From assembly GCF_017355935.1 (NCBI RefSeq), contig NZ_JAFIQT010000004.1, positions 1-64,000 on the forward strand: a stretch of 64,000 bases of DNA, given 5' to 3'. Position numbers and translations under genes: made by a program. Below the pieces are notes generated by a model. The model did not search any database and was not told the origin of the DNA. It saw nothing but the letters and a program-made list of their open reading frames with translations. Positions 1 through 64,000 of this stretch are shown here, one piece after another. Source of the stretch: Telluribacter humicola (lineage in GTDB: Bacteria; Bacteroidota; Bacteroidia; Cytophagales; Spirosomataceae). Position 1 is the first letter of the stretch. Each line of letters starts with the position of its first letter.

Positions 1-1
1 A

Positions 2-754
2 TACAGTGATATTTACAGTGTTTCTACTACAACCACAGGGTGGCTCAGTTTACTCCGAAATGGGTGGCTCAATTTCACCGGAATTTACATCATAGCGAAT
101 GTACTGGTGGAAAACCGTCAGTCGGAGCCTTTTGTGCAGCAGGTGCGCCAGCTAAACCCAGAGTTGGTACTGGTCATGGAAGTGGACCAATGGTGGGTTG
201 ATCAACTAAAAGTCCTGAAAACGTCGTACCCCTACGTAGTAGAGTACCCTTTGGACAATGCCTATGGCATGGCCCTGTATTCTAAACTGCCACTGGAAGA
301 ACCTAACGTTGCTTTTTTAGATGATGAGCAGATTCCTTCTATTCACACCAAGGTCATTATGCCGGCTACCCGTAACTTTATGTTTCACGGGGTGCATCCG
401 GTAGCTCCGGTACCGAGTGATAAATATCCGGATGGAAAGGGGGAGAAAGAGGTAAGTCTTTTGAAAGTAGGGGACATGGTGGCCAAAGAGAGACGTCCAT
501 CCGTCGTAGCGGGTGATTTCAATGACGTGTCCTGGTCAAGAACCTCAAGGCTGTTTGGTGACCGGGGCAGACTCTATAACATTAGGCTTGGCCGGGGCCT
601 GTTCAACTCTTTTGATGCCAACTCCTACATAGAGCGCTGGCCCCTGGACCATATATTTGTGACCCGGGATTTTACAGTAGTAGAGCTTCAACGTTTACCT
701 TATATCTACTCCGACCACTTCCCAATTTATGTCCGCCTAGCTTTGCAACAGTAG
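2..754 (+). CDS. endonuclease/exonuclease/phosphatase family protein, 5'-truncated
   Basis: The protein carries the core motifs of the EEP (DNase I-like) hydrolase fold: NVLVENRQ near the start, metal-binding Glu in VMEVD, AGDFND, WPLDHIFV and a C-terminal SDHFP. These enzymes cleave phosphodiester or phosphomonoester bonds with Mg2+. The frame is open from base 2, and a GTG at 107 lies inside the conserved first strand, so it is not a good start. Relatives of this subtype normally begin with membrane segments, which are absent here. The first 35 codons (GWLSLLRNGWLN...) instead translate a tandem DNA repeat that looks like an insertion-sequence end. I infer that the gene was cut by an IS and only the catalytic domain remains. 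The substrate is unknown. Confidence 0.75.
   Translation, partial: YSDIYSVSTTTTGWLSLLRNGWLNFTGIYIIANVLVENRQSEPFVQQVRQLNPELVLVMEVDQWWVDQLKVLKTSYPYVVEYPLDNAYGMALYSKLPLEEPNVAFLDDEQIPSIHTKVIMPATRNFMFHGVHPVAPVPSDKYPDGKGEKEVSLLKVGDMVAKERRPSVVAGDFNDVSWSRTSRLFGDRGRLYNIRLGRGLFNSFDANSYIERWPLDHIFVTRDFTVVELQRLPYIYSDHFPIYVRLALQQ
38..85. repeat. two tandem 24-bp imperfect repeats, possible IS21-family end
   Basis: Positions 38-61 and 62-85 are imperfect direct repeats, both starting GGGTGGCTCA(G/A)TTT and containing a CCGNAAT-like core. Multiple short terminal repeats are typical of IS21-family ends, and they fall where the EEP gene loses its N-terminus. No transposase gene is visible because the window starts here. 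The IS assignment is inference. Confidence 0.4.
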
Positions 755-836
755 ATACGCATGCAGTACATGAAGTGCCTTTGGTGCAGAATAGGGCGTA
801 GCACCTGTTGCGCGTCGGATTGAAATAGCCGGTTGA

Positions 837-2186
837 TTAGCGGGCAATGATTTCCTGGTAGAGCCCCTGAGCTTTTGCAACCATTTCGGCATCTTCTTCA
901 ACTCTTCTAATTCCATTCATAACGCTGCGGGCTTTTCGCTGTAGGGCTTCTTTGAAAGAAGGGTCCTTAATGAGCCGCAGTGCCTTTTGGATGTTCACCA
1001 GGATTTCTATGGACACATTTGTATTTGATAAGGCATATACCTGAATCTGATCAAAGCAAGAACTTACGATTCCCTGGTAGTTGTAGCTTTTCTTGATGAT
1101 CCGAAGACGTTGCTGACTGTCATATTCGACCACCGCGGGAAACTGCTTACGAGCCAGTATAGACAGAGTAGCTCCTAGGTAGGATAGACAGGTAATGGCC
1201 GTATGAGGATCGTTGATACCGGGTGATAAGGCCCGAACGGCTACTTCTACTATTTGCCTGATTGGAAATTCAATTTCCTGCACAGAGGTTCGGTGTGTGC
1301 CTATAACAAAGAAGTTTAGTAGTTCTGATTCATCCTTTGACTGTACCCCCTGATAGTATAGCTCTGACACCGGCTCGTAGACCGCTATAAAATCGCCCAC
1401 ATGTACAAGTACATGTACAACAAGGCTTTTTTGTTCGGCCCACTGAACTAGACTCTTAAAATCAATGGTCTGGATATACCCTGTTTTTGCTGATTCTATC
1501 AGGCTTTTTTTGGTAAAACTTTGCTGCATCCGGATGAGTGCCTCATGCTGGGTGGTAGGATCAATCTCTTCGTTAGCATCCACCATAAAATCTTCAACGG
1601 CGGCCTGCAAATCTTTGAATGACGAAACAATGACACTTTCGGCTTGTATGGAGGAGGCCATGTGATGGATAAAGTAGATCAACACGCCCAGGCTCAGAAT
1701 GGAAAGCAGAAAGCCAAAGACAACGGAAATCTTAGGAACAAACTCATCTTCATCTGATCCTCTTATCACCAGCAGTACCAGCAGCGCATAACAGAAGGTA
1801 GCGATGAAGGTGCCAATCACAACCTGATTTCCCCTGTCAGCAATAAAATTGCGTAGCAGACGGGGACCAAACTGACTGGAAGCCATTGTCAAAGCAACCA
1901 AGGTAATAGAAAAAGTTACTCCTGCAATGTTAACCATGGACGCTGCGATGGTAGAAAGCACCGATCGGGCTCCTTCCCGGTTTCCTCCGTAGAGAAACCA
2001 GTCAAAAGGCAGTTCACTATAATGTACCTGCTGATCCACTTTCAGTAAAGCATAAGCAAGAAGAAGGGAGCCCAGCGTCATCAGCGAAGGGATGAACCAC
2101 AGGCCCGTTACGATCTTATGCCACAGTAGGTGGAAGCGGTTAAACAGACTACTTCGTGTTACGTCCCTTTTGTTAGCTTTCTCCAT
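837..2186 (-). CDS. DUF2254 family membrane protein
   Basis: The 449-residue protein matches the DUF2254 layout. It has a membrane segment near residues 30-50, the conserved stretch STIAASMVNIAGVTFSITLV around residues 78-97, ASSQFGPRLLRNF just after it, two more hydrophobic spans up to about residue 175, and a long soluble C-terminal half with a conserved RALSPGINDPHTA motif near residue 315. The start is the ATG followed by EKANKRD, and the length is normal for the family. The function is not established; the family is regarded as an integral membrane protein of unknown role. The gene stands alone, convergent with the EEP fragment. Confidence 0.85.
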   Translation of the reverse strand: MEKANKRDVTRSSLFNRFHLLWHKIVTGLWFIPSLMTLGSLLLAYALLKVDQQVHYSELPFDWFLYGGNREGARSVLSTIAASMVNIAGVTFSITLVALTMASSQFGPRLLRNFIADRGNQVVIGTFIATFCYALLVLLVIRGSDEDEFVPKISVVFGFLLSILSLGVLIYFIHHMASSIQAESVIVSSFKDLQAAVEDFMVDANEEIDPTTQHEALIRMQQSFTKKSLIESAKTGYIQTIDFKSLVQWAEQKSLVVHVLVHVGDFIAVYEPVSELYYQGVQSKDESELLNFFVIGTHRTSVQEIEFPIRQIVEVAVRALSPGINDPHTAITCLSYLGATLSILARKQFPAVVEYDSQQRLRIIKKSYNYQGIVSSCFDQIQVYALSNTNVSIEILVNIQKALRLIKDPSFKEALQRKARSVMNGIRRVEEDAEMVAKAQGLYQEIIAR

Positions 2187-2661
2187 AAAAAACTTTATCT
2201 CAGGTACAGATAGTTGGATAAATTATGGTGGGCAGTGCTACTATACACAGACAGAAGCCGATTTGGCTACTGCTGTAGGTAAAACCGTATTACTGAGATG
2301 AAGTACATAATCTGCTATTTTAGAACGTCCAGCTATAGGAATTGTTTTGGTATATGCTTGCCCCCGCTGTCATTGTAAGGCCAGCATGCGGAGTTAGAAA
2401 AAAACGATCTGTCAGGTGCAGAAGTGAGATCTGCAGCGATTTTTGTACAGCATCTATTGTAGTGTTTTGTCCTGATAGTAGTTTACAACTTATGATTCTA
2501 CTTCCGATAAATCCATTCTTTCGGCATCGACATGTTTAGTGGCGCACTGAGTACATTGGTGTTTTCACTGTTCTATAAGCGATACTATGTAACCTGAGGG
2601 TAAGTATCGTTAAGGATAGCACCTTCCACAGTACTATGCGAGATGAAAATATTTCGACCAT
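2187..2661. other. intergenic, no gene; holds one degenerate repeat copy
   Basis: No convincing coding sequence is seen here. Positions about 2455-2517 resemble two better copies near 43.3 and 45.8 kb. The 20 bases 2498-2517 are identical to 45908-45927. Confidence 0.5.
2455..2517 (-). repeat. degenerate coding repeat, copy 1 of 3
   Basis: The minus strand reads VNYYQDKTLQ-stop-MLYK. This aligns with VDFYQDETLIYRIYS at about 43.4 kb and VDFHQDGTLIYRIYG at about 45.9 kb. It looks like a decayed fragment of a duplicated gene of unknown function. Confidence 0.4.
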
Positions 2662-2696
2662 AAAGTTGGCAAATTGCCAACTTTTAACTAGATTTG
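2662..2696 (+). promoter_or_regulatory. higBA promoter with overlapping operator palindrome
   Basis: TAGATTTG at 2689-2696 fits the Bacteroidota -7 consensus TANNTTTG. A TTG at 2666-2668 lies 20 bases upstream in the -33 position. The -33 element sits inside a perfect inverted repeat, AAAGTTGGC (2662-2670), 5-base loop, GCCAACTTT (2676-2684). This is the expected place for autorepression by the HigA antitoxin. The inferred leader is about 95 nt. Confidence 0.65.
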
Positions 2697-2799
2697 TACC
2701 GGGTTCTATAAAAGTGCTCTTTTGCTCTTATTGATAATATATAACTCTTGATGCTTATGGACAAGCAATGTTTTAAAAGTCCAAAACATCATTTTAGAA

Positions 2800-3093
2800 A
2801 TGATTATTGTTTACGCCCGCAAGCTGGATCAGTTTGCTCAGAAGCATGCAGATGCTGGTAAAAGTTTAACAGCTTGGAAAACGGTTGTTAAAAGGTCTAA
2901 CTGGAAAAAAGGAGCAGATGTCTTAGAGGATTTTCCGAAAGCGTCTATAATTCCAGGAAGCCGCGCCAGATTTAAAATTGTTGGTAATAAATATCGTCTG
3001 ATCGTGGAGATCAATTATGATGACGGAATTGTAGAAGTAAGATTTATAGGGACTCACGCCGAATATGATAAGGTTGATGCTTCAACTGTTTGA
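2800..3093 (+). CDS. higB: HigB-type toxin, type II toxin-antitoxin system
   Basis: This 97-residue protein has the HigB toxin pattern of the RelE-like mRNA interferase superfamily: an N-terminal helix with [14 protein letters not shown], the motif [22 protein letters not shown] near residues 61-82, and a final [13 protein letters not shown]. The IGTHxxYD ending is characteristic of the HigB_toxin family. Such toxins cut mRNA on the ribosome. It lies 24 nt upstream of the antitoxin gene, in the toxin-first order usual for higBA. A promoter with an operator-like palindrome lies about 100 nt upstream. Confidence 0.9.
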
Positions 3094-3117
3094 TCGTCGG
3101 TAGCTATACATAAATAT

Positions 3118-3498
3118 ATGAAAAACTTAAAATCAGACTGGTTCCTAATTGAGACTGAGCAGGATTATGATGCTGCTCTAGCTCGCTATGAAGAAGTTAA
3201 GTATGCAGAGAGAGGTACGTCTGAACATAAGGAAAAACTTTTGTTGGCGCATCTGATTTCCAACTTTGAAGAAAGGACAAGTGAACTGCCGGAAGTTGAT
3301 CCTGTGGAGTTAATCAAAATCCGAATGAAAGATTTTGGCTACAAGCCTATCGATCTCGCCAATGAATATGGTGACAAAGGCACCATTAGCAAAGTGTTGA
3401 ATTATAAGCAGGCTCTTTCATTGACCATGATTCGCAAGTTCAGCAGGTTATTACACATTCCAGCAGATGCTCTAATTGCTGAATATGAATTAAGATAA
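3118..3498 (+). CDS. higA: HigA-type antitoxin, HTH protein
   Basis: The 126-residue protein follows higB. The N-terminal half (LIETEQDYDAALARYEEV) is typical of HigA antitoxins paired with short HigB proteins. The C-terminal half, about residues 65-126, is an Xre-like helix-turn-helix: YKPIDLANEYGDKGTISKVLN contains helices 2 and 3, followed by LTMIRKFSRLLHIPADALI. It should neutralise HigB and bind the palindrome at 2662-2684. The module abuts an IS scar starting at 3584, a common place for such systems. Confidence 0.9.
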   Translation: MKNLKSDWFLIETEQDYDAALARYEEVKYAERGTSEHKEKLLLAHLISNFEERTSELPEVDPVELIKIRMKDFGYKPIDLANEYGDKGTISKVLNYKQALSLTMIRKFSRLLHIPADALIAEYELR

Positions 3499-3583
3499 TA
3501 GCTTTTTTGAACTAGAATGTGGCATAAGTATGGCCTTCAATACTCCTCCGTTTGAACTTGCTCTTATGCACTTTTCTCAGATC

Positions 3584-3803
3584 GGTAGTGGTAAATATTA
3601 AGGTGATTTGGATTTGTTGTAGTAGTTGATAAAGTTGAGGATTCGCCCAAAGTGACTGTCATCTGTTTTGGCAAAAGCTAATGTTTTTCTGGTTAGATGA
3701 GGCTGGCGCTGCCTGAGCGTATTGCGGCCCGCCGCTGCGGTTGAAGCGCTCTATATGAGCGGTGCCACCTGCTTTTTTGGTAGTGTCTATCCGCAGGAAT
3801 GAC
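3584..3803 (-). mobile_element. IS1-family fragment (3' part of transposase)
   Basis: The fragment starts at the IS1 terminal sequence GGTAGTGGTAAATATTAAGG (3584) and contains the last third of the InsB transposase on the minus strand. It matches the intact copy at 38632-39395 from the VIPPDRHYQKAGG region to NFINYYNKSKSP. It is cut off at 3803, where it joins an IS3 remnant. It also has one extra A in an A run (before GCAGG) and one 16-nt hairpin element. It is not functional. Confidence 0.85.
3724..3739 (-). repeat. 16-nt hairpin element A, in IS1 transposase
   Basis: On the gene strand it reads CGCA GCGG CGGG CCGC: leader, stem, loop, stem. Compared with the intact IS1 copy (IERFNNTLRQR, about 38.78 kb), exactly 16 nt are added between the two Asn codons next to the catalytic-Glu motif. 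Element D occupies the same site in another IS1 copy. Confidence 0.85.
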
Positions 3804-3939
3804 CGCTATTGATGATTTCCGGCTTGCCATGTCGGGATACTGTTGCCTGCAAAAGCTCAGTCTGTGTTTCTTTTTCCAGGCTATTGGATAGCTGCCAGCC
3901 GACGATATAGCGGCTGTATAAATCCATAATGGCCGTCAG

Positions 3940-3955
3940 CCGGGTCGCCGGTGAG
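3940..3955 (-). repeat. 16-nt hairpin element B, in IS3 orfB
   Basis: On the gene strand it reads CTCA CCGG CGAC CCGG. It lies between MKHGFMY and LTAIMDLYSR, just before the second catalytic Asp. Taking out these 16 nt gives TAT-CTG-ACG-GCC and rejoins the frame. It differs from element I at 42504 by one base. Confidence 0.85.
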
Positions 3956-4255
3956 ATACATAAATCCATGTTTCATAGGCACATAGCTGATATCCAAGGC
4001 CCATACCTGATTGGGACGGCAGATTTCAAGGTTTCTAAGCAAATATGGATGAATGTATTTCGCTTTCCCTAGACGACTAAGGTTACGTTTGGGGTAAATC
4101 GGCTCAATGGCCATTTTCCGTAGCAACCGACGAATGCGTTTGACATTGTAGTTCATCCCTTTTTCTGCCAGCTCATCTTGCATACCCAGTACGCCTAAAG
4201 TTGGATCAGACAAGAATAGTTTGTCCATCATTTCCATCAGCCTCAGGTTCTCTTC

Positions 4256-4271
4256 CGCTTCGGCGTACCGA
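4256..4271 (+). repeat. 16-nt hairpin element J, in IS3 orfB (antisense)
   Basis: On the plus strand it reads CGCT TCGG CGTA CCGA. It lies in antisense orientation to orfB. Its outer stem pair is T-A instead of G-C or C-G, so pairing is kept. Removing it restores P-T-G-E-K-E-E-N-L-R-L-M. Confidence 0.75.
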
Positions 4272-4381
4272 TTTTTCACCAGTAGGCCTATAATACAGTT
4301 GACTGTGGTTAATGTTCAGAATCTGCGCTTGCCGACGAATGCTTAGTGGATGACTATTGTCGATCAATGCCATACGCTCCT

Positions 4382-4694
4382 TCATAGACCGGCTTTTTTC
4401 AAGTTTTTTTTTAAATAGTCGTTCTCTACTTGAAGCTGACCGATCTGCTTAAAAAGATTGTCAACGTCAACAGAATCCTCTTCTTTTGAGGATTCATCTC
4501 CGAATGCCTTTTCTGCGCGTTCCAGAAATTCACGCTTCCAGGCCGATACCTGGGTTGGCCGGGTGGCCGGTGCCATGAATTTCAAATCGGGTGGCCAGTT
4601 CGCTCAATGATTCCCGCTCTTTCAAGGCCTCAACAGCCACCATTGCCTTAAATTTCGCTGTAAATTTCCTCCGGCTTTGTTTCATCTTCTTCAT
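4382..4694 (-). pseudogene. IS3 orfA (helix-turn-helix), broken
   Basis: The start region reads MKKMKQSRRKFTAKFKAMV and continues ALKERESLSELATRFEIH, the N-terminal HTH of IS3 OrfA proteins. It is interrupted by a 16-nt hairpin element (4559-4574). In another frame it resumes with PTQVSAWKREFLERAEKAFG and a coiled-coil tail IGQLQVENDYLKKNLKKAGL. In the intact family FEIHPTQVSAWKREFL is continuous, so the 16 nt account exactly for the break. Confidence 0.8.
4559..4574 (-). repeat. 16-nt hairpin element C, in IS3 orfA
   Basis: On the gene strand it reads GGCA CCGG CCAC CCGG. It splits FEIH and PTQVSAW in the HTH region. It differs from element H in a serine recombinase at 37161 by a single leader base. 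Confidence 0.85.
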
Positions 4695-4752
4695 CGGTTT
4701 TATGTCAAGTTACTAAACTTAACCGATGGCCTCAAATTTGGGGAGTATTACA

Positions 4753-5028
4753 GGCTTGGCGCTCTCCCCTTATCCCTTCCAAATATGACCTTTCCCAAAA
4801 CAGGTTCTGTTTAACATAAGAGAGCTAATAGAACAGGCTGTGAAGTGTGCAATTTACAACTGATTCGAGTTGATATAGATTAATGATACTAGAACAACCT
4901 TAAAGCTATAACTGCTAGCACATACCAACTCTGAAGGCTGGCAAATAATTCAGTTTTCTTTTGCCTCCCAGGGTCATTGTTAGGAAAAATCTGGATTGCT
5001 CCTTTATTTGCAACAAATACGTGGCAGC
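4753..5028. other. intergenic, upstream of rhaT
   Basis: AT-rich sequence between the IS3 end and the rhaT start. I see no gene and no clear promoter motif. Confidence 0.4.
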
Positions 5029-6081
5029 ATGCAAGCTCTATTAGGGATAATTTATCATACTATTGGTGGTGGCTTTTCGGGCAGTTTCTATATGCCTTTC
5101 AATAAGGTCAAAGGCTGGTCCTGGGAGAGTTTCTGGATCATCGGTGGCCTTTTTTCCTGGCTTATTATGCCTCCACTGGCAGCTTACTTAACCATTCCTG
5201 ATTTTACTAGTATCATTGACTCTGCCTCTTTTAAGGTTAAATCCATTACATTCTTTATGGGTTTGCTTTGGGGTATTGGTGGTCTAACCTACGGATTGGG
5301 CGTCCGCTACCTAGGTATGTCGCTAGGGAATTCTGTGGTCTTAGGCTTCTGCTCGGCATTTGGTGCCTTGGTACCATCCATATATTATGATTTTAATCCT
5401 GAAAGGGGAAAAGCCTCTTTTACTGAAATGCTGCGGTCAGGTGGAGGCCAATTAGTGTTGCTTGGGGTACTTGTCTGTATACTGGGAATTGCTATTTCTG
5501 GCAAAGCCGGCATGATGAAAGAACAGGAGCTTTCCGATGAAGCAAAGAAAGCCAGTGTAAAAGAATTCAGTCTAACAAAAGGATTGGTTATTGCTATTTT
5601 CTCCGGTATTTTGAGTGCCTTTTTCAATTTTGGCATTGAGGCAGGGAAACCACTGGCTGATCAGGCCGTTGTGCAAGGAGGTAATCCGCTGTTTCAGAAC
5701 AATGTTACCTATGTCGTGCTGCTCTGGGGGGGACTGACCACTAACTTTGTATGGTGTATGTATTTAAATGCAAGGAATAAAACGTTTGGTGACTATACCA
5801 ACCGCAACACTCCAATTGCGTCAAACGTCTTGTTTGCGGGTATAGCCGGTTCCATGTGGTTTTTACAGTTTTTCTTTTATGGGATGGGCGAGAGCAAACT
5901 TGGAAATGGGGCCAGTTCCTGGATTACCCATATGGCAACTATTATTCTGACGGCTAATTTTTGGGGCCTTTACCTTAAGGAGTGGGCGGGTGTTTCAACC
6001 AGAACCTTTAAAACATTTGTTGCTGGAATCGTTGTCATTCTGCTTTCCATTGTATTAGTGGGAATCGGCAATTCTTTATAA
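5029..6081 (+). CDS. rhaT: L-rhamnose/proton symporter RhaT family
   Basis: This is a ten-helix membrane protein of the RhaT family (drug/metabolite transporter superfamily). It has the family start MQALLGIIYHTIGGGFSGSFYMPF, where small residues precede a conserved xxPF/Y motif. It also has the internal GLLWGIGGLTYGLGVRYLG repeat and the late NRNTPIASNVLFAGIAGSMW segment. I place the start at 5029 (MQALL), where family members begin, rather than at the upstream ATG at 4996, which would add eleven atypical residues. It should import L-rhamnose or a related deoxysugar with protons. No rhamnose catabolic genes are adjacent, so the substrate is inferred from family only. Confidence 0.85.
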   Translation: MQALLGIIYHTIGGGFSGSFYMPFNKVKGWSWESFWIIGGLFSWLIMPPLAAYLTIPDFTSIIDSASFKVKSITFFMGLLWGIGGLTYGLGVRYLGMSLGNSVVLGFCSAFGALVPSIYYDFNPERGKASFTEMLRSGGGQLVLLGVLVCILGIAISGKAGMMKEQELSDEAKKASVKEFSLTKGLVIAIFSGILSAFFNFGIEAGKPLADQAVVQGGNPLFQNNVTYVVLLWGGLTTNFVWCMYLNARNKTFGDYTNRNTPIASNVLFAGIAGSMWFLQFFFYGMGESKLGNGASSWITHMATIILTANFWGLYLKEWAGVSTRTFKTFVAGIVVILLSIVLVGIGNSL

Positions 6082-6178
6082 GTCATTTATTTAGGAAGAT
6101 ACGTAATAGGACTCTCAAAGTAGCTTAGGCTGCCAGGGGATATGAAAGAATTTTAGACTAAACATAGCTGCTTTTCTC

Positions 6179-6490
6179 ATGGAAGCCCCACATTCCCAAT
6201 ACCCACACGAAGTCATTAACAGTCCTTCGTTCCGTCAGTTGGTGCGCCGCCGCTGGGCTGTTTCTATGGTACTCACGCTGGCCATGCTTACCGTGTATTT
6301 TGGATTTCTGTTAGTGGTTGCCTTTAACAAGTCCTTCCTGGCGCAGATGGTTGGTAAGAACCTTACTCTAGCCATTCCGGTTGGATTAGGGATTATTCTC
6401 TTTGCCTGGATTCTGACCGGTGTTTATGTATACTGGGCCAACAACCAGTATGACCAGGAGGTTGCAAAGCTCAAAGCCAAACTAAAGTAA
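6179..6490 (+). CDS. DUF485 small membrane protein (YjcH-like)
   Basis: The 103-residue protein has two hydrophobic segments (about 30-52 and 65-88) and the DUF485 signature SPSFRQLVRRRWAVSMVLT followed by LTLAIPVGLGIILFAWILTGVYVYWAN. DUF485 proteins nearly always precede an acetate/solute:sodium symporter, as here with 39 nt to the next gene. The probable role is an accessory subunit or assembly factor for the symporter, by association. Confidence 0.85.
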   Translation: MEAPHSQYPHEVINSPSFRQLVRRRWAVSMVLTLAMLTVYFGFLLVVAFNKSFLAQMVGKNLTLAIPVGLGIILFAWILTGVYVYWANNQYDQEVAKLKAKLK

Positions 6491-6529
6491 AGTATCTTCT
6501 CTTCAAGCTCTCAACCGCTCATAACGCAC

Positions 6530-8101
6530 ATGGCTTTTGCCTCCCCATTACTCCAAGTGGCCCCTGCTTCTACCTTAGGCACCGCTAACCCCATTTCCAT
6601 TGGCATGTTCTTTCTTTTTGTGGCCGTTACCATGTATATTACATACTGGGCTGCCAAGAGGACAAAGACCGGTTCAGAATTCTACGCCGCCGGGCGAAAT
6701 ATCTCGGGATTCCAGAACGGCCTGGCCCTGGCGGGTGACTACATGAGCGCGGCCTCTTTCCTGGGTATTGCGGGCATGGTCGCCACCAAAGGCTATGATG
6801 GTCTCATTTATTCGATTGGGTTTCTGGTGGGCTGGCCGCTGATCATGTTCCTGATAGCAGAGCCCTTGCGTAACCTGGGCAAATATACTTTCGCTGATGT
6901 GGTGGCTTACCGTTTGCGCCAGCGCCCTATCCGGATTGTCTCGTCAGTGGGTTCGCTGTTGACCATTGCCTTTTATCTTATCGCGCAGATGGTGGGTGCC
7001 GGAGGTCTGATCAGGACCTTGTTCGGCTTGCAATATGAAGTAGCCGTCGTTGTAGTAGGCATTGTGATGACGGCTTATGTCCTGTTTGGCGGAATGCTGG
7101 CCACTACCTGGGTGCAAATCATCAAGGCAGTGTTATTGTTGGGCGGGGCTACGGTGCTCGTACTGCTTTCACTAGCCCGGTTCGGGTTTAGTCCAGCCGC
7201 CCTGTTTGATTCTGTAACCTTGCAGTACGGTGAGGAAATGCTCTCACCCGGTGGTTATATTACTAATCCATTTGATGCCCTTTCGCTGGGCCTGGCCCTG
7301 ATGCTGGGTACAGCCGGGCTGCCTCACATTCTGATGCGTTTTTATACTGTACCCGATGCCAAGGCCGCTCGTAAATCGGTGTTTGTGGCCACAGGCTTCA
7401 TCGGGTACTTCTACCTGCTTACATTTTTGATCGGCTTCTCCGCTATGGCTCTGGTGGGTAAAACGCCCATTGAAAACATAGACAAGGGCGGCAACATGGC
7501 AGCTTTGCTTTTAGCAGAGCATACCGGCGGCACTGCTTTCCTGGGCTTCATCGCAGCGGTGGCTTTCGCTACTATTCTGGCCGTTGTGGCCGGACTTACC
7601 TTGTCAGGGGCTTCCAGCATCTCGCATGACCTGTATGTGCACGTGTTCAAAAACGGCATCTCTGATGAGCAGGGCGAAATGAAAGTAGCCAAACGTGCCA
7701 CTATTGCCCTGGGTATTCTTTCTATCGTACTGGGACTGGTGTTTAAAGGACAAAACGTAGCATTTATGGTGGGCCTTGCCTTTTCTATTGCCGCCAGCGC
7801 CAACTTCCCAGCCTTGCTCATGTCCATCATCTGGAAGCGATTCACCACCAGGGGCGCGGTTTGGAGCATTGCTACGGGCGCTATCCTGTCTCTGGTCCTA
7901 ATTGTCCTGAGCCCTACCATCATGGTCGATATCATGGGGCGGGATGAGGCTATTTTCCCGCTTAAAAATCCGGCGCTGGTCTCCATGTCCGGAGCTTTTC
8001 TGATGGGTATAGTAGTGTCACTTTTACAGCCTGAGCCTTCGGCTGCCGCCAAGTTTGAGTCTGAAAAACTCAGGACCTATCTGGGCGTGGGCTCAGAGTA
8101 A
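6530..8101 (+). CDS. actP: cation/acetate symporter, sodium:solute symporter family
   Basis: The 523-residue protein is a sodium:solute symporter of the ActP/MctC branch with about 13 membrane spans. Typical sequences are [20 protein letters not shown] near residue 53, [39 protein letters not shown] near residue 255, and [18 protein letters not shown] near residue 355. It should import acetate or other short monocarboxylates with Na+. It forms a two-gene operon with the DUF485 protein. The transcript ends at the bidirectional terminator at 8141-8176. Confidence 0.88.
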
Positions 8102-8140
8102 GCACAAACATTTTAAGTAAATACTTTTTGTTGAATAAGC

Positions 8141-8176
8141 TAAAGACCAATCCAGCCGCGGCTGGATTGGTCTTTA
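8141..8176. terminator. bidirectional rho-independent terminator
   Basis: This is a perfect 36-bp palindrome. The left arm starts TAAAGACCAATCCAGCCG and the right arm is its exact complement, with an A/T-rich edge on both sides. It lies between the convergent actP and gapN-like genes and can serve both. Confidence 0.85.
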
Positions 8177-8183
8177 GAAGCTT

Positions 8184-9809
8184 TCAGAATAAAAATTTGG
8201 TGCTTAAAAAATTAGACTCATGGTGATTAACAATACCATTGAGCAATTCCTTGTTAATATCATTCAGCTTGGTAGCCACCAGAGATCGGATTGAAAAAGA
8301 ACGTAAGGCATCGTGTACAGACAAGGTTCCTTCGGCGCTGTCCTTTCTTCCGGTAAATGGGAAAACATCTGGACCGCGCTGACATTGGGCGTTGATATTA
8401 ACCCTGCTTACCAGGTTAACAAAAGAATCAATCAGTAAGGCGGTTTCTTTGGAATCATTACTAAAAATACTAACCTGCATGCCATGAGGAGAATCAATTT
8501 GGTAAGCAATGGGTTCTTCCAGGGTTTCAAAGGGGACTACAGGTATTACGGGTCCAAACTGTTCTTCACGGTAAAGCCTCATTCCCTCCGTGACCGGATA
8601 TACCACCGCTGGATATACAAATGATTGAAAAGACTCACCTCCATTCGGATTGACAACCCGGGCACCCCTGGTAATAGCATCGTCTATACATGCTTTCAGG
8701 TACGCTGGTTTCCCGGGTTCCGCAACCGGAGTAATGGTCACACCCTTCTCCCAGGGCATTCCTATTGGTAGGTTTGCTATTCTCTCACTTAGCAGTTCAA
8801 GAAATTCTTCGGCTACTTCCCTATGTACATGAATAATTTTAATGGCCGTGCATCGCTGTCCATTGAATGATAAGGCACCTAGTATACACTCCGCAGCAGC
8901 CAGTTGTAAGTCTGCATTTTTGGTTATAATCGCAGCATTTTTGGCATCCAGACTAAGTACAGAACGCAGGCGGTTGATCTTTGGGTGGCGCTTTTTTAAA
9001 TCATTGGCTACCTTACTTGAACCGATAAAGGCCAGTACATTGATTTTCCCCGTTTCCATTAAGCCAGGTGTTACATGGGCTCCACGGCCGTATACTGTAT
9101 TCACTACCCCTTTTGGAAAGGATTCTTTGAAAGCAGTTAGCAGAGGATAGTGGACAAGGGTTCCATGCTTTGGGGGCTTAAACAAAAGGGTATTGCCCAT
9201 GATGATTGCAGGAATCAGTGTAGTGAAGGTTTCATTAAGTGGATAGTTAAAGGGGCCCATACACAGGACAACGCCTAATGGCGAACGTCGTATTTGAGCC
9301 ACAATTCCCTCCGCCATTTCAAAACGGGAAGACTGACGATCTATATCTTTTAGGGCATCGATGGTAAGGTTGATGTATTCTATGGTTCTGTCAAACTCCT
9401 TAGTAGAATCGGCTAATGATTTACCAATTTCCCACATTATAAGTTTTATCACCAGACTACGCTGTTGATCCATTTTATAAACAAACTTTTCCAGGCACTT
9501 AATACGCCCTTCAATACTCATGGTTGGCCATTCTCCCCGCCCATTATCGTAAGCAGCGATGGCAGCATCAAGAGCCTGCGCTGCCTCTTTCTCCGTAGCC
9601 AGTGGATAAGAACCCAAAAGCTTCTTTTTGTAGCCATCAACGGTACGTATACTGATGGGCGAGAAAACCTCGTGGACCTCCCCTGTCCATTCTACTAACT
9701 CCCCATTGATCAAGATTTCTCTTTGGTGAATTTCAGCAGGTAACTGGTAAGCTTCCGGAATTGCTTCTTCCTGTACAATCGTTTCTTGCAAACTGGTTAA
9801 TAGGTTCAT
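8184..9809 (-). CDS. gapN: NADP-dependent glyceraldehyde-3-phosphate dehydrogenase-like aldehyde dehydrogenase
   Basis: The 541-residue aldehyde dehydrogenase superfamily protein resembles GapN, which oxidises glyceraldehyde 3-phosphate to 3-phosphoglycerate with NADP+. Visible motifs are GPFNYPLNETFTTLIPAIIMGNTLLFKPP (cofactor site, near 183-211), FIGSSKVANDL near residue 262, LSFNGQRCTAIKIIH with the catalytic Cys near residue 318, and EEQFGPVIPVVPF. The position that is usually ELGGK, with the general-base Glu, reads SLDAK here. This may be a trait of this subgroup. The gene is convergent with actP and lies before an amino-acid permease gene on the same strand. Confidence 0.8.
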   Translation of the reverse strand: MNLLTSLQETIVQEEAIPEAYQLPAEIHQREILINGELVEWTGEVHEVFSPISIRTVDGYKKKLLGSYPLATEKEAAQALDAAIAAYDNGRGEWPTMSIEGRIKCLEKFVYKMDQQRSLVIKLIMWEIGKSLADSTKEFDRTIEYINLTIDALKDIDRQSSRFEMAEGIVAQIRRSPLGVVLCMGPFNYPLNETFTTLIPAIIMGNTLLFKPPKHGTLVHYPLLTAFKESFPKGVVNTVYGRGAHVTPGLMETGKINVLAFIGSSKVANDLKKRHPKINRLRSVLSLDAKNAAIITKNADLQLAAAECILGALSFNGQRCTAIKIIHVHREVAEEFLELLSERIANLPIGMPWEKGVTITPVAEPGKPAYLKACIDDAITRGARVVNPNGGESFQSFVYPAVVYPVTEGMRLYREEQFGPVIPVVPFETLEEPIAYQIDSPHGMQVSIFSNDSKETALLIDSFVNLVSRVNINAQCQRGPDVFPFTGRKDSAEGTLSVHDALRSFSIRSLVATKLNDINKELLNGIVNHHESNFLSTKFLF

Positions 9810-9897
9810 TTTAAATTAGTAGTTAGAAAAAGAATTAGTATGTATGGTTAGAAGAAGGATGGGCTGGATCGGCCAAACCTGGCTGTTTAGAGCTATT

Positions 9898-11340
9898 TTA
9901 AGTCCTTTTACGAGTTAGGAAGTAAATAGGAACACCTAAACCGGCAATAAGTAAGCCCATTCCCGTATCAAAGCGAGTTTTGGGATCTAGTAACAGAATC
10001 AGGCAAATACCAGAAGTGACTATAATATAGAAAGCAGGAACAAGAGGATAGCCAAAAGCCCGATACGGGCGTTCGGTCATAGGTTCCTTTTTCCTAAGAA
10101 TAAAAATACCAATAATCGTTATAATATAGAATAGCAGAGAGCCGAACGTACAATAATTCAGAAGCTCCCCATACGAACCCGATAAACATAATAAACAGGC
10201 CCAGAGACACTGCATCCACAATGCTTTGGCGGGAACTGCCTGTTTATTTAGCTCCCCGGCCTGCTTGATAAATAGCCCTTCCCTGGCCATGGCGTAGTAT
10301 AAGCGGGCCCCGGAAAGGATCAAGCCATTGTTGCAGCCAAACGTGGAAATCATAATCAGGATGGCCATGCTGCTGACGGACATATCTCCAAAAAAGACCT
10401 CCGCTGCGGCCGTTCCTACACGGTCATAGGCAGCAAATGAGATCCCTCTACCCAGTACATCCTGGGCAGTAGGCATTCCCAGAAGGGGTAAAAGAGACAG
10501 GTAAGCAATATTGCATAGTATGTAGATACAGGTAACAATCAGGGTGCCCAGAAACAGGCTGAGCGGAATATTCTTTTTTGGATTTTTTATTTCACCCGCT
10601 ATAAAGGTGACGTTATTCCAGGCATCAGCCGAAAACAGCGAGCCAATCATGGAAACGCCTATAGCCATTAAAAGAGCAAGCCCTGAAAGCGGAATTATTG
10701 TTCCATCCGGATTGATTGAAAAGGCCTGCCAGGCATTAGAAAAATTATGTTCAAGCATACCCGTGCTGTTTCCCAGGGAGATTCCTATGACGATAAGAGC
10801 TACCAGTGCCAACAGTTTGGTTGAAGTGAATATATTCTGAATCCATTTCCCCATCTCTACCCCCAGGCTATTGATGTAAGTAAGCAGAATTATACTCCCC
10901 ATCGCAAATACAGAGGAAGTATTAATTGAGAGTGGACCAAGGTTCAGGATAACATTTTCGGGGTTCAAGGCTGGAATAAAAACGGCGGTAAATTTAGTAA
11001 AGGCCACGGCTACGGCGGCAATGGTCCCGGTCTGGATGACGGTAAAGACCGTCCAGCCATACACAAACCCCAGGAGAGAATTATAAGCCCGCTGTATATA
11101 GACAAATTGTCCACCCGCCTTAGGCATCATGCCGGCTAGCTCGCCATAGCTTAACGCTGCTGCTATGGTAATGATACCCGTTAAAATCCAGGTGAACAGT
11201 AGCCAGCCTGAAGACCCCAGATTGCGGGACATATCGGCGGTTACAATAAAAATGCCCGAGCCGATCATAGACCCCGAAACAATGAGTGTTGAATCAAACA
11301 GTCCCAGGGACCTGTTGAATTCTGAGTGGTCTTCTTTCAT
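9898..11340 (-). CDS. amino acid permease, APC superfamily
   Basis: The 480-residue, roughly 12-helix transporter has the APC signature at its start: STLIVSGSMIGSGIFIVTAD, where the GSGIF loop in helix 1 binds substrate. Next come ALSYGELAGMMPKAGGQFVY in helix 3 and AWNNVTFIAGEIKNPKKNIPLSL near residue 240. The C-terminus ends in TRKRT. Members exchange or import amino acids. The substrate cannot be told from sequence. It is 88 nt from the MFS gene upstream on the same strand and may be co-transcribed with it. Confidence 0.85.
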   Translation of the reverse strand: MKEDHSEFNRSLGLFDSTLIVSGSMIGSGIFIVTADMSRNLGSSGWLLFTWILTGIITIAAALSYGELAGMMPKAGGQFVYIQRAYNSLLGFVYGWTVFTVIQTGTIAAVAVAFTKFTAVFIPALNPENVILNLGPLSINTSSVFAMGSIILLTYINSLGVEMGKWIQNIFTSTKLLALVALIVIGISLGNSTGMLEHNFSNAWQAFSINPDGTIIPLSGLALLMAIGVSMIGSLFSADAWNNVTFIAGEIKNPKKNIPLSLFLGTLIVTCIYILCNIAYLSLLPLLGMPTAQDVLGRGISFAAYDRVGTAAAEVFFGDMSVSSMAILIMISTFGCNNGLILSGARLYYAMAREGLFIKQAGELNKQAVPAKALWMQCLWACLLCLSGSYGELLNYCTFGSLLFYIITIIGIFILRKKEPMTERPYRAFGYPLVPAFYIIVTSGICLILLLDPKTRFDTGMGLLIAGLGVPIYFLTRKRT

Positions 11341-11428
11341 GTGTTAGTAAAGTGCCAGGAGGGTAATGATTAAATTGGTTTCAAAAGAGTTCGCGTTAAG
11401 CCTTTTTTGTCTTTACGCTGGGTCATGC

Positions 11429-12760
11429 TTAGGACAGGTTGCTACTGGGAGCAAGAGGTAGAGTTTCAACGGCGACCCGCTCAATTTTACCCACCAAAAA
11501 TATATATGAGCAGGCTCCCAGGATTCCCAGTGCACCAATAAATACCAGAGCGGGTTTGAAATCCCCATCCTGCACCAGAAAGCCAATCACGATGGGTACT
11601 ACAATAGAAGCCAGATTGCCCATGAAGTTAAAAACACCCCCTGTTAATCCGATCAGATGCCGTGGGGAGAGTATAGAAACAAATACCCAGGAAATCAGGG
11701 CCATACCAGCACCAAAGAAAGACAAAGCCATAAAGAAAATGATTATGGTGGTATCATTACTATAGTTTGCTCCGATAATACTGACCGAAACGATCAGACC
11801 GATAATGATAGGGAGCTTTCGGGCCAAACCGGCTGACTTTCCTTTTTTTACCAGATAATCTGATAGAAATCCAGATAGCAACAACCCTGCGCAGGCCGCC
11901 AGAAAAGGCACTGAAGCCAGGTAGCCGGATTTGATAAAGTCCAGTCCCCGGTACTGAACCAGATAGGTAGGAAACCAAGTCAGGAAAAACCACAAAGTTG
12001 CATTTACGGCAAACTGTCCAATATAGACGCCCCAAAGAGTCCGGCTGGAAAAAACGATCATTAGATTACTCCATTGCCAGGCAGTAGCTTGGTTTCCACC
12101 GGGTTTTCTGCCATTGAATAAGCCTCCTCCTTCCTCAATATAATCTAATTCGGCCTTATTGACCGACGTATGATCCAGCGGGTCTCTATAAAGAAGATAC
12201 CATATTCCTCCCCATATCAGACCAATCAATCCAGTTACCATAAACAGCCCCTTCCAGCCCAAGTAGAACTGAATAGTTACCAGCAGGGGAGTCAGGAACG
12301 CTAAACCAATAAATTGACCGGAAACGTACATAGCAATAGCCGAAGCTCTTTCCTGTTCGGGAAACCAGCTGGTAACAATCCGGTTATTGATGGGATAAGA
12401 GGGAGCTTCAAAGGCACCGGTGGCCAGCCTGAGGGCAAATAGCCCGGCGAAGCTTCGAACGAAGCCCTGAAAAAAGGTAGCCATTGACCAGGTAATCAGG
12501 CAAAACCCGTACATCACGCGGGGACCAAACCGGTCAGCTAGTAGTCCTCCGGAAATCTGTAGAAAGGCGTACGTCCAGCCAAAGGCAGAAAAGATTAGGC
12601 CCATCTCCACCGAAGATAGGTTGAGGTCTTTGCCAAGTGCTGCTCCCGCCACGGAAATATTACTCCGATCCAAATAGTTAATGACGACGTTTACAAATAC
12701 TAGACCCAACATGCTGTAACGAACGCGGGTCTTCTTGGTAGTGCTGCTAGGTGCTTCCAT
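11429..12760 (-). CDS. MFS transporter, anion:cation symporter (ACS) family
   Basis: The 443-residue protein has 12 predicted membrane spans. The ACS-family start reads NVVINYLDRSNISVAGAALGKDLNLS. It also has the MFS motif GGLLADRFGPRVMY near residue 80, RLATGAFEAPSYPINNRIVTSWFP near residue 110, and FAVNATLWFFLTWFPTYLVQYR near residue 255. ACS carriers import hexuronates, galactonate, glucarate and similar organic anions. Here the likely substrate is a sugar acid, by family only. The C-terminal KIERVAVE contains CGGCGACCCGC on the minus-strand complement but stays in frame, so I do not count it as a hairpin element. Confidence 0.85.
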   Translation of the reverse strand: MEAPSSTTKKTRVRYSMLGLVFVNVVINYLDRSNISVAGAALGKDLNLSSVEMGLIFSAFGWTYAFLQISGGLLADRFGPRVMYGFCLITWSMATFFQGFVRSFAGLFALRLATGAFEAPSYPINNRIVTSWFPEQERASAIAMYVSGQFIGLAFLTPLLVTIQFYLGWKGLFMVTGLIGLIWGGIWYLLYRDPLDHTSVNKAELDYIEEGGGLFNGRKPGGNQATAWQWSNLMIVFSSRTLWGVYIGQFAVNATLWFFLTWFPTYLVQYRGLDFIKSGYLASVPFLAACAGLLLSGFLSDYLVKKGKSAGLARKLPIIIGLIVSVSIIGANYSNDTTIIIFFMALSFFGAGMALISWVFVSILSPRHLIGLTGGVFNFMGNLASIVVPIVIGFLVQDGDFKPALVFIGALGILGACSYIFLVGKIERVAVETLPLAPSSNLS

Positions 12761-12987
12761 GAGGGAGGGATGTGAAAAAGTAGTATAGATTTAAAATGGC
12801 AAAAACTAATCCTACCTGATGGTCAGGAATAAAATGTTAATAACAGATTTATCCAATACCTTGCCCCAAGAATAAGGGACCATACCGGTTAGAATAAAAG
12901 GATTTAAACCCAGTTAACCCGTATTACCTGCCGGTTAAAAGAGTTGAAACAGTATGAAGACGTGAGATAAGTTAAATAGAAGGTAAG

Positions 12988-13482
12988 CTAGGGAGCGTTA
13001 GTAACTATATACATACCAAAGATTCTTTGGAAAGTACAAAACAAAAAAATGGGTACTAAGGCCGTTACCTCCGCAAAGTAAATAGAGCTGGCATCTCCTA
13101 TTTGCTGGGATAAAAAGTAGAAAAGATGGGTAAAAAAGAAAGAGAGGGTTTGTGTAATAACTGCATAGAGAAATTTATTCCCTCCTGCTATGGAGGCTTC
13201 TGCAGAGCTGGCTTTGTTTCCCTGATATTCTAGTTGATGATGTACCTGGTTCCTTGAAAAGTAAGGCTGAACATCTATTGGAAATACTGGTAGGCCTATA
13301 CAAGACACCTTTATAGCTAAGGCGAAATTTAGTTGGTCATCCTGTGCATAAGGCTTACGGTCAACTATGGGTTTTTCAAAAGTTTCCCCTTTTTTTAACC
13401 ATGACTGTTCCCAAACAACTACAAGGAGCAGCGCAGTTAAAAGAATGTTGATAGTCCTGTAAAAAGGGCTCTTGGATCCCAC
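12988..13482 (-). CDS. hypothetical membrane protein
   Basis: The 164-residue frame has an N-terminal hydrophobic segment (residues 11-25) and a C-terminal hydrophobic region, FLYAVITQTLSFFFTHLFYFL and AEVTALVPIFLFC. I do not recognise a family. It lies between the MFS gene and the broken bile-acid symporter on the same strand. It could be a real small membrane protein or a chance frame. Confidence 0.35.
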   Translation of the reverse strand: MGSKSPFYRTINILLTALLLVVVWEQSWLKKGETFEKPIVDRKPYAQDDQLNFALAIKVSCIGLPVFPIDVQPYFSRNQVHHQLEYQGNKASSAEASIAGGNKFLYAVITQTLSFFFTHLFYFLSQQIGDASSIYFAEVTALVPIFLFCTFQRIFGMYIVTNAP

Positions 13483-14209
13483 TTATAAGATTTGAGTAAT
13501 TTTGGCAAAAATTATAGTTAAATATTGCAATCACAAGCAATTTGACAAATTAGAAGACAATTTCTTGCCTTCCCAAATGATTGCTTCTTAATAAATTACC
13601 TTGAAGTAAAAGAAGATGATTTGTCTATGTCTGCTTCTTTTAGAGAAATCCTTACCCTTTGCATAGGTACAGAAGTGCAACTACACCTTGTTTTCCTTAG
13701 GGTAAGAATTGCTTCTTATGTTTTCTTTGTAGCTTTTGGAAGCGACAGGTATAGAATCCAGCAACCTTTTACTCCACTAACTGGCCAATATTGAACCTGT
13801 AACGTTCATGATTGGTCCAAATAAAGCAGGCGCTAATCCAACGGTTGCTACCTTTCCTAATTGCAAAGCAATCCCAGATGCCAACCCTCCGTTTTGAAGT
13901 CCTACTTCAATGGCTACAGTACGACAGCTTTGCTCATCAAGCTTAAGGGCTTTTGCGCTTAAGTACCCGAAGAGAAATCCACCAAGATTGTGAAGAAGAA
14001 CACAAAGAGCTAATAGTGGCCCTACTGTCAGCAAGCTTTCGCGGCCGGTGGCAGTAATGATACCAATAATCAGGATAATACCCCCCATGGATATTAATGG
14101 CATAACCTGGTTCAATAGTAGGGTAGACCGGTGAAAAAGCCGGTTTAGCAGTAACCCAATTATAATCGGGGTAGTGGTAAATTAACTGGTGATTGAGTAT
14201 TTTTACTAG

Positions 14210-14473
14210 ATGATATGCGAAACTACCCATTATAGATGCCAACGTTGCGGCAGTTTGAACTTACGGAAGAACGGTCATTCTACTTCTGGTCAACCGAAGT
14301 ACCACTGCAAGGACTGCAACAAGTATGGCACCATCAGCAATGTTGCTCAACAGCGAGCAGAGCGATACGAACAGGTAGAAAAACTCTTGCTGGAGCGTAC
14401 TTCATTACGTGGCATTCAGCGTGTGACAGGTGTGAGTCGCCCTACGATTATAAAACTTGCGAAAAAAAAGTAG
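14210..14473 (+). CDS. insA: IS1 InsA, zinc-finger/HTH protein
   Basis: The 87-residue protein has two CxxC pairs (CQRCG and CKDCN) forming the N-terminal zinc finger of IS1-family InsA. These are followed by an HTH, RGIQRVTGVSRPTIIKLAKKK. It ends in an A8 run (AAAAAAAAG) where IS1 elements make a -1 frameshift to give the InsAB' transposase. This part is intact and nearly identical to the copy at 39355-39092. Confidence 0.9.
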   Translation: MICETTHYRCQRCGSLNLRKNGHSTSGQPKYHCKDCNKYGTISNVAQQRAERYEQVEKLLLERTSLRGIQRVTGVSRPTIIKLAKKK

Positions 14474-14937
14474 ACTATTCTCTTCATATACAGGTAGATA
14501 CTACTGTTAACAAGCCTGTTATTGAAGTGGATGAAATGTACTCTTTTTTGTCGGCAGCAAGCGAATCAAAACTTGGATCTGGTTAGCTATTGAGCGTAAT
14601 AGCAGTCAGATAGTGGGTTTGGCTACTGGCGACCGTAGTGAATACTGTGGACAGCTGTTGTGGGAAAGCTTACCTAAGTTTTACCAACAAAATGCAGTTT
14701 TTTACACTGATCTGTATCCTGTTTATGAAAGTGTTATTCCAGCCGACAGGCATTATCAAAAAGCAGGTGGTACCGCTCATATTGAAAGATTTAATCGCAG
14801 CGGCGACCCGCAATACACTTAGGCAAAGGCAGCCTCATCTAACCAGAAAGACATTAGCCTTTGCTAAGACTGATGACAGTCACTTTGCCAGAACTCTCAA
14901 CTTTATCAATTACTACAATAAATCTAAATCACCTTAA
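14474..14937 (+). pseudogene. insB: IS1 InsB transposase part, broken
   Basis: The sequence runs VIEVDEMYSF, then VGSK-RIKTWIWLAIERNSSQIVGLATGDRSEYC after two surplus T residues (six T instead of four). It continues YTDLYPVYESVIPADRHYQKAGGTAHIERFN, then hairpin element D, then NTLRQRQPHLTRKTLAFAKTDDSHF. The DDE-type catalytic acids are in DEMYSF, TDLYPVY and IERFN. The extra TT plus 16 nt total 18, so the net frame is recovered only after the element. Confidence 0.88.
14796..14811 (+). repeat. 16-nt hairpin element D, in IS1 transposase
   Basis: It reads CGCA GCGG CGAC CCGC and lies between TTTAAT and AATACA, the two Asn codons after IERF. This is exactly the site of element A in the other IS1 remnant. 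The two elements differ at two loop bases. The intact IS1 copy at 38.6 kb lacks it. Confidence 0.9.
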
Positions 14938-16015
14938 TATTTACCACTACCATAATCGGTATAATTATTATTTGAGTAATCTCAAAAAACATTTTCCCAA
15001 ATTCAATGAAAATAAATTCTCCTGCTAATAGCTTCATAAGCGCTGGTGTTAGAACCGGAGCAAGCAGAGTAGCAATGGAGGTTATTGTTATAGAAAGCGG
15101 AACGTTAGCTTTGGCTATAAAGCACATTACATTTGAGGCTAGACCACTGGGAGAACACTCAATTAAAATTACACCGGCAGCAATCTCGGGAGGGAAATTA
15201 AAAAGATAAGCTAACGTAAATCCTAAAAATGGCATAATCACAAATTGACATACAATACCAATTAGTACTGCCCGGGGAGTTTGAATTACGCTCCCAAAAT
15301 CTTTAATGGAAAGGGTAGTGCCCATACCTAGCATGATGAGTTGCAGGAGGGGGATAATTAGGTTCTTTAATTGGAAACCGCCTATTGCTGTAAACGGAGC
15401 AGGAAAAAGGAGGGCTAAAATTACAACAAGAATGATTAAGCAGGTATAAATGAGATTACGCCAGCCAGTGTTACCAATTGTTTTAGCCTCCATATATCAG
15501 AATAGAGTAGAAGATCAGGAATAATTATTTATTGATCCGTGAATTAATCTGTCATAAACGCTATTTCCTTCTTATTGAAGAAGGCCCTTACCAACGCAGG
15601 GGCCTCCTCTAAATGCTTTACTTGTTCAAGAATCGCTGCTGTTAGTCCTTCCAAGTTGGTAAACACCCGATTCTTCAAACTGCCTTTCAGTTGGTTCCAG
15701 ACCAGTTCGACTGGATTAAGCTCCGGACTGTAGGCCGGTAAGCGTTCTAAATGAATTCGACCTGGTCGTTCACGCAGGAACTGCTTCACTGGTTCACTGC
15801 GATGGATAGCTGCACCGTCCCAGATAACTAATAAATCCCGCTTGCGATAGCGTCCACAGAGTTTCTTTAAAAACCAGACGATGTCCTCACCGGTAAAGGC
15901 CTGTTCTTGGCCGGCAACATAAATCCGCCCGTTTGGAGCGACAGCAGCAATCAAGCTTCAATGTGTTCGACCTGCTTGCTCAATGAGAATTGGTGTCTGC
16001 CCACAAGGAGCCCAA

Positions 16016-16030
16016 GCGGCCGCCGCTGCG
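16016..16030 (-). repeat. 15-nt hairpin element E, in-frame variant in IS630
   Basis: On the gene strand it reads CGCA GCGG CGG CCGC. It is element A minus one G of the loop. Because it is 15 nt, it adds five alanines in frame in the first catalytic domain instead of shifting the frame. The canonical spacing LLPxxxxTWAP shows that these codons are extra. Confidence 0.75.
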
Positions 16031-16247
16031 GTCATAGCTAGTAAGGGCAGCAGGTAGCAAGCTGACTCATCTACGTATAAAATCACTCGTCCCTCATCCT
16101 TGGCTTTTTTTAAGCGTTGGGATAATTTCTTGCTGCCACTGAGCAACTGCCTGAGGATCTTGTTGCCGTGCTTTGCGCTGCGGTTTTTGGCGACTCCAGC
16201 CCATCTTTTTCAGAATCCGACCTATCTGAGACGGATCGTAACTTACC

Positions 16248-16263
16248 CGCGGTGGCGGACCAC
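16248..16263 (+). repeat. 16-nt hairpin element F2, in IS630 (antisense)
   Basis: On the plus strand it reads CGCG GTGG CGGA CCAC. It is the only copy with a T-A second stem pair; both partners changed. It splits KLFG and VSYDPSQIG of the transposase. Confidence 0.85.
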
Positions 16264-16283
16264 CCGAATAGCTTCTTGATGAC

Positions 16284-16299
16284 TGCTCCGGCAGCCCGG
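16284..16299 (+). repeat. 16-nt hairpin element F1, in IS630 (antisense)
   Basis: On the plus strand it reads TGCT CCGG CAGC CCGG. It splits RVNE and VIKKLFG, only 20 nt from element F2 in the same orientation. Removing exactly 16 nt gives AAT-GAA-GTC-ATC. Confidence 0.85.
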
Positions 16300-16723
16300 T
16301 TCATTGACACGGAGACGTGTCCAGATAGCCCCGTTGAAGCCATGGTGCTCGGCTCCTTTATTGAGTTCTGCAACTAATTGGTTGAGTTACTCACTTGATA
16401 AGCGAGCGGGTGCTCCAGTCCGCTTGCCTTCTTGCAATGCCATTGCTCCTTGCTGCTGATATTTCTTCAAGGTCCGACTCACCCAAGGTTGCGTCAAGCC
16501 AAATGCTTGAGCAATTGCTGCCTGCCTCCAACCTGCTTCATGGAGCTCGACACAACGTCGGCGCAGGGCTTCATAGTCACTTTGTTTATATCTTGCCATC
16601 AAACCATAAAGAACTCAATATAACAAACTTACTCACGTATCAATAATAAGTGTACGACTTAGCAACTAGTGTACAACTCTATATCATACTGCAAAACGAC
16701 CCTTTTAGTAAACAGGTAAGCAT

Positions 16724-19700
16724 TCATTGTCTGTTCTGCCGAAGCTGCACCTTGGTTAGATGATCATAGTTTTTCAAATCCATTAGTATATTATTGGGAT
16801 CAATACCTGCTAACTCTGGTTTGCCTGTTACTTCAATTTCTAAACGCTGCCGCCCGGAACAGATCCGGTGTGGCTGCATGTATAGATTCTTATCAGTTTT
16901 CGTATCCCCAGGCACGCCATACACCCCAATCTGAACCAAGTCATTCATGGCTACATCGGTTTGAGTTCCTTTTTTATCGACCGTATATTTCCTGGCGTAG
17001 ACATCTATGGTTACGTTCCATTTTCCTAAGGAAGTTGGGGAGGCAACAGCTTTTTCCGTTTTGAGCTCCCAAAAAGTATTGCTTGCTAAAAGATCATGTA
17101 ACAGATACCTCATCGAGTCCGGGGTTACCATTTGTAATTCCCTGTACAGATCGGATGGGACAGGTCTAGCAGTATTTAGTGTGCTGTATTTCCTGAAAAA
17201 GTTTTGCAATCCAAGTCTTACCTGTTCTTTACCGATATACTCCCTTAGGGCATATAGGGCCAAAGGTCCTTTCCGGTAGATCAGACTTGTCTGGCTGGCT
17301 TGCAGCAAGGGGTCCGCATCTCTTTCCTGTGGACTGAGAAAATCACGCCTAGCTAGATTTAGAAATGTTTGAAAAGTTTTCTGTCCCAATGCCTGCTCCA
17401 CAATTTCAAAAGCAGAAAACCACGCCAGCGATTCAGTGATTAATGCTGCTCCTTTGATTGGAGCAGGGGAAACCTGATGCCCCCACCATTGATGCGACAC
17501 CTCATGTGCTACGGTCGCAAATACTATATCGATTCCTCCCGGATCTTCTTCGGGCTTCAGCAGTGCGTATCCTTCCCGGTAAAAGATATTCGTGGGGTAA
17601 GCGTGCATTCCTTTGTTGTATCCCGGTACTTCTGTGAATCTTATCTCACTATGCGGATATTTTCCCAGTTCACCGCTAAGGTAGTTAAACGATGCCTGCA
17701 CTCCTTGTACCATACGTTCGAGGTTGTGGGTATGGTCCGGATGATGTAAAATGCTGATAGCAACAACGTGTGCACTATCTGCTTTCCATTGGGCGTTGTG
17801 CACTCGATACTCTGAAGAAAAAAAGGCCAGTTTATTGTTAATAGGAATTTCAGAAGTATAATGGAAATAGGTACGGTCCTTCTTAGTCCAGCTTTTTACC
17901 AAGTTACCCGGCACCACTGCTGTCTGACCTTTATCCGTTCCAATAATGGTTTCAAACGCTACGCGTTGCTGAGCAAAGGTCTCAACCTCTGACTCGAGAA
18001 ATGACTTCGGTTCGAGCCCTTGTGCTTTACGGTCATTGGCATTGAAGACTTGTCTGCTGTTGAGGTAACCAATTACAGGCAACCATGAATCGTCGAAGTA
18101 AGTACCATTTTTCGCTACAGAAGTATTGATTCCACTGTTCGGGAACCCTTGCGGATTATAGCGAACATGAAATTCCAATTGTACTGAATCTCCCGGAAAA
18201 AGTGGTTTTTCAAGGACATACATCTGGAAAGCTAATGGTTCGTCCACGATTTCTGCCTTGACTGGCTTATTGAAACTTACTAGAATATTGGTAACACCCG
18301 GTGCAGTGGTTAAAAAGACGGTGTCAATCTCCGAACCGGTTCTGTTTTCTACCAGATAAGTACCCTTGAAGTCCACGGCTTTTTCTTTGGGAAAGATTTC
18401 TACCAGCAGTTTGGTTTTGATGACGGAAGGTTGCTGGCTATTCTGGTATTTCCCGTATTTCTTTTCGTATTCCGCTTTCCATTCCAGAGTTTCAATAAAG
18501 CCTGTTTTAGGATACAGAACATGCGTGTTGTAGAAAATAACCCATCCCAAAATCACGATCAGTAGTACGGAAAATACGCTGATTGCTTTGATTGGGAATC
18601 TATTTGTATTTATTCCCTGCTGAAATCTTTTCTGCAGTCTCTGTTCTGTACCACGCGGCCAGAGTACTACTGTCGCTACCGCCAGAAGCAAAGCCCATGC
18701 TCCCCAGTAGGATTTAAAATACAGCCAGGGTTCCATGAAAGGATCCAAACCTCTTAAATCGGAATAGGACCAACCCGGATCCGATCCATATAGCAGCAAT
18801 CTGGATTCAATGCCAAACTCTGGACCGAATAGTGAAAATAGATAGATCATAACAGAGACCAGATGTGCCAAGTACTTCTGGTTCAGTACCACATGCACGG
18901 CAAAAGCCAGGACAGCCGACAAGACATAATCAGTTAGCCGGATTCCCAGCAAAACTTTCAGGTATACAGGAATTTGAAAATTATAGTACCCCAGACTGAT
19001 CTGAACCAGCATTCCTGCAACCATCAGGAGCAATTGCATGATGACCAACGTCAGGACCATTCCTCCCAGCTTACCTGCAAAAGAAACCCAGACCGGCACC
19101 GGCGCAGCTCCCATGATCTCATTAAGCCTCGAATCCCGGTCCCGCCAGACAAGTTCCCCGGCATAAAAAATGATCAGCAAGGGGATGAACAGCCATATGC
19201 CATGATCCATGACATTTTCCAGGGTATCGAGCAGTTTTCCCGTCACCGGCACCTCGGGGATATCGTAGTAACCGGAAAACCACATTGGTCCGGTAAATAA
19301 AACAAACGCAAACATACAGGCCATTGCCACCCACCCCCAGCCCAGAGTAATGAGTTTGATTGACTCCTTGCCCACAGTCATTGCTTGCAAAAACCGGGTA
19401 GGAAAAGCAAAGCTCTTCTGTACTTGTGGAATGGAGACTGTTTGTGGTAGCTGAAAACTGACAGGAGTAGAAGGGACTGACAAATTCTGTTTTTTCTTTG
19501 ATTTTCTTTCTGAAATCGTACCTGTCCTGAAGTTCAAATAAGTGACCAGCAGTACTCCGAATGAAAGCGCAAACCACAGAAACCTGTTCGTGAATATATC
19601 AGTATGTGTTCCAGGTAGTAATGTATTTTTTTCATTTGCCGTCCAGACTTTTTTGAGTTCTGTTATTTTGCTTAGTACCAGTGGATCTGTTAGAGTAGCC

Positions 19701-20317
19701 AGTTGCCAGTTGCCTTCTTGAACGCCAATAATTTGCCAGCTGGTTATGGTGACCACGCCAAAAATGACTCCAACAAGATAGGTCAGAATCCCTTTTTTGC
19801 TCAGAACAGCCAAAGCAAACATGAATGCCAGAGCAAAAAACGCATTGGGCAAAATCAGCAGAAAATAAGTACTTATATAAGTAGCTGCACTCAGTGGCCC
19901 TACCAATTCCGGATGTTTCAGCGGAAAAAGGGCAGCCACAAATACCCCAGCCGGAATGGCCAGCATCAGTATGGAACCGAGCGCGAAGGCTGCCAGAAAC
20001 CGGCCCCCCAGGTAAATATAGTTCGGAATAGCAGTTGTATATAGTAATGAATGCATCCTGCTTTCAAGGTCCCTTGTGGCTGCTCTACCGGCAATTTGGG
20101 CCAGAACCAGCACCCCCAGGAAAAAGAAGGTGAGGGTTGATACCAGGGCCACAATGAAGGGGGCATTCAGAAAATAACTACCCGACAAAGGCTCGTCTAT
20201 GAAAACGACCGCCGCCATGAGGTAGCTAAGCACCAGAAGCAGTAAAAAATAGAACCATGTTGAGGCAGCGCGTGACTGATAGGCCAGCTCGTACCGGAAA
20301 GTTTCCCAGAGTCTCAT
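16724..20317 (-). CDS. ABC transporter permease fused to M1-family aminopeptidase
   Basis: The 1197-residue fusion protein has two sets of membrane segments in the N-terminal half: about residues 15-250 with an ABC-2 type layout, and 330-590 including YAGELVWRDRDSRLNEIMGA. A soluble M1 peptidase domain follows from about residue 640. The zinc site is HEVSHQWWGH (HExxH), with the third ligand Glu in ITESLAWFSAFE 18 residues on. The expected exopeptidase motif is partly present. It overlaps the ATPase gene upstream by 4 nt (ATGA), so they form one operon. Such fusions are common in Bacteroidota and of unclear substrate, possibly peptide export and trimming. The short nearby ORFs are in other frames. 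Confidence 0.88.
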   Translation of the reverse strand: MRLWETFRYELAYQSRAASTWFYFLLLLVLSYLMAAVVFIDEPLSGSYFLNAPFIVALVSTLTFFFLGVLVLAQIAGRAATRDLESRMHSLLYTTAIPNYIYLGGRFLAAFALGSILMLAIPAGVFVAALFPLKHPELVGPLSAATYISTYFLLILPNAFFALAFMFALAVLSKKGILTYLVGVIFGVVTITSWQIIGVQEGNWQLATLTDPLVLSKITELKKVWTANEKNTLLPGTHTDIFTNRFLWFALSFGVLLVTYLNFRTGTISERKSKKKQNLSVPSTPVSFQLPQTVSIPQVQKSFAFPTRFLQAMTVGKESIKLITLGWGWVAMACMFAFVLFTGPMWFSGYYDIPEVPVTGKLLDTLENVMDHGIWLFIPLLIIFYAGELVWRDRDSRLNEIMGAAPVPVWVSFAGKLGGMVLTLVIMQLLLMVAGMLVQISLGYYNFQIPVYLKVLLGIRLTDYVLSAVLAFAVHVVLNQKYLAHLVSVMIYLFSLFGPEFGIESRLLLYGSDPGWSYSDLRGLDPFMEPWLYFKSYWGAWALLLAVATVVLWPRGTEQRLQKRFQQGINTNRFPIKAISVFSVLLIVILGWVIFYNTHVLYPKTGFIETLEWKAEYEKKYGKYQNSQQPSVIKTKLLVEIFPKEKAVDFKGTYLVENRTGSEIDTVFLTTAPGVTNILVSFNKPVKAEIVDEPLAFQMYVLEKPLFPGDSVQLEFHVRYNPQGFPNSGINTSVAKNGTYFDDSWLPVIGYLNSRQVFNANDRKAQGLEPKSFLESEVETFAQQRVAFETIIGTDKGQTAVVPGNLVKSWTKKDRTYFHYTSEIPINNKLAFFSSEYRVHNAQWKADSAHVVAISILHHPDHTHNLERMVQGVQASFNYLSGELGKYPHSEIRFTEVPGYNKGMHAYPTNIFYREGYALLKPEEDPGGIDIVFATVAHEVSHQWWGHQVSPAPIKGAALITESLAWFSAFEIVEQALGQKTFQTFLNLARRDFLSPQERDADPLLQASQTSLIYRKGPLALYALREYIGKEQVRLGLQNFFRKYSTLNTARPVPSDLYRELQMVTPDSMRYLLHDLLASNTFWELKTEKAVASPTSLGKWNVTIDVYARKYTVDKKGTQTDVAMNDLVQIGVYGVPGDTKTDKNLYMQPHRICSGRQRLEIEVTGKPELAGIDPNNILMDLKNYDHLTKVQLRQNRQ

Positions 20318-21237
20318 TTTGCTACCTCCTGAATTGAATGTGATACATTGTTTCTGCTGTGCTGGGTAATCACCTGGAAGTACACATCTTCAAGATCGGG
20401 AAGTACCTCTTCAAAATCATTTCCCGGAAATCCTTCGCTGTATATATGGGCCACGGTGCGTCCACCGGAAAGTTTGGTGGAAAGGATGATATGCTCCTGC
20501 TCCAACCGGGATAGTTGATCTTTCTGAACCACTTTGCGCCATATTTTGCCTTTCAGGTTGACAATGGCTTGTAGCGGTTCCGTCTCCATGAGAATCTCCC
20601 CTTTGTTGATGACCGCCATCCGCGTGCATAACTCCGAAACATCCTCCACAATGTGGGTGGAGAGAATCACCACGCTGTTCTCTCCCATTTCACTGAGCAG
20701 GTTCAGAAACCTGACCCGTTCCGCGGGATCAAGCCCCGCGGTTGGTTCATCTACTATGATCAGCTTCGGATTTCCAAGCATGACAATAGCGATGCCGAAC
20801 CGTTGTCTCATTCCGCCGGAGAAACCACCCAGTTTTTGGTTGCGTAGGTCCCACAGGTTCGTTTGTTTCAAGAGTGCTTCCACCACTTCCCGTCTCGATT
20901 TTTTCTCCCTGACGCCCTTCATGATAGCAAAGTAATTCAGCAGTTCTTCGGCTCTGGCATTGGGATGCAGGCCAAAATCCTGGGGAAGGTAGCCAAGTGT
21001 CCTCTGCAACTCCTCCTTGTCTTTCAGAACATCGATTTTTCCGAAAAATATGGACCCTTCATCCGGGTCCTGTAGGGTGGCGAGCGTGCGCATCAGCGAG
21101 GATTTGCCCGCCCCGTTAGGCCCCAGGAGTCCGTACATTCCCGCTGGGATGGTCAGAGAAATATTTTGCAATGCCTTGACTCCATTAGGGTAGGCTTTTG
21201 AGACATTCTTGATGTGAAGAGTAGTTTCGTCTTTCAT
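20314..21237 (-). CDS. ABC transporter ATP-binding protein
   Basis: This is the ATPase partner of the permease/peptidase. It has Walker A GPNGAGKSS, Q-loop YLPQDFG, signature SGGMRQR, Walker B LIIVDEPTAGLD and switch His in LSTHIVEDV. I place the start at MKDETTLHIKN (21237). An ATG 30 nt upstream would add an unusual MCTLTFIAYT. The C-terminal extension after residue 220 is typical of ABC-2 exporters. The translational overlap with the permease suggests coupling. Confidence 0.9.
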   Translation of the reverse strand: MKDETTLHIKNVSKAYPNGVKALQNISLTIPAGMYGLLGPNGAGKSSLMRTLATLQDPDEGSIFFGKIDVLKDKEELQRTLGYLPQDFGLHPNARAEELLNYFAIMKGVREKKSRREVVEALLKQTNLWDLRNQKLGGFSGGMRQRFGIAIVMLGNPKLIIVDEPTAGLDPAERVRFLNLLSEMGENSVVILSTHIVEDVSELCTRMAVINKGEILMETEPLQAIVNLKGKIWRKVVQKDQLSRLEQEHIILSTKLSGGRTVAHIYSEGFPGNDFEEVLPDLEDVYFQVITQHSRNNVSHSIQEVAK

Positions 21238-21593
21238 AGTATAAGCTATAAATGTTAAGGTACACATCTTGGTAATTCATGGGCATGGAAGAGACAAATA
21301 ACATTGGAGAGCATTGTAAGTATTTGTTAAGAGCTTGCTGGCCAGAGATCAATCAACTTACATATTTTATTTGCAGCAATCAGCTGGGCTACTTCGCCGT
21401 TTGCGTTAGGTCAAAGGAAAAGGTAGCCATTCAGAAAGAAAAAAGAGATATACAGTTCCGGGAGACCGTCCGACTAATTTACTTTTTCATTCTACCAAAG
21501 TCTTCGTAGATTGGATTTGCCGACTGGTAGATTCGATTGCAATACCGGTATAGTATCCGAAATTCGAAAGACTGGTATCGATATCATTGTCTT
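21238..21593. other. divergent promoter region, ABC operon and lytS/lytTR
   Basis: 356 bp between the divergently transcribed ABC operon and the two-component system. I see no gene. The arrangement suggests that the LytTR regulator controls the ABC operon, but no clear LytTR direct repeat stands out. Confidence 0.4.
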
Positions 21594-22637
21594 ATGAAAA
21601 ATATCAGTAGAGTATTTACAGCTGTTCACGTCCTTCCCTGGACAGTATATGTCGGAGCTATTCTCTGGGATAGTATGTATTGTGGCAGTCCATTCTGGCC
21701 AAGTATCTATTTGAGTGTGTTGCTGACCGGGCTCTATGTTTTTTATGCCCATTTCTTCATTCTCACAAGATTCCTGAACAAGAAAAAGTATAAGGATTAC
21801 TTTTTGAGGCTGATCCCGATCCTTTTGACCGCCCCCATTCTATTCCTGCTTATGATCGACTTGAACGATCAATTCAACAAGAGGGAGGGTACCGGTATGG
21901 CTCTTGGGACTCTGTTTGCATTTTTGATGCTCAGCTTGTTAGTCAGGATTGGTCAAAATATTATAATCAATACATTGAAGAAAGAGGAAGCGAAAAAACA
22001 GGCCATCAATTCCGAACTCGTTTATCTGAAGTCCCAAATCAACCCCCATTTTTTGTTCAATACCCTCAATAACATTCATACCCTCGTTTATACGCAAGCC
22101 CCCTCAGCACCGGATGCAGTCATGAGACTTTCCTCCCTGATGCGGTATATGATCTATGAATCCAACTCTACTACAGTACCTCTTTCCGTTGAAATTGAGT
22201 ACCTTCAGGATTTTATCGGTCTGCAACAGCTTAGGTATATAGCCCCGGATGTCGTGGATTTTCAGGTGGAGGGAGCTATTGAAAATTGCAGGATTGCCCC
22301 TTTGCTGTTTATTCATCTACTGGAAAACACCTACAAGCACAGTCCGGCAAAACTGGAAACCGGTGCAATCAACGTCAGAATTGCGATCAAAGAAAATCAT
22401 GTGCTATTCAGTTGCCAGAATCCGGTTGCTCCTAAAAAAGATAACTTACTGGAAGAACCCGGTCTGGAAGAACCGGGTGGAATCGGGTTGGCTAATGTTC
22501 AGAAACGATTGCAGTTGCTCTACCCTAACAAACATCACCTGGACATCATCAGGACCGATGAGGTTTATAACGTGGAGTTAAAAATCAATAGTCAACTACA
22601 ACAGCACGAGACCAATGATCAGCTGCTATATAATTGA
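21594..22637 (+). CDS. LytS-type sensor histidine kinase
   Basis: About four membrane spans lie in residues 15-150. A His_kinase domain follows with the phospho-acceptor motif LVYLKSQINPHFLFNTLNNI near residue 165, then a HATPase segment with LLENTYKHS and GGIGLANVQKRLQLLYP. I choose the start at 21594 (MKNISRVF), because the upstream residues are not membrane-like. It overlaps the response regulator by 23 nt. The signal is unknown; neighbours suggest envelope peptide stress or control of the adjacent ABC exporter. Confidence 0.85.
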   Translation: MKNISRVFTAVHVLPWTVYVGAILWDSMYCGSPFWPSIYLSVLLTGLYVFYAHFFILTRFLNKKKYKDYFLRLIPILLTAPILFLLMIDLNDQFNKREGTGMALGTLFAFLMLSLLVRIGQNIIINTLKKEEAKKQAINSELVYLKSQINPHFLFNTLNNIHTLVYTQAPSAPDAVMRLSSLMRYMIYESNSTTVPLSVEIEYLQDFIGLQQLRYIAPDVVDFQVEGAIENCRIAPLLFIHLLENTYKHSPAKLETGAINVRIAIKENHVLFSCQNPVAPKKDNLLEEPGLEEPGGIGLANVQKRLQLLYPNKHHLDIIRTDEVYNVELKINSQLQQHETNDQLLYN

Positions 22638-23343
22638 TGATGAGCACCTGGCTCAGCAGATTCTGGAAAAGTACATAGCAAAAGTTTCATTCCTTGAACT
22701 GAAAGGAAGTTTCTCGAGTGCCCTGGAAGCGGCCGTCGAAATGGATAGGGACAAACCAGATCTGCTCTTTCTTGATATCAATATGCCCGACCTCAATGGT
22801 CTCAGTTTTATTTCCATGCTTGATCCAAAGCCCATGATCATCCTGACGACCGCCTATGATAAATATGCGTTGAAGGCTTTCGATCTGGAAGTGAAAGACT
22901 ACCTGCTAAAGCCAATCCCTTTCGAGCGATTTTACAAAGCGGTTTTGCGGTTACACAAGGAATTAAAACCAGATCATCAACAGGAACAAAAAGAAAAGCG
23001 ATCCCCTCCGAAAAATGATCTCGACTATATTTTCGTGAAAGCGGGATTCAAGATACAGAAAGTTCTAATTCAGGAAATTCTGTTTGTGGAAGGGATGAAA
23101 GATTATATTCGAATACAGACCACCAAAGAAAAAATCATGACCTTGCTGAGCTTTGCTAAGCTGGCGGAAATGATTCCCGAGCAAAAGTTTATGCGGGTTC
23201 ACCGCTCTTTTGTGGTTGCTCTGGACAAAATCGACCACATCGAAAAAAACAGGATTAAGATAGGAGAACAGTTCATTCCTATCAGTGATACCTATGCAGA
23301 AGCTTTCTTCAAAAAGCTGGGAGACTTCCCTATAAAACATTAA
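22615..23343 (+). CDS. LytTR-family response regulator
   Basis: The receiver domain is at residues 1-120, with acidic pair DDE at 9-11, phospho-acceptor Asp in LLFLDINMPDLNG and Lys in YLLKPIPFERF. A LytTR DNA-binding domain follows (DYIFVKAGFKIQKV to the FMRVHRSFVVALDKI motif). It pairs with the overlapping LytS kinase. The last 14 nt overlap a short convergent frame on the other strand. Confidence 0.9.
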   Translation: MISCYIIDDEHLAQQILEKYIAKVSFLELKGSFSSALEAAVEMDRDKPDLLFLDINMPDLNGLSFISMLDPKPMIILTTAYDKYALKAFDLEVKDYLLKPIPFERFYKAVLRLHKELKPDHQQEQKEKRSPPKNDLDYIFVKAGFKIQKVLIQEILFVEGMKDYIRIQTTKEKIMTLLSFAKLAEMIPEQKFMRVHRSFVVALDKIDHIEKNRIKIGEQFIPISDTYAEAFFKKLGDFPIKH

Positions 23344-23509
23344 GTACCTGTCTCGCTTTGATGTTAGACGACAGCACCACTTCCCTTTCTCCAGGAGCAA
23401 TTTTCTGGTACCTCTCGTAGTCTTCCTGGGCTACCAACATTACTTCCCTGAGCACGTGCAGATGCAAGTCAAGCACTGTTATGCCCCTTATGATGCTGCT
23501 TCGGTTCAT
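23330..23509 (-). CDS. small hypothetical protein, 59 residues
   Basis: A clean frame with start MNRSSIIRGITVLDLHLHV and end IKARQVLNVL, rich in charged residues typical of real coding (REVMLVAQEDYERYQKIAPG). It lies just downstream, on the minus strand, of the 23551-23709 repeat, which serves as the upstream region of a recombinase gene in its other copy. The function is unknown. It overlaps the LytTR gene end by 14 nt. Confidence 0.45.
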   Translation of the reverse strand: MNRSSIIRGITVLDLHLHVLREVMLVAQEDYERYQKIAPGEREVVLSSNIKARQVLNVL

Positions 23510-23550
23510 TGACTGCTAGCCGTAAGAATACAGGCGTACACTACCTTGAT

Positions 23551-23709
23551 CATATTGTTTAGGTAACTCAACAAGTGTGGATATAATATACTTAGTTAAA
23601 AAACATAGCAATATAAACAATGGCAGAAAAAAGAGTCAGCAGCAGCTGATATTGCTGGTCAAAACCGTCAAAATATTATCATTTAAACGGTCATATAAAC
23701 CATTAGGAT
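23551..23709. repeat. 159-bp inverted repeat, left copy
   Basis: It matches 36810-36968 in inverted orientation along its whole length. The best part is 23673-23709, where 35 of 37 bases agree with 36846-36810. The right copy is the leader of a serine recombinase gene. On the left, the start codon equivalent (23553-23551) opens only a 15-codon frame. Confidence 0.75.
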
Positions 23710-23792
23710 GATTTGAAGAAAACCTCTTAATATTACATCGATATTGTTATAAAATAATAAGAGTAATAAGGTTTTCATCTAATCACTTAAAT

Positions 23793-24426
23793 ATGCCCCG
23801 GACTATTGCCTATTTACGTGTCTCGACATTAGACCAGGATCTGGAAAAGAACAAGGCCGACATCCTGCACCTGGCCAATGAGAAAAATTTAGGGAAAGTA
23901 GAATTCGTACCGCGGCGGCGGACCGCAAGAGAAGGTGTCAGGTAAGGTTGCATGGCGTAACCGCAAAATTGGCCCGCTCCTAGAAGATTTAAAAAAGGGA
24001 GATGTGATTCTGCTCAGTGAATTCTCCCGGCTGGGAAGATCGATGCTCGAATGCATGGAGATCATTTCCATCGCCATGCAAAAGGGCATCAAGATCTATA
24101 CTGTAAAAGGAGCCTGGCAGCTGGATGAGTCTATACAGAGCAAAGTGATGGCCATGGTTTTCTCGATGGCCTCCGAAATTGAAAGGGACCTGATCAGTAA
24201 GCGCACCAGAGAGTCCCTGGCGGCAAAGAAACTATCCGGAGTAAAACTAGGTCGGCCCACTGGCCCGGGGAAAAGTAAACTCGACCAGTACAGGCCAGAA
24301 ATTGAAGCTTTGCTGCTGAATGGATCGAGTCAGAAGTACATTGCCGACCGCTACCGCATCACGGAAGCCACTCTGTCAAATTGGATGAAGAAGAATGGTA
24401 TCAAAAAATACAAAAGGGCTGCTTGA
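23793..24426 (+). pseudogene. serine recombinase (resolvase/invertase), interrupted
   Basis: The N-terminus MPRTIAYLRVSTLDQDLEKN has the catalytic Ser in the RVST motif. The frame stops after GKVEFV because of a 16-nt element (23911-23926) and resumes in another frame with QEKVSGKVAWRNRKIGPLLEDL. It continues EFSRLGRSMLECMEI (active-site Arg pair) and MASEIERDLISKRT, and ends with a Hin-like HTH, YIADRYRITEATLSNWMKK. Removing 16 nt gives GTA-CAA-GAG and a complete protein of about 205 residues. Nothing else is broken. Confidence 0.88.
23911..23926 (+). repeat. 16-nt hairpin element G, in serine recombinase
   Basis: It reads CGCG GCGG CGGA CCGC and sits between GTAC and AAGAG in the EFVQEKVSG motif. 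It is the only defect in an otherwise complete recombinase gene, which makes it the cleanest test case in the window. Confidence 0.9.
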
Positions 24427-24637
24427 CATTTGACAGGGTGTAAACCAAAATCAGGTCAAGACATGCTATGAATGTACCCCAGCTCAACTTTACAGAGGTG
24501 AAGTAAGAAGTACAGCAATAAAAAGCCTATCAATTTTTCGTATATTTAACAGCCAAACTCCATACATAACGGGTGGCAAGGCAAAGCCTCTTGGTTGTTT
24601 GATAGCTGTTTAAAGGTTTTTTAAAATTACCTGAAAT

Positions 24638-25495
24638 ATGCTTTTGAAAGATTTCGCTCCTGGCCCGTCGGTTTGCTCCTTTGTAAAGTGCTATCGTATC
24701 ATTCATTTTCAATTTGAAAATGAGCGGGAGATTCCTTTTAAGGCCTATCCTCCTAAACCCGAACAGGTACTGCACTTTTTTCTCAAAGACCCTTTTGTAG
24801 TCCAAACCGCTTCAGGAAATACTACTGCCCCACAAAATACCCTTTTCGCGGCTCAACGTACCTTTTTAGTCAATCAGTATACAGGTGCTAACCCTATGAA
24901 TGTCCAGCTGGTATTCCAGCCCACCGCCGTATTTCGGTTAACGGGTATTCCGGCCCATGAACTCACCAATCAATACCTCGATGCTACCTACCTGTTTTCA
25001 AAAGGCCTGCAACCTACCTACGAGCAATTGCTGGAAGCCAAGAGTTATACTCAATTGATCCAGATCGTCGAAAACTTTGCGCAAAAGCTTGTAAACAGAG
25101 CTAAGAAAGAAACCATCCGGCTGGATGCGGTTTGTAATCAGCTATCCCGAATGATTGACACCCCTTCTTTGGAGGCACTGGCCGATCAGTCATGTTATAG
25201 CACCCGGCAATTCGATCGGAAGTTTCTGGAACGAGTGGGACTGCATGCCCATAAATATGCCCGGATCGCCCGGTTCAATAGGGCCTACAATATCAAAAAC
25301 CGTTTTCCGGAGAAGGACTGGTCATTCATTGCGGCCGAATGTGGCTACTACGACTATCAGCATTTGGTGAAAGATTTCAAAGAATTTACGGGCCTTACTC
25401 CTTCGGCATTTTATGCGCTGGAGCGCAGCTCTCCTGAGTGTGTTTTGGGTCTGACCAACGATATCTACCGTAGCCGCTATTCAGCGTCATATTGA
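24638..25495 (+). CDS. AraC-family transcriptional regulator
   Basis: The 285-residue protein has an N-terminal sensing region of the DUF6597 type (MLLKDFAPGPSVCSFVKCYRI) and a C-terminal double HTH. SLEALADQSCYSTRQFDRKFLERVG is the first HTH, and WSFIAAECGYYDYQHLVKDFKEFTGLTPSAFY the second. It precedes the alpha/beta hydrolase gene by about 70 nt on the same strand and may regulate it. Confidence 0.85.
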   Translation: MLLKDFAPGPSVCSFVKCYRIIHFQFENEREIPFKAYPPKPEQVLHFFLKDPFVVQTASGNTTAPQNTLFAAQRTFLVNQYTGANPMNVQLVFQPTAVFRLTGIPAHELTNQYLDATYLFSKGLQPTYEQLLEAKSYTQLIQIVENFAQKLVNRAKKETIRLDAVCNQLSRMIDTPSLEALADQSCYSTRQFDRKFLERVGLHAHKYARIARFNRAYNIKNRFPEKDWSFIAAECGYYDYQHLVKDFKEFTGLTPSAFYALERSSPECVLGLTNDIYRSRYSASY

Positions 25496-25543
25496 CCCTA
25501 AAAAGATGTCTTTTTTTTACCACCTACGCATAGCGCCGGCCTA

Positions 25544-25551
25544 TACTTTTG
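25544..25551 (+). promoter_or_regulatory. putative -7 element of the hydrolase promoter
   Basis: TACTTTTG fits the Bacteroidota TANNTTTG motif and lies 15 nt before the ATG at 25567. No matching TTTG is seen at the ideal distance upstream. Confidence 0.4.
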
Positions 25552-25566
25552 TTCAAAAAAGTACAT

Positions 25567-26400
25567 ATGGAAAAGACTATCTTACTAATTCTTAGCGCTA
25601 TGACTATGCTAGCTACCGATCTTTTTTCTCAATCTGCCAAACCCTCGTTCGTGCTGGTGCATGGAGGATGGCACGCTGCCTGGAGCTGGAACAAGGTTGT
25701 TCCCCTGCTGCAGAACAAAGGGTATACAGTAGTTGCCCCCGATTTGCCCGGACATGGTTCCGACAGTGCCCCCACCGCGACTGTTACGCTGGAAGACTAC
25801 GTAAACCGGGTGGTAGAAGTAGCGAGGCAACAGAATGGCCCGGTTATCCTGGTCGGGCACTCGAGCGGCGGGACAGTGATCGCTCAGGCCGCTGAACTAT
25901 TAGGTACTCAAAAAGTAGCCTCTCTTATATTTCTTGATGCATTTATGCCCCTCAACGGTGAATCAGTAATTTCGCTGGTGCAGAAGTATCCTAGCAATTC
26001 CGAAGGTACTTCGGGAGCGGCCCTGGCCGAAAGCCAGATTTTTTCGAGTGATCAGAAGACAAGTACCCTCAATCTCGACAAGGTACAGGAACTACTTTAC
26101 CACGACTGCCCGGCCAATGATGTAGCCTTTGCCAAATCCAGATTGGGTCCACAGCCCCTCGCTACGATCGTAACGCCAGTGACGGTTACAGATCAGCGGT
26201 ACGGTATCATACCGAAGTACTATATCTTATGCACAGAGGCTAAAGACTTCGATAAGACCAGGATTGCCTCAAACGTGCCTACCAAACAAATTTACCGTCT
26301 CAAAAGTAGCCATTCACCCTTTTTCTCCATGCCAGTTCAATTAGTTACCATACTGGATGAAGTATACCAAAAATCAGCGGAGCCTGTGAGCAATAGGTAG
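25567..26400 (+). CDS. secreted alpha/beta hydrolase (esterase-like)
   Basis: The start at 25567 gives a signal peptide (MEKTILLILSAMTMLATDLFSQS). The mature enzyme has oxyanion-hole residues in FVLVHGGWHAAWSW, the nucleophile elbow GHSSGG near residue 98, the acid region FLDAFMP and the catalytic His in SSHSPFFSMP near the end. It belongs to the salicylate-esterase/methylesterase-like group of alpha/beta hydrolases. A close paralogue, broken by a stop codon, lies at 29370-30173. A TonB receptor lies between the two. Confidence 0.85.
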   Translation: MEKTILLILSAMTMLATDLFSQSAKPSFVLVHGGWHAAWSWNKVVPLLQNKGYTVVAPDLPGHGSDSAPTATVTLEDYVNRVVEVARQQNGPVILVGHSSGGTVIAQAAELLGTQKVASLIFLDAFMPLNGESVISLVQKYPSNSEGTSGAALAESQIFSSDQKTSTLNLDKVQELLYHDCPANDVAFAKSRLGPQPLATIVTPVTVTDQRYGIIPKYYILCTEAKDFDKTRIASNVPTKQIYRLKSSHSPFFSMPVQLVTILDEVYQKSAEPVSNR

Positions 26401-26851
26401 TTTGGACAGATAAGCAAAGTCCGTTTATCACTTGCGCATTAGGTACCCACTTTGTGTTTTCACCATCCTAACCGCAGCTTTTGTGTCGGGATGGCGTTTT
26501 TGACCTGATCTGTACCACCCTTGTGTATTATAACGGTCAGTTTATTGAGTGAGCTTTTTTTAATCCCCATTCCCCACCGTTTACTCAATGGCATACCTAA
26601 TCCTGCTATTCACGCAATAATCCGACTACCCACGCAATGGAAGTTGCACGGCTGTTTCCTGAATGAGATGTTTGTACGACTAACAGTGCGAGCCGGGGCA
26701 GGTGCGTCTGCTAAACTAAAAGCACGGAAATCAGATGCTCGTACCGCTCAATTTTATCATCGGCGACTTGCCCTGCCACACCCTCTTCGCCTGAGACCAG
26801 AACTCGTTTTTTCGACTACAAAACCAACACAACCCGTTTATTTCAATCGAC
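26401..26851. other. intergenic region before TonB receptor gene
   Basis: I see no reliable gene. A long plus-strand frame that runs into the receptor gene has low-quality composition and no family features. GC content rises near the receptor start. Confidence 0.4.
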
Positions 26852-29287
26852 ATGAAAAATGCCATCATCATCTTCCTGTTTACCCTGACCGGCTTGCCCG
26901 TTCATGCGCAACAGGTCACGACGCTGTCCGGCAACGTTCAGGATGCCTCCGGCAAACCCCTGCCCTTCGCTACGGTTGCCCTTTTTGTCGAAAGCGATAC
27001 CACCCGGCTGGCTAAAACCACCGCTACCGATGCCGAAGGGCTTTTCGCGTTCGAGAACGTCCGGGCAGGGTACTATATCGTCCGGGCTACGGCGGTCGGG
27101 TTCCAGAAATTATATTCGGCTCCGGTCGAGGTGGGGGCCGGCCCAACCCGCTTGCCCACGTTGATACTGCCCGAGCTTATCGGCGAGCTGGCGGAGGTGC
27201 AGGTAACCGCCAAAAAGCCCTTCGTGGAGCAGCAACTCGACCGCCTGGTCGTCAACGTAGCGAACAGCATCGTGGGCAGCGGCAGCACCGCCCTGGAAGT
27301 GCTTGAAAAGTCGCCCGGCGTTACGGTCGATTATCAGAACGAGCGGCTGCAGCTGCGCGGAAAGGACGGGGTGATCGTACAGATCGACGGAAAACAAACC
27401 TACCTCTCGGCCCAGGATGTGATTGCGCTGCTGCGGTCGATGTCGAGCGACAACATCGAGGCCATCGAACTGATCACCAATCCCTCGGCCAAATACGACG
27501 CGGCGGGTAATACGGGTATCATCAACATCCGGCTTAAAAAGAACAGCAACCTCGGCACCAACGGCATGGCTTCGGTAGCGGGTGGATCAGGACGCTTCGA
27601 CCGGGAACGGGGAAGTCTTCAATTGAACCATCGTACGAAAAAACTGAACCTCTTTGGCAATTATAGCTTGAACCGGGGTGGTAATTACTGGGATTTCAAA
27701 CTCGACCGCAGTCAACCTGACCCCAGCCCGACCGAAGCCTCCCGGCGCAACGTAGTGAGTCAGTATACGTACCTGAAATTTCGCGATCTGGGCCATAACG
27801 CCAAAGCGGGGTTTGATTTCATGCCTACGGATAAAACTACGGTCGGGATGGTTTGGACGGTTTTTTGGAGCGACCACCGCCAACGGGGCCCCGCCGGTGC
27901 CAGTTTTCGCCGCACCACTACCGGGCCGGTGTACCTAATAACCGAAACTGAAAAAACCTATGACACCTTCAGTCAGAACCAGATTGGCAACCTGAATCTG
28001 CAACATACATTCGGTGAAAAAAAGGGGAGTATCAGTGCGGATATCGATGTGGGTCATTTCAGTAGGGACTATACCAATGCATTGACTACTACTGTACTCG
28101 TTGATTTAGAAGACAGTAAGCCGCCCGTGGACGAGCTGCTCATTACGCAACCGACGGGTATCGATATCCGTACCTTTAAGGTTGACTTTACGCGTCCCTT
28201 CGCTAGCGGCTGGACGCTGGAAACCGGCTTGAAAACCGCTTCGGTGCAAACGGACAACGATCTGACTCTGCGGAGTGGGCCAATGGGAATTCTGACCATC
28301 GACCCGGACCTGTCGAACCGCTTTCAATACACGGAGCGGGTCAATGCGGGCTACGTCAATGTTTCGGGAAAATGGCGTAAGACAAGCATCCAGGCAGGTT
28401 TACGCGCCGAGCATACCCGTTCGGAAGGGAATTCACTCAGCCTGAATCGGGTGGTGGCCCGTGACTATCTGAAATTCTTTCCTACCCTGTTTGTGGCGCA
28501 GCCCCTGTCAGACAACCAGACGCTGACGTTCTCCTACAGCTACCGCATCGACCGGCCCAACTACCAGAACCTGAACCCCGCGCGAGGGTACGTAGACCCC
28601 TTCGCGTATTCCGTTGGCAATGCCTACCTGAAACCGCAGTTCAATCACGCGCTGGAAGGAAAGCTGAGCCTGAAAAATGATGTTTTTGCGTCCCTAGGGG
28701 TCAATTACACCACCGACCTGATGTTTTTCACTACCCACGCACTGGAAGGAAATAAAACCTACGTCACCACCGAGAACCTAGGCCATTCACAGGGCTACAC
28801 CCTCACGCTGAGCTGGCCGCTAACGGTGGCGAAAGGCTGGCAGTTACAGGCCAACGTGCTGGGTTACTACAATCGTTTTCAGTACGACTACGAAGGCTCA
28901 ACGCTTCAAATCCAAAACATTTCCGGGCGGTTGAACGGCAACAACTCCTTCACATTTGGCCACGGATGGACGGCTGAACTCTATGGTTGGTTTAGCACAC
29001 CCGCCGTGAACGGCATCTGGCGGTCGCCCTGGCTGGGGGCATTGGATGCGGGTGTACAAAAAGTGGTTTCTCCACTCCTGAAGCTCAAGTTCAGCGTGCA
29101 GGATGTGCTCCACACCAATCGGTTCCGTCCTTCGGTGTTGACACCGACAGCCAGCCAGGTGGGGGTGCTAACATTCGACACACGCGTGGCGCTACTGAAC
29201 CTAACGTACTCCTTTGGCAACCAGAAACTGAAAGCCGCCCGGCAACGACGCACCGGCTCGGACGACGAAACTCGGCGGGCAAATTAG
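26852..29287 (+). CDS. TonB-dependent receptor, outer membrane beta-barrel
   Basis: The 811-residue protein has a signal peptide (MKNAIIIFLFTLTGLPVHAQ), a carboxypeptidase-regulatory-like domain (VQDASGKPLPFATVALF to about residue 100), a plug (ALEVLEKSPGVTVD and SSDNIEAIELITNPSAKYDAAG) and an outer-membrane barrel of the OMP_b-brl family. There is no classic SusC QKR motif and no SusD partner. Its GC content appears higher than its neighbours, which may mean transfer. The ligand is unknown. Confidence 0.85.
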   Translation: MKNAIIIFLFTLTGLPVHAQQVTTLSGNVQDASGKPLPFATVALFVESDTTRLAKTTATDAEGLFAFENVRAGYYIVRATAVGFQKLYSAPVEVGAGPTRLPTLILPELIGELAEVQVTAKKPFVEQQLDRLVVNVANSIVGSGSTALEVLEKSPGVTVDYQNERLQLRGKDGVIVQIDGKQTYLSAQDVIALLRSMSSDNIEAIELITNPSAKYDAAGNTGIINIRLKKNSNLGTNGMASVAGGSGRFDRERGSLQLNHRTKKLNLFGNYSLNRGGNYWDFKLDRSQPDPSPTEASRRNVVSQYTYLKFRDLGHNAKAGFDFMPTDKTTVGMVWTVFWSDHRQRGPAGASFRRTTTGPVYLITETEKTYDTFSQNQIGNLNLQHTFGEKKGSISADIDVGHFSRDYTNALTTTVLVDLEDSKPPVDELLITQPTGIDIRTFKVDFTRPFASGWTLETGLKTASVQTDNDLTLRSGPMGILTIDPDLSNRFQYTERVNAGYVNVSGKWRKTSIQAGLRAEHTRSEGNSLSLNRVVARDYLKFFPTLFVAQPLSDNQTLTFSYSYRIDRPNYQNLNPARGYVDPFAYSVGNAYLKPQFNHALEGKLSLKNDVFASLGVNYTTDLMFFTTHALEGNKTYVTTENLGHSQGYTLTLSWPLTVAKGWQLQANVLGYYNRFQYDYEGSTLQIQNISGRLNGNNSFTFGHGWTAELYGWFSTPAVNGIWRSPWLGALDAGVQKVVSPLLKLKFSVQDVLHTNRFRPSVLTPTASQVGVLTFDTRVALLNLTYSFGNQKLKAARQRRTGSDDETRRAN

Positions 29288-29369
29288 GAAGTCAAACTAC
29301 TAATACAAACTTATCTCTCATCATGATTCAAATCGCATTTCAAATCACCCGTAAATTACTCTTACATTC

Positions 29370-30173
29370 ATGGAAACTACATTTTTAATATTGCTTTTCA
29401 CAGTTCTGCTTCAGACTGTTTCCTATCCTCTGCCCAAAACGTACATCCTTGTTCATGGAGCCTGGCACGAGGCCTGGTGTTGGAAAAAAGTGGTACTCAT
29501 GCTGGAAGCCAATGGCAGTCGGGTACTGGCCATTGATTTGCCGGGTCACGGCACTGACAAAACGCCGATGGCAACCGTTACGCTCAATGATTACGTGCAA
29601 AGAATAGTAGCCTCAGCCAACGCCCAAACAGGTCCGATCATTTTAGTGGGACACTCTAAGGCAGGTGTTGCCATTGCCCAGGCCGCTGAGGTTTTAGGCA
29701 AAGAGAAGGTATCAAAGTTGGTGTTTTTAGATGCCTTCATGCCTGATAATGGCGATTCGGTATTTTCGCTGGCGGGGAAAGCAGAAGCACAGAACAAGGC
29801 TGCTGGTAAACCAGTTTTAAAGCCATCTGTAAGTGAAAGCATGGTTCTTTCGGAAGACAAAAAAACGTCGCGAATTAAGCCTGAACTGGTTAAGATCCTC
29901 TTCTACCATGATTGATCTAACGAAGACGTAGTCTATGCCAAAGCACACATCGGGTCACAGTCGATGGCGTGTCTGGGTACACCCGTGAATGTAACAGAAG
30001 CTCGCTACGGGGCTGTTCCGAAAGTTTATATTCTCTGTACAGAGTCCAAAGACTTGTATAAAAGTAGTATAGCTCAAAACGTGCCCATCCATAAACTGTA
30101 TACCTTAGCCAGTAGTCACTCGCCCTTTTTCTCGATGCCGGAAAAGTTAGTGGCAATTCTTGCCGAGCTATGA
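29370..30173 (+). pseudogene. alpha/beta hydrolase, interrupted by one stop codon
   Basis: This is a paralogue of the hydrolase at 25567. Shared motifs are YILVHGAWHEAWCW, GHSKAGVAIAQAAEVLG (nucleophile region, GHSKAG), FLDAFMP, YILCTESKD and ASSHSPFFSMPEKL. A TGA at 29913-29915 replaces the Cys codon of the paralogue's YHDC. The same frame continues without further damage to 30173. The second copy of the pair is therefore inactive or makes a truncated protein. Confidence 0.85.
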
Positions 30174-30276
30174 TCTTCTGCCAAAACGCCCCTGCCCGTA
30201 TTGCTTTTCTTCAATACGGTGTCGGGCCGCCTGGATTTGTTGTGCTGATGGTGAAGGCTGAGTTATAAAACTTAAA

Positions 30277-30823
30277 TCACAAAACCTTTTTAGGCTCCTC
30301 TTCTCCCCATTCAAGATTGTCTTTGATAATATCTTCCGTTTCTTCCAGATGCCCAAAGGCGTGGCGCATCTTTGCCCGGTCGAAATCGTTTTCGTTATTG
30401 GCGATCCAGATCGTGGCTACGCCGTTACCTACGAAATTGGTGATGGCCCGCGCTTCGGACATGAAGCGGTCCACGCCCAGCAGCAGCGCCAGGCCTTTGG
30501 TGGGTATCACTTTGTTGGCCGAAAGGGTATACATAGGCCAGCACCACGAAACCGCTGCCCGGGACGCCCGCCGCGCACATGGACATGACCATCAGGATTC
30601 CGATGATGGTGAACATTTGCGAGAGCGTCAGTTCCACGCCGTAGACCTGCACCAAGAAAATCGTGGCCATCGAGAGGTAGATAGTGGCACCGTCGAGTTT
30701 GAACGAGTAGCCTGCCGGTATTTCCAGCCTCACGATGGGCTTGGAGCAACCCATACGTTCGAGTTTTTCAATGAGAGAAGGTAGCCCCGCCTCGGACGAA
30801 GATCTCACTGCAAACGGTTCCAC
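30277..30823 (-). pseudogene. dicarboxylate/amino acid:cation symporter, C-terminal fragment
   Basis: The remaining parts are [36 protein letters not shown], then after a frameshift [35 protein letters not shown]. These match the conserved second half of DctA/GltP symporters. The N-terminal half is absent beyond 30823. The frameshift is a single surplus base in TATGTAT before the ACC codon. It is non-functional. Confidence 0.8.
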
Positions 30824-31333
30824 TAACCACTAATCCATTTCTCTATGCGGAAAAAATTGGTCGTTCCTATCGATAGCTTCACCGAGAAATAGCACCAAAA
30901 GTGTTACGGTCCTGCTTTTCGGGGCCAGTTGTTTTGGATTTGTGTTGCCCTGATACAGCCTTGCACAAGAATCCACCCTTACGGTATTAGAAGATAGATT
31001 TAATATCGGAATTACGCCTAATAGTTGGTCTATATACTGCAGCGCAGACCTACCAGCCTTTGAAACTTGTTTGGCTTTGATCCATCTGGCTCCCAATATA
31101 TATGATAGTGGTGCATGTAGGCCTATCCCAAGGGTCAACAATTCTGGTCTGCAAAGGCACTTTTGCTTTTTGAGCTGGCCCTACTTGTTGGACCCTGCTT
31201 TCGAAAGAGTTTTCATGGGGAACCCTGCCCACCGGCAGGGTTTCTTTTTGCTGCTGCCCTGAAAAGTAGGTCCAGAAAGTAGGTCCAGTTTCAAAAGAAG
31301 GTTTATCTTTATGAAACCAACTTACTGATACCT
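30824..31333. other. intergenic, no recognisable gene
   Basis: A minus-strand frame of about 100 codons has no family features. A terminator lies at 31221-31250. A 13-bp direct repeat, AAGTAGGTCCAGA/T, occurs twice at about 31264-31291 just before the recombinase gene and may be recombinase or regulator binding sites. Confidence 0.4.
31221..31250 (+). terminator. rho-independent terminator
   Basis: The stem AACCCTGCC / GGCAGGGTT with a 4-base loop is followed by TTCTTTTT. It protects the recombinase gene downstream from read-through. Confidence 0.7.
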
Positions 31334-31897
31334 ATGAACAAAGTCTTTGGGTACGCCCGGGTTTCCACCGCTGATCAGAGTACCGACACCCAGATAGAAG
31401 CCTTACAGAAGTACGGCTGCGACCGCATCTTTCAGGAGAAGATATCCGGCCTATCAGTTCAGCGCCCCGCCCTGGACGAAATGCTGTCCCTACTCCGCGA
31501 AGGTGATACCGTCGTAGTTTCACGCTTTACCCGCCTGGGCCGCAGCCGCGACCACCTGATCAACCTGATCGGAGATTTTGCCAGTAAGGGCATTATCTTC
31601 AAAGCTCTTGATCTGGGTATTGACTCCGCTACTCCGGCCGGTAAGTTAGTCATCGGGATATTTGCTGCCCTGGCTGAATATGATAGAGAGATGATCCTCG
31701 AAAAGACCCGTGCCGGCCAGCTGTTGGCCAAGGCCAAAGGCAAGCACATAGGTCGACCTTCCGGAGTAAACCAGGATAACTACCATAAAGTAAAAAAAGC
31801 CCTCGATAAAGGGCTTTCAGTGGCTGAGATAGTCAACCTGACCGGTATCAGTATTTCCAGTGTCAAACGGTACCGCAAGGAAATCAGTAGCAAGTAA
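31334..31897 (+). CDS. serine recombinase (resolvase/invertase), intact
   Basis: The 187-residue protein has MNKVFGYARVSTADQSTDTQ with catalytic Ser, FQEKISGLSVQRPALDEML, VVSRFTRLGRSRDHL with the active-site Arg residues, AEYDREMILEKTRAGQLLAK on the E helix, and a C-terminal HTH (SVAEIVNLTGISISSVKRYRKE). This is the full Hin/resolvase architecture, with no insertion at the sites where the other two recombinases in the window are hit. Confidence 0.92.
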   Translation: MNKVFGYARVSTADQSTDTQIEALQKYGCDRIFQEKISGLSVQRPALDEMLSLLREGDTVVVSRFTRLGRSRDHLINLIGDFASKGIIFKALDLGIDSATPAGKLVIGIFAALAEYDREMILEKTRAGQLLAKAKGKHIGRPSGVNQDNYHKVKKALDKGLSVAEIVNLTGISISSVKRYRKEISSK

Positions 31898-32367
31898 GCA
31901 TATAACCACTTCAACTATTTACTATCATAAACTAAAAAGACCCTTTTAATACATAATATCTACATAGTTCAGGAACACGCTCCTAACCAAAGATCCATGT
32001 AAAGTAAGTTGTTTTGAATAGAATGGATGCGCCGGAATTAGTACCAAGAAACACTAGGTCCACTGATTCTCCCTTTCTGATGTTACCCAACAGCTGGACA
32101 AACCAAGTACTTTAATGCTTCGCCTTGCGAAAAACATTCCCTCTTTACTTTCTACACTTGACATGGGTTAGACCCTCTCTGCGTTACTATTTAAATTCGC
32201 AGCAGCCAATCTACTGAGGCTCACCCAGCTGACTCATCGGATGATGCTGGCAGGTATGATCTGTAATTATGGTAAGTAATCCTGTAATAGGTATACAAAT
32301 CCACAAACTGAATCCTCCGACCTTCGTTCCTAACATAAGTAGTTGATTTACAAGATCAAGTAGGAGC
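31898..32367. other. intergenic, nothing firm
   Basis: A 38-codon minus-strand frame near 32334-32218 (LWICIPITGLLTIITDH) is seen but has no support. No RNA gene or promoter motif is evident. Confidence 0.3.
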
Positions 32368-33291
32368 ATGAAAATTCAATCAATAGTTATAGGAATGGCC
32401 CTGATCGGTGGACTAACCAGCCTTGGCCACGCCCAGACAACGGCTGATAGTACCCGCAGTGGGTTAGCTAAGCCCGCCGAGAAGAAGTATCAGGCCAAAG
32501 CGCCCAAAACACAGCCCTTTGGAACTGCCGCCTTTGGGCCCTCCAAACAGACCACCGTGCGCTGGCTGGGCTTCGCTGGCTTTTTGGTCAATAGCCGGGG
32601 GACAACACTAATGGTCGATCCGGTTCTGCAGGGGTTTGATATGCCGGTCATGATCGACATGCCTATTACCCCCAAAGCAGTTCCTCACTTGGATGCAGTA
32701 CTGATCACGCACGCGGATAATGACCACTTCAGCGTATCGACTAATCAGGATCTGAAAAGGGTCACCAAAGCCTATCACTCGACAATCTATGTCGACTCAT
32801 TAATGCAAAATCTGGGACTACCCGCCTTCGGTCATAACATTGGTGATATTTTCAAAGTTGGGCCTGTACAGGTCACACTTACCCCGGCAGATCATGCCTA
32901 TCAAAATGCCTATCCGGGCATGAGTAAGCGACGTTTCAAGAATGAAGACGCCTGTGGCTTCTGGATCCAAACTCCCGACGGAAATATCTGGGCACCGGGC
33001 GATTCCCGCCTTACACCTGGCCACCTGACCATGCCCACACCGGATGCTATTTTCTTTGATTTTTCAGACAGTGAATGGCATTTCACCTTTGAAGGAGCGG
33101 TTAAAATCGCCAATGCCTATCCCAACACACCGCTGCTATTGTGCCACTGGGGCTCAGTGGATGCCCCAGATTTTACCCCCTTTAACGGTGATCCCAAGGA
33201 GTTAGCCAAAAGGGTAGTGAACCCGGCCCGGATTCACGTGCTGGCTCCGGGTGAGCCGTTTATCTTAAAACCGTTGAAAAAGAATAAGTAG
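32368..33291 (+). CDS. secreted MBL-fold metallo-hydrolase
   Basis: The signal peptide is MKIQSIVIGMALIGGLTSLGHAQ. The metallo-beta-lactamase fold shows in MVDPVL, the metal motif LITHADNDHFS (HxDxDH type), TPADHAYQN, APGDSRL and a late LLCHWGSVD. It resembles the UlaG/NAPE-PLD-like group, whose substrates range from lactones to phosphodiesters. The AraC gene starts directly at its stop codon (TAG ATG), which suggests an operon. Confidence 0.85.
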   Translation: MKIQSIVIGMALIGGLTSLGHAQTTADSTRSGLAKPAEKKYQAKAPKTQPFGTAAFGPSKQTTVRWLGFAGFLVNSRGTTLMVDPVLQGFDMPVMIDMPITPKAVPHLDAVLITHADNDHFSVSTNQDLKRVTKAYHSTIYVDSLMQNLGLPAFGHNIGDIFKVGPVQVTLTPADHAYQNAYPGMSKRRFKNEDACGFWIQTPDGNIWAPGDSRLTPGHLTMPTPDAIFFDFSDSEWHFTFEGAVKIANAYPNTPLLLCHWGSVDAPDFTPFNGDPKELAKRVVNPARIHVLAPGEPFILKPLKKNK

Positions 33292-34188
33292 ATGGAAAAG
33301 ATACGGAAGATTCAAAGCGTGACTCAGTTCAATGCCGAGCGGAATCAGCGGGTGCTGCATCCCCTGGTTAGTGTGCTGGATCAGTCTCAGTCAGCGCCCG
33401 TTCAGGCAGGTCGCTGGCTCTCGGAGCTCTACCTGGTCTTTCTTAAACAAGCCCGGTGTGCCCCACTAATCTACGGCCGTCAGCATTACGATTACGACGA
33501 AGGCACCATGTTATTTGTTGCGCCGGGACAGGTGTTTGGGGTGGAAGAAGCCGAAGGCGAACATGTGCAGCCGACCGGGTGGGCATTAGCCTTTCATCCG
33601 GATCTGATTCGGGGCACTCCCCTTGGTCAGCACATCAAAGACTATAGCTTTTTCGGCTATGAAGCCAACGAAGCCTTGCATCTTTCGGATCGGGAACAAG
33701 ACCTGGTTGTAGACTGCCTGCGTAAGATTGGTGAGGAGTTGACCCATCCCATCGATAAGCACAGTAAGCAGTTACTCGTCAGCCATATTGAGCTGCTCCT
33801 GAAGTATTGCGGCCGGTTTTACGAGCGGCAGTTTATCACCCGCGACCACGTTCACAAAGATGTGTTAGTAAAATTTGAGACCTTATTAACAAACTACTTT
33901 GAGTCGGACAAGCCCCAGACTTTGGGACTTCCCACCGTAGGGTACTGTGCTGACGAGCTCCACCTGTCAGCTAATTATTTTGGGGACCTGGTCAAGAAGG
34001 AGACGGGCCTGTCCGCTCAGGAGTACATTCAGGCCCGGGTGATTGATCTGGCAAAAGAAAGACTATTTGATCTGAGCAAGTCGATCAGCGAAATTGCCTA
34101 CGAGATGGGCTTCAAGTACCCACAGCATTTTACCCGGCTGTTTAAGCAACGGGTGGGTCAATCACCCAACCAATACCGGTTGAATTAG
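33292..34188 (+). CDS. AraC-family transcriptional regulator
   Basis: The 298-residue protein has an N-terminal cupin-like part (YDYDEGTMLFVAPGQVFGVEE) and a C-terminal AraC domain: LPTVGYCADELHLSANYFGDLVKKETGLSAQEY and SISEIAYEMGFKYPQHFTRLFKQRVGQSPNQYR. It begins immediately after the MBL gene and precedes the carboxymuconolactone decarboxylase gene by 42 nt. It probably controls this short cluster. Confidence 0.88.
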   Translation: MEKIRKIQSVTQFNAERNQRVLHPLVSVLDQSQSAPVQAGRWLSELYLVFLKQARCAPLIYGRQHYDYDEGTMLFVAPGQVFGVEEAEGEHVQPTGWALAFHPDLIRGTPLGQHIKDYSFFGYEANEALHLSDREQDLVVDCLRKIGEELTHPIDKHSKQLLVSHIELLLKYCGRFYERQFITRDHVHKDVLVKFETLLTNYFESDKPQTLGLPTVGYCADELHLSANYFGDLVKKETGLSAQEYIQARVIDLAKERLFDLSKSISEIAYEMGFKYPQHFTRLFKQRVGQSPNQYRLN

Positions 34189-34230
34189 CCGTATGTCTCT
34201 ACTTATCAGTTACGATAACCAAACCCATTT

Positions 34231-35112
34231 ATGAAACACATGCTGTTGCCTCTGGCCCTGACTTTTCTCCTGTCAGCGCCGGTATTAGGACAGATCCCTA
34301 ACAGTCCCTCCCCAAAAACACTGGTGGATACAAGCCGGGTCACGCCTGACCGGGTCACGCCTGACCGGGTTGGACGAGCCCAGGCCAAATACGAAGAATT
34401 GTTTGGACAGCCCATCACGGTCAGCCCAACCGATCCCGAACTGATGACCATTCTGCAACGGTTCATTTTCGGTGAAGTGTTTTACATCGGTGTCCTGGAC
34501 GATAAAACGCGAGAGCTGATTACCATCACCGCGCTCACGACCAACCAAACCTTGCCCCAATTAACTCCGCATACCCATGCTGCCCTCAACGTCGGAGTTA
34601 CCCCGATCCAAATCCGGGAGGTCGTCTATCAATGCGCTCCGTTTGTTGGCTATCCCAAAGTGCTCAACGCCCTAGAGGTAATAAACAAAGTCTTTGAAAG
34701 CCGGGGCATTAAGCTGCCTCTGGAGGCTATGGCAACCGTGCAGGAAGGTGATCGCTTGGAGCGGGGACGCCAGGAGCAGGCTCCCCTCTACGGAGATGCT
34801 ATGCAGCAGTACATGAAAGTATTACCGGGGGAATTTGCCGAAGCCATTCCCCGAATGTTAACCCAGTCGGGTTTCGGTGATTTCTATACCCGCCGGGGGC
34901 TGGACCTGAAAACCCGGGAGCTGATGATTTTCTGCGGCCTGGCTACCTTAGGTGGTACCGAGCGCCAGATGGCCTCTCACGCCATTGGTAATCTTAAAGT
35001 AGGCAATAGCAAAGAAACGCTGCTGGCGGCGATGGTTCAGCTCTACCCGTACATTGGTTTTCCCCGAATATCTAACGCTATACATATCATCAAAGACGCC
35101 AAAATTGATTAA
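34231..35112 (+). CDS. carboxymuconolactone decarboxylase family protein, two domains
   Basis: The signal peptide is MKHMLLPLALTFLLSAPVLG. Two AhpD-like CMD domains follow (LDDKTRELITITALTTNQTLP to CAPFVGYPKVLNAL, and LDLKTRELMIFCGLATLGGTE to LYPYIGFPRISNA). The usual CxxC redox pair is missing in both, with only single Cys residues, so a redox role is doubtful. Codons for VTPDR are repeated (CGGGTCACGCCTGAC twice, from 34337). It may act on lactones with the neighbouring MBL hydrolase. Confidence 0.85.
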   Translation: MKHMLLPLALTFLLSAPVLGQIPNSPSPKTLVDTSRVTPDRVTPDRVGRAQAKYEELFGQPITVSPTDPELMTILQRFIFGEVFYIGVLDDKTRELITITALTTNQTLPQLTPHTHAALNVGVTPIQIREVVYQCAPFVGYPKVLNALEVINKVFESRGIKLPLEAMATVQEGDRLERGRQEQAPLYGDAMQQYMKVLPGEFAEAIPRMLTQSGFGDFYTRRGLDLKTRELMIFCGLATLGGTERQMASHAIGNLKVGNSKETLLAAMVQLYPYIGFPRISNAIHIIKDAKID

Positions 35113-35205
35113 GCTATAATACTGCCATAGGGGCATTCGCTGTTTCTCAACCGGCCCTTCCATCATACTACGTTCAGGTTATCAAGTAAGTCTGCATCAG
35201 GGGTG

Positions 35206-35433
35206 CTATTCCAGCCGCAGCAGGACCCCGGCCGCCTCCAGCTGCTCCACGATCAACTCCGGGTCGCGGTCATCAATATACTCCCCATAGAAAAGCAGCA
35301 TCTGTCTTTGTAGCGAGGACTTGTACATCTCCAGAGATAGTCCGGTGTAGTAGGGCGAGCTGTCTTTCAGCGCTTCCAGCACCTGGCAGGGCGAAGGGCC
35401 ACTAACAATCTTTCCGGTCGTAGTCAGGTATTT
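35206..35433 (-). CDS. small hypothetical protein
   Basis: 75 residues from MKYLTTTGKIVSGPSPCQVLEALKD to a C-terminal DPELIVEQLEAAGVLLRLE. I choose the second Met because it begins the regular part. No family is recognised. Its amphipathic composition and charged end look like real coding sequence. Confidence 0.5.
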   Translation of the reverse strand, partial: KYLTTTGKIVSGPSPCQVLEALKDSSPYYTGLSLEMYKSSLQRQMLLFYGEYIDDRDPELIVEQLEAAGVLLRLE

Positions 35434-35550
35434 CATCAGATACACGGGTTTAGTCGCTTTTCCATCAGCTACCGTGGATTACAATGTTATTAAAGGAAGC
35501 GCCGAGGTAAGCCAAACCACTACCTATAAGAGCGGATTTGACAAGTGGAA

Positions 35551-35982
35551 TCAAAGGCCCTTATTTCTAAAAAGCTCCTGCCGTTTCATACAGAACTTTT
35601 CTAAATATCGGGTATGGGATGCTTTCAGTGGTTTACTAAAAATTTCTATGACACAATTGTAACTATGCGCCTTCAAAATGTCATTCGGATTAACCGAAGA
35701 GGAGAGCATACAGAAACACACCTGGGGGAACTTCTTTTCATAGAGTAACATATAGGCATCCAGAAACTCCCAGCCATTCATCAGGGGCATGTACACATCA
35801 AGTAGTACCAGCTCCGGAACCTGCCCGTCGGCCCCTTTGTCCAGGGCTTCAAAGAAGGCTAATCCCTCCCTTCCATTACTAACAGTATGAATATTTTCAG
35901 CAAAATGATTATCAAGCAGCGTGGTCTTAATTAAATCAATAGTCAAATCATCATCATCAATCAAAAGAACATTTTTAAACAT
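35551..35982 (-). CDS. single-domain response regulator
   Basis: The 143-residue protein consists of a receiver domain only. The acidic cluster is LLIDDDDLT, the phospho-acceptor Asp lies in LVLLDVYMPLMNGWEF, the Thr/Ser position in CMLSSS and Lys in FSKPLK. With no output domain, it probably acts in a phosphorelay or by protein contact. It is divergent from the other receiver gene at 36251. Confidence 0.88.
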   Translation of the reverse strand: MFKNVLLIDDDDLTIDLIKTTLLDNHFAENIHTVSNGREGLAFFEALDKGADGQVPELVLLDVYMPLMNGWEFLDAYMLLYEKKFPQVCFCMLSSSVNPNDILKAHSYNCVIEIFSKPLKASHTRYLEKFCMKRQELFRNKGL

Positions 35983-36250
35983 TATTAAAGGTAACCCTTT
36001 ATTAGCTGGTAATTACTATTTATTTGACAATCAATAATTTATACCCTTGACAGGCCGGAGAGGTACTTTGTTTTTAACATCTCAAGAGCCAATGACTGCC
36101 TGAGGTCACTACTCCGGACGCCGTCTTAGCTTCTTGCAGAGCACCGTAGCCGGTGTCCCCACAGACAATGACCTACTTTAACCACGTCTATTGGACCGTA
36201 GAGAAGCTTTTGACATTAATTATTGGCTCTATGGATAGTCGTGACAACTT

Positions 36251-36690
36251 ATGAATAAAACAAAACAGGCACCATCATCATTATCGAAGACGACCCGGAG
36301 GACCAGCTGCTGCTGGAAGAAGTATTCAAAGTTCTGGGCTACCCTAACAAAAGGATGTATTTCACCGATGGATTATCGGCCCTGGACTATTTGTATACAA
36401 CCCCGGACCGGCCTTATATTATTATCTCAGATATAAATCTACCCAAACTCAACGGCCTGGAACTAAGAAAGAAAATGCAGTCCGACGCCGAGCTGAGTCT
36501 GAGGTGCATTCCTTACATATACTTTACCACAGCGCAAAACCAGCAGGCTGTTATTGAGGCTTACAGTAGCTCGGCGCAGGGTTTCTTTGTAAAGCCTGCT
36601 TCATTTGCCGAAATCAAAGAAACCCTCCAGGTGATAATTGAGTATTGGAAAAAGTGTAAGGCTCCCAACAATTTTTTTCCCCAACCCTAG
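36251..36690 (+). pseudogene. single-domain response regulator, frameshift at codon 4
   Basis: The receiver domain reads TIIIIEDDPEDQLLLEEVFKVLGYPNKRMYFTDG, then IIISDINLPKLNGLELRKKM (Asp), IYFTTAQ and FFVKPAS (Lys). The ATG at 36251 is out of frame with it because AAAAC is present twice (AAAACAAAACAGG). One copy would give MNKTGTIIIIEDD. With no other in-frame start before conserved residues, the gene is off in this configuration, unless slippage or an alternative start is used. Confidence 0.75.
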
Positions 36691-36809
36691 CCCCACCCGC
36701 CCCTGGGTCTATACTCCGATAGTACCCCCATCAGTTGTAGAGTTACATACACTACTAGCCCAAAACAAATAAGCTAAAATCAGCACGCGACAGGCCTTTT
36801 TGCTTAATT

Positions 36810-36968
36810 ATCCTTATGGTTTATAAGACCGTTTAAATGATAATATCTTGGCCGGTTTGCTCATCAATCCCTGATCGACCTGACCCTTCTTTCTGCCATT
36901 ATTTATATTGCCATGTAATTTAACTAAGTGTATTATATCCGCACTTGTTGAGTTTCATAAACAGTATG
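36810..36968. repeat. 159-bp inverted repeat, right copy
   Basis: This is the inverted partner of 23551-23709. It ends at the start codon of the recombinase gene at 36966, so it includes that gene's promoter and probably a recombination site. Confidence 0.75.
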
Positions 36969-37527
36969 GCATACATAGGATACGCACGAGTCTCCACGAT
37001 GGAGCAGAACTTGAACATGCAGCTGGATGCGCTGCAGAAAGAAGGATGTAGTAAAATCTTTAAGGATAAAGTATCCGGAGTGAAGGCGGGTAAGCCCAAC
37101 CTCGAGAAGCTGATGGAGTATACCCGACCGGGGGATACTATTGTGGTTTGGAAGCTGGATGGCTCCGGCCACCCGGCGGTTGGGAAGAAGTACCATTCAA
37201 CTCATTGAGCTGGTCGAAGAACTAAAGAAGAGAGGAGTAAATTTAAAATCACTCTCTGAGTCTATTGATACCAGCACTGCCACCGGTAACTTGTTCTTTC
37301 AGTTCATGTGTATCCTGGCTGAGCACGAGCGCAACATTATCAGAGAGCGTACTAGGGCTGGACTCGCATCAGCCCGAGCCAAGGGACGCACTGGACGACG
37401 GCCTAAGGGACTTAGTGAGCGCTATTAGAAGATTGCTCCGGAAGTGAGGGCGATTTATGAGCTAAATATACGTAGCACAGAAGCTATAAGAGAGATATTA
37501 CAAATCAAAAGCCAACCTAATAGATAG
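36966..37527 (+). pseudogene. serine recombinase (resolvase/invertase), interrupted
   Basis: The protein reads [20 protein letters not shown] (catalytic Ser), [18 protein letters not shown] and [10 protein letters not shown] 16-nt element (37161-37176) then shifts the frame, which resumes as [40 protein letters not shown] and GRRPKGLSERY. A TAG at 37426-37428 follows, and the frame continues to an HTH-like IRSTEAIREILQIK before TAG at 37525. The hairpin element lies exactly before the active-site RLGRS. Confidence 0.88.
37161..37176 (+). repeat. 16-nt hairpin element H, in serine recombinase
   Basis: It reads GGCT CCGG CCAC CCGG and lies between CTGGAT and CGGTTGG. Taking out the 16 nt restores K-L-D-R-L-G-R-S, one of the most conserved motifs of the family. 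Confidence 0.9.
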
Positions 37528-37535
37528 ATAAAGAT

Positions 37536-38030
37536 TCAGCTTGCAAAATGTTCTTGCTTATATTTTGCTACTATTACTAAGAATACAAATCCTACAACAA
37601 GTAAAGTTACAAAAAGCCATTTGGCTTTATTGATACTTTCTTGATTTTTTCCATCTACACTATAAGCATCAACCTGTTCAAGGTTCCATGTAAAAGGATT
37701 TAATATAAAGTAAATAAAAATTAAAATTATACCTGATGCGCTATATGTATTAGGTATCTTTTGAAGGATATTTAAAGGTTTAAAGTACATTTCTAAAAGG
37801 GTTATCAATGGAAGTAGCCATATACCGATTAATAGACATAATGTGAGTTTTGCAAAGAAAAGATGTGATCTACTTCCTGAAAATCTCATTCGTATCTTAT
37901 GATTGAGATATAGAGCAGCTAAAATGTTGTTAATAGAACTCATTGTACTTTGACTATATTTTATCTTGTTTAACATTGAGCATAACTTTCCATGCTCATC
38001 AAATACCATCTTGACGACGACCGGCTGCAC
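37536..38030 (-). CDS. hypothetical membrane protein
   Basis: 164 residues, or 134 from a likelier start at MSSINNILAAL. Two hydrophobic segments (AKLTLCLLIGIWLLPLITLLEMY and SASGIILIFIYFILNPF) are followed by a third near the end. No family is recognised. It is the first of a row of minus-strand genes resembling an immunity-gene island. Confidence 0.5.
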   Translation of the reverse strand: MQPVVVKMVFDEHGKLCSMLNKIKYSQSTMSSINNILAALYLNHKIRMRFSGSRSHLFFAKLTLCLLIGIWLLPLITLLEMYFKPLNILQKIPNTYSASGIILIFIYFILNPFTWNLEQVDAYSVDGKNQESINKAKWLFVTLLVVGFVFLVIVAKYKQEHFAS

Positions 38031-38090
38031 CTTTCCTAAGGGGTTCGATGAGTATGAAGCTACTAAGGAAGTTGTGCTGGCTGTAGCTGC

Positions 38091-38175
38091 CTTTGGTCAT
38101 TAGATAGCTATAAGCAAGGAGTGTGCCGTCTCTTTCATGTGGGGCTCTGATAAAAGGTAATTTTATCTAATGGTT
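38091..38175. repeat. dispersed repeat, copy 1 of 2
   Basis: It resembles 39841-39930, sharing ATAAGCAAGG, GTGTGCCGT, ATGTGGGGCT and TTTTATCTAATGG in order. On the minus strand it reads RDGTLLAYSYLMTKGSY, a likely remnant of a duplicated gene end. Confidence 0.5.
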
Positions 38176-38631
38176 GCTCATACAGGATATGCTATAACTG
38201 TGCATATAAGGTAAATGTACAAACCTCACATTAAGCTCTCATATATATTCTAATGGTCGTTTAATTTTAGGACAAGGTAAGCCCTCAGTTCCAGGAATTA
38301 TTTGGTAATTTCTTTTTAGTTTGGCCGCTACAAAGGTGCAACCATCCTCAGCATTTGCTAACTCCCTAACACGCTCTTTATTTAATTCTATAGAGTTTAT
38401 TAAGATCTAAGTACTTTACTTATATCTTTTAGATTCTTGGGTTATTAAGGCTTCCAAATCTTCTAAGTTTATCTTTAACGAGTTTGATGTTATTGTAATA
38501 GGAGAGCCATAAATTTTGCAAGTCATTTCTGCGGCTCGCTTTAAAATAGAATTATTAGTTCTTTGTATATATTTTTGAGGATTATTGGTATGCAATATTA
38601 AAAACTTTGCCGACATGACCTGCTTTTTCTC

Positions 38632-39395
38632 GGTAGTGGTAAATATTAAGGTGATTTGGATTTGTTGTAGTAGTTGATAAAGTTGAGGATTCGCCCAAAG
38701 TGACTGTCATCTGTTTTGGCAAAAGCTAATGTTTTTCTGGTTAGATGAGGCTGTCGCTGCCTGAGCGTATTGTTGAAGCGCTCTATATGAGCGGTACCAC
38801 CAGCCTTTTGATAATGCCTGTCTGGCGGGATAACAGCTTCATAGACTGTATATAGGTCAGTGTAGAAGACAGCGTTCTGCTGATAGAAACTATCTATACT
38901 TTCCCACAGAAACTTACCGCAGTACTCGCTTCGATCGCCCGTAGCCAAGCCAACAATCTGCCTGCTTTCACGCTCTATGGCTAGCCAGATCCAGGTTTTA
39001 GTCTGTTTGCTGCCAACGAATGAAAACATTTCATCCACTTCAATAACAGGCCTGATCGTTGAAGTATCTACTTGTACAGCAAGTGAATCGTCTACTTTTT
39101 TTTAGCTAATTTTATAATTGTAGGACGACTTACGCCTGTCACACGCTGGATGCCGCGTAAGGACGTCCGTTCAAGCAAGAGCTTTTCCACCTGCTCGTAT
39201 CGCTCAGCTCGCTGCTGAGCCACATTGCTGATGGTGCCATACTTATTGCAGTCTTTGCAATGGTATTTTGGCTTGCCAGATGTAGAATGACCGTTCTTCC
39301 GTAAGTTTAAACTGCCGCAGCGTTGGCACCTATGATTTGTAGTTTCGCTGATCATGAGGCAAATATAAGAAATCACCCCTTAATTTACCACTACC
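38632..39395 (-). mobile_element. IS1-family element, intact, with 8-bp target duplication
   Basis: 764 bp bounded by GGTAGTGG and CCACTACC, with TTTTTCTC repeated at 38624-38631 and 39396-39403. The insA and insB frames are undamaged. This copy lacks the 16-nt hairpin element found at the same codon in the other two copies, so it is the internal reference for the intact gene. It may supply transposase in trans. Confidence 0.92.
38646..39355 (-). CDS. insAB: IS1 InsA/InsAB' transposase (programmed -1 frameshift)
   Basis: InsA (MISETTNHRCQRCG, zinc finger, HTH, stop at 39092) is followed in the -1 frame by InsB: PVIEVDEMFSFVGSKQTKTWIWLAIERESRQ, YTDLYTVYEAVIPPDRHY and IERFNNTLRQRQPHLTRK. A run of eight A at the InsA end (AAAAAAAAG) is the expected slippery site. 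Asp, Asp and Glu of the catalytic triad are present. Confidence 0.88.
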
Positions 39396-39840
39396 TTTTT
39401 CTCTACCTTAGTAATATCCTTCCACTCAATCAAACCAACACTCGTAGCATTAGAATTATCTGTTATCCCAAACTCATCAATAATCAAGCCTGGCTTATTG
39501 TCAAGTAATTTCCAGAGTATAAAGATTACACCAACTCCACAAAAGACCACTCCTGCAAAACCTGATATCCTAATAAGTTTAGAGCTTCTAAAAAAAGGTG
39601 AAACAAAATCTTCTGGTTTTACAGCTCCTAAATATCCAATTATTACAAATACTACACCTGCGATAAGAAGCAGTACTAGTTTCTTTCTACTCAATAGAAT
39701 TATGATTCTATCATTCATAATCAATAATATGAAATTACCTTCCATTATATAAGTTTTCAACACTTGGCCTGCGCCTGAGCTCCAATCACTACCAAAATTC
39801 CTTCCATATAATCACTGATTATCAAGTGGTGCAGGCCGTA

Positions 39841-39930
39841 GCTACCGTCGCTCATTCGATAGTTATAAGCAAGGTGTGTGCCGTACCTGTGAATGTGGGG
39901 CTATATAAGGATGAAATTTTATCTAATGGT
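39841..39930. repeat. dispersed repeat, copy 2 of 2
   Basis: Partner of 38091-38175. The minus strand reads RYGTHLAYNYRMSDGSYGLHH. Confidence 0.5.
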
Positions 39931-40032
39931 AGTTTAGCAATGTATAAGTAACTAATTTCAGTATCTGAGGAGCAACCTGATCATCAACAAGCTCCTGTAT
40001 ATATTTTAAGGGTCATTTTAGATTAGGAAGTG

Positions 40033-40464
40033 CTACTCATCGGGGTGGTGGTAAGCCGGAAGTCCTGCTGGTAGTTCTTTCCAACCTAACCTTGGGATAG
40101 TCACCAACGTATCCGGTACATCCAGATCCCAGAGTATCTTATGTTTTCTATAATCCTCACACCATACCTGAATCCAGTACCGTCGCCTCATTAGTTCTTC
40201 CTTATCTCTTTCCCACCATGAGCCTCCTGTGTTGTATATGTTAGCAGGATCATCCATAGTAAACCTTTTCCCATTAATATTATAGGTGTACTCTAATCTA
40301 AATTTACCTCTTAATCTAAATGTCCTTGTAGGTTTTGCTACTGTATATATGGAACACTGCTCTAGTTTCTCCTGCAGCCTATACTTGTCATATGCATAAA
40401 ACACCATGAATGATGCAACAAGAATGAAAAATATTGCAAGTTTAATATTTTTTTCTTCTGCCAT
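40033..40464 (-). CDS. hypothetical membrane-anchored protein
   Basis: 143 residues with one N-terminal hydrophobic segment (IKLAIFFILVASFMVFYAY), then a soluble domain with YTYNINGKRFTMDDP and WERDKEELMRRRYWIQVWCEDY. Similar small anchored proteins occur in Bacteroidota toxin/immunity islands. No function is assigned. Confidence 0.55.
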   Translation of the reverse strand: MAEEKNIKLAIFFILVASFMVFYAYDKYRLQEKLEQCSIYTVAKPTRTFRLRGKFRLEYTYNINGKRFTMDDPANIYNTGGSWWERDKEELMRRRYWIQVWCEDYRKHKILWDLDVPDTLVTIPRLGWKELPAGLPAYHHPDE

Positions 40465-40716
40465 TATTTATGTTGTTCTGAATAAACAGGTGTTTTGGCC
40501 TTATCTATTATTGTCGATGATCTGTGTAAACACACCAAATCTCGTTTTATGAGCAATGGGAGTCTCTTCATTACTATGTGTTAATACCAATCTTCTGAAG
40601 TTACCTTATAAACTAAACTGTGTATTAAAATGGTGGTTTTGCCGCACCAAGTCTTGCAGGTCATGTATAAGCACATCACCTACTACCTTTCCGCTGTGTT
40701 CAGATGATATTAGGGG

Positions 40717-41385
40717 CTATTTCTCGAATTCTAACTTTTTAGTATTATAGATTCTCTTTTTCATATTCTTTTCTGTATAAAAAGTAAGCTCAACTCTTTC
40801 ATTATCAATAAAGACAGCCCCTTTTCTCCAGTACAACGATGAAGTTGACTTACCATAATCATTCAGAGGAAATGGACTGATTTCTTCAAGTTTGTAGGTG
40901 CTCTTTGCATCACCTTTTTGATTATAGATAGCAAATACATTCACACCATATCCAATCGAATACCAGTTATCAAAAGTGGCAACCGACGAACCATCATTCG
41001 CAATTATTGCATGAACAGGGCAAGGATTATTCAGCATACTTCGCTTCCATATCAATACGCTTTCTGCTCCACTTACATCATACAGCTCTCCGGTACAAGG
41101 AGTTAGAACCGTGTCCTGCGCTGAGATATTGCGCAAGAATTTATCCTTTTTACGTAACATCTTTTTCGTTTGTGGATGTCTGTTACTTTTAAAGTATTCC
41201 CATCGATAATACTTCTCAGGAACGATTTGAGGCGTGATGATTAATTTATATTTTAGATTGTCAGAGTAATACACCTTTATTTTTGGTGGTTGCCAAATAT
41301 CAGCCCTAGCTTTAATGGAGCCAATAATACCCCAGAGTAAAATAAAGTAATGTAGATATCTATAAGACAGATACTTATTAATCAT
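40717..41385 (-). CDS. hypothetical secreted protein
   Basis: 222 residues with an N-terminal hydrophobic stretch (YLHYFILLWGIIGSIKARA) that looks like a signal peptide. The rest is soluble, with YDVSGAESVLIWKRSML and YSIGYGVNVFAIYNQKG. No family is recognised. It is part of the minus-strand row of small genes. Confidence 0.55.
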   Translation of the reverse strand: MINKYLSYRYLHYFILLWGIIGSIKARADIWQPPKIKVYYSDNLKYKLIITPQIVPEKYYRWEYFKSNRHPQTKKMLRKKDKFLRNISAQDTVLTPCTGELYDVSGAESVLIWKRSMLNNPCPVHAIIANDGSSVATFDNWYSIGYGVNVFAIYNQKGDAKSTYKLEEISPFPLNDYGKSTSSLYWRKGAVFIDNERVELTFYTEKNMKKRIYNTKKLEFEK

Positions 41386-41540
41386 ATTTATATTGTCTAA
41401 CTTCTTTGAAGGAAATATATGCTAGCTAATATTTCTTTTGATTGAATGTATGTATAGCCTAGATCATTCGCCTCGACCATTGTAGGTCAAATCGTCCCTT
41501 ATGTACTTTAAGGGTCCTTTTACAAGTATATTTTACACAG

Positions 41541-41975
41541 TTAAAGCTCATATTTTATTTTGACTTCTGTTGCAGTATTCACATTTTCTTCTTTTTCATA
41601 CCGGGTCGAAAGCTCTATAAAATAAATAGTCTTGTCTGCGGCATCCCTCTCATAGGAATAAATCCTTTCATACTCAAACTTTGAAGTATCAGGATTAGCA
41701 GTTTGAAAGTACCCATCACCAGAGAGAAGAAACACCTTACCATCTTCTCTAAATTTCAAATAGCCTGAGAAGCCATCATTTATACCTGAGTACTCGGCCC
41801 ATATCCTTGTGGCACTTCCATCTATATCCTGGTAGTAAAAGGTGGTTTTTCCACACTCATCAACTCTTTTGATTTTGGTACCTTTATACCCATAGGTTGT
41901 TTCTGTATCAATATCACAACATGAGCCTATTATTATAGATAACACGCACATTAGGCACTTACTGGTAGTAGTCAT
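41541..41975 (-). CDS. hypothetical lipoprotein
   Basis: 144 residues. A lipoprotein signal with candidate lipobox IGSC ends the N-terminal hydrophobic segment (CVLSIIIGSC). The domain that follows includes TTFYYQDIDGSATRIWAEY and GYLKFREDGKVFLLSGDGYF. The function is unknown. Confidence 0.55.
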   Translation of the reverse strand: MTTTSKCLMCVLSIIIGSCCDIDTETTYGYKGTKIKRVDECGKTTFYYQDIDGSATRIWAEYSGINDGFSGYLKFREDGKVFLLSGDGYFQTANPDTSKFEYERIYSYERDAADKTIYFIELSTRYEKEENVNTATEVKIKYEL

Positions 41976-41993
41976 TTAATATGAACAATTTGA

Positions 41994-42392
41994 TCAGAAT
42001 CTTGTATATCCACCTATAGAATTTAGATAAAGCCACGATGTTTTTAAGACTAATATATCTTCTCCTAAGTCATCTGTAACGATTAACATTTTGCGATCTT
42101 CTGTCTGATTAACCATTATGTTAGCAGAGTTATAGTTATAGGTTCCTAAATTGAACTTTTCAATTTCAGCTTGTACTAGGTCTATAATTACTTGTACCGC
42201 ATTTACATTCCTGTATGCCCATTTATCTGGCATAGGCTCTGGCAGTTCATATAAGTCAAACCTCAAACTAACAATTAAGTCTTTTCCAGTTAATACTTTA
42301 ACTTCATGAAGTAAAACATTTATAAAACTCGGTATATTGTCACGATACAATGCGAAAAGCGGCGCGCTTCTTTCAAGGTGAGAAAGCCACAT
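41994..42392 (-). CDS. immunity protein 50-like
   Basis: 132 residues matching the Imm50 pattern as I know it: PSFINVLLHEVKVL near the start, LIVSLRFDLYELPEPMPDKW in the middle, then VQVIIDLVQAEIEKFNL. Imm50 proteins protect against polymorphic toxins. The assignment rests on motif order only. Confidence 0.6.
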   Translation of the reverse strand: MWLSHLERSAPLFALYRDNIPSFINVLLHEVKVLTGKDLIVSLRFDLYELPEPMPDKWAYRNVNAVQVIIDLVQAEIEKFNLGTYNYNSANIMVNQTEDRKMLIVTDDLGEDILVLKTSWLYLNSIGGYTRF

Positions 42393-42503
42393 AGTTATTT
42401 AAATAAAGGGTGGTAATTAAGGGTTAAACAAGCTATGGTTTTGGTGCTCAAACCACCACGGGGTGCCTCGCTTGCTAATGAGTCTGTTTACCCTCATTTC
42501 CAT

Positions 42504-42519
42504 CTCTCCGGCGACCCGG
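42504..42519 (+). repeat. 16-nt hairpin element I, outside a known mobile gene
   Basis: It reads CTCT CCGG CGAC CCGG, one base different from element B. It lies in a short region between two island genes. A 54-codon minus-strand frame (42581-42417) passes through it. Without it a different frame would join ending TQMEMRVNRLISKRG. It is the only copy with no transposase or recombinase around it. Confidence 0.65.
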
Positions 42520-42662
42520 TTGAGTTTTAAGCAAATAAGCCAGGGTAGGTAGAGAAAAGCAGTGTTTTGTAGCAGACGCATTGTTGTATAATCTGAATTA
42601 CGCTAATTGACTTTTTCACAAGCAAACATAAGAAGAGCGAGTTCTAATTTTGTGGACTACTA

Positions 42663-43232
42663 CTATTTTTTGATAAAATCAATTTGCTCAATTCCTCTGT
42701 TTAAACCCTTCCAAATCATAGGCCCTGATGTAGTTTCCAAAGAGAAATTCTCTGAGATGAGTCCAATTTGCTCAAGATATTTCTCTTCCTTCTCTATAAT
42801 ATGAGATGTACCTGGAGGGTAGTTGTATTCAATAAGAAAATAACCTTTAGATCCTTCTCCTTTCTGATTATAAAGCCAAGAACCGGCTATCAAATCAAGT
42901 TTAATTGGATACTTCTTGGTCCCATATTGAATGTTTCCCTCATACCGGCTACTCCCAGGATCAGGTTGACCAGAAGCCAGTGTTAAAGTAAGCGTAGCGA
43001 AATTGGTAAGAATCGTGTCATTTTTTAGCTTAAGCTCTGCGTGATACGTGCTATTCTGACGTTTGATCTGGATTTTCCTCATGTTCCACGTACCAGTTAT
43101 ATGGGGTACCAACTCTTTGAGAAACTCTATTCTAGCCTGCTCGTAATCTACTTTCGGAGCAATGCTTCTATCTACCGAACACTGGCTGAAGAGTAGGATT
43201 CCAATTAGCGCTACTGACAGTTTACTTTTCAT
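42663..43232 (-). CDS. hypothetical lipoprotein
   Basis: 189 residues with signal MKSKLSVALIGILLFSQC, whose Cys is the probable lipid site. The domain TGTWNMRKIQIKRQNSTYHAELKLKND resembles lipocalin-like proteins of Bacteroidota, but I cannot confirm it. Isolated on the minus strand in the immunity-type island. Confidence 0.6.
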   Translation of the reverse strand: MKSKLSVALIGILLFSQCSVDRSIAPKVDYEQARIEFLKELVPHITGTWNMRKIQIKRQNSTYHAELKLKNDTILTNFATLTLTLASGQPDPGSSRYEGNIQYGTKKYPIKLDLIAGSWLYNQKGEGSKGYFLIEYNYPPGTSHIIEKEEKYLEQIGLISENFSLETTSGPMIWKGLNRGIEQIDFIKK

Positions 43233-43257
43233 ATGATTAATTCTTTGTCAAAAGGTA

Positions 43258-43410
43258 TGGCTACGCTATGGTAGAAAGCCTGGTTCCGCTGAGCTAAGGG
43301 CAATGGCCATTTGCAGCTCCAAGGTACCCTGTTCAGCGAATAGCTGTCAATACTGTAAATCCGGTATATTAGTGTCTCATCCTGATAAAAGTCCACAGAA
43401 CTAGGTTCCT
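43258..43410 (-). repeat. degenerate coding repeat, copy 2 of 3
   Basis: The minus strand reads VDFYQDETLIYRIYSID, then VPWSCKWPLPLAQRNQAFY. It is close to the copy at 45743-45927 (VDFHQDGTLIYRIYGID, then APWSRKRPLPLTQRNQAFY). This is the best-preserved copy, but it is not a complete gene. Confidence 0.55.
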
Positions 43411-43450
43411 ATGTGCGAAAAGGGTCGTTTTACCTTTGGATTACACACAC

Positions 43451-45049
43451 TTAGGGTCTATCGGCTAGTTGGGTGAGGAGTAGGCCAGTGTCGCCGCTTT
43501 CGACTCTGGGAGCATTGGCATAAGTGACCTTTCCGGTTTTGTCGAATATCATGTACCGGGGAATTTCGTTCAGCTTTTGTTTCCTAAGAAATTCAGAAGC
43601 TTTAGGATTTACCACCAGGTAGTTTTCAGGGTATTTATCCAGTTTCTCCTGGGTGCTGGCCGTTAGCCACGGTTTAGGACTTGAATCAATAGATAGATAC
43701 ACAAAGACAACCTGTTTGTTTTTAAGCCCCTCCCGCAAACCGGCTGATGCCGGCATTGCTGCTCGACAGGGAGCACACCAGCTGGCCCAGAAGTCCACAT
43801 AGATAACTTTGCCCGCGTGACGTTTCTTAATTTCATCCAGCGTGAGTTTATTTCCCTTGGTGTCGGCTAGTACTACCGACCCAGTTTCATTCCGACTACT
43901 GTCTAGATCAAGGGCAAACTCTTCCCGTAGGGAATGGGTCAGGGAGGTATCCTTTACCAGAGTCTCGTATTGTTGGAAGTAAGCCAGGAAGTCCTCGTGG
44001 GGGTAGTAATGTCGGATACGTCTTACTTCGCGGGCTAACAAGAAGGCGCGATCCTGCTCACTGAACAGTGGTGAGGTACTTAGCTGCGCAAATACTTCCT
44101 TACGATCCCGGTTAGAGCCATCCATTATTTCTTTGTACGAAGCTCGATTAACGATGTACTTCTCGGCAACTGCCTCAATGAACTGACGGTGGTAGGGCTC
44201 GGGATAGCCATAGGGATTGACCTGGTATTTTTGCAATCGTGCTCCCACCTGCGGCTCAGGTACCTTATCAGTTTCCATATCCAGGAGATGGCGCAGGTGC
44301 TGCACCTTGTTCTTGTGGTACTGATAGGGCATATCTGCTAGCTGGTCCAGCGCGCGGAGCGAATCCAGCAGCCGGTCTTCCTTCTGCAGATACTCACTAG
44401 CATCCAGGTACATAGCTTTTTTGAGTGGATGTAATATCCTTTCATTCCTTTCCATTTTTTGTTGCTGGCTAAGCCCTTCACTTGCTGCCATCATTGTCTT
44501 ACTGGTTAAAACTCCCGTAGCTAAAAAATTTATTGCGCCTAAATACCTCCCTAAAGATGAGTACTGCCCACATTGGAAATGGTCACGCACCAGCTGTTCA
44601 ATACCGTGGTCGAATGGACGGGTGGTGCGGTTCAGGATGGTGAGGTGTGGGCGTCCCTGGCGGTATTCAATCTGAACAGAGTCCCCCTTCTGAAGCAGGT
44701 ACTCGTTGTAGTCCAGGTAGTTGGTTAGGTGGCGCAGGACCAGGAACTTTTCTTTAATAGGTAGGACGATGGGCTCGGGTAGAAGGCCGGGCTTGATTTC
44801 AATTTGTTCCTGTTCGTTTCCCCAGTACAGGGAAATGAGCCGGTCATTGCGCAGCCACATCTTTTCGGTGTGGTAGTAGTAATTATCAATGTCAGGTTTA
44901 TTCTTAAACAGCACCACGATGGTGTCAGGTGTGCTGTCTTTTGTTTCGCTCGCCTCTGTTTTGCTCGCTTCACTACTAGCCTGCTCTGTTGTGCAGGAGG
45001 TACAATATAAGAGCGGAAGAACAACGAGTAGAGTAAGAACTGTTCTCAT
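43451..45049 (-). CDS. TlpA-like thiol:disulfide oxidoreductase lipoprotein
   Basis: 532 residues with a lipoprotein signal (MRTVLTLLVVLPLLYCTSC), a long region without clear family (50-395) and a C-terminal thioredoxin-like domain. GKVIYVDFWASWCAPCRAAMP carries the CxxC active site, and NEIPRYMIFDKTGKV has the cis-Pro motif. It is probably anchored in the periplasmic face and reduces or isomerises exported protein thiols. Many Bacteroidota encode such large TlpA proteins. Confidence 0.85.
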   Translation of the reverse strand: MRTVLTLLVVLPLLYCTSCTTEQASSEASKTEASETKDSTPDTIVVLFKNKPDIDNYYYHTEKMWLRNDRLISLYWGNEQEQIEIKPGLLPEPIVLPIKEKFLVLRHLTNYLDYNEYLLQKGDSVQIEYRQGRPHLTILNRTTRPFDHGIEQLVRDHFQCGQYSSLGRYLGAINFLATGVLTSKTMMAASEGLSQQQKMERNERILHPLKKAMYLDASEYLQKEDRLLDSLRALDQLADMPYQYHKNKVQHLRHLLDMETDKVPEPQVGARLQKYQVNPYGYPEPYHRQFIEAVAEKYIVNRASYKEIMDGSNRDRKEVFAQLSTSPLFSEQDRAFLLAREVRRIRHYYPHEDFLAYFQQYETLVKDTSLTHSLREEFALDLDSSRNETGSVVLADTKGNKLTLDEIKKRHAGKVIYVDFWASWCAPCRAAMPASAGLREGLKNKQVVFVYLSIDSSPKPWLTASTQEKLDKYPENYLVVNPKASEFLRKQKLNEIPRYMIFDKTGKVTYANAPRVESGDTGLLLTQLADRP

Positions 45050-45251
45050 AAGAAATGGTAGTTTTAACGTGTAAATATTGCTTCGGATCAGGCTATCAGA
45101 CCAGGATATGAACTCTCATTTTATAATTCACATCTCCAGCTCTTATGTAAAATAAGTCAGCAGATATCTTAAAGAGTAGAGGCAAGCGAAGGATAACTAA
45201 AATTTAAGTTATACAATTCTGCTTTAAGTGCCTTAATTAGGAATACACGGT

Positions 45252-45566
45252 TTGAAAAAATTTATCCAACGGTCATCTGCCAGTAGTTACGCCCCATTAG
45301 GGAAGATTGTAGATGAGAATGAAATACCTTTAGAAGGGGGGCGTATTTATTTGGCTGGATTAGAAAGGAAGGGACTTACAGCTATACCTACCTTTAATGT
45401 AAGGACAATGTCTGACAAAGATGGCAATTACACCTTATCTTGTATCAGCAGGCACACATCGAGTACAGGCGATGGCAGAAGGGCTCTATTTGATCAATTA
45501 TGGAAGGGAGGGGCAATATGAAATAGCTGGTGCACCTAACAAAATACATAGTGAGAACTATGGACT
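45252..45566 (+). pseudogene. carboxypeptidase-regulatory-like fragment, frameshifted
   Basis: LGKIVDENEIPLEGGRIYLAG to MSDKDGNYTLSCIS is the typical beta-sandwich repeat of carboxypeptidase-regulatory domains. After a one-base shift it continues AGTHRVQAMAEGLYLINYGREGQ. No further domain follows, so this is a remnant. Confidence 0.55.
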
Positions 45567-46583
45567 ACTATAATAAACTTTCAGATGATAGAGCTGTAAA
45601 ATCTGAAAAAGAGCAGGTGTATTGATGTGTAGATAAAATTAGTTCTATACTTCGCGCGTTGCCCCTTTGGGCTCTCAGCCACATTCCCCGGTAGGTTTAC
45701 TTCCATACTGTATAAACTAGGGGTTATATATTTGTCAACAGGCACGGCTACGATTTTGTAGAAAGCCTGGTTCCGCTGAGTTAAGGGCAATGGCCGTTTA
45801 CGGCTCCAAGGTGCCATATCGTACTACTACCTGTCAATACCATAAATCCGGTATATTAGTGTTCCATCCTGATGAAAATCTACAGTCTTTGATACCTCTA
45901 CTAGGTCCTACTTCCGATAAATCCATTTTATATATATCAAATATTGACTTTACTGTTATCAAGCTATTTCAGGTACTTACACTAGTTCCACTCTTACATT
46001 ACGATATCTTCATTGCTCAGTATTCGATCTTTTTCCAACATCCTCATTTGCTCCTCCTTACGGGTTAGTGCCCCTGTCGATTCGAGTTTATAATATTCAT
46101 ACTTGATGTAGTACTTACCCATAAAGTTTTAGCCATACAGACAATTGTTACCGTATTAGTAACGTGGATCATTCGCAGGACAAGGCACTGTTTTTCTCCC
46201 AACCTTTCTCCCAACTTGTCTCCCAACCTTCATGTATTACTCTGAATTATTACGGTAACAATTCCTTCTGTCTTGACTACAGGCACTGGCATGCAACTTA
46301 CTACCATAGCCTAGTGTTGATGGAAACATCTGCCCAACCTGCTCCATCCTATGGATGGATGCGTTTAAATAACTATTGATAAGTGGCCTGTGGCTTTTAC
46401 CTTGATGCTACATATGCTAGCTTCATGGTACTTACCAATCCACCAGTATTGATACCCTTAACTCAATCTTCAAACCTTACTCCTACTACCTTCTTCCTTC
46501 CTCATCTACCGCAATAGTCGCTGTAAGTAATGACATTAATGATGGTCAACTCGACAAAATGTCTAGTCCCATTTACCCTTGAC
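45567..46583. other. gene-poor region with repeat copy
   Basis: No intact gene is seen. It contains the third copy of the degenerate repeat at 45743-45927. Other open frames here are short and poorly coding. Confidence 0.45.
45743..45927 (-). repeat. degenerate coding repeat, copy 3 of 3
   Basis: The minus strand carries VDFHQDGTLIYRIYGID, then stops, then APWSRKRPLPLTQRNQAFYKIV. Part of its DNA is identical to 2498-2517. Confidence 0.5.
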
Positions 46584-46632
46584 CCTAAATTATAAATAGT
46601 TTACATAATTTGTAAACTATTTATAATTTAGG
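46584..46632. promoter_or_regulatory. 49-bp perfect palindrome upstream of GNAT/HTH pair
   Basis: Two perfectly complementary 21-nt arms (46584-46604 and 46612-46632; core TAGTTTAC / GTAAACTA) with a 7-base spacer, ending 24 nt before the start codon at 46656. It is a strong candidate operator for the HTH protein encoded downstream, and possibly a promoter. Confidence 0.75.
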
Positions 46633-46655
46633 TAAATTCGTGAAACATCTGAAAC

Positions 46656-47150
46656 ATGTATCTGCTCTACATAGGTGTAAATCCACCGGCATATGTCAAG
46701 GCTGTTATTGAACCTCTTACTAGTAGCGACCTTAGTAAGCTAACACCAAGAGATTTTTATTTTAACTGGAAAGACTTTGAAGATACTGACCTGTGGAAAC
46801 TGCGTCTGCAAGACAGTAACGAGATATTGGCAGCTATGTCACTAACAGGCTTTCCCTCAGAGAGCCGCATAGAGATCAATCTGATTGCCAGCCGACGTAA
46901 CAACGTTGGACCTGAAAAACAGTACGATCGTGTGGCAGGTTGTCTGATCGGCTGGGCGTGTCGTTTAGCAGTAGGGAAGTATGGGGTTGATGCGTGTGTG
47001 TCTCTAACCCCTAAAACCCAGTTAATCAACTATTATAAAAATAAGTATAGTATGCTTAGTGCCGGTACGCAGCTTTATGTAGATGGCCCTACCCTTTATC
47101 AGCTTATTCAAACATATATTGACCATGAACCTGGAGAAGATAACCCCTGA
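46656..47150 (+). CDS. GNAT-like protein, candidate toxin
   Basis: 164 residues. The order NEILAAMSLTGFPSESRIEINLIASRRNNVG, YDRVAGCLIGWACRLAVGKYG and YYKNKYSML resembles an acetyltransferase fold (central strand, then acetyl-CoA loop and helix), although the classical RxxGxG/A is not clear. It overlaps the HTH gene by 26 nt and is preceded by an operator-like palindrome, the layout of GNAT-type toxin-antitoxin pairs. The toxin role is inferred. Confidence 0.55.
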   Translation: MYLLYIGVNPPAYVKAVIEPLTSSDLSKLTPRDFYFNWKDFEDTDLWKLRLQDSNEILAAMSLTGFPSESRIEINLIASRRNNVGPEKQYDRVAGCLIGWACRLAVGKYGVDACVSLTPKTQLINYYKNKYSMLSAGTQLYVDGPTLYQLIQTYIDHEPGEDNP

Positions 47151-47637
47151 AGAACTAGTTGATGGCTTTATGGTACCGGCTCACCTGACGGATGAGCAGC
47201 GCCGTACAGCCAATCTACAACTAGCTAACGTTCGTCAGAAAAGAATGGCTGAACGTTCACAACAAGAGAAACTGTATGGTCAACTCTTACAGTTGAAGAT
47301 CCAGATGGAGGACTACATCAGGCAGGACACCTATGATCCAAAGAAGAGCTTTTCCCATTTCCTAAACTCCTACATTGAGCTTTTACAGAAAAAGAAAAAT
47401 GAAGTAGCTTCTGAGCTTGCTATTCATAAGACCAAGCTTAGCCAGTTACTTTCTGGTCATCGCGAACCATCGGAGGAAATATTCATTCGGTTAGAACTTC
47501 ACTCCAACAGGTTTATACCTGCTCACCACTGGTTTCGCCTTTCCGTGAAAAAGCAGGAGCATGCCCTAATGACCAACAGCTCCTTGAGGAACAGGGAGAG
47601 AGCACACGTAAAAGCAGGTATAGAGCTAGCATTATAG
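47125..47637 (+). CDS. HTH protein, candidate antitoxin/autorepressor
   Basis: 170 residues from MNLEKITPEELVDGFMVP. An earlier in-frame ATG at 47083 lies deep inside the upstream gene. A charged N-terminal helix region (ANLQLANVRQKRMAERSQQE) is followed by an Xre-like HTH, ELAIHKTKLSQLLSGHREPSEEIFIRLELHS. It overlaps the GNAT-like gene, so the two are probably translationally coupled. Confidence 0.65.
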   Translation: MNLEKITPEELVDGFMVPAHLTDEQRRTANLQLANVRQKRMAERSQQEKLYGQLLQLKIQMEDYIRQDTYDPKKSFSHFLNSYIELLQKKKNEVASELAIHKTKLSQLLSGHREPSEEIFIRLELHSNRFIPAHHWFRLSVKKQEHALMTNSSLRNRERAHVKAGIELAL

Positions 47638-47728
47638 CTAACCAGGGAAGGAAGAGCCTATCCCCCACCTTTCTCTTAACCAGGACTCAGGAAGTTACTG
47701 CCTTTCAAAAGAATGGCTGGAGAAACAA

Positions 47729-48580
47729 TTAACGTAGTCTCCGCCGTTTAACTTCCTGAACCTGCCTGATGACGGATTGCTGTTGCTCCCGGCTCTTCTG
47801 CACTTCCATTTGCTCTTGAGCCTGCTGCAGGCGTTCCTGCTCCTTTTTCTGAGCCTCTGCCCGCAGGATCTCCAACCGCTGCGCTACGCGCTCCTGCTGC
47901 GTGCCATGCTGCTGTATCCTACTATACTCAAAGCGCTCGATCAGCGGCCGCTCGTAGTGGAACTGCCGGTCAAACTGCTCTTCGCTCATCTGGATGAAGG
48001 CACTGCGGTCAAAGCCTCCTTTGACGGCTCCCTTCTCCGTAGCCCGATGATTGGTGGCCGGGCTCAGCTTCAGGGGGTGCTTCCGCAGGAGCCCTCCCCC
48101 CTGCTGCTGCGCCTTAAAGCCCTGTAGATTCTCCGTCCGGCTTACGATCACGTGTACGTGCGTCTGCGCCCCCGGCTTTTTCTTTCCCTTTTGTTCTTCT
48201 CCCAGCTGTACCGCCCGGTCCTGGCTACTATGGCTGCGCTCCCTTTCGATCTTGCCGAACCACACCAGATCCTTTCCCGCTATGCCCTTACCAAAGTTGT
48301 GGGCATAGTGGTTCATTACCTGCCGGACATACTCCCGGAGCCTGACCGGATCCTCTTCTATGTGCCTTAGCTCTGATTGGCTGGGGCTGATGATCACCTG
48401 GTAGAACTTCTCCTCCTGCCGTCCCAGATTCCGCTTGTTCTGGTCAATGGCCGGCGTCACCAGAAGGGCAGGTAACCCCTGCTGCTCCTGGCTAAACCAC
48501 TGCCCCCTCTCCTGCTTCTCGAGATAGTTGACCAGTCCTTCGCAACTGCCCGCACTTCCCCCGCTTATCTTGACTACCAT
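47729..48580 (-). CDS. DUF5712 (MobB-like) relaxase-type mobilization protein
   Basis: 283 residues starting MVVKISGGSAGSCEGLVNYLEK, the hallmark of DUF5712/MobB proteins. The central block has KFYQVIISPSQSEL, NHYAHNFGKG, LVWFGKIERERSH and AQTHVHVIVSRT, whose HxHxxxSR motif resembles the metal site of relaxases. The C-terminal 60 residues form a charged coiled coil. It is followed upstream by the BfmA-type gene with a 6-nt gap. It should nick oriT and lead transfer. Confidence 0.8.
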   Translation of the reverse strand: MVVKISGGSAGSCEGLVNYLEKQERGQWFSQEQQGLPALLVTPAIDQNKRNLGRQEEKFYQVIISPSQSELRHIEEDPVRLREYVRQVMNHYAHNFGKGIAGKDLVWFGKIERERSHSSQDRAVQLGEEQKGKKKPGAQTHVHVIVSRTENLQGFKAQQQGGGLLRKHPLKLSPATNHRATEKGAVKGGFDRSAFIQMSEEQFDRQFHYERPLIERFEYSRIQQHGTQQERVAQRLEILRAEAQKKEQERLQQAQEQMEVQKSREQQQSVIRQVQEVKRRRLR

Positions 48581-48586
48581 GCGGGC

Positions 48587-49021
48587 CTAGTTCTTTTTAG
48601 GTGAGTTGGGATCAGCAGGTGGCACCGGTGGCTTCGGCGGGCCGGCTAAACCCGCCTTAAAGCGGTCGCTCAGCAGGTCAGGCCGGATCGAGTTGCCAAT
48701 TGCGCGCAGGTGGGCCTGCCCGATCTTTCGGGGCAGGTCTTCCTGCATCAGCGTGATCAGCACCTTGACATCATCCGACAGTGGGCGCAGGATCTTCTTT
48801 TCCTGCTCGCGGATAAAGCCGATCAGCCGCTTGTCGAGGGCTTTGATGGCATCGGTAGGATTGACCGCCTGGGGATCACGTGGATCGGCCTGGGTCACTT
48901 TGAAATACCGGATCATGGCACCAAACAGGTCTTTGTTGGTCATACCGTAGGATTTAGCCAGGCGCTTGAACTCTTCGTACAGCTCAGGATCCACATCTAC
49001 ACTTTTCAGTGATCTACTCAT
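48587..49021 (-). CDS. BfmA/BtgA-family mobilization accessory protein
   Basis: 144 residues. The start SLKSVDVDPELYEEFKRLAKSYGMTNKDLFGAMIRYF has the ribbon-helix-helix pattern of BfmA/BtgA proteins. The rest is a helical domain and a Pro-rich tail (AGPPKPPVPPADPNSPKKN). It is the usual partner of the DUF5712 relaxase and binds oriT. Confidence 0.82.
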   Translation of the reverse strand: MSRSLKSVDVDPELYEEFKRLAKSYGMTNKDLFGAMIRYFKVTQADPRDPQAVNPTDAIKALDKRLIGFIREQEKKILRPLSDDVKVLITLMQEDLPRKIGQAHLRAIGNSIRPDLLSDRFKAGLAGPPKPPVPPADPNSPKKN

Positions 49022-49157
49022 AATACGTACAGAAACAAAAACGGAAATCTACCTCTGTAAATCAGCCTGTTAGCAGGCGAATACGGACACCTTCCGTTTC
49101 ACTAAGTTAGTGATATAAAATTAAGTGGTTGATAAACAGCCTTTTCAGCCCCGCAGG

Positions 49158-49204
49158 GCGAGCCTCAGAACAGTCTGACCGCAGGGAATACTGTTCCGGC
49201 TCGC
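49158..49204. repeat. inverted repeat, candidate oriT structure
   Basis: Arms GCGAGCC (49158-49164) and GGCTCGC (49198-49204) with inner arms AACAGT and ACTGTT. It lies 137 nt upstream of the mobilization genes. This is a common position for a nic-site hairpin, but the nic sequence is unknown. Confidence 0.45.
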
Positions 49205-49411
49205 TTCTTATGAAAACGTAAAAAATGCCAGGAGGTCAAAGAGAAAAGAAAAGATGGAGCAAGTAGATCAAATTCAGCCTTTTACCCTCTGCTCTCCTAT
49301 CAACTCCCTGAGTGTCAGGTCTGAAAACCTGCGGGCAAAGATACAAAGGAAAGCGATGTGAAGGTTGTAGAGAAACAAGTTTATCTACTTCTTAACCAGA
49401 TACTTAGAAGT

Positions 49412-49534
49412 GTGTTAGTTTGTGTTACTGGCGTGTTAGCAACGTGTTACTTTGTGTTACTAGCATGTTACTTTGTGTTACTGGCGTGTTACTTTGTGTT
49501 ACTGGCGTGTTACTTTGTGTTAGCAACGTGTTAG
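49412..49534. repeat. phased TGTTA repeat array (iteron-like)
   Basis: About a dozen TGTTA motifs spaced 10-11 bp, organised into 21-bp units of the type GTGTTACTTTGTGTTACTGGC. The spacing places all on one face of the helix. Upstream of mob genes this suggests binding sites for a Rep or Mob protein. Confidence 0.65.
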
Positions 49535-49774
49535 TTTTCCAGGTAAGGAGCTTCAAATTTACAGAAGGGCTAATAAGTACAACTAGGAGATAAAATAAGC
49601 TGCATGCAAAGCCGAGCATTACGCTGAAATAGTTTTCACTTGTTCATCCATTTTTATGGCGGCAACCAGACAAGTGGTTGAATGCTGAATGACAGTTATC
49701 AACAGTAATCATCAAATTGAATCATAGCTCGCACACAGCTGTTATTCGTAGTTTGCCCTACTATGTCTTTATGA

Positions 49775-50776
49775 TTATTTTTCAATTCTTACCTTCTTTA
49801 GGACTTTTCCTTTACGATCAATTGCCTGCATCAGGAGCATATTTTCCGTAAGTGCAAAAGTCATAAAGCCCTGTATGGGTGCAAAGAAATCGTGCGGCCC
49901 CCTTGGCTTTAAACTTTCATTTGCTTCTGATCCTGCGCCGGAAATAAAATGATGAGTTACTTTGTTTTTCGGGTGGTAATACTGCAGGTGGTGCTCATGG
50001 CCGCTCAGGTATACATCTACTTTATACTGTTCAAAAATTGGTTCCAGGGAGTGACGGACGTGTGGCTCCTGTAAAGCTCTGTTTCCAGCGGTGTACATCG
50101 GGTGGTGCCCTACTACTATTCTCCATTTCACTGTAGGGTCTTTATCCGCTAATACCTGCTCCAGCCATTGCTTCTGATCGGTGCTGTCCTGCTGCACCAG
50201 TTCCTCGCCATATGAACTATGGTAGGCAGCTTTGTCAAGTGTATTAGTATCCAGATATATAAAGACTGCTATTGCATTTTTTCCAACGCTTCGCTTGAAG
50301 GTATAATAACGGGCAGGCATGTTCCAGCGCTGACTGATGTTGGTATAATCTATCTGGGCCTGCGCATTGCCGGCATAGTCGTGGTTGCCCAGCACCGCAT
50401 ACCAATCACGGTGCAGCGGGTACTGATAGAATACATTTTCGAACGACAAACGCCAAAGCGGATCGTGTACACTCGCCACCCCGTGCGGGTAAATGTTATC
50501 GCCGGTAGATATAATGAAACTGGCGTTTGTGCCTGTTACGGCTTTAGCTAGTTGTTCTGCTATGTCCCTCTGAAAGTACTCCCCGCCCCTACCAAAGTCT
50601 CCTATAGCGGCAAACTCCAGCGCACCATCAACTGACTCAAGCTTCTTAATATAGCCGCCGCGATACCCCTTGGCATATTCGGCCTCATAATCTTTGGTTT
50701 GTGCCTGCGCCTGTGGGCTATAAGTGGCATAAAATACAAAGGCAAAGCAAAGACGCTTGAATAAAATGTATACCAT
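49775..50776 (-). CDS. secreted metallophosphatase, tartrate-resistant acid phosphatase-like
   Basis: 333 residues with an N-terminal signal. The metallophosphatase motifs are in order: AIGDFG (GDxG), STGDNIYPHG (GDN), VLGNHDY (GNHD), VVGHHPMY and LSGHEHH. The layout is that of purple acid phosphatases, which remove phosphate from monoesters. It follows the SusC/SusD/PLC operon on the same strand, but a hairpin and 328 bp separate them, so it may have its own promoter. Confidence 0.85.
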   Translation of the reverse strand: MVYILFKRLCFAFVFYATYSPQAQAQTKDYEAEYAKGYRGGYIKKLESVDGALEFAAIGDFGRGGEYFQRDIAEQLAKAVTGTNASFIISTGDNIYPHGVASVHDPLWRLSFENVFYQYPLHRDWYAVLGNHDYAGNAQAQIDYTNISQRWNMPARYYTFKRSVGKNAIAVFIYLDTNTLDKAAYHSSYGEELVQQDSTDQKQWLEQVLADKDPTVKWRIVVGHHPMYTAGNRALQEPHVRHSLEPIFEQYKVDVYLSGHEHHLQYYHPKNKVTHHFISGAGSEANESLKPRGPHDFFAPIQGFMTFALTENMLLMQAIDRKGKVLKKVRIEK

Positions 50777-51104
50777 ATTCGATAATTAACAATCAATAAC
50801 CTGTCAGCCGAAATTAAAAGTTTGTCTCGAAAATGAAAAAGATAGGGTTCGACAAGCCTATTGTGTTTTCACTTAGTTTTATAGAGTTGGGTATCTATGG
50901 ATAGTCCGTCGGCAGACCCGCAAGCAGTGACTCTACTATGATATTCTTGAACATGGAATGTACTATAAATAAAAAACTATGTTAAAATTATGCCGCGATA
51001 GAAGTAAGATATTAGCTCACTCCCCAGCTTTATATATAACAGTGTACTAATGAATAATGACTGGCAGAGTAGTCTTTGCCAGTCATTAAGTAAGGTCTCA
51101 AATA
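50777..51104. other. intergenic between phosphatase and PLC operon
   Basis: 328 bp. It contains the inverted repeat at 51056-51087. No gene is seen. Confidence 0.4.
51056..51087. terminator. inverted repeat after the PLC gene, probable terminator
   Basis: Arms AATGACTGGCA and TGCCAGTCATT with a 10-base loop, placed 18 nt after the PLC stop codon on the minus strand. The T run after the stem is weak, so termination may be partial. Confidence 0.6.
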
Positions 51105-52223
51105 CTACTTCTTCAGGAAAGGATTCAATCTAAAATACTGGTTTCCTTCGAAGCTTACCTCATAATCAGAAACAAAATGAGTACTTTTCTGATAGTAGTC
51201 TGTCGTGATTATCTGAGCGCCTGATTTAAGGGCCGCTTCATACTGGCTTCTGTCATTCGTTCGAGCCTGGGTTGTATTGGCATCTGCCCGAGTACGTACA
51301 ATGTACCCTTTCTTCACCAATTTCTGTATTCTGTCTGCTTCTTTTACAGGATCATTCATAATGAGGATAGCTGCTTCTGGCGTACCGGGTTCGGCATTTG
51401 CAAATAGCACACGTCCTTTCAAAGATGGATGATCCTGGATGTAGGTAGCCCTCTTTTCATCCTTCTCATCAAGCACAAAGATGAACTTGCCCTTTGCCTC
51501 TTGTAACGAAGGCCAGTTACCCTGAAGCACAGCTTCTTCCAGAGTGCTATACTTTCCTCTTACCTGATCTGGCGTTATCAGTTTATCCTTTCCCAGCTTA
51601 TCCAGTATTACGCGGTCAAGTTGATCCAGTACAGCAGAGGTAAATTTCTCCGGTACTGTAAAGCCCTCTCTTTTAATGGCCTGATCCTTAGCATTCATGG
51701 TGATGAAGACGGGCTGATGGCCGGGGTTTTGATCTGACCACTGCTTCAGGTCCTGCAGGCAGTTCTCCAGCGTCAGGTAATGGCTCCTGAAATCAATTTC
51801 CTGGATATGGAATATTTTAAAGCCAGGCTTCATCATCTGCTTTTCCGGGTCATATGCCTTGGCCTGGTTATTCACCCAGTCCAACCCTTTTGGGTGCGCA
51901 TACTTCCCTCCTTCAGCATCTGCATAAATATCAATTTCCAGATTTCCTAAACCCATATTCAGCTGCTCAATAATGCTGATGTGGCTATAGTCTATGCCAT
52001 TTGCCATATCTCCACTGGTTTGCTTCAGCATCTGAAATAGGGCGGGATCAATAGCTTGCTTATAACTGTTATGAGACCCTATTACCTGTATATGGTTAAG
52101 TGGGATGTGCGCTGCTTCTTTCACAACTTTACCCGCTATATCTTCTTTTTTGGTACTGGTTCCTTGAGCCGCAACAGCACCAGACAATAAGATACCGGAT
52201 AATATGATGGCAATTCCTTTCAT
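51105..52223 (-). CDS. secreted Ca2+-dependent phosphoinositide phospholipase C-like protein
   Basis: 372 residues with a signal peptide (MKGIAIILSGILLSGAVAAQG). PI-PLC-C1-like motifs are visible: IQVIGSHNSYKQ with the first catalytic His, LEIDIYAD, IHIQEIDFRSHYLT with the second His and metal ligands, LGKDKLITPDQVRGKY, and the C-terminal ADANTTQARTNDRSQYE. It should cleave phosphoinositides or related phosphodiesters outside the cell. It starts 10 nt after the SusD gene, so it is part of that operon. Confidence 0.82.
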   Translation of the reverse strand: MKGIAIILSGILLSGAVAAQGTSTKKEDIAGKVVKEAAHIPLNHIQVIGSHNSYKQAIDPALFQMLKQTSGDMANGIDYSHISIIEQLNMGLGNLEIDIYADAEGGKYAHPKGLDWVNNQAKAYDPEKQMMKPGFKIFHIQEIDFRSHYLTLENCLQDLKQWSDQNPGHQPVFITMNAKDQAIKREGFTVPEKFTSAVLDQLDRVILDKLGKDKLITPDQVRGKYSTLEEAVLQGNWPSLQEAKGKFIFVLDEKDEKRATYIQDHPSLKGRVLFANAEPGTPEAAILIMNDPVKEADRIQKLVKKGYIVRTRADANTTQARTNDRSQYEAALKSGAQIITTDYYQKSTHFVSDYEVSFEGNQYFRLNPFLKK

Positions 52224-52233
52224 TGTTGTAGCC

Positions 52234-53982
52234 TTAGTAACCTTGGTTTTGCACTAAAAATCCTTCTTCGCTAGAAGCTCCGTCAATGGCACGTTGTGGA
52301 ATCGGAAACAATCTTTTGTGGACATTGCTATCGGTTTTCCCCGTCCAGTTGTTTTCATATTTTCCAAACCGTATCTGATAGTTTCTTCTAAACCCTTCCC
52401 AGTACAGCTCGAATCCAGATTCACGGAACAATATATCAAGGTCAATCGAATTCAAAGCATCAGGAGTCTGATCAGGCCGTGCATTTCTAGATGTTCTTAA
52501 CGTATTTATATCGGCCAGAGCCCCGGCATTGTCGCCATTTCTCAACTTAGCCTCGGCACGCATTAAATAGATTTCTCCTAAACGGATCAAAACTAAATCA
52601 ACACTACTGTAGCTGCAACAATTAGGAGCGGTGTGGCTAAACTGATATTTTGAAAACCGGTAACCTGTATTGTGTAAACTACCCGGACCGGTAAAATCAA
52701 CATTACGAGTATGGTTAACGTAGGTTAAATTGGCACCACTAGTTCTTTTATTGATGATAGGATATATTCTTACTTTACCGTCGTCGCACGTCAGTATATT
52801 TCCTCCTCCATCTTTTCTTGGGCCCCAAATGACACCGCGAAGTATTCCCCTGTCGATTTCAAACTTAGTGGCATCCACACAGTAATAATGCTCTGAATCA
52901 TTCAATGGACTTACCTGGCTAAGATCCTTGAGTGTACTAGGTATGACCGTATTTTCTTTATAGAAACGGGCATCGGCAGCGGCAGGATCCACATTTCCGT
53001 AAGCATCTACCCAGGTCTGGTAAAAATCAGGCGTAACTGCCGCCGCATCCGTTCCGCGTGTGTTGGGATACTCCGGTCTTGGAACCTGATCACCGGATAT
53101 CGACCAATAGGCCCAACGTTGATGGTCGGTTTCAAGTACTCCCCTTTGGTCGAGTGCGAATATGAGTTCTGGATTAGTATGGTTATCATCACTGAACAAA
53201 TCAAAATATTCAGGGGCTAATGAGTACGGACCGGCAATGATATCACTGGTATACTTTATAACCTTATCCATATCCTCCTTTTTGAATACTGGCTTACCAT
53301 ACGGATCACGATATACGGCAGCATTTAAATACAACCGTGCCAGCAACGCATTCACCGCATGTTTCCCTATTCTACCAGGGCCATTATTGTTTTTTATGAC
53401 ATTCACAACCGACAGAAGTTCACTCTCTACATAATCAATGGCTTCTTGTCCACGTAGAATTTCTGATTTTTGGTTGGCCTGCTCTTTCCTGAAAACAAGG
53501 CCCCAGTTATCAAGTGCCAACAGATTGAGATAGGCTTTCATGGCCACCATTTCGTAATAACCATCCTGGGCTTTTTGATTACCAGTTTCAGCTTCCAGCT
53601 TCAATCTTTCCGCAGCGATTACCGCTCTCGATAAGGTTAAGGTAATTTGTGTCCAGGTATCCCCAACCAGGCTATTGCTGGGAGTCATGAGATGCTGGTG
53701 AACCGCAATGAACTTGCCACCATCAAACCAGTCAGTACCCCCACGGTAAGGAAGGATAGCTTCATCGGAAGCAATCTCCTGAAGTCCAAAATTATTTGTG
53801 TGCAGCCATACACCATACCGGAGAAGACCATATACGGGAGCTATGGACCCACTCACCGTTTCGGCCTGGCCGGTTCCTGTCAGTGACTCATCAAAGACTT
53901 CCTCACTTAGATCGGAACAACCAAAAAAGGTGAACAACAATGCAATTATCGGTAGGCTTCTATTAAATTTTATGTTTTTCAT
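52234..53982 (-). CDS. SusD/RagB family outer-membrane lipoprotein
   Basis: 582 residues. The signal ends in a lipobox at FFGCSDL. SusD features are tetratricopeptide-like helices in the first half (YYEMVAMKAYLNLLALDNWG), AVNALLARLYLNAAVY near residue 205, and the typical end LIRLGEIYLMRAEAKLRNGDNAGALADINTLR then FELYWEGFRRNYQIRFG. It should deliver substrate to the SusC porin. It is preceded by SusC with a 47-nt gap. Confidence 0.88.
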   Translation of the reverse strand: MKNIKFNRSLPIIALLFTFFGCSDLSEEVFDESLTGTGQAETVSGSIAPVYGLLRYGVWLHTNNFGLQEIASDEAILPYRGGTDWFDGGKFIAVHQHLMTPSNSLVGDTWTQITLTLSRAVIAAERLKLEAETGNQKAQDGYYEMVAMKAYLNLLALDNWGLVFRKEQANQKSEILRGQEAIDYVESELLSVVNVIKNNNGPGRIGKHAVNALLARLYLNAAVYRDPYGKPVFKKEDMDKVIKYTSDIIAGPYSLAPEYFDLFSDDNHTNPELIFALDQRGVLETDHQRWAYWSISGDQVPRPEYPNTRGTDAAAVTPDFYQTWVDAYGNVDPAAADARFYKENTVIPSTLKDLSQVSPLNDSEHYYCVDATKFEIDRGILRGVIWGPRKDGGGNILTCDDGKVRIYPIINKRTSGANLTYVNHTRNVDFTGPGSLHNTGYRFSKYQFSHTAPNCCSYSSVDLVLIRLGEIYLMRAEAKLRNGDNAGALADINTLRTSRNARPDQTPDALNSIDLDILFRESGFELYWEGFRRNYQIRFGKYENNWTGKTDSNVHKRLFPIPQRAIDGASSEEGFLVQNQGY

Positions 53983-54029
53983 GATGTCTAGTATTTCACA
54001 GTGCCATTAAAAAATGGTTTCTTTCTTTT

Positions 54030-57000
54030 TTAGAAGGTTAGATTAAGGCCGAGCAGGAACGTTCTTGCCCTTGGATAGGTAAATCGGTCAATGCCAAAAG
54101 TTTGGATTCCTCCTGAGGCAGTTCCCGTATTGATTTCAGGATCGAATCCTGAATAATCAGTTATGACAAACAGGTTTTGACCAGTCAGCGTAAGGCTGAT
54201 GCGCTGAAAGGCATTACCCAGTCTGCTCCCGGTCAAGTTCCAGTTATAGGCCAGAGTTGCGTTGTTCAACCTTAGGAAAGAGCCATTCTCCAGGTATCGG
54301 GTCGATACCGTATTGGCATTACTCAATGCTTCATTGGGGTACTGAACGGCAAAGTCGGTTGAGTTGTTGGACTTAGCCAGCTGTGCCTTACTGTACAGGG
54401 TCATAGTCGTGTGATTGTAGACCTTGTTTCCTGCCACTCCATTGAAGTTTAGACCCAGATCAAAAGACTTATACTTGAAATTGAGGTAATAACCATAGAT
54501 TAGTTTGGGGATTGCGCTGCCTACAACAAGACGGTCATTGTCCAGTATTGCACCATCTCCGTTAGTGTCCCTGAATATGTTCTGTCCGTTCTCAGCGTTG
54601 ATACCATCAAACTGGTACATGTAGAAGGCACCGATTGGCTCATTGTTGATGTAGCCATTAATGGTCGCGCCCGTCTGGCCAGAACCCTGAGCTGCCCCTG
54701 TTGTCAGGATCGCGTAGGGTGAATCCTTAACCTGATTCCAGATATAGGTGATATTACCTCCCACATTATAAGAGAAGTTTCTCTGCGGGGCACTACGGTA
54801 ATCCAGGGTCAGTTCAACACCGTTGTTCTGGATGATCATGTTTGGAATGTTGTTCCAATAGGTAGAGGTAGGCTGAACAGGATCGTTAGGAACAACCTCC
54901 AGAAGTATATTGGAAGACTTTTTATTGAAATAATCTAAGGTACCGGTCAAACGGTTGTTAATCAATGCAAAATCAACTCCTACATCTACCTGGGTGGAAA
55001 CCTCCCATTGTAGATCCGGGTTTGCCAACCTAGTAAATATAATCCCGTAGGGATAACCCTGTAGTGTGGTGGCATCGGTATCAATGGGATACGTACTGAT
55101 ACTACCGGAACCTGTCTGTAATCTCTGCTCTAAATAACTGGCTTTTGTGATTTTGGAAGGAATCTCCTGATTACCGGTCCGGCCCCAACTTGACCGCAGC
55201 TTCAGGTTGTTGAAAACCGAATTGGCCATAAAATCCTCGTTGCTGATGTTCCATCCCAACGCGAAAGAGGGGAAAAGACCATACCTGTTATTCTCTCCAA
55301 ACTTAGAGGATCCATCGGCACGCATCGTACCGGTAAACATATATTTATCGTTAAATATGTAGTTCACTCTGCCGAAGAAAGATTGCAGCTGGTTTTTGAT
55401 AGCTTGCGAACTTACCGCAGTAGGGAATACAGTTGTACTGGCATGATCTTGATAGATAGGGTCAATATTATTGTTTGCAAAACCACGGTAAGTAGTTGTC
55501 CTGGTCTCATCCATAAATTCTTGAAAGGAGTGTCCAGCCAGTACAGTAACATTATGTACATCCTGACTCCAGTTATAGGTAAGCGTATTTTCAACAAGTT
55601 GATTGGTATTCGCACTTACTGAAGCATCCAATACTCCATTAGAAATATCAGACTCATTGACAACGGCCAGATAAGGCTTGTACTGCTGGTTCCTGTTGGT
55701 AGCGGAATAATCAACCCCGATGTTCAACTTATACGTAAGGCCCTTAACTAGTTCTATGGACGGTGAAATGTTTGCTAGAATGCGGTTGTTAATGGCCATG
55801 TCACTGAACAGGTCATACCTGGCAAGCGGATTCAAGGCATTGGTATTTAATAAGGTAGGCTTACCGTCCGTGTACGGTGCTATCGTCGGATTCAGACTAA
55901 GCATATCACTTATTGTAGACGTTATACTCGGACGTAAGTTTTCGGTTCGTGAGGCCGTTAGATTATAATCTATTATTAGTTTGCCATTGAATGCCCTTTG
56001 ATTCAGATTCAACTTTCCCGAATAGCGTTTTAGCCTGCTGTTCTTCAGGATTCCCTCCTGATCCTGGTAGCCTACGGATGTGAAGTAGGAAAAATTTTCA
56101 CTACTGGCACCGCTCATAGACAGGTTAAGATTGTTTGACACTCCCCTTTGAGTCAACTCATCCTGCCAGTTCGTATTTGCACCAAAATCTTCTAATTTAC
56201 CACCAACAGCCACCACTTGCTTACGGAATGCGTCGGCATCGAAAACATCTATTTTGTTAGCTATGGAGGACACTGCTGTAGATGCAACAAAATTGACTTG
56301 CGGCTTTCCCTTTCCTTTTTTAGTGGTAATTACTACAACTCCATTTGCTGCCCTGGACCCATATACCGCAGTTGCACTGGCATCCTTTAGCACATCAATG
56401 CTTTCTATATCGTTAGGATTGATAAAATTTAGTTGATTGGTGGGAACACCTGTAGAGGAATTGTCTAGGAGAAAGCCATCGACCACGTAAAGCGGCTGTG
56501 TTCCAGAACGCAAACTACCAATACCTCTGATAATTATATTCTGTGAAGCTCCGGGTTCGCCACTATTCGCGGCAATGGAGACACCGGCCAGTTTACCCTG
56601 CATGAGTTCACCTGGATTTGTTACGACACCCCGGTTGAAATCTTCACTACTAACAGAAGCAATGGCACCGGTAATGTCTGACCTTTTCTGAGTGCCGTAA
56701 CCTACCACAACAAGTTCATTCAGCTGCTTGGTATCAACGGATAGCGTAACATTGATGGCAGTATTTGTTACCACGACCTCTTGCGTCTGGAAACCAACCA
56801 TTGAAAAAACTAACGTCTCGTTGAGGTTAGCTTTGATGGTATACTTACCATTTGCATCCGTCGCAGTACCAATCGCCGTGTTCTTAACCATTACAGTAAC
56901 GCCTGGCAAAGGACCTTTTTCATCCCGAACTGTTCCCGAAATTGTGATTTCTTCACCCTGTCCCGCTTTCTCAACGTACAGAGTTGCCTTGCCTCCCGTA

Positions 57001-57107
57001 AAAACCCTGGCACCTAAGCTATCTGAGTAGGTTAGAAGCGTTCCGGAAAGAACGGTGGCAAAAAGAATGGGTCTTACTTTAGAAAGATTATAAAGTTTAC
57101 TTTTCAT
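54030..57107 (-). CDS. SusC/RagA family TonB-linked outer-membrane protein
   Basis: 1025 residues. A signal is followed by a carboxypeptidase-regulatory-like domain (ISGTVRDEKGPLPGVTVMVK, 57-130), the TonB-side motif ELVVVGYGTQKRSDITGAI, a plug with IIIRGIGSLRSGTQPLYVVDGF, and the barrel to a C-terminal LGLNLTF. Together with the SusD, phospholipase C-like and phosphatase genes, it probably imports products of phospholipid or inositol phosphate breakdown. Confidence 0.88.
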   Translation of the reverse strand: MKSKLYNLSKVRPILFATVLSGTLLTYSDSLGARVFTGGKATLYVEKAGQGEEITISGTVRDEKGPLPGVTVMVKNTAIGTATDANGKYTIKANLNETLVFSMVGFQTQEVVVTNTAINVTLSVDTKQLNELVVVGYGTQKRSDITGAIASVSSEDFNRGVVTNPGELMQGKLAGVSIAANSGEPGASQNIIIRGIGSLRSGTQPLYVVDGFLLDNSSTGVPTNQLNFINPNDIESIDVLKDASATAVYGSRAANGVVVITTKKGKGKPQVNFVASTAVSSIANKIDVFDADAFRKQVVAVGGKLEDFGANTNWQDELTQRGVSNNLNLSMSGASSENFSYFTSVGYQDQEGILKNSRLKRYSGKLNLNQRAFNGKLIIDYNLTASRTENLRPSITSTISDMLSLNPTIAPYTDGKPTLLNTNALNPLARYDLFSDMAINNRILANISPSIELVKGLTYKLNIGVDYSATNRNQQYKPYLAVVNESDISNGVLDASVSANTNQLVENTLTYNWSQDVHNVTVLAGHSFQEFMDETRTTTYRGFANNNIDPIYQDHASTTVFPTAVSSQAIKNQLQSFFGRVNYIFNDKYMFTGTMRADGSSKFGENNRYGLFPSFALGWNISNEDFMANSVFNNLKLRSSWGRTGNQEIPSKITKASYLEQRLQTGSGSISTYPIDTDATTLQGYPYGIIFTRLANPDLQWEVSTQVDVGVDFALINNRLTGTLDYFNKKSSNILLEVVPNDPVQPTSTYWNNIPNMIIQNNGVELTLDYRSAPQRNFSYNVGGNITYIWNQVKDSPYAILTTGAAQGSGQTGATINGYINNEPIGAFYMYQFDGINAENGQNIFRDTNGDGAILDNDRLVVGSAIPKLIYGYYLNFKYKSFDLGLNFNGVAGNKVYNHTTMTLYSKAQLAKSNNSTDFAVQYPNEALSNANTVSTRYLENGSFLRLNNATLAYNWNLTGSRLGNAFQRISLTLTGQNLFVITDYSGFDPEINTGTASGGIQTFGIDRFTYPRARTFLLGLNLTF

Positions 57108-57842
57108 ATATTTTATCTAATTCCAGTACTGAATGTTGCTGGTAAAAAATTAAAAGAATGGTTAAAAATAGAGTTCGAATTTTAATTCACATTATATAGG
57201 TACTTGAAGTTAATTGTAAGAGAATCAGCTCTACTATAAATCTATTAACGGGAGTACTGATTTAATTTCATTTGCTATAAACAGAAATATCAATTCAAAT
57301 CATACAAGATCATTTCTTCAAGTGTATAAACTAATTTAGATCTTTTTAAACTACCTTACTTAATGTACTATAAATACGCAAGATCAAGTACAGCTACATT
57401 AATATTATGACTCAATTGCTCTATAAATAATTCGCTCTATAAGAGTAATATGAAGCCGCAAAATAACCCTCACGACATTACTTGATGATTTTGTTTCTGT
57501 TAGCGAAATGTTAATTAAACACAGGTTATATTATCAATTTATTAAGGATGTCTAACAAGAAGAAATCAGACTAGTAATGGTAGAAACGTTAAATTTGACA
57601 AGAAAGAAAAAGAAAACTCAATAGGATATAGTAGGAAACAGCTAAACTGGTAGTAAGCTAAACTCATAAAACTTCGTAGGGTCTAAAAATATCCCTATTA
57701 AGTACCAGGCAACCTATTCACTTCGGGAGTTGGAAAGAATATTCTAGAAAATAGAGGGAGAAGAACTTGATAATGACATCTATCTATTCTGTTGTGAATA
57801 GAGTCTCCAACCTCAACTCAGCCATAGTTCTCAAAGACACAG
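57108..57842. other. AT-rich intergenic region upstream of susC
   Basis: 735 bp with no gene. It presumably holds the susC promoter; I see no clear TANNTTTG at the expected place on the minus strand. Confidence 0.4.
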
Positions 57843-58100
57843 AAGCTAGTGATAGCTCTTGAAGCAGATAGTAGAGGTGATGTAGTGATCCGTGAAACAC
57901 TCATAAGTGATACCACTACCGTAGAAAGGTTAGAATGGGACGCTATGGAAGGTAACTGCCATAACAAAAGTGTAGTCATTAACTATGATGACCAGAAGCA
58001 TCGAAAGTAGTAGATAAATGAAAGTGGTCAGACTCTACGGGCGACAATTCATATAGACGTAGTAGGAGGCAAGGCAGATACGCTCATGTACTACTTATGA
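57843..58100 (+). pseudogene. fragment of unknown gene with two adjacent TAG codons
   Basis: A single frame reads KLVIALEADSRGDVVIRET, then ISDTTTVERLEWDAMEGNC and VINYDDQKHRK. Two TAG codons follow, and the same frame continues INESGQTLRATIHIDVVGGK to a final TGA. Composition looks like real protein, but no start or family is seen. It is probably a decayed gene. Confidence 0.4.
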
Positions 58101-58308
58101 GTAGTGCTAAGAGGGATCAAACGTCCATTCATACAACAGACCATGACTACGCTCTATTTTACAAGCTCCGCCCCCTCTATGGCCTCATTGAATTCAATGA
58201 GGCTCCGTTTAGAAAGCCACCATCAGCAACAGAACTTAGAGCTGATACTAAACTAACATCACAGAGTACCGCCTTCATTTGCTACAATATAAAGTCATTA
58301 AGGCGACT

Positions 58309-58342
58309 TTTGAACAAAGCTTAAAAGGACGTTTGAACAAAG
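58309..58342. promoter_or_regulatory. direct repeat TTTGAACAAAG, candidate operator
   Basis: TTTGAACAAAG occurs at 58309-58319 and 58332-58342, 23 bp apart, about two helical turns. It lies just upstream of the -7-like element of the SDR gene. This may be a regulator site, perhaps for the AraC protein encoded downstream. Confidence 0.45.
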
Positions 58343-58362
58343 TCGATTATATATATCCAGCC

Positions 58363-58370
58363 TACTTTTG
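58363..58370 (+). promoter_or_regulatory. putative -7 element of the SDR promoter
   Basis: TACTTTTG matches TANNTTTG, 30 nt before the ATG at 58401. The nearest TTTG upstream is 27 nt away, longer than the usual spacer. Confidence 0.45.
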
Positions 58371-58400
58371 TCCTAAAAAAACACTAACAGTATTAAAGCA

Positions 58401-59396
58401 ATGGGACAAAACAATTACCAGGGAGCGATGCAGAAGCCGATAGGTTCTGGATTCAACGCCACATCTACAACAACTGATGTAATCAAAGGAATAGACCTTA
58501 CTGGTAAAATTGCCATCGTTACAGGTGGTAACACAGGAATAGGTTTAGAAACTACCAAAACACTAGCCGCCGCCGGAGCAACTGTAATCGTTCCTGCCAG
58601 AGATATCGAGAAAGCTAAGAGAAATCTAGCAGGCACTTCTAATGTAGAGTTGGAAACGATGGATCTAATGAACCCAGACTCCATTGACACCTTTGCAAAA
58701 AAGTTTTTAGATTCGGGCAGACCACTCCACATACTCATCAATAATGCGGGTATTATGTGGGTACCACTTCGCATGGATAACCGCGGCGTTGAATCACAAT
58801 TAGCTACTAACTATTTAGCTCAGTTTCAGCTTACGGCAAGACTCTGGACTTCTTTAATAAAAGCTGATGGGGCACGAGTAATTAACGTATCATCGCAAGG
58901 ACATCATTTCGCACCTTTCGACTTTGACGATCCTAATTTTTTGCATCGGGAATATGAAACATTGCAAGCTTACGGACAGTCAAAAACTGCTAGTAACCTA
59001 TTCTCTATGGAATTAGACAAACGGGCTGAAGCATACAACGTAAGAGCTTTCTCATTGCACCCTGGTTCTATCCACGGAACTGAGTTAGGCAGAGAAGCAT
59101 CATTAGAACTTTTTCAAAAGATGGGCTTCTGCGACGCAGAAGGTAATCTTTTAAAAGAGGTGGTGGCATCATTGAAGAATATCCCCCAAGGTGCAGCTAC
59201 CACTGTCTGGTGTGCTACTACCCCACTACTTAATAATATTGGAGGCGTGTATTGCGAAGATGCCGACATCGCTGAGTTAGCTCAAACCTCTACGACATCG
59301 TCAGGCGTAAAACTTTATTCTTTGGATGAAGCCAATGCAAAACGATTGTGGAAATTGAGCGAGGAAATGACTGGCATAATTTTCAACTTTGATTAA
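58401..59396 (+). CDS. short-chain dehydrogenase/reductase
   Basis: 331 residues. The NAD(P)-binding motif is VTGGNTGIGLETTKTLAAAGA near residues 40-60, followed by LINNAGIMWVP, the Ser in INVSSQGHHFAP, and YGQSKTASNL (YxxxK). It belongs to the retinol dehydrogenase/WW-oxidoreductase-like SDR group. It is followed by a rho-independent terminator, and an AraC regulator is encoded next on the same strand. Confidence 0.88.
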   Translation: MGQNNYQGAMQKPIGSGFNATSTTTDVIKGIDLTGKIAIVTGGNTGIGLETTKTLAAAGATVIVPARDIEKAKRNLAGTSNVELETMDLMNPDSIDTFAKKFLDSGRPLHILINNAGIMWVPLRMDNRGVESQLATNYLAQFQLTARLWTSLIKADGARVINVSSQGHHFAPFDFDDPNFLHREYETLQAYGQSKTASNLFSMELDKRAEAYNVRAFSLHPGSIHGTELGREASLELFQKMGFCDAEGNLLKEVVASLKNIPQGAATTVWCATTPLLNNIGGVYCEDADIAELAQTSTTSSGVKLYSLDEANAKRLWKLSEEMTGIIFNFD

Positions 59397-59430
59397 ATTC
59401 AACAAACTTATTACCCTGACTTATAAAGAT

Positions 59431-59467
59431 AAAGTTGCCGTCATTATGGGCGGCAACTTTAATTTTT
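59431..59467 (+). terminator. rho-independent terminator of the SDR gene
   Basis: The stem AAAGTTGCCG / CGGCAACTTT with a 10-base loop is followed by AATTTTTT. Confidence 0.85.
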
Positions 59468-59613
59468 TATATTAAACCCATTAAACGTATCAGCCAAATT
59501 CGAAGTAGGAAAAGATTACTTCCACACAATTTATCATAATAAATTTAAGAAGCAATTTCAAATAGTATATAATACAAACGCTTTTTTATAATTAAGTATT
59601 TAATATCAAGCCG

Positions 59614-60426
59614 ATGGAATATAAAGCGAAATATATAACAGACGATATCAAACTCTCCTGCTACGAAGACAAGTTCTTCAAATCAGATATTATGTTTGAG
59701 CACCATATGCTGATTTGGTTCATTTCGGGTGAGACAAAAATCGTTCAGACTAATGCAACCTATGTATTCAAAGAAGGTGATATCTTTTTAATTCCGAGGA
59801 ATCAACTGGCAACGATTATAAATTATCCAAAAAACAGCCAACCTCATAAAACAGTAGTAATGCACTTGACCACAACCAGATTAAGAGACTTTTATGCAAA
59901 CCATGACGTGAAACCCAAAGTATTAGAACCCCAAATGATATATTCTTATAACAACCACCCTCTACTGGAAAGTTGTTTAGCTTCACTGATACCCTACTTT
60001 GATATGGAAGAACTTCCCGAAGATATTGCATCCTTAAAAATTACTGAAGCTATTAGTATCCTTAGGGCAATTGACAAAGGAATAGACAATATTTTGGCAA
60101 ATTTTGAAGAACCCGGAAAGATTGATCTAGTAAGTTATATGGAGAATAACTTTATGTTCAACTTACCATTGGAGAAATTCGGATACTTAACGGGGCGGAG
60201 CCTAACTACATTTAAACGGGATTTCAAAATTGCATTTAACAAGACGCCACAACGATGGCTTACACAAAAGCGGTTAGAACTAGCACACTATCAATTTATC
60301 CAAAATAAAAAGAAGCCAATTGATGTTTGCTATGAAGTTGGATTCGAAAACCTATCCCATTTCTCATATGCTTTCAAAAAACATTTTGGCTATGCTCCAA
60401 CCGAATTAACTGGAAAATTACCTTAG
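59614..60426 (+). CDS. AraC-family transcriptional regulator
   Basis: 270 residues with an N-terminal cupin-like sensor (FKEGDIFLIPRNQLATIINYPKN) and a C-terminal AraC domain: LEKFGYLTGRSLTTFKRDFKIAFNKTPQRW and KPIDVCYEVGFENLSHFSYAFKKHFGYAPTE. It is convergent with the GH26 gene, overlapping it by 4 nt. It may regulate the SDR gene. Confidence 0.88.
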   Translation: MEYKAKYITDDIKLSCYEDKFFKSDIMFEHHMLIWFISGETKIVQTNATYVFKEGDIFLIPRNQLATIINYPKNSQPHKTVVMHLTTTRLRDFYANHDVKPKVLEPQMIYSYNNHPLLESCLASLIPYFDMEELPEDIASLKITEAISILRAIDKGIDNILANFEEPGKIDLVSYMENNFMFNLPLEKFGYLTGRSLTTFKRDFKIAFNKTPQRWLTQKRLELAHYQFIQNKKKPIDVCYEVGFENLSHFSYAFKKHFGYAPTELTGKLP

Positions 60427-61583
60427 AAAAACAGGAACCTTCTGCGTCGGTACAAGTGGGGTAAATCAGTTTCGAATACGGTATATTCATCTTTATAGAA
60501 ATTTAGGAAGTCGGGTACACTCGTATGCCCCGGATAGGGCGCGTAAAAGTGGGTAGCACTTCGCGAATCGTTTCGCCACACCAGCACGTAGGCGAGCTGC
60601 ATTTTTTCTGCTTTGAGGGATTTTAGCAAAGAACCCGTCCACCAGGTCGTATCGGGAATGGATTCCAGGCCGGTCTCGGTAAAAGCCGCCAGTTTACCGG
60701 CTTTGCGGGCGTAGTCCGAAACAATTTTAAGTTTGGCAATACCTGCCGGCATATTATAGCGGCCGTTACGGCCGAAATCGCCGTAATTGTCCATGCCTAC
60801 CATATCCACCCAGGCATCGCCGGGGTAGCGTTCCAGGTATTCGGCTTCAGTTTTGAAAAGTGCATCTGGTGAAAAAACGTAAATGAAATTATGTACGTTC
60901 AGGCTATCGCACAGGTACGAAACCGTAAACTGCCAGAGTGACCTGTATTCTTCGGCGGTGCAGTGTGGCTTTCCCCACCAGAACCAACCGCCGTCCAGCT
61001 CATGAAAGGGACGGAAGAGCATCGGCACCAGCTTGCCGTCGGCGCCCCGAACCGAATTTGCCAGGCTGCCTATTGTATGTAAAATTTCCTTGTATTGCTC
61101 ATGGTGCGAGCCGCCTGGTATCAGGCTAGCCACCGCCGGAGCAGAAAGAGAGTCTTTCCAGTAAAAGCCCGTTTGGGGAGTTACCGGATTGGAGAAATGC
61201 CATGCTACGGTCGTTACGCCGCCCCGGTTGTAGGTATCGACGATCTGGCGGCGAAGCGATTCCTTGGCCTGCTCGATGGCTTGGGGCAGACGCCCCGACA
61301 AACCGCTAAAATCAACCCCAATGACCGCAGGGTGCGAGCCTGTTACAGATTTAACATCGGAGCGGTCGGCCTCTCCATTCCAGCCGTGGCCGTATTCGGT
61401 GGCGTGCTGATGGCCGAAGAGAATCTGTTTTCGGGCTAGCCTACCAAGATTGTAGTACAGGGCTTTGGTTTCGGGGGTAGCTTTGGGATCGATTAGCCGG
61501 GGACGGGAAGTGGCCCCTACCGAAACGGCGGCCAGGTTGAAAGCCAGACTTAGCGAAGTCAGAAGTAGAAAAAGTCTATTCAT
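60423..61583 (-). CDS. glycoside hydrolase family 26 beta-mannanase
   Basis: 386 residues with a signal peptide (MNRLFLLLTSLSLAFNLAAVSVGA). GH26 motifs are ILFGHQHATEYGHGW, GGVTTVAWHFSNP, the acid/base Glu in MLFRPFHELDGGWFWWG near residue 209, and the nucleophile Glu in AFTETGLES near residue 303. It should cut beta-1,4-mannan or galactomannan. It is the last gene of the row SusD, IPT lipoprotein, GH26, but a terminator precedes it. Confidence 0.88.
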   Translation of the reverse strand: MNRLFLLLTSLSLAFNLAAVSVGATSRPRLIDPKATPETKALYYNLGRLARKQILFGHQHATEYGHGWNGEADRSDVKSVTGSHPAVIGVDFSGLSGRLPQAIEQAKESLRRQIVDTYNRGGVTTVAWHFSNPVTPQTGFYWKDSLSAPAVASLIPGGSHHEQYKEILHTIGSLANSVRGADGKLVPMLFRPFHELDGGWFWWGKPHCTAEEYRSLWQFTVSYLCDSLNVHNFIYVFSPDALFKTEAEYLERYPGDAWVDMVGMDNYGDFGRNGRYNMPAGIAKLKIVSDYARKAGKLAAFTETGLESIPDTTWWTGSLLKSLKAEKMQLAYVLVWRNDSRSATHFYAPYPGHTSVPDFLNFYKDEYTVFETDLPHLYRRRRFLFF

Positions 61584-61629
61584 AGTAGAAGGATGTGTCT
61601 TGATCTAGTGAATCAAGCCTGCTTTACAA

Positions 61630-61667
61630 GAAAAAACCCACAGCCTTCGGGATAGATGACTGTGGGT
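61630..61667 (-). terminator. rho-independent terminator/attenuator before GH26
   Basis: On the minus strand: ACCCACAG, 16-base loop, CTGTGGGT, then TTTTTT. It lies between the IPT gene (ends 61680) and GH26 (starts 61583), so it should lower enzyme expression relative to the binding proteins. Confidence 0.8.
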
Positions 61668-61679
61668 ATAAGTGTACTG

Positions 61680-62771
61680 TTATTTGACTAACATGATATT
61701 ATCAAAATAAAACGTTTCGTCTTGTTTGTCAGGCCCTTTGATCCGGAAGCCCACCTGCGTTAGCTTCTTGCCTGGTAGCCAGAAATCCATGTCAGAAAGC
61801 TTAATTTTGAAGTAGTTCCACACGCCGGCTTTCACATCAATCCGGTTGGCTTCTGTGTAGTCGCCAAATCCGCCCTTACCGGCATCGGTCGTTACGTAAA
61901 GCGAGTAATCGGCCGAAGCTCCCTTAATCCAGCCTGTGATGTAGGTATATTCTGGCGAGTAGGCAATGGGCTGCGACCAGTTGGATAGTCCGGCTAAGTG
62001 CCAGTTACCTTTCTGGTAGGTTTTCGTCAATGAAGCAGTACCGTCTTTCTTTTCCTTCATAGTTACGGTAGCGGCGTCACCCCAGGAGGCGTTCTCGAAA
62101 CCCGTGCCGAAAGTATCTGTGAAAATCTTATACGCCAGATCCATGTTCACGAATTCCTGCCGGGAGCGTATCCGTCCCGTACTGTTGGTTATGCTCAGAG
62201 TACCCCGGGTAAGCTTGGTGGCGGGCATTTGAACAACCAGTTGCTTTTTATCTTTAGATATGATCGTGGCAGGGTCCGAAATTCCTTTTACCGAATCGGC
62301 CACGGCTACGGCTGTCACATCATCCAGATTGTTACCCGTTAGTGTAATTACCGCGCCTTCGGTGAAATTGTATTCCGATACGTCAGTTACCGAAGGATAC
62401 GCCAACACCCTGAAAGCGATGGTAGTCGACTTGCCGGCGCTGTTGGTGAATGTAATGTTCTGTACCCCGCCCGACGCATCTGTGGGTACGCGGAAGATCA
62501 GCGCCTGATCGGTGTTGAGCGTAGGTTGGAATCCTGCGGGAACATCCTGCTTTTCGAAGGTGATCGTGCGCATGTCGCCGAGGCCGGTGCCCATGAGAGT
62601 CACTACGCTGCCACTGGCGGCAGAGTCGGGCATGATTTGGGTGGCGACAGGGGTACCTGCCTCGAATCGTGGCGTTCCGTCCGTATCTTCCTCACAGGAA
62701 GTGAGTGCCAAACCGGCCATCAACATCAGTGCGCCCAGGCCCGCAACTCGGTTGGAATTAGGTAATTTCAT
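61680..62771 (-). CDS. IPT/TIG-domain glycan-binding lipoprotein
   Basis: I place the start at MKLPNSNRVAGLGALMLMAG (62771), where a lipoprotein signal (lipobox LTSC) begins. An upstream ATG at 62822 would add 17 atypical residues. Two IPT/TIG immunoglobulin-like domains follow (PDSAASGSVVTLMGTGLGDM and YNFTEGAVITLTGNNLDDV) and then a C-terminal domain like a surface glycan-binding protein (WSQPIAYSPEYTYITGWIKG). It should bind mannan at the cell surface. Confidence 0.82.
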   Translation of the reverse strand: MKLPNSNRVAGLGALMLMAGLALTSCEEDTDGTPRFEAGTPVATQIMPDSAASGSVVTLMGTGLGDMRTITFEKQDVPAGFQPTLNTDQALIFRVPTDASGGVQNITFTNSAGKSTTIAFRVLAYPSVTDVSEYNFTEGAVITLTGNNLDDVTAVAVADSVKGISDPATIISKDKKQLVVQMPATKLTRGTLSITNSTGRIRSRQEFVNMDLAYKIFTDTFGTGFENASWGDAATVTMKEKKDGTASLTKTYQKGNWHLAGLSNWSQPIAYSPEYTYITGWIKGASADYSLYVTTDAGKGGFGDYTEANRIDVKAGVWNYFKIKLSDMDFWLPGKKLTQVGFRIKGPDKQDETFYFDNIMLVK

Positions 62772-62850
62772 ATGATTTGAAAATTTGCATGTTAGAGGTG
62801 CTTTCCGGCAAAGCCTATTCATAGGGCTCTAACCGGAAAGCAACCGAAAA

Positions 62851-64000
62851 TCAATTGTAGTAGGGAACAGGCTCTTTGCTCAACTCGGGGTCCTGCACGA
62901 TTTCTCCGGCAGGAATGGGCAGGTACATCTTATCCTCAGTGAAGTTCGTGATGTAATTAGCTCCCGTGACGGTCCCCCGGTTCTGCTTCTCGATGATGGA
63001 TTTCGCTTTAGCATAACCCTGGCGCTGAATGTCGTACCAGTAGTCGCCTTCGAAGGCAAACTCTACCCGACGCTCGTGCAGAATATCGTCGAGCGTGAAA
63101 GAAGTCCGGGCAGGTAGACCGGCCCGTTCCCGCACCAGGTTCAGGGCCTCGAGAGCTTTGGCATCGGTAGTGGAAGCGGCGACACCCAGGGTAGCTTCGG
63201 CATAGATCAGCAGTACATCGGCGTAGCGGAGTAGTACCACATTATTTCCTGAGTTCTGTCCCAGGACTGGATCACCGCCAAAACTCTTGCCGGGACCAGC
63301 GAAGTACTTGGCAATGTTGGAGCGGGTCGCATTGAGGCTACCTCCATCGGCAGTCGGCTGAATGGTGTCGTAACGGAAGCCATTGGCCATGAACTCATTA
63401 TACTTAGGCGCATTAACACGCTGAGGTTTCCAGCTTGAATTGATCCAGCCGTGCTCCATTACCGACCATTTCCGGCGCAAATCCCCAAACTCGTATTCCT
63501 GCAAAATGTCCAGCGTTGGGATGTACATTTCCCAGGCATCTGCTTCGGCCGTGCGCAGGGCACCCGCGCCCCGGTCGGGATTTTTTAAGTTACCCGTACC
63601 CCAGGGATCCTGAGAAAACTGGTGTTGAATAGAAAATAGCGACTCGGGATTATTGTTCATGCTCATTTTGGTGAACATGCCGTTGTAGTCACTCACCAGG
63701 CTGTACTTACCCGAATTGATGACCTCCTCAGCTTTTGCCTTGGCGTTGGCGTAGTCTTTGGTGTAGAGGTACAGTTTCGCCATCATACCCTTGGCCGAAT
63801 ATTTTGTCACGCGGCCCGGTACGTCAGTTTCGGGCAGACCCGCTTCAGCCATTTTCAATTCTTCCAGCGCAAAACGGAGCACGTCTTTCTGCAAATAGCG
63901 TGGAATATTGAAATTGCCGGACAGAGCAGTTTCACCCGGATCGGTAATGATGGGAGCCGCCCCCCAGGTGCGGGCAATGTAGAAAAACACCATCCCCCTA
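62851..64000 (-). CDS. SusD/RagB family lipoprotein, partial (runs off window)
   Basis: The frame is open to the window edge. 380 or more residues from RGMVFFYIARTWGAAPIITDPG to the C-terminus. SusD features are MMAKLYLYTKDYANAKAKAEEVI, VLLRYADVLLIYAEATLG, LNLVRERAGLPARTSFTLDDILHERRVEFAFEGDYWYDIQRQG and the tail YLPIPAGEIVQDPELSKEP. The N-terminus, with the signal, lies beyond the window. A SusC gene is expected there. Confidence 0.85.
   Translation of the reverse strand, partial: RGMVFFYIARTWGAAPIITDPGETALSGNFNIPRYLQKDVLRFALEELKMAEAGLPETDVPGRVTKYSAKGMMAKLYLYTKDYANAKAKAEEVINSGKYSLVSDYNGMFTKMSMNNNPESLFSIQHQFSQDPWGTGNLKNPDRGAGALRTAEADAWEMYIPTLDILQEYEFGDLRRKWSVMEHGWINSSWKPQRVNAPKYNEFMANGFRYDTIQPTADGGSLNATRSNIAKYFAGPGKSFGGDPVLGQNSGNNVVLLRYADVLLIYAEATLGVAASTTDAKALEALNLVRERAGLPARTSFTLDDILHERRVEFAFEGDYWYDIQRQGYAKAKSIIEKQNRGTVTGANYITNFTEDKMYLPIPAGEIVQDPELSKEPVPYYN

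Follow-up and report, generated by a model that had tools for sequence, protein, structure and literature searches.

The window, that is, the whole 64-kb stretch of DNA that was analysed, contains 11 short hairpins, ten of them 16 nt long with a perfect 4-bp stem and one, at 16016, of 15 nt, in which the loop is one base short (three bases). All 11 were found again where the first-pass annotation had placed them, and ten fit the 16-nt pattern that it had described (Table 1). Numbered from its 5′ end, an element begins with a 4-nt leader (L1-L4), which reads NGCN or NTCN; the first strand of the 4-bp stem (S1-S4) follows, then the 4-nt loop (o1-o4) and finally the return strand of the stem. Dead transposase genes abound in the window, and within the IS630-like gene both orientations occur (16016 vs. 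16248 and 16284). A search of the whole window against Rfam gave no match at gathering score.

Table 1. Hairpin elements of the window, the genes that contain them, and the copies used for comparison (element bases are given as leader, stem, loop, and return strand).
Feature	Position	Strand	Context
Degenerate IS1 end and IS3 transposase remnant	3640..4760		four elements inside
Element CGCA GCGG CGGG CCGC	3724..3739	-	IS1-like remnant; preceded by C, o3 is G
Element CTCA CCGG CGAC CCGG	3940..3955	-	broken IS3 transposase; preceded by T, o3 is A
Element CGCT TCGG CGTA CCGA	4256..4271	+	broken IS3 transposase; preceded by C, o3 is T
Element GGCA CCGG CCAC CCGG	4559..4574	-	broken IS3; preceded by T, o3 is A
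Element CGCA GCGG CGAC CCGC	14796..14811	+	IS1 site as at 3724; preceded by T, o3 is A
Broken IS630-like transposase (DDE_3, HTH_33)	15547..16614	-	three elements inside
15-nt variant CGCA GCGG CGG CCGC	16016..16030	-	IS630-like transposase; preceded by C, o3 is G
Element CGCG GTGG CGGA CCAC	16248..16263	+	IS630-like transposase; compensated stem pair
Element TGCT CCGG CAGC CCGG	16284..16299	+	IS630-like transposase; T-A leader/loop pair
Element CGCG GCGG CGGA CCGC	23911..23926	+	serine-resolvase gene
Intact resolvase without element	31334..31897	+	yardstick for the resolvase comparisons
Element GGCT CCGG CCAC CCGG	37161..37176	+	second serine-resolvase gene
Empty site	38771..38772		IS1-like copy without the 16 nt of 3724 and 14796
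Element CTCT CCGG CGAC CCGG	42504..42519	+	gene without Pfam match

Comparison with uninterrupted homologues, which the first-pass annotation had proposed, reveals exact 16-nt insertions in IS1-like, IS3, and resolvase genes. An IS1-like copy at 38648 lacks precisely the 16 nt of 3724, and a third such copy carries an element at the identical site, at 14796. Compared with an intact IS3 transposase, the broken gene changes frame at 3947/3939 (element at 3940) and at 4269/4261 (element at 4256). When the window's intact resolvase serves as query, removal of 16 nt at 23911 and at 37161 yields a single open alignment, whereas removal of 15 or 17 nt at these two loci does not. The claim that a 16-nt deletion restores a recognisable protein at nine sites is borne out for the four that were verified (3940, 4256, 23911, and 37161). 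Target duplication is absent where empty and filled sites can be compared, i.e., at the IS1-like copies of the window and in a mini-transposon of the related genome G007, and the elements are accordingly not MITEs, which have terminal inverted repeats and target-site duplications. As the interrupted genes carry several insertions besides other damage and their intact homologues carry none, removal at the RNA level or translational bypass is unnecessary as an explanation. A sequencing artefact is ruled out by the presence of the elements in many independent genomes.

The family is present in 70 of 151 genomes of Spirosomaceae, a single subtype reaching as many as 79 copies. G040, which has 79 copies, has a congener with none, G061. 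Within the Spirosomaceae it is widespread and the reversed-pattern control stays near zero, whereas beyond them pattern counts equal that control. Within one genome the elements are largely one identical 16-mer, and bases such as NGC, CGG, and CCG are common to elements across the 70 genomes. In a 49-copy mini-transposon of G007, one site holds 0 (n = 4), 16 (n = 1), 32 (n = 10), 48 (n = 2), or 64 (n = 3) extra bases, a few copies being damaged; at this site the second 16-mer is nested in the loop of the first and points the other way. A second site of the mini-transposon holds 16 or 48 nt. Element-bearing blocks at two orthologous gaps occur in one Fibrella species and are missing from four others. 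The insertion of these elements is precise, comprises 16 nt without target duplication, and takes place in both orientations and also into one another. In G040, G093, and G007, inverted doublets of the same subtype, spaced 44-64 bp apart, are common, as are single elements. A comparison of ORF coverage for G040 and G093 is uninformative, as GC-rich DNA yields spurious long frames.

In the own 6.56-Mb genome, counts were obtained from pattern searches plus selected stretches. The pattern KCNSCGGCNNNCCGS, covering stem and leader, has 36+44 matches there vs. 5+13 for the reversed control. Ten perfect elements lie in the 64-kb window, and 40 other stretches (about 0.67 Mb) contain 25, mostly looser matches. 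The excess in mobile genes that had been noted is real for the own genome, with 10 of 11 elements in the window and, by a hand tally, about 22 of 38 genome-wide; about 12 matches inside long ORFs were judged to be due to chance and dropped by hand, an exclusion that affects the 38-member table only and of which the shuffle tests below are independent. Several elements of this genome are intergenic and adjoin ordinary genes (GMC oxidoreductase, SusD), and those of relatives are found in intergenic heptad repeats, inverted doublets, and mini-transposons, which speaks against the earlier suggestion of a system that damages mobile genes. As dead transposase genes tolerate frameshifts, their excess of elements need not mean such a system.

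Two rules of complementarity that the first-pass annotation had not noticed link the loop to the bases at the 5′ end of the element. L1 is complementary to o2 in 11 of 11 window elements and, among pattern matches, in 10 of 10 from the window and 50 of 86 from the own genome. The genomic base preceding the element (-1) is complementary to o3 in 10 of 11 window elements, the one at 4256 being the only exception. This pairing is found in 38 of 55 cases in the own genome (20.3 expected) and in 103 of 123 in relatives (63.6 expected), and in neither set did any of 10,000 shuffles reach as high. After strict removal of look-alike flanks it persists in 18 of 29 (109 of 20,000 shuffles) and 20 of 24 (0 of 20,000), respectively, and no other pair of flank and element positions shows so large an excess as -1/o3 in either set. 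Given a -1/o3 pair, L1/o2 pairs at 29 of 36 non-redundant sites vs. 17.4 expected (0 of 20,000 shuffles as high), and own-genome matches that violate L1/o2 have no -1/o3 excess (14 of 49 vs. 12.5 expected). The pairing ends sharply at -1 and is not seen at -2/o4. Compensated changes at the same site are known for both pairs, C-G to G-C for L1/o2 (CGCAGCGGCGAACCGC, GGCGGCGGCCAACCGC) and C-G at 3724 to T-A at 14796 for -1/o3. Folding of a single copy gave nothing better than shuffles and is uninformative at such length, so that covariation alone makes the structural case. From both complementarities, the loop seems to recognise its target through base pairing.

Empty and filled sites, nesting in steps of 16, family-wide spread, and compensated changes all agree with the idea, put forward earlier by analogy with mitochondrial GC clusters, of a minimal mobile hairpin. 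We favour the reading that the 16-mers are probably individual members of an ultra-small family of mobile DNA, with loop-guided reading of the target and an enzyme acting in trans. Each element would comprise two overlapping hairpins, B consisting of the 4-bp stem and its 4-nt loop, and A formed when the target base -1 and L1, L2, and L3 pair with S4, o1, o2, and o3. In a single-stranded form, the loop may serve as a guide by reading, near the cut, both the target base and the first bases of the element itself, and a trans-acting single-strand DNA nuclease or strand transferase might then attach the 16-nt unit on the 3′ side of a matching A-N site, by analogy with the guide-sequence recognition of IS200/IS605-type ends, the guide here lying in the loop. 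Copies would last where a frameshift is harmless, as in dead transposase genes, intergenic heptad repeats, and mini-transposons. Whether this is a class of 16-nt mobile DNA smaller than any described, with a loop that also serves as guide by pairing with the first bases of the element and with the neighbouring target base, and with insertion only where that base fits the loop, we regard as evenly balanced. Single-strand transposition of the IS200 type predicts a strand bias relative to replication; a crude hand count in G040 (28:20, origin assumed at the contig start) gave no clear bias.

The statement that no described bacterial element has such properties was too strong, since the SDR elements (small dispersed repeats) of cyanobacteria are the same kind of thing and the closest known, followed by REPs and the ends of IS200/IS605. 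SDRs of Nostoc and relatives are reportedly 21-27 nt long and precisely inserted, some nested in their own copies and some in heptameric tandem repeats or mini-transposons; they are also said to share a common structure with compensated changes, to be limited to one clade, and to have been suggested to spread via RNA. To our knowledge, pairing of a loop base with a target base has not been reported for them. Like SDRs, the 16-mers are precisely inserted units far shorter than 100 nt, for which empty sites are known; they also resemble SDRs in nesting in their own copies, in sitting in heptad repeats and mini-transposons, in a compensated secondary structure, and in being restricted to one clade, but they are 16 nt long and from Bacteroidota instead of 21-27 nt and from Cyanobacteria. 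The SDR work of Elhai et al. 2008 (doi 10.1101/gr.074336.107) is cited in PMC3116915 and PMC4390886, and SDR5 is inserted precisely within the octamer HIP1 (PMC4390886). Mitochondrial GC clusters and hairpin elements are likewise short GC-rich hairpins spreading in a genome, but belong to organelles and are generally longer (PMC4478555; PMC2800124).

REPs and REPINs, mobilised by RAYT (TnpA-REP), also combine a short tag with a hairpin in many copies and form inverted doublets, but they are 20-65 nt long, have GTAG or CGTC tags, adjoin transposase genes, and are mostly extragenic (PMC3116915; PMC3733652; PMC6006769), whereas the present elements are 16 nt, have a variable NGC/NTC leader, and lack an adjoining transposase. 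It is unlikely, though it deserves the most weight among the alternatives, that the mover is an inverted doublet driven by a RAYT-type Y1 transposase and that single 16-mers are its decayed remnants. The doublets of G040, G093, and G007, the REP-like tag and hairpin, and the presence of some Y1 transposase gene in most element-bearing genomes looked at would suit it. However, single 16-mers are exactly inserted with empty sites known, the GTAG/CGTC tag is absent, none of 24 Y1 (PF01797) loci examined has a perfect element within 1.5 kb, and the inverted repeat of the doublet arms reaches well past the element, as if an entire arm had been copied. Tag, size, neighbourhood, and genome G093, with 24 copies and no PF01797 gene, thus exclude membership in REP/RAYT. 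In IS200/IS605 (TnpA Y1), a guide sequence identifies the cut site by pairing with it (PMC6006769), and insertion without target duplication is a shared trait; for the 16-mers, the guide would sit in the loop and not at the foot, and they are single units with neither a right end nor a transposase gene.

Somewhat less probable still is spread via RNA, in which a short RNA hairpin would be inserted or reverse-transcribed. The compensated structure suits RNA as well as single-stranded DNA and the search found no DNA transposase, but opposite orientations occur in one gene and a reverse transcriptase was rejected as partner, its presence being uncorrelated with that of elements: G009 and G007 are element-rich and have no RVT_1 gene, and several genomes with RVT_1 are element-free. 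We give little credence to a 16-nt scar left upon excision or repair by a larger transposon or nuclease system; it would agree with exact inserts lacking target duplication and with the many pattern matches in mobile genes, but scars would not have NGC, CGG, and CCG in common over 70 genomes, nest in one another in one mini-transposon family, or be mostly one identical 16-mer per genome. Least probable is quasi-palindrome correction, in which local template switching makes and maintains the paired bases. Compensated pairs at one site would suit it, but the pairing halts at -1, and spread and a common consensus are left unexplained.

If the reading of the 16-mers as loop-guided mobile DNA is true, the size limit of mobile DNA would fall to 16 nt, placing these elements among the smallest mobile DNA known, and the choice of target would follow a readable code in which a single loop base is matched to a single target base. 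Because the family provides natural copies by the hundred, along with nested series and empty sites, direct tests become feasible of how such ultra-small elements move and which enzyme moves them. For annotators, 16-nt frameshifts in this bacterial family can be insertions rather than sequencing errors.

The eleven elements reported in the window were confirmed by direct reading when oriented alike, ten of them fitting a 16-nt unit composed of a leader (L1 to L4), a stem strand (S1 to S4), a loop (o1 to o4), and the return strand, and the one at 16016 being one loop base short (15 nt). These 16-mers are insertions. Three IS1-like copies align across the element site, one of them uninterrupted (see table). 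A tblastn search with an intact IS3 transposase of another genome as query finds the frame change exactly at 4256 and 3940, and two-frame alignments of the intact resolvase (31334) with the copies at 23911 and 37161 meet at the element. At both resolvase sites a 16-nt deletion indeed repairs the frame and joins the alignment; deletions of 15 or 17 nt fail.

Positions of aligned IS1-like copies and of identical CGCACCGGCGACCCGG elements
Feature	Position	Strand	Basis
IS1-like copy, no interruption	38648		alignment of three copies
IS1-like copy with 16 extra bases	3724		alignment of three copies
IS1-like copy with different 16-mer, same position as 3724	14796	other strand	alignment of three copies
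CGCACCGGCGACCCGG copy in own genome	C11:1639098		
CGCACCGGCGACCCGG copy in own genome	C11:1770047		
CGCACCGGCGACCCGG copy in own genome	C17:485013		

The 16-mers are members of a family. Pattern KCNSCGGCNNNCCGS has 80 matches in the Telluribacter humicola genome (6.56 Mb in 24 contigs) versus 18 for the reversed control. Of 151 genomes of the bacterial family, 70 carry the strict subtype CGCNGCGGCGNNCCGC, with up to 79 copies (controls zero or one). A count over 396 genomes of the phylum resembles the control outside this family. One relative rich in copies is Fibrella aquatilis, by which the family carrying the elements is Spirosomaceae.

Two pairing rules were first noticed in data also used for their first test, and the stem pattern employed has a fixed GC or GGC core, so that families with other cores would be missed. 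L1 is complementary to o2 (C-G, G-C, or T-A) in 50 of 86 stem-pattern matches in the T. humicola genome and in 10/10 in the window, and by inspection in the 15-nt copy too. When similar-flank sites are removed and pairing is not required, 29 of 36 comply versus 17.4 expected (0/20000 shuffles as high); in the second genome set this rule was tested only within the combined set. The genomic base just before the element (-1) is complementary to o3 in 38/55 and 103/123 cases in two sets (0/10000 shuffles as high), the second set being an independent check. Because kinship of copies inflates raw counts, a flank filter was applied, and under its strict form 18/29 (reached by 109 of 20000 shuffles) and 20/24 (by none) remain. 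Ten of the eleven window elements keep this rule, the exception being 4256; own-genome matches failing the L1/o2 rule show no such excess, and -2 and o4 lie beyond the reach of the pairing. Two copies filled at the same IS1 site differ in their -1/o3 pair, C-G against T-A. The bases from -1 to L3 can pair with S4 to o3 as a second 4-bp hairpin overlapping the first, of which L2-o1 (G-C) and L3-S4 (C-G), being near-constant or demanded by the search pattern, are not independent evidence. Across elements generally o4 tracks S1 (C with C, G with A), possibly as a base triple.

The genome of a relative (G007) contains a mini-transposon family, about 180 bp in length (49 matches, ends AAGTACTT/AAGTAGTT-like; L289-L318), which is a natural landing pad of 16-mers. 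At one site, identical flanks enclose 0 (4 copies), 16 (1), 32 (10), 48 (2), or 64 (3) bases, besides a few damaged copies. The empty site has C at -1, and o3 of the inserted copy is its partner G. The 16-base state is CGCGTCGGCGGTCCGA, and in the 32-base state a second 16-mer, CGCACGGGCGGCCCCG, is nested in reverse orientation in the first one's loop. States of more than 32 bases consist of 16-mers in tandem, with junctions that violate the -1 rule, and we therefore infer that they are probably duplications and not fresh insertions. A second mini-transposon site holds one unit or three (48 nt). In two intergenic gaps of a Fibrella (G093), heptad-like repeats accompany an element; the corresponding gaps of four sister species are short and lack the element. 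Judged from such sequence comparisons, 16-mers seem to move singly and into one another. G040 (L212, L224) and G093 (L241, L246) also contain long inverted repeats with heptad-like units (TTACGAC) and the element mirrored in their arms, as though each repeat held one arm and a copy of it. A separate Fibrella repeat of ~35 nt (L320:15498-15535; many places in G009 and G069), often in inverted pairs about 30 bp apart, is unrelated to the 16-mers.

The concentration in mobile genes described by the first-pass annotation holds in T. humicola, where 10 of the 11 window elements and ~22 of 38 accepted genomic copies (a Pfam tally with hand classification and no formal test) lie in dead transposase or resolvase genes. 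Among the other copies are some upstream of genes of the GMC oxidoreductase and SusD-like types. A system damaging mobile genes, as had been proposed, is unnecessary, since a frameshifting 16-mer persists only where the protein is dispensable and most copies fetched from relatives lie within heptad-like repeats, doublets, or mini-transposons; the elements may have a modest preference for mobile genes. Two further clusters of 3-5 elements each occupy broken IS3-like genes (L049:13492-14422, L126:11845-12516), and a RhaT (rhamnose transporter) fragment adjoins one of them, as it does the cluster in the window. The three identical CGCACCGGCGACCCGG elements have similar flanks (L140:9998, L141:10047, L114:10013), two being at the start of GMC-oxidoreductase genes, and were either duplicated along with the gene or retained for a function.

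These sequence data would be explained most simply by a 16-nt hairpin that is mobile and uses its loop to read the base on the 5' side of the cut. No published description of such a family was found in the literature, searched without most subscription journals; the small dispersed repeats (SDR) of Elhai et al. 2008 are cited in PMC3116915 and PMC4390886. The proposed loop reading is similar to the use of a guide sequence at IS200/IS605 ends (PMC6006769). An enzyme of the REP type (a short tag plus hairpin repeat tied to a RAYT transposase) is disfavored as far as tested, no perfect element being present in the flanks of 24 Y1-transposase (PF01797) loci and no Y1 gene being detected at E <= 0.001 in G093, which has 24 element copies. 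The presence of RVT_1 does not track element copy number. These negative results are limited in reach, since the genomes could have lost the enzyme once the elements had spread, or it could come from a family outside those searched. Cyanobacterial SDR are reportedly 21-27 nt long and nested, have a compensated structure, and occur in heptad repeats and in mini-transposons. The 16-mers would differ in being shorter, in occurring in Bacteroidota, and in the target-base pair, which would be a new feature. Of the earlier proposals, the minimal mobile hairpin is supported by the empty and filled IS1 sites and the 16-base steps in G007; the statement that no such element has been described in bacteria goes too far, as the 16-mer family would be a counterpart of the SDR in the Bacteroidota.

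Follow-up and report, generated by a model that had tools for sequence, protein, structure and literature searches.

The window, i.e. the whole stretch of 64,000 nucleotides of Telluribacter humicola DNA that was analysed, carries an IS630 transposase gene in which three short segments, here called F1, F2 and E, stand out. The question raised by this locus is whether the segments belong to the gene or entered it and, if they entered it, what kind of element they represent and why they are found in a transposase.

Comparison of the IS630 element with an uninterrupted homologue

The gene has the DDE_3 transposase domain of the IS630 family (PF13358; E 1.9e-21, positions 15544-15954) and, in its upstream part, an HTH_23 domain (E 1.9e-9, 16387-16602). 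The element is the sole full-length copy found within its own genome. An uninterrupted copy of 1064 bp is present in a genome of the same genus (L393 in G001) and is identical to the window copy at 938 of 1064 positions. The alignment of the two contains exactly three gaps, of 16, 16 and 15 nt, and no others, indicating that F1, F2 and E are not native codons. The features of the element are:

15530-16640, minus strand: IS630-family element relic with an OrfA helix-turn-helix part and an OrfB DDE_3 part (Pfam matches and end-to-end alignment with the 1064-bp copy in G001)
16284-16299, minus strand: unit F1, CCGG-GCTG-CCGG-AGCA, 16 nt, +1 base G; splits the RVNE/VIKKL region; gap versus G001; 8/8 hairpin pairs
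16248-16263, minus strand: unit F2, GTGG-TCCG-CCAC-CGCG, 16 nt, +1 base G; splits LFG/VSY; gap versus G001; 8/8 hairpin pairs
16016-16030, plus strand: unit E, GCGG-CCG-CCGC-TGCG, 15 nt, in frame (five alanines); splits T/WAPCGQ; gap versus G001; 8/8 hairpin pairs
16105-16111, minus strand: native A7 run at which the frame changes from OrfA to OrfB; identical run in G001, L395, L397, L403 and L406
16387-16389, minus strand: nonsense codon TAA in OrfA (lesion), CAA in G001
15958-15960, minus strand: nonsense codon TGA in OrfB (lesion), TTA in G001

A sequence-only reading of this locus had described F1 and F2 as antisense and 20 nt apart, and E as a sense insert of 15 nt that adds five alanines in frame; the coordinates and the gaps against G001 agree with both descriptions. 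The TAA and TGA codons which it listed are true lesions. It had also counted an extra A as a lesion and proposed that this base together with F1 and F2 adds up to 33 nt and repairs the frame. This part did not hold, as the A7 run is native and occurs in all five other copies that were compared. In the uninterrupted G001 copy, OrfA and OrfB likewise lie in two different frames which meet at this run, an arrangement expected of the IS630 family, and in PMC5009743 IS630 is named among the families that use a frameshift. The sum 16 + 16 + 1 = 33 is therefore a coincidence. Repeated insertion rather than a single event, as had been suggested, is supported by three different units in both orientations, each missing from the same-genus copy, in which the segments are not present as native codons. 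Intermediates with a single element had been proposed as a check, and related IS630 and IS3 copies do contain such inserts, either one at a time or combined differently.

Structure and length of the units

To describe the inserts as a class, IS3 and IS630 copies were aligned, the 36 that reached 70% identity or more were kept, and every gap of 14-16 nt in them was taken by length alone. The 36 copies came from a set of 40 loci (18 IS3 and 22 IS630), which left out more divergent or fragmentary loci. This yielded 61 gaps, 37 of 16 nt, 18 of 14 nt and 6 of 15 nt, the next insertion size in the alignments being 2 nt (n = 9). The gaps thus mostly have frameshifting lengths, with 14 or 16 nt in 55 of the 61.

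A 16-nt insert and the genomic base that follows it (position 17) together make up a 17-nt unit. Its first hairpin joins positions 1-4 to 9-12, and its second joins 6-9 to 14-17. The two hairpins overlap and cannot both form in full. Positions 5 and 13 are unpaired; the 15-nt form lacks one of them and the 14-nt form both. With boundaries free to slide by 3 nt for real inserts and shuffles alike, at least seven of the eight pairs were present in 55 of the 61 gaps compared to 2.6% of shuffled inserts, and all eight in 36 of the 61 compared to 0.18%. The misfits are the six gaps that score below 7/8 pairs and the window unit at 4256, which fits incompletely.

Pairing was also counted over 35 distinct 16-nt units, a set in which 20 rows are manual entries taken from alignments, in some cases at 62-66% identity, and which includes the doubtful L014 and leaves out L131_1, a misfit to the GG core. 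The pair a-a' (positions 1 and 12) was intact in 32 units, b-b' (2 and 11) in 34, X-X' (6 and 17) in 33 and Y-Y' (7 and 16) in 34, each beyond 5000 shuffles. In a set picked by the first hairpin only, 15 of 17 distinct units had an intact X-X' pair; the highest count in 5000 shuffles was 14. On inspection of the unit lists, the tail is mostly NGC followed by G, A or C. Units occur in both orientations and in all three codon phases (8, 23 and 26 events, with gap placement uncertain by 1-2 nt).

Units in the window and in the rest of the genome

The strict double-hairpin motif has eight matches in the window and none with its core read backwards, and all eight fall within mobile genes. The hosts are two IS1-like relics, an IS3 relic, the IS630 and two serine resolvases. 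Outside the IS630 the units are:

3724-3739, plus strand: unit at the ERFN/NTLRQ motif of an IS1-like relic (family by sequence reading); empty site in the same genome at window 38.6 kb, 196/205 identical
3940-3955, plus strand: unit ending in the tail TGAG, in the MYL/TAIMD region of an IS3-family relic (from the sequence and the unit table; no homologue aligned)
4256-4271, minus strand: probable unit in the IS3-family relic, X-X' pair mismatched (no homologue aligned)
4559-4574, plus strand: unit in the IS3-family relic (strict motif; no homologue aligned)
14796-14811, minus strand: unit in the second IS1-like relic, site as at 3724 (gap versus the empty copy)
23911-23926, minus strand: unit in a serine resolvase gene, KVEFV/QEKVSG (net 16-nt gap versus the intact paralogue L298:228-845, PF00239, 524/618 identical)
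37161-37176, minus strand: unit at LD/RLGRS of a second serine resolvase (window 36945-37428; strict motif and ORF reading; no homologue aligned)

The resolvase of L017 has 5' deletions, and L010 is too decayed for a good alignment. A tandem array with units of about 21 nt (GTGTTACTGGCGTGTTACTTT) is located at window 49401-49558.

Searching the T. humicola genome with the 17-nt pattern and at most one mismatch gave 16 places, and the pattern read backwards gave none. By reading of the context, 11 of the places are transposase or resolvase genes or fragments, one is a tRNA-Thr, two lie between genes and two, in uvrA and in a hydrolase gene, are probably native. Several matches were rejected by eye as native or chance, namely C24:89835 (uvrA), C11:1854178 (a SusC-like gene) and those in L351 and L346; L014 (C11:1593840), with one broken pair in a hydrolase-like gene, also looks native. 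The tRNA site (L015, G000:C18, about 150.2 kb) is a tandem tRNA-Thr(GGT) consisting of an intact gene and then a partial second copy, with a 16-nt unit in the T arm, and this arrangement may be the attachment site of an integrated element. At the LDGK-LRG/S motif of an ISAs1-like transposase relic (L348:4512, G000:C11:1104512) a unit was seen by eye. The noncoding end of an IS at C1:113202 holds at least one unit as judged from its sequence, and apparently intergenic stretches of this genome and of several relatives also carry units, so that confinement to mobile genes is not absolute.

Recurrent sites in related IS3 and IS630 copies

The IS3 copy L077 (G000:C8 13149-14547) contains twelve units, and its OrfA and OrfB are fully open at the columns shared with an uninterrupted homologue. 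Related IS3 copies of other species contain subsets of these units at matching places. The cleanest pair is formed by the IS3 copies L375 with no units and L134 with six; over 804 bp their only other differences are 23 substitutions and a gap of 1 nt. Recurrent sites are also seen in the IS630 copies, e.g. 414, 499, 637, 773 and 865. At one given site, different copies can carry the same unit, another hairpin or the opposite orientation; the recurrence of identical units at a site could partly reflect inheritance. Copies without units are common (3 of 13 IS3 and 11 of 22 IS630; 14 of 35 overall).

Units were found in many separate assemblies, including the one-contig genome G164 and a named plasmid. 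The Spirosoma oryzicola plasmid has an IS630 relic in which sites 424 and 773 are occupied by 16-nt inserts and site 548 shows a gap of 19 nt. The IS3 of a Dyadobacter chenhuakuii plasmid is without inserts, and no unit was seen in the plasmid copies of three Hymenobacter, one Rahnella, one Runella and one Spirosoma rhododendri. Among the relatives it is above all G009, assigned to Fibrella because its flanks are identical to those of the named locus L226, that has units in intergenic-looking stretches, sometimes on both arms of a long inverted repeat. Three of these repeats (L113, L118 and L121) have an identical unit on both arms, and in two others (L109 and L117) just one arm has it, as though the two arms were correcting one another.

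Three further observations were made in this material. The IS3 copies L125, L126, L323 and L077 have a unit directly 3' of the A run that ends OrfA, where it might affect frameshifting. Two contigs of G182 (L132 and L324) break off within IS3 at the hot site 705, as they might if copies differ at this site. A possible in-frame unit was noticed by eye in an ordinary gene, encoding an ABC-transporter-like ATPase (L099, G004:C2, about 6291.5 kb).

Insertion sites and targets

Insertion is usually just before GT and less often before AT. At own-genome sites where the search did not fix the second base, T was present at +2 in 18 of 22, and +1 was mostly G and sometimes A; these 22 sites all lie outside the C8 element and come from one listing, other own sites not being in it. 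Sites fetched in relatives have GT at +1 and +2 by construction and, among the matches listed, are mostly high-GC. The training of the target-matrix test took in both kinds of site.

The 13 insert sites in IS3 lie at positions that are more conserved than random ones (0.842 compared to 0.771), a value not reached in any of 5000 draws, and three of the IS3 sites are at what we take to be the catalytic D, D and E motifs. Hairpin loops were considered as targets and rejected (38 unique sites versus positions in the same hosts, Wilcoxon P=0.24). No target duplication was seen in the alignments with empty sites (the IS3 pair L375/L134, the IS1-like relic, the resolvase and the IS630), and a target-duplicating transposon was rejected on this ground. 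The +1 base is sometimes unlike the base of the homologue and then matches the unit, as for F2 compared to G001 and for site 577 in L127 compared to L129. If a unit simply inserted ahead of a fixed base, these cases would not be expected.

Spread between copies and candidate enzymes

Two comparisons with the IS3 copy L129 bear on how units spread. Between L132 and L129, 16 of the 20 substitutions lie between two units (P 3e-12), with 66 of 81 positions identical there and 494 of 495 to the right, indicating that the segment bounded by both units was exchanged and that gene conversion can carry units. Between L127 and L129 no such cluster of substitutions was seen, so that gain of a unit without a long tract also seems to happen.

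When 27 Y1 transposase loci in eight genomes were searched with the strict core, none had units on both sides and one had a single unit nearby; the four own loci had none, and the single unit was at one of the 23 further loci. The RAYT-like genes of the T. humicola genome were rejected as a source, as their flanks by eye hold other palindromes. For L092 and L093 (G000:C18 and C24) these include CCGGTTTGCAACCGG at L093, and they probably belong to an ordinary REP system.

Explanations for the units in transposase genes

We consider the chances about evenly balanced that F1, F2 and E are copies of a tiny hairpin insertion unit which repeatedly and selectively enters transposase and resolvase genes, mostly breaking their frames. 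Such a unit would be a mobile hairpin that travels as a folded single strand and works like REP or IS200/IS605 ends. The putative enzyme that moves it would favour mobile-element DNA, and once present in one copy the unit could pass to other copies by gene conversion. The outcome would be dead or dying transposase genes, the window IS630 being an older case. More tentatively, and with somewhat less than even confidence, we propose that the Cytophagales harbour an undescribed system for writing double-hairpin cassettes of 17 nt into the genes of transposases and resolvases. It would act at fixed conserved sites, place several cassettes in one gene and outpace point mutation, and it would be either a genome defence or an extremely small selfish element parasitic on transposons. 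That the units are concentrated in these genes points either to a new means of disabling mobile DNA or to a parasite of transposons.

A host defence, in effect comparable to repeat-induced mutation in fungi, would recognise transposase DNA by its conserved motifs or repeated copies and write hairpin inserts into it, often several at once. Twelve units in the otherwise intact IS3 copy L077, six units within 23 substitutions in L375/L134, and sites at conserved motifs, among them the three presumed D, D, E sites, agree with such a defence. Several IS families and two resolvases are affected, and the other targets are also repeats (the duplicated tRNA and the long inverted repeats in G009). There is, however, no candidate machinery, twelve inserts are needless for killing a gene, and at least one unit, by reading, lies in the noncoding end of an IS (C1:113202). 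We regard a host defence as unlikely.

The units could also be an ordinary small mobile repeat that lands everywhere and survives where selection is weak, i.e. in dead IS copies. The apparently intergenic copies in the own and related genomes agree with such passive accumulation, and so do the two nonsense codons of the window IS630, which is among the 8 of 21 unit-bearing copies that have stops. Against it, a 400-kb sample of the own genome (of 6.56 Mb) showed no motif excess, with 10 matches as opposed to 16 for the reversed control. In the 36.5 kb of the sample not covered by ORFs of at least 100 codons there was one match compared to three. The corresponding numbers are 10 and 0 for the L077 stretch (2 kb, C8 element) and 9 and 0 for the window. 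The control consists of the same core read backwards and is usable only for motifs with a GG/GCC core; a double hairpin with any core keeps its structure when reversed, which makes the control meaningless for that class (8 versus 8 in the window, 12 versus 12 in the sample). Under the strict double-hairpin rule the sample gave three matches and the control none, and by reading one of the three lies in an ISAs1-like transposase relic and two are native or chance. The remaining 13 of the 21 unit-bearing copies have no in-register stop in 4183 codons despite 30 units; five of them are without any other indel and eight have small ones, several outside the ORFs or ambiguous in the alignment. The units therefore seem to come faster than point decay, chiefly in mobile genes, and an arrival this fast would be visible in intergenic DNA too. 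Passive accumulation is disfavoured, and we rate it slightly below a host defence.

It is rather improbable that the units are silent passengers which are skipped at the RNA level, by removal from the message or by ribosomal bypass, in transposases that still work, as in Magnusiomyces mitochondrial genes. If the interrupted transposases were functional, they would represent a bacterial case of large-scale RNA-level bypass. Frames are open between units, the structure is kept while the sequence varies, and dN/dS of the 12-unit copy is 0.021-0.027 against six of eight others, at dS values (1.4-2.7) near saturation and with two pairs not computable. A general bypass would, however, also allow units in ordinary protein genes, for which the 400 kb sampled showed no excess, with L099 as one possible in-frame case by eye. 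Both orientations and all three codon phases occur, a noncoding site carries a unit, 8 of the 21 unit-bearing copies have stops, and a three-point estimate assigns the branch of the 12-unit copy more amino-acid change than two other branches. An artefact or native codons can be set aside with near certainty, as no supporting point was found and uninterrupted homologues, base-pair covariation and the occurrence of units in many separate assemblies, the one-contig genome G164 and a named plasmid all speak against it.

Comparison with known systems

No description of such units turned up in searches of the open-access PMC library, and we assign the units to no known family. Obeying a strict double-hairpin rule, with clean empty sites and recurrent targets, they would at 14-17 nt be exceptionally small for an insertion unit, and they make the question of how tiny palindromes move directly testable. 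Unlike MITEs, the units show no target-site duplication in the alignments with empty sites. The ends of IS200/IS605 elements form hairpins, make no target duplication and have a short target adjoining the end. The units share these three properties, having a short target beside the unit end, but are without a transposase or an interior. Mitochondrial double-hairpin and GC-cluster elements are short, seemingly mobile GC-rich hairpin inserts, with hairpins side by side and in organelle DNA, whereas the hairpins of the units overlap and are mutually exclusive, and their setting is bacterial.

According to Di Nocera (2013; PMC3733652), REP/RAYT elements, which comprise GTAG- and CGTC-tagged palindromes, are short GC-rich palindromes of 20-40 nt found mainly between genes. 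They resemble the units as short GC-rich palindromic repeats with a hairpin and an unpaired tail, sometimes located in genes and thought to be mobile. The units differ from that description in being 14-17 nt long (net 14, 15 or 16) and in having two overlapping hairpins, and the unit lists contain no GTAG or CGTC tag beside the hairpin. They are concentrated in mobile-element genes (8/8 strict window matches and 11/16 own-genome places) rather than between genes, and they do not flank the examined Y1 genes, whereas in REP systems the repeat also flanks a RAYT gene.

Rickettsia palindromic elements (RPE), as described in that review (PMC3733652), are palindromes inserted into protein genes. The units are likewise palindromes inside protein genes, but compared to this account they are shorter, mostly frameshifting and located in transposases at recurrent sites. 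In Magnusiomyces mitochondrial genes, as presented in PMC5009743, short inserted blocks break the reading frames of otherwise good genes. The units are similarly short, frame-breaking inserts in otherwise good genes; unlike the blocks reported there, they are bacterial, occur in both orientations and show no excess in the sampled ordinary genes.

Follow-up and report, generated by a model that had tools for sequence, protein, structure and literature searches.

Very small hairpin insertions in mobile genes of Spirosomataceae and a probably inactivated serine recombinase of Telluribacter humicola

Is a serine recombinase gene that carries a single 16-nt insert and no other lesion a gene that was recently disabled, or is it still expressed because the insert is removed or bypassed? 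The question is raised by a gene in the first 64,000 nucleotides of contig NZ_JAFIQT010000004.1 of Telluribacter humicola, a stretch referred to below as the window. A sequence-only reading of the window had described this gene as complete save for one 16-nt element, and had concluded that the insertion must be recent or the gene still used.

The gene runs from an ATG at 23793 to a TGA at 24424-24426, and its coding sequence is split into two overlapping open frames (Table 1). In a profile search the Pfam Resolvase domain PF00239, the catalytic domain of serine recombinases, matches the C-terminal part with an E-value of 2e-18; the N-terminal YLRVST motif is found in the translation, and full-length intact homologues exist. 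One of them, the paralogue L018 (contig C1:228-845), is encoded in the same genome. Aligned with L018, the window gene shares 192 of 206 amino acids, the gapped columns form a single run of 16 and no stop codon is met, which bears out the description of an otherwise complete gene. The insert falls between a GTN and a CAR codon and may equally be written as 23910-23925 or 23911-23926, since it is flanked by C on both sides. A 180-nt inverted repeat (79% identity) has one arm directly upstream of the gene, at 23534-23713, and the other at 36806-36985, near a second recombinase gene of the window; it is perhaps shared regulatory or recombination-site DNA.

Table 1. Recombinase gene, hairpin elements and related features of the window
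Feature	Position	Strand	Remark
Serine recombinase gene (resolvase/invertase type)	23793..24426	+	Intact but for one 16-nt insert
N-terminal open frame of the recombinase	23793..23945	+	Stop at 23943-23945, just past the element
C-terminal open frame of the recombinase	23935..24426	+	Overlaps the N-terminal frame
16-nt hairpin element CCGCGGCGGCGGACCG	23910..23925	+	16-nt gap relative to L018, L019 and Dyadobacter homologues
16-nt element in partial IS1-type copy	3725..3740	-	Site empty in the copy at 38630-39395
IS1 copy without element at the site of 3725	38630..39395	-	
16-nt element in second IS1 copy (14170-14951)	14795..14810	+	Same site as 3725
16-nt element, stem TCGG/CCGA, in IS3 transposase	4255..4271	+	Coding resumes beyond the element
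16-nt element, GGC-N-CCGG-CCAC-CCGG type	4559..4575	-	Same IS3 as 4255, between IH and PTQ codons
15-nt element CGCAGCGGCGGCCGC in IS630-type transposase	16016..16031	-	In frame; five extra residues between MT and WAP
Element, stem GTGG/CCAC	16247..16262	+	IS630-type gene of the 16016 element, opposite orientation
16-nt element GGCTCCGGCCACCCGG in second serine recombinase gene	37160..37176	+	Between KLD and RLGRS

The 16-nt sequence belongs to a family of GC-rich hairpins of 14-16 nt found in Spirosomataceae (Telluribacter, Dyadobacter and kin). Each opens with a 5' tail of 3-4 nt, CGCN or GGCN, and continues as a hairpin whose stem has about 4 bp and whose loop has 3-4 nt; the stems differ from one another through compensating changes. 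The elements are inserted exactly, with no duplication of the target, and in most cases after A or AC; among 92 exact copies the preceding base is A in 75 and the following base C or T in 88. The window itself holds about eight members, and at no more than 3 mismatches 6 matches were counted for 0.16 expected. Its two IS1 copies that differ by the 3725 element are 99% identical over the adjoining 143 nt. An in-frame 15-nt element like that of the IS630-type transposase is also seen in an IS110 transposase (L252 2985-3000). The window further contains short tandem repeats with a 21-nt unit, GTGTTACTGGCGTGTTACTTT, at 49401-49558.

The exact form CCGCNGCGGCGGACCG has 5 copies in the T. humicola genome, and two relatives have 47 and 65. 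It was found in 19 of 59 relatives, with a maximum of 65 copies, while the reversed pattern gave zero in all 59 genomes. Across 396 genomes of the phylum it rose above chance in its own family only, the other occurrences being single matches at control level; G052, a genome of another family of the same order, has 27 copies. The family is not confined to genes. Many of the copies read in genomes G026 and G009 sit in intergenic hairpins, and at L137-L140, L149, L154, L157, L158, L165-L171 and L175 mirrored elements occupy both arms of such a hairpin. The variable base is identical in both arms at 16 of 16 of these loci (2e-7 by chance), likely from copying of one arm to the other during replication. 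In an arrangement common to three genera (L002, L111, L127, L114) a tRNA-Thr(GGT) gene precedes a tRNA-Thr duplicate that lacks its 5' part and bears an element in the T-arm; at L114 tandem tRNA 3'-end fragments carry an element each, and further copies adjoin other tRNA 3' ends.

Searching for the same site in other recombinase genes, we found it filled in three copies of Telluribacter sp. SYSU D00476 (L027, L036 and L136) and in L024 of the T. humicola genome, and empty in L018, L019 and eight Dyadobacter copies. L036 has two additional 16-nt inserts beyond the shared site, and the third insert is shared by L020 of T. humicola (L266 10317; contig C22:205317). At the first two sites L020 shows a hybrid element and lacks the intervening DNA; the simplest reading is that recombination of one element with the other deleted it. 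In the filled copies that could be aligned the flanks differ by 12-19% from the window, and the element is identical in the window, L027 and L036. These other filled copies are damaged: L027 has lost one nucleotide and meets a TAG thereafter, L036 contains stops, and L024 and L136 are truncated. The recombinase tree is too weak to order gains and losses, and the filled copies are not grouped with support. Empty relatives closer to the window gene than about 85% did not turn up, which leaves its own insertion without a direct date.

The IS3 transposases of the family bear on the direction and pace of change. Apart from the copy with twelve inserts discussed below, these contain 0 to 6 hairpin inserts, many at common positions and mostly of the same type, although the stems at one position are CAGG/CCTG twice, CAAG/CTTG once and TGGG/CCCG once. 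Filled and empty copies can be near-identical (L278/L275, 98.2%; L279/L281, 98.5%). Over 803 nt, six inserts set the filled L285 apart from the empty L284, along with 23 substitutions and a single 1-nt gap. Here gain is the natural direction, because the filled copy is truncated, its empty sister is open where the two were compared, and the outgroups L275 and L281 are empty. Beside the new inserts the flanks of L285 match the empty sister, with no sign of co-conversion; it is therefore unlikely that a diverged filled gene was copied in by homology, and we rejected gene conversion from a filled copy on this ground. In the three near-identical pairs elements precede most other damage, which favours the first half of the earlier conclusion, a recent insertion.

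Seven of the nine recent gains lie where other lineages also have an element (P 2.2e-7), and its type is mostly the same. Over all IS3 copies 24 coincident sites were counted against 1.6 expected, a figure that mixes possible inheritance with recurrence; the test on recent gains avoids most of this mixing, provided that the events are gains. These sequence comparisons show that elements are gained quickly when set against other mutation, and that different lineages tend to have the same type inserted at a given site, an association that may partly reflect inheritance with precise loss. Because recent IS3 gains mostly hit sites already used, and because the recombinase site is filled in the SYSU D00476 copies and in L024 and bears the hybrid of L020, its sharing with another Telluribacter species probably marks a hot spot rather than age or function.

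An alternative is that each site received one old insertion that was inherited by descent and precisely lost from the copies now empty. The recurrence of site and element type in Telluribacter and Dyadobacter copies would follow directly. We nevertheless consider it unlikely: the empty sisters are nearly identical to filled copies, so that L284 would need six exact losses, while filled copies such as the truncated L285 carry other damage too. Two further points speak against descent: the recombinase tree gives no support for a group of filled copies, and their first-site elements are identical in three copies despite diverged flanks.

The settings of the elements raise another alternative, a host defence that deliberately inserts hairpins into transposon genes by recognising conserved motif sequence. 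Elements occupy particular sites in transposase and recombinase genes, and the coding hosts, classified by Pfam as IS1, IS3/rve, IS110, DDE_3 (IS630 type), DDE_Tnp_1_6 and Resolvase, are all of these kinds; up to 12 inserts lie in one gene, and inserts fall in conserved motifs. We surveyed about 0.85 of the 6.56 Mb (24 contigs) of T. humicola, mobile-element-rich contigs having been picked deliberately. In these roughly 850 kb high-confidence matches cluster in mobile-element-rich stretches, and none was found in C19:84-384 kb. Background in the loose hairpin scan is considerable, with 41 matches against 13 for the reversed pattern, so its weak matches are not to be counted. Against a defence, tRNA fragments and terminator-like hairpins have been entered as well, no defence locus was identified, and the same bias is expected from selection against inserts in useful genes. 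The host bias may thus reflect either targeting or survival in dispensable genes, and we regard deliberate defence as distinctly unlikely.

The reading most relevant to the recombinase is that the element is transparent, ribosomes hopping over the hairpin or the RNA losing it, so that the protein still works. It draws support from the IS3 transposase L009 of T. humicola (1290-2560; contig C8:13189-14459), which carries twelve inserts of 14-16 nt. Relative to an intact IS3 copy of a Dyadobacter chenhuakuii plasmid (L275, used as reference), the coding part has no indel beyond these inserts and no stop, and 345 of 372 amino acids are identical, so that full coding capacity is retained around them. 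Nearly all are a tail plus a hairpin, with stems GCGG/CCGC, CAGG/CCTG, GTGG/CCAC, CCGG/CCGG or GTGC/GCAC; since lengths of 14, 15 and 16 occur, the frame is affected in every way. The window and L027 recombinases have the element in common at a dS of 0.76 and a dN of 0.017, values that, taken alone, would be compatible with a gene long in use in which the element is tolerated, and stems are kept by compensating changes. Translational bypassing elements, as in T4 gene 60 and the byps of Magnusiomyces mitochondria, are likewise frame-breaking hairpin inserts in otherwise intact genes. Unlike these, the present elements have no matched take-off and landing codons (GTA before the recombinase element and CCG ending it; AAC and CTG at site 2) and occur in noncoding DNA too. 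A rare-codon +1 frameshift at CGG CGG CGG was rejected, CGG being the commonest arginine codon. The element needs no coding function, because copies lie in truncated genes, noncoding tRNA fragments and terminators, and L285, L036 and L027 show it in broken genes. No copy in a housekeeping gene was recognised among the loci read, the IS3 gains are recent, and the changes unique to L278 (1 synonymous and 5 nonsynonymous, small numbers) have no purifying pattern. Transparency is thus quite improbable. With all three frames affected, no codon match and a common arginine codon, the second half of the earlier conclusion, continued use through removal or bypass, is not supported.

Footprints of larger transposons since excised would explain the short inverted-repeat structure and variable stems, yet they are very improbable, as target duplication is absent, tail and loop bases are near-constant, lengths are confined to 14-16 nt and no full-length parent was found at any site. 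The chance of a sequencing or assembly artefact is practically negligible: nothing beyond the short GC-rich sequence suggests it, and the elements recur across many assemblies made independently, single-contig genomes among them, while the reversed control gave zero.

Our preferred reading, which we hold with fair confidence, is a family of very small mobile hairpins, one of which inactivated the recombinase by a recent insertion, with a putative enzyme acting on single-strand hairpins in trans. The insertion was probably both recent and disabling: it would have shifted the frame of a working recombinase and left it inactive. Most likely the gene is dead; the genome also has an intact paralogue.

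As to the agent, HUH/Y1 transposases do not duplicate their target, insert on the 3' side of a short fixed sequence and use a tetranucleotide 5' of the hairpin. An enzyme of this kind (IS200-IS605/REP transposase) might act here, and would fit because target duplication is absent, the shape is a tail plus a hairpin and insertion follows A or AC. The A/AC target is only weakly conserved. Y1 transposases were found in 50 of the 59 relatives with no correlation to element number, and around 30 sampled Y1 loci the elements gave 4 loose matches against 10 in the reversed control. A reverse transcriptase was rejected as the agent, PF00078 being missing from the element-rich genomes G009 and G033, and so was carriage by phages, the pattern being present in 14 viral contigs against 30 for the reversed control. 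The insertion machinery appears to be undescribed. A bolder proposal, that an undescribed bacterial system places the 14-16-nt hairpins at defined transposase and recombinase positions, each type with its own target, and so inactivates mobile DNA site-specifically, strikes us as possible but doubtful.

Several known repeats invite comparison. The small dispersed repeats (SDR) of cyanobacteria, reportedly described by Elhai et al. in 2008 at about 21-27 nt, are also tiny sequences, dispersed and able to fold into hairpins, that behave like mobile insertions, and the Spirosomataceae elements are likewise filled and empty at homologous sites. By description, they differ from SDR in their 14-16 nt, their recurrence at identical transposase-gene sites and their site-linked types. 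Yeast mitochondrial GC clusters are short GC-rich palindromic inserts with preferred targets in AT-richer DNA; they are longer, mitochondrial and of no known relation. REPs and REPINs with their RAYT (TnpA-REP) share the tetranucleotide 5' of the hairpin and often form inverted pairs between genes. Their reported lengths are 20-40 bp (PMC3733652) or 21-65 nt (PMC6006769). They mostly bear GTAG or CGTC tags, flank RAYT genes and are mainly extragenic, whereas our elements have a CGCN or GGCN tail, are not in excess at the 30 Y1 loci and at 14-16 nt are shorter and in many cases intragenic. In a search mostly of open-access papers we found no publication on the motif, nor any on repeats of this sort in Spirosomataceae.

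The hairpin family, rather than the single recombinase, is the object of interest. We know of no described short repeat with such site preference. If our inference holds, these would be among the smallest mobile DNA elements known, and in dead transposon copies they would be inserted faster than ordinary mutations arise. Near-identical copies that differ in whether a site is filled or empty offer a clean system for tracing the responsible enzyme. The elements also account for a class of 'frameshifted' transposase and recombinase pseudogenes, and genes with such inserts should not be taken as still functional.
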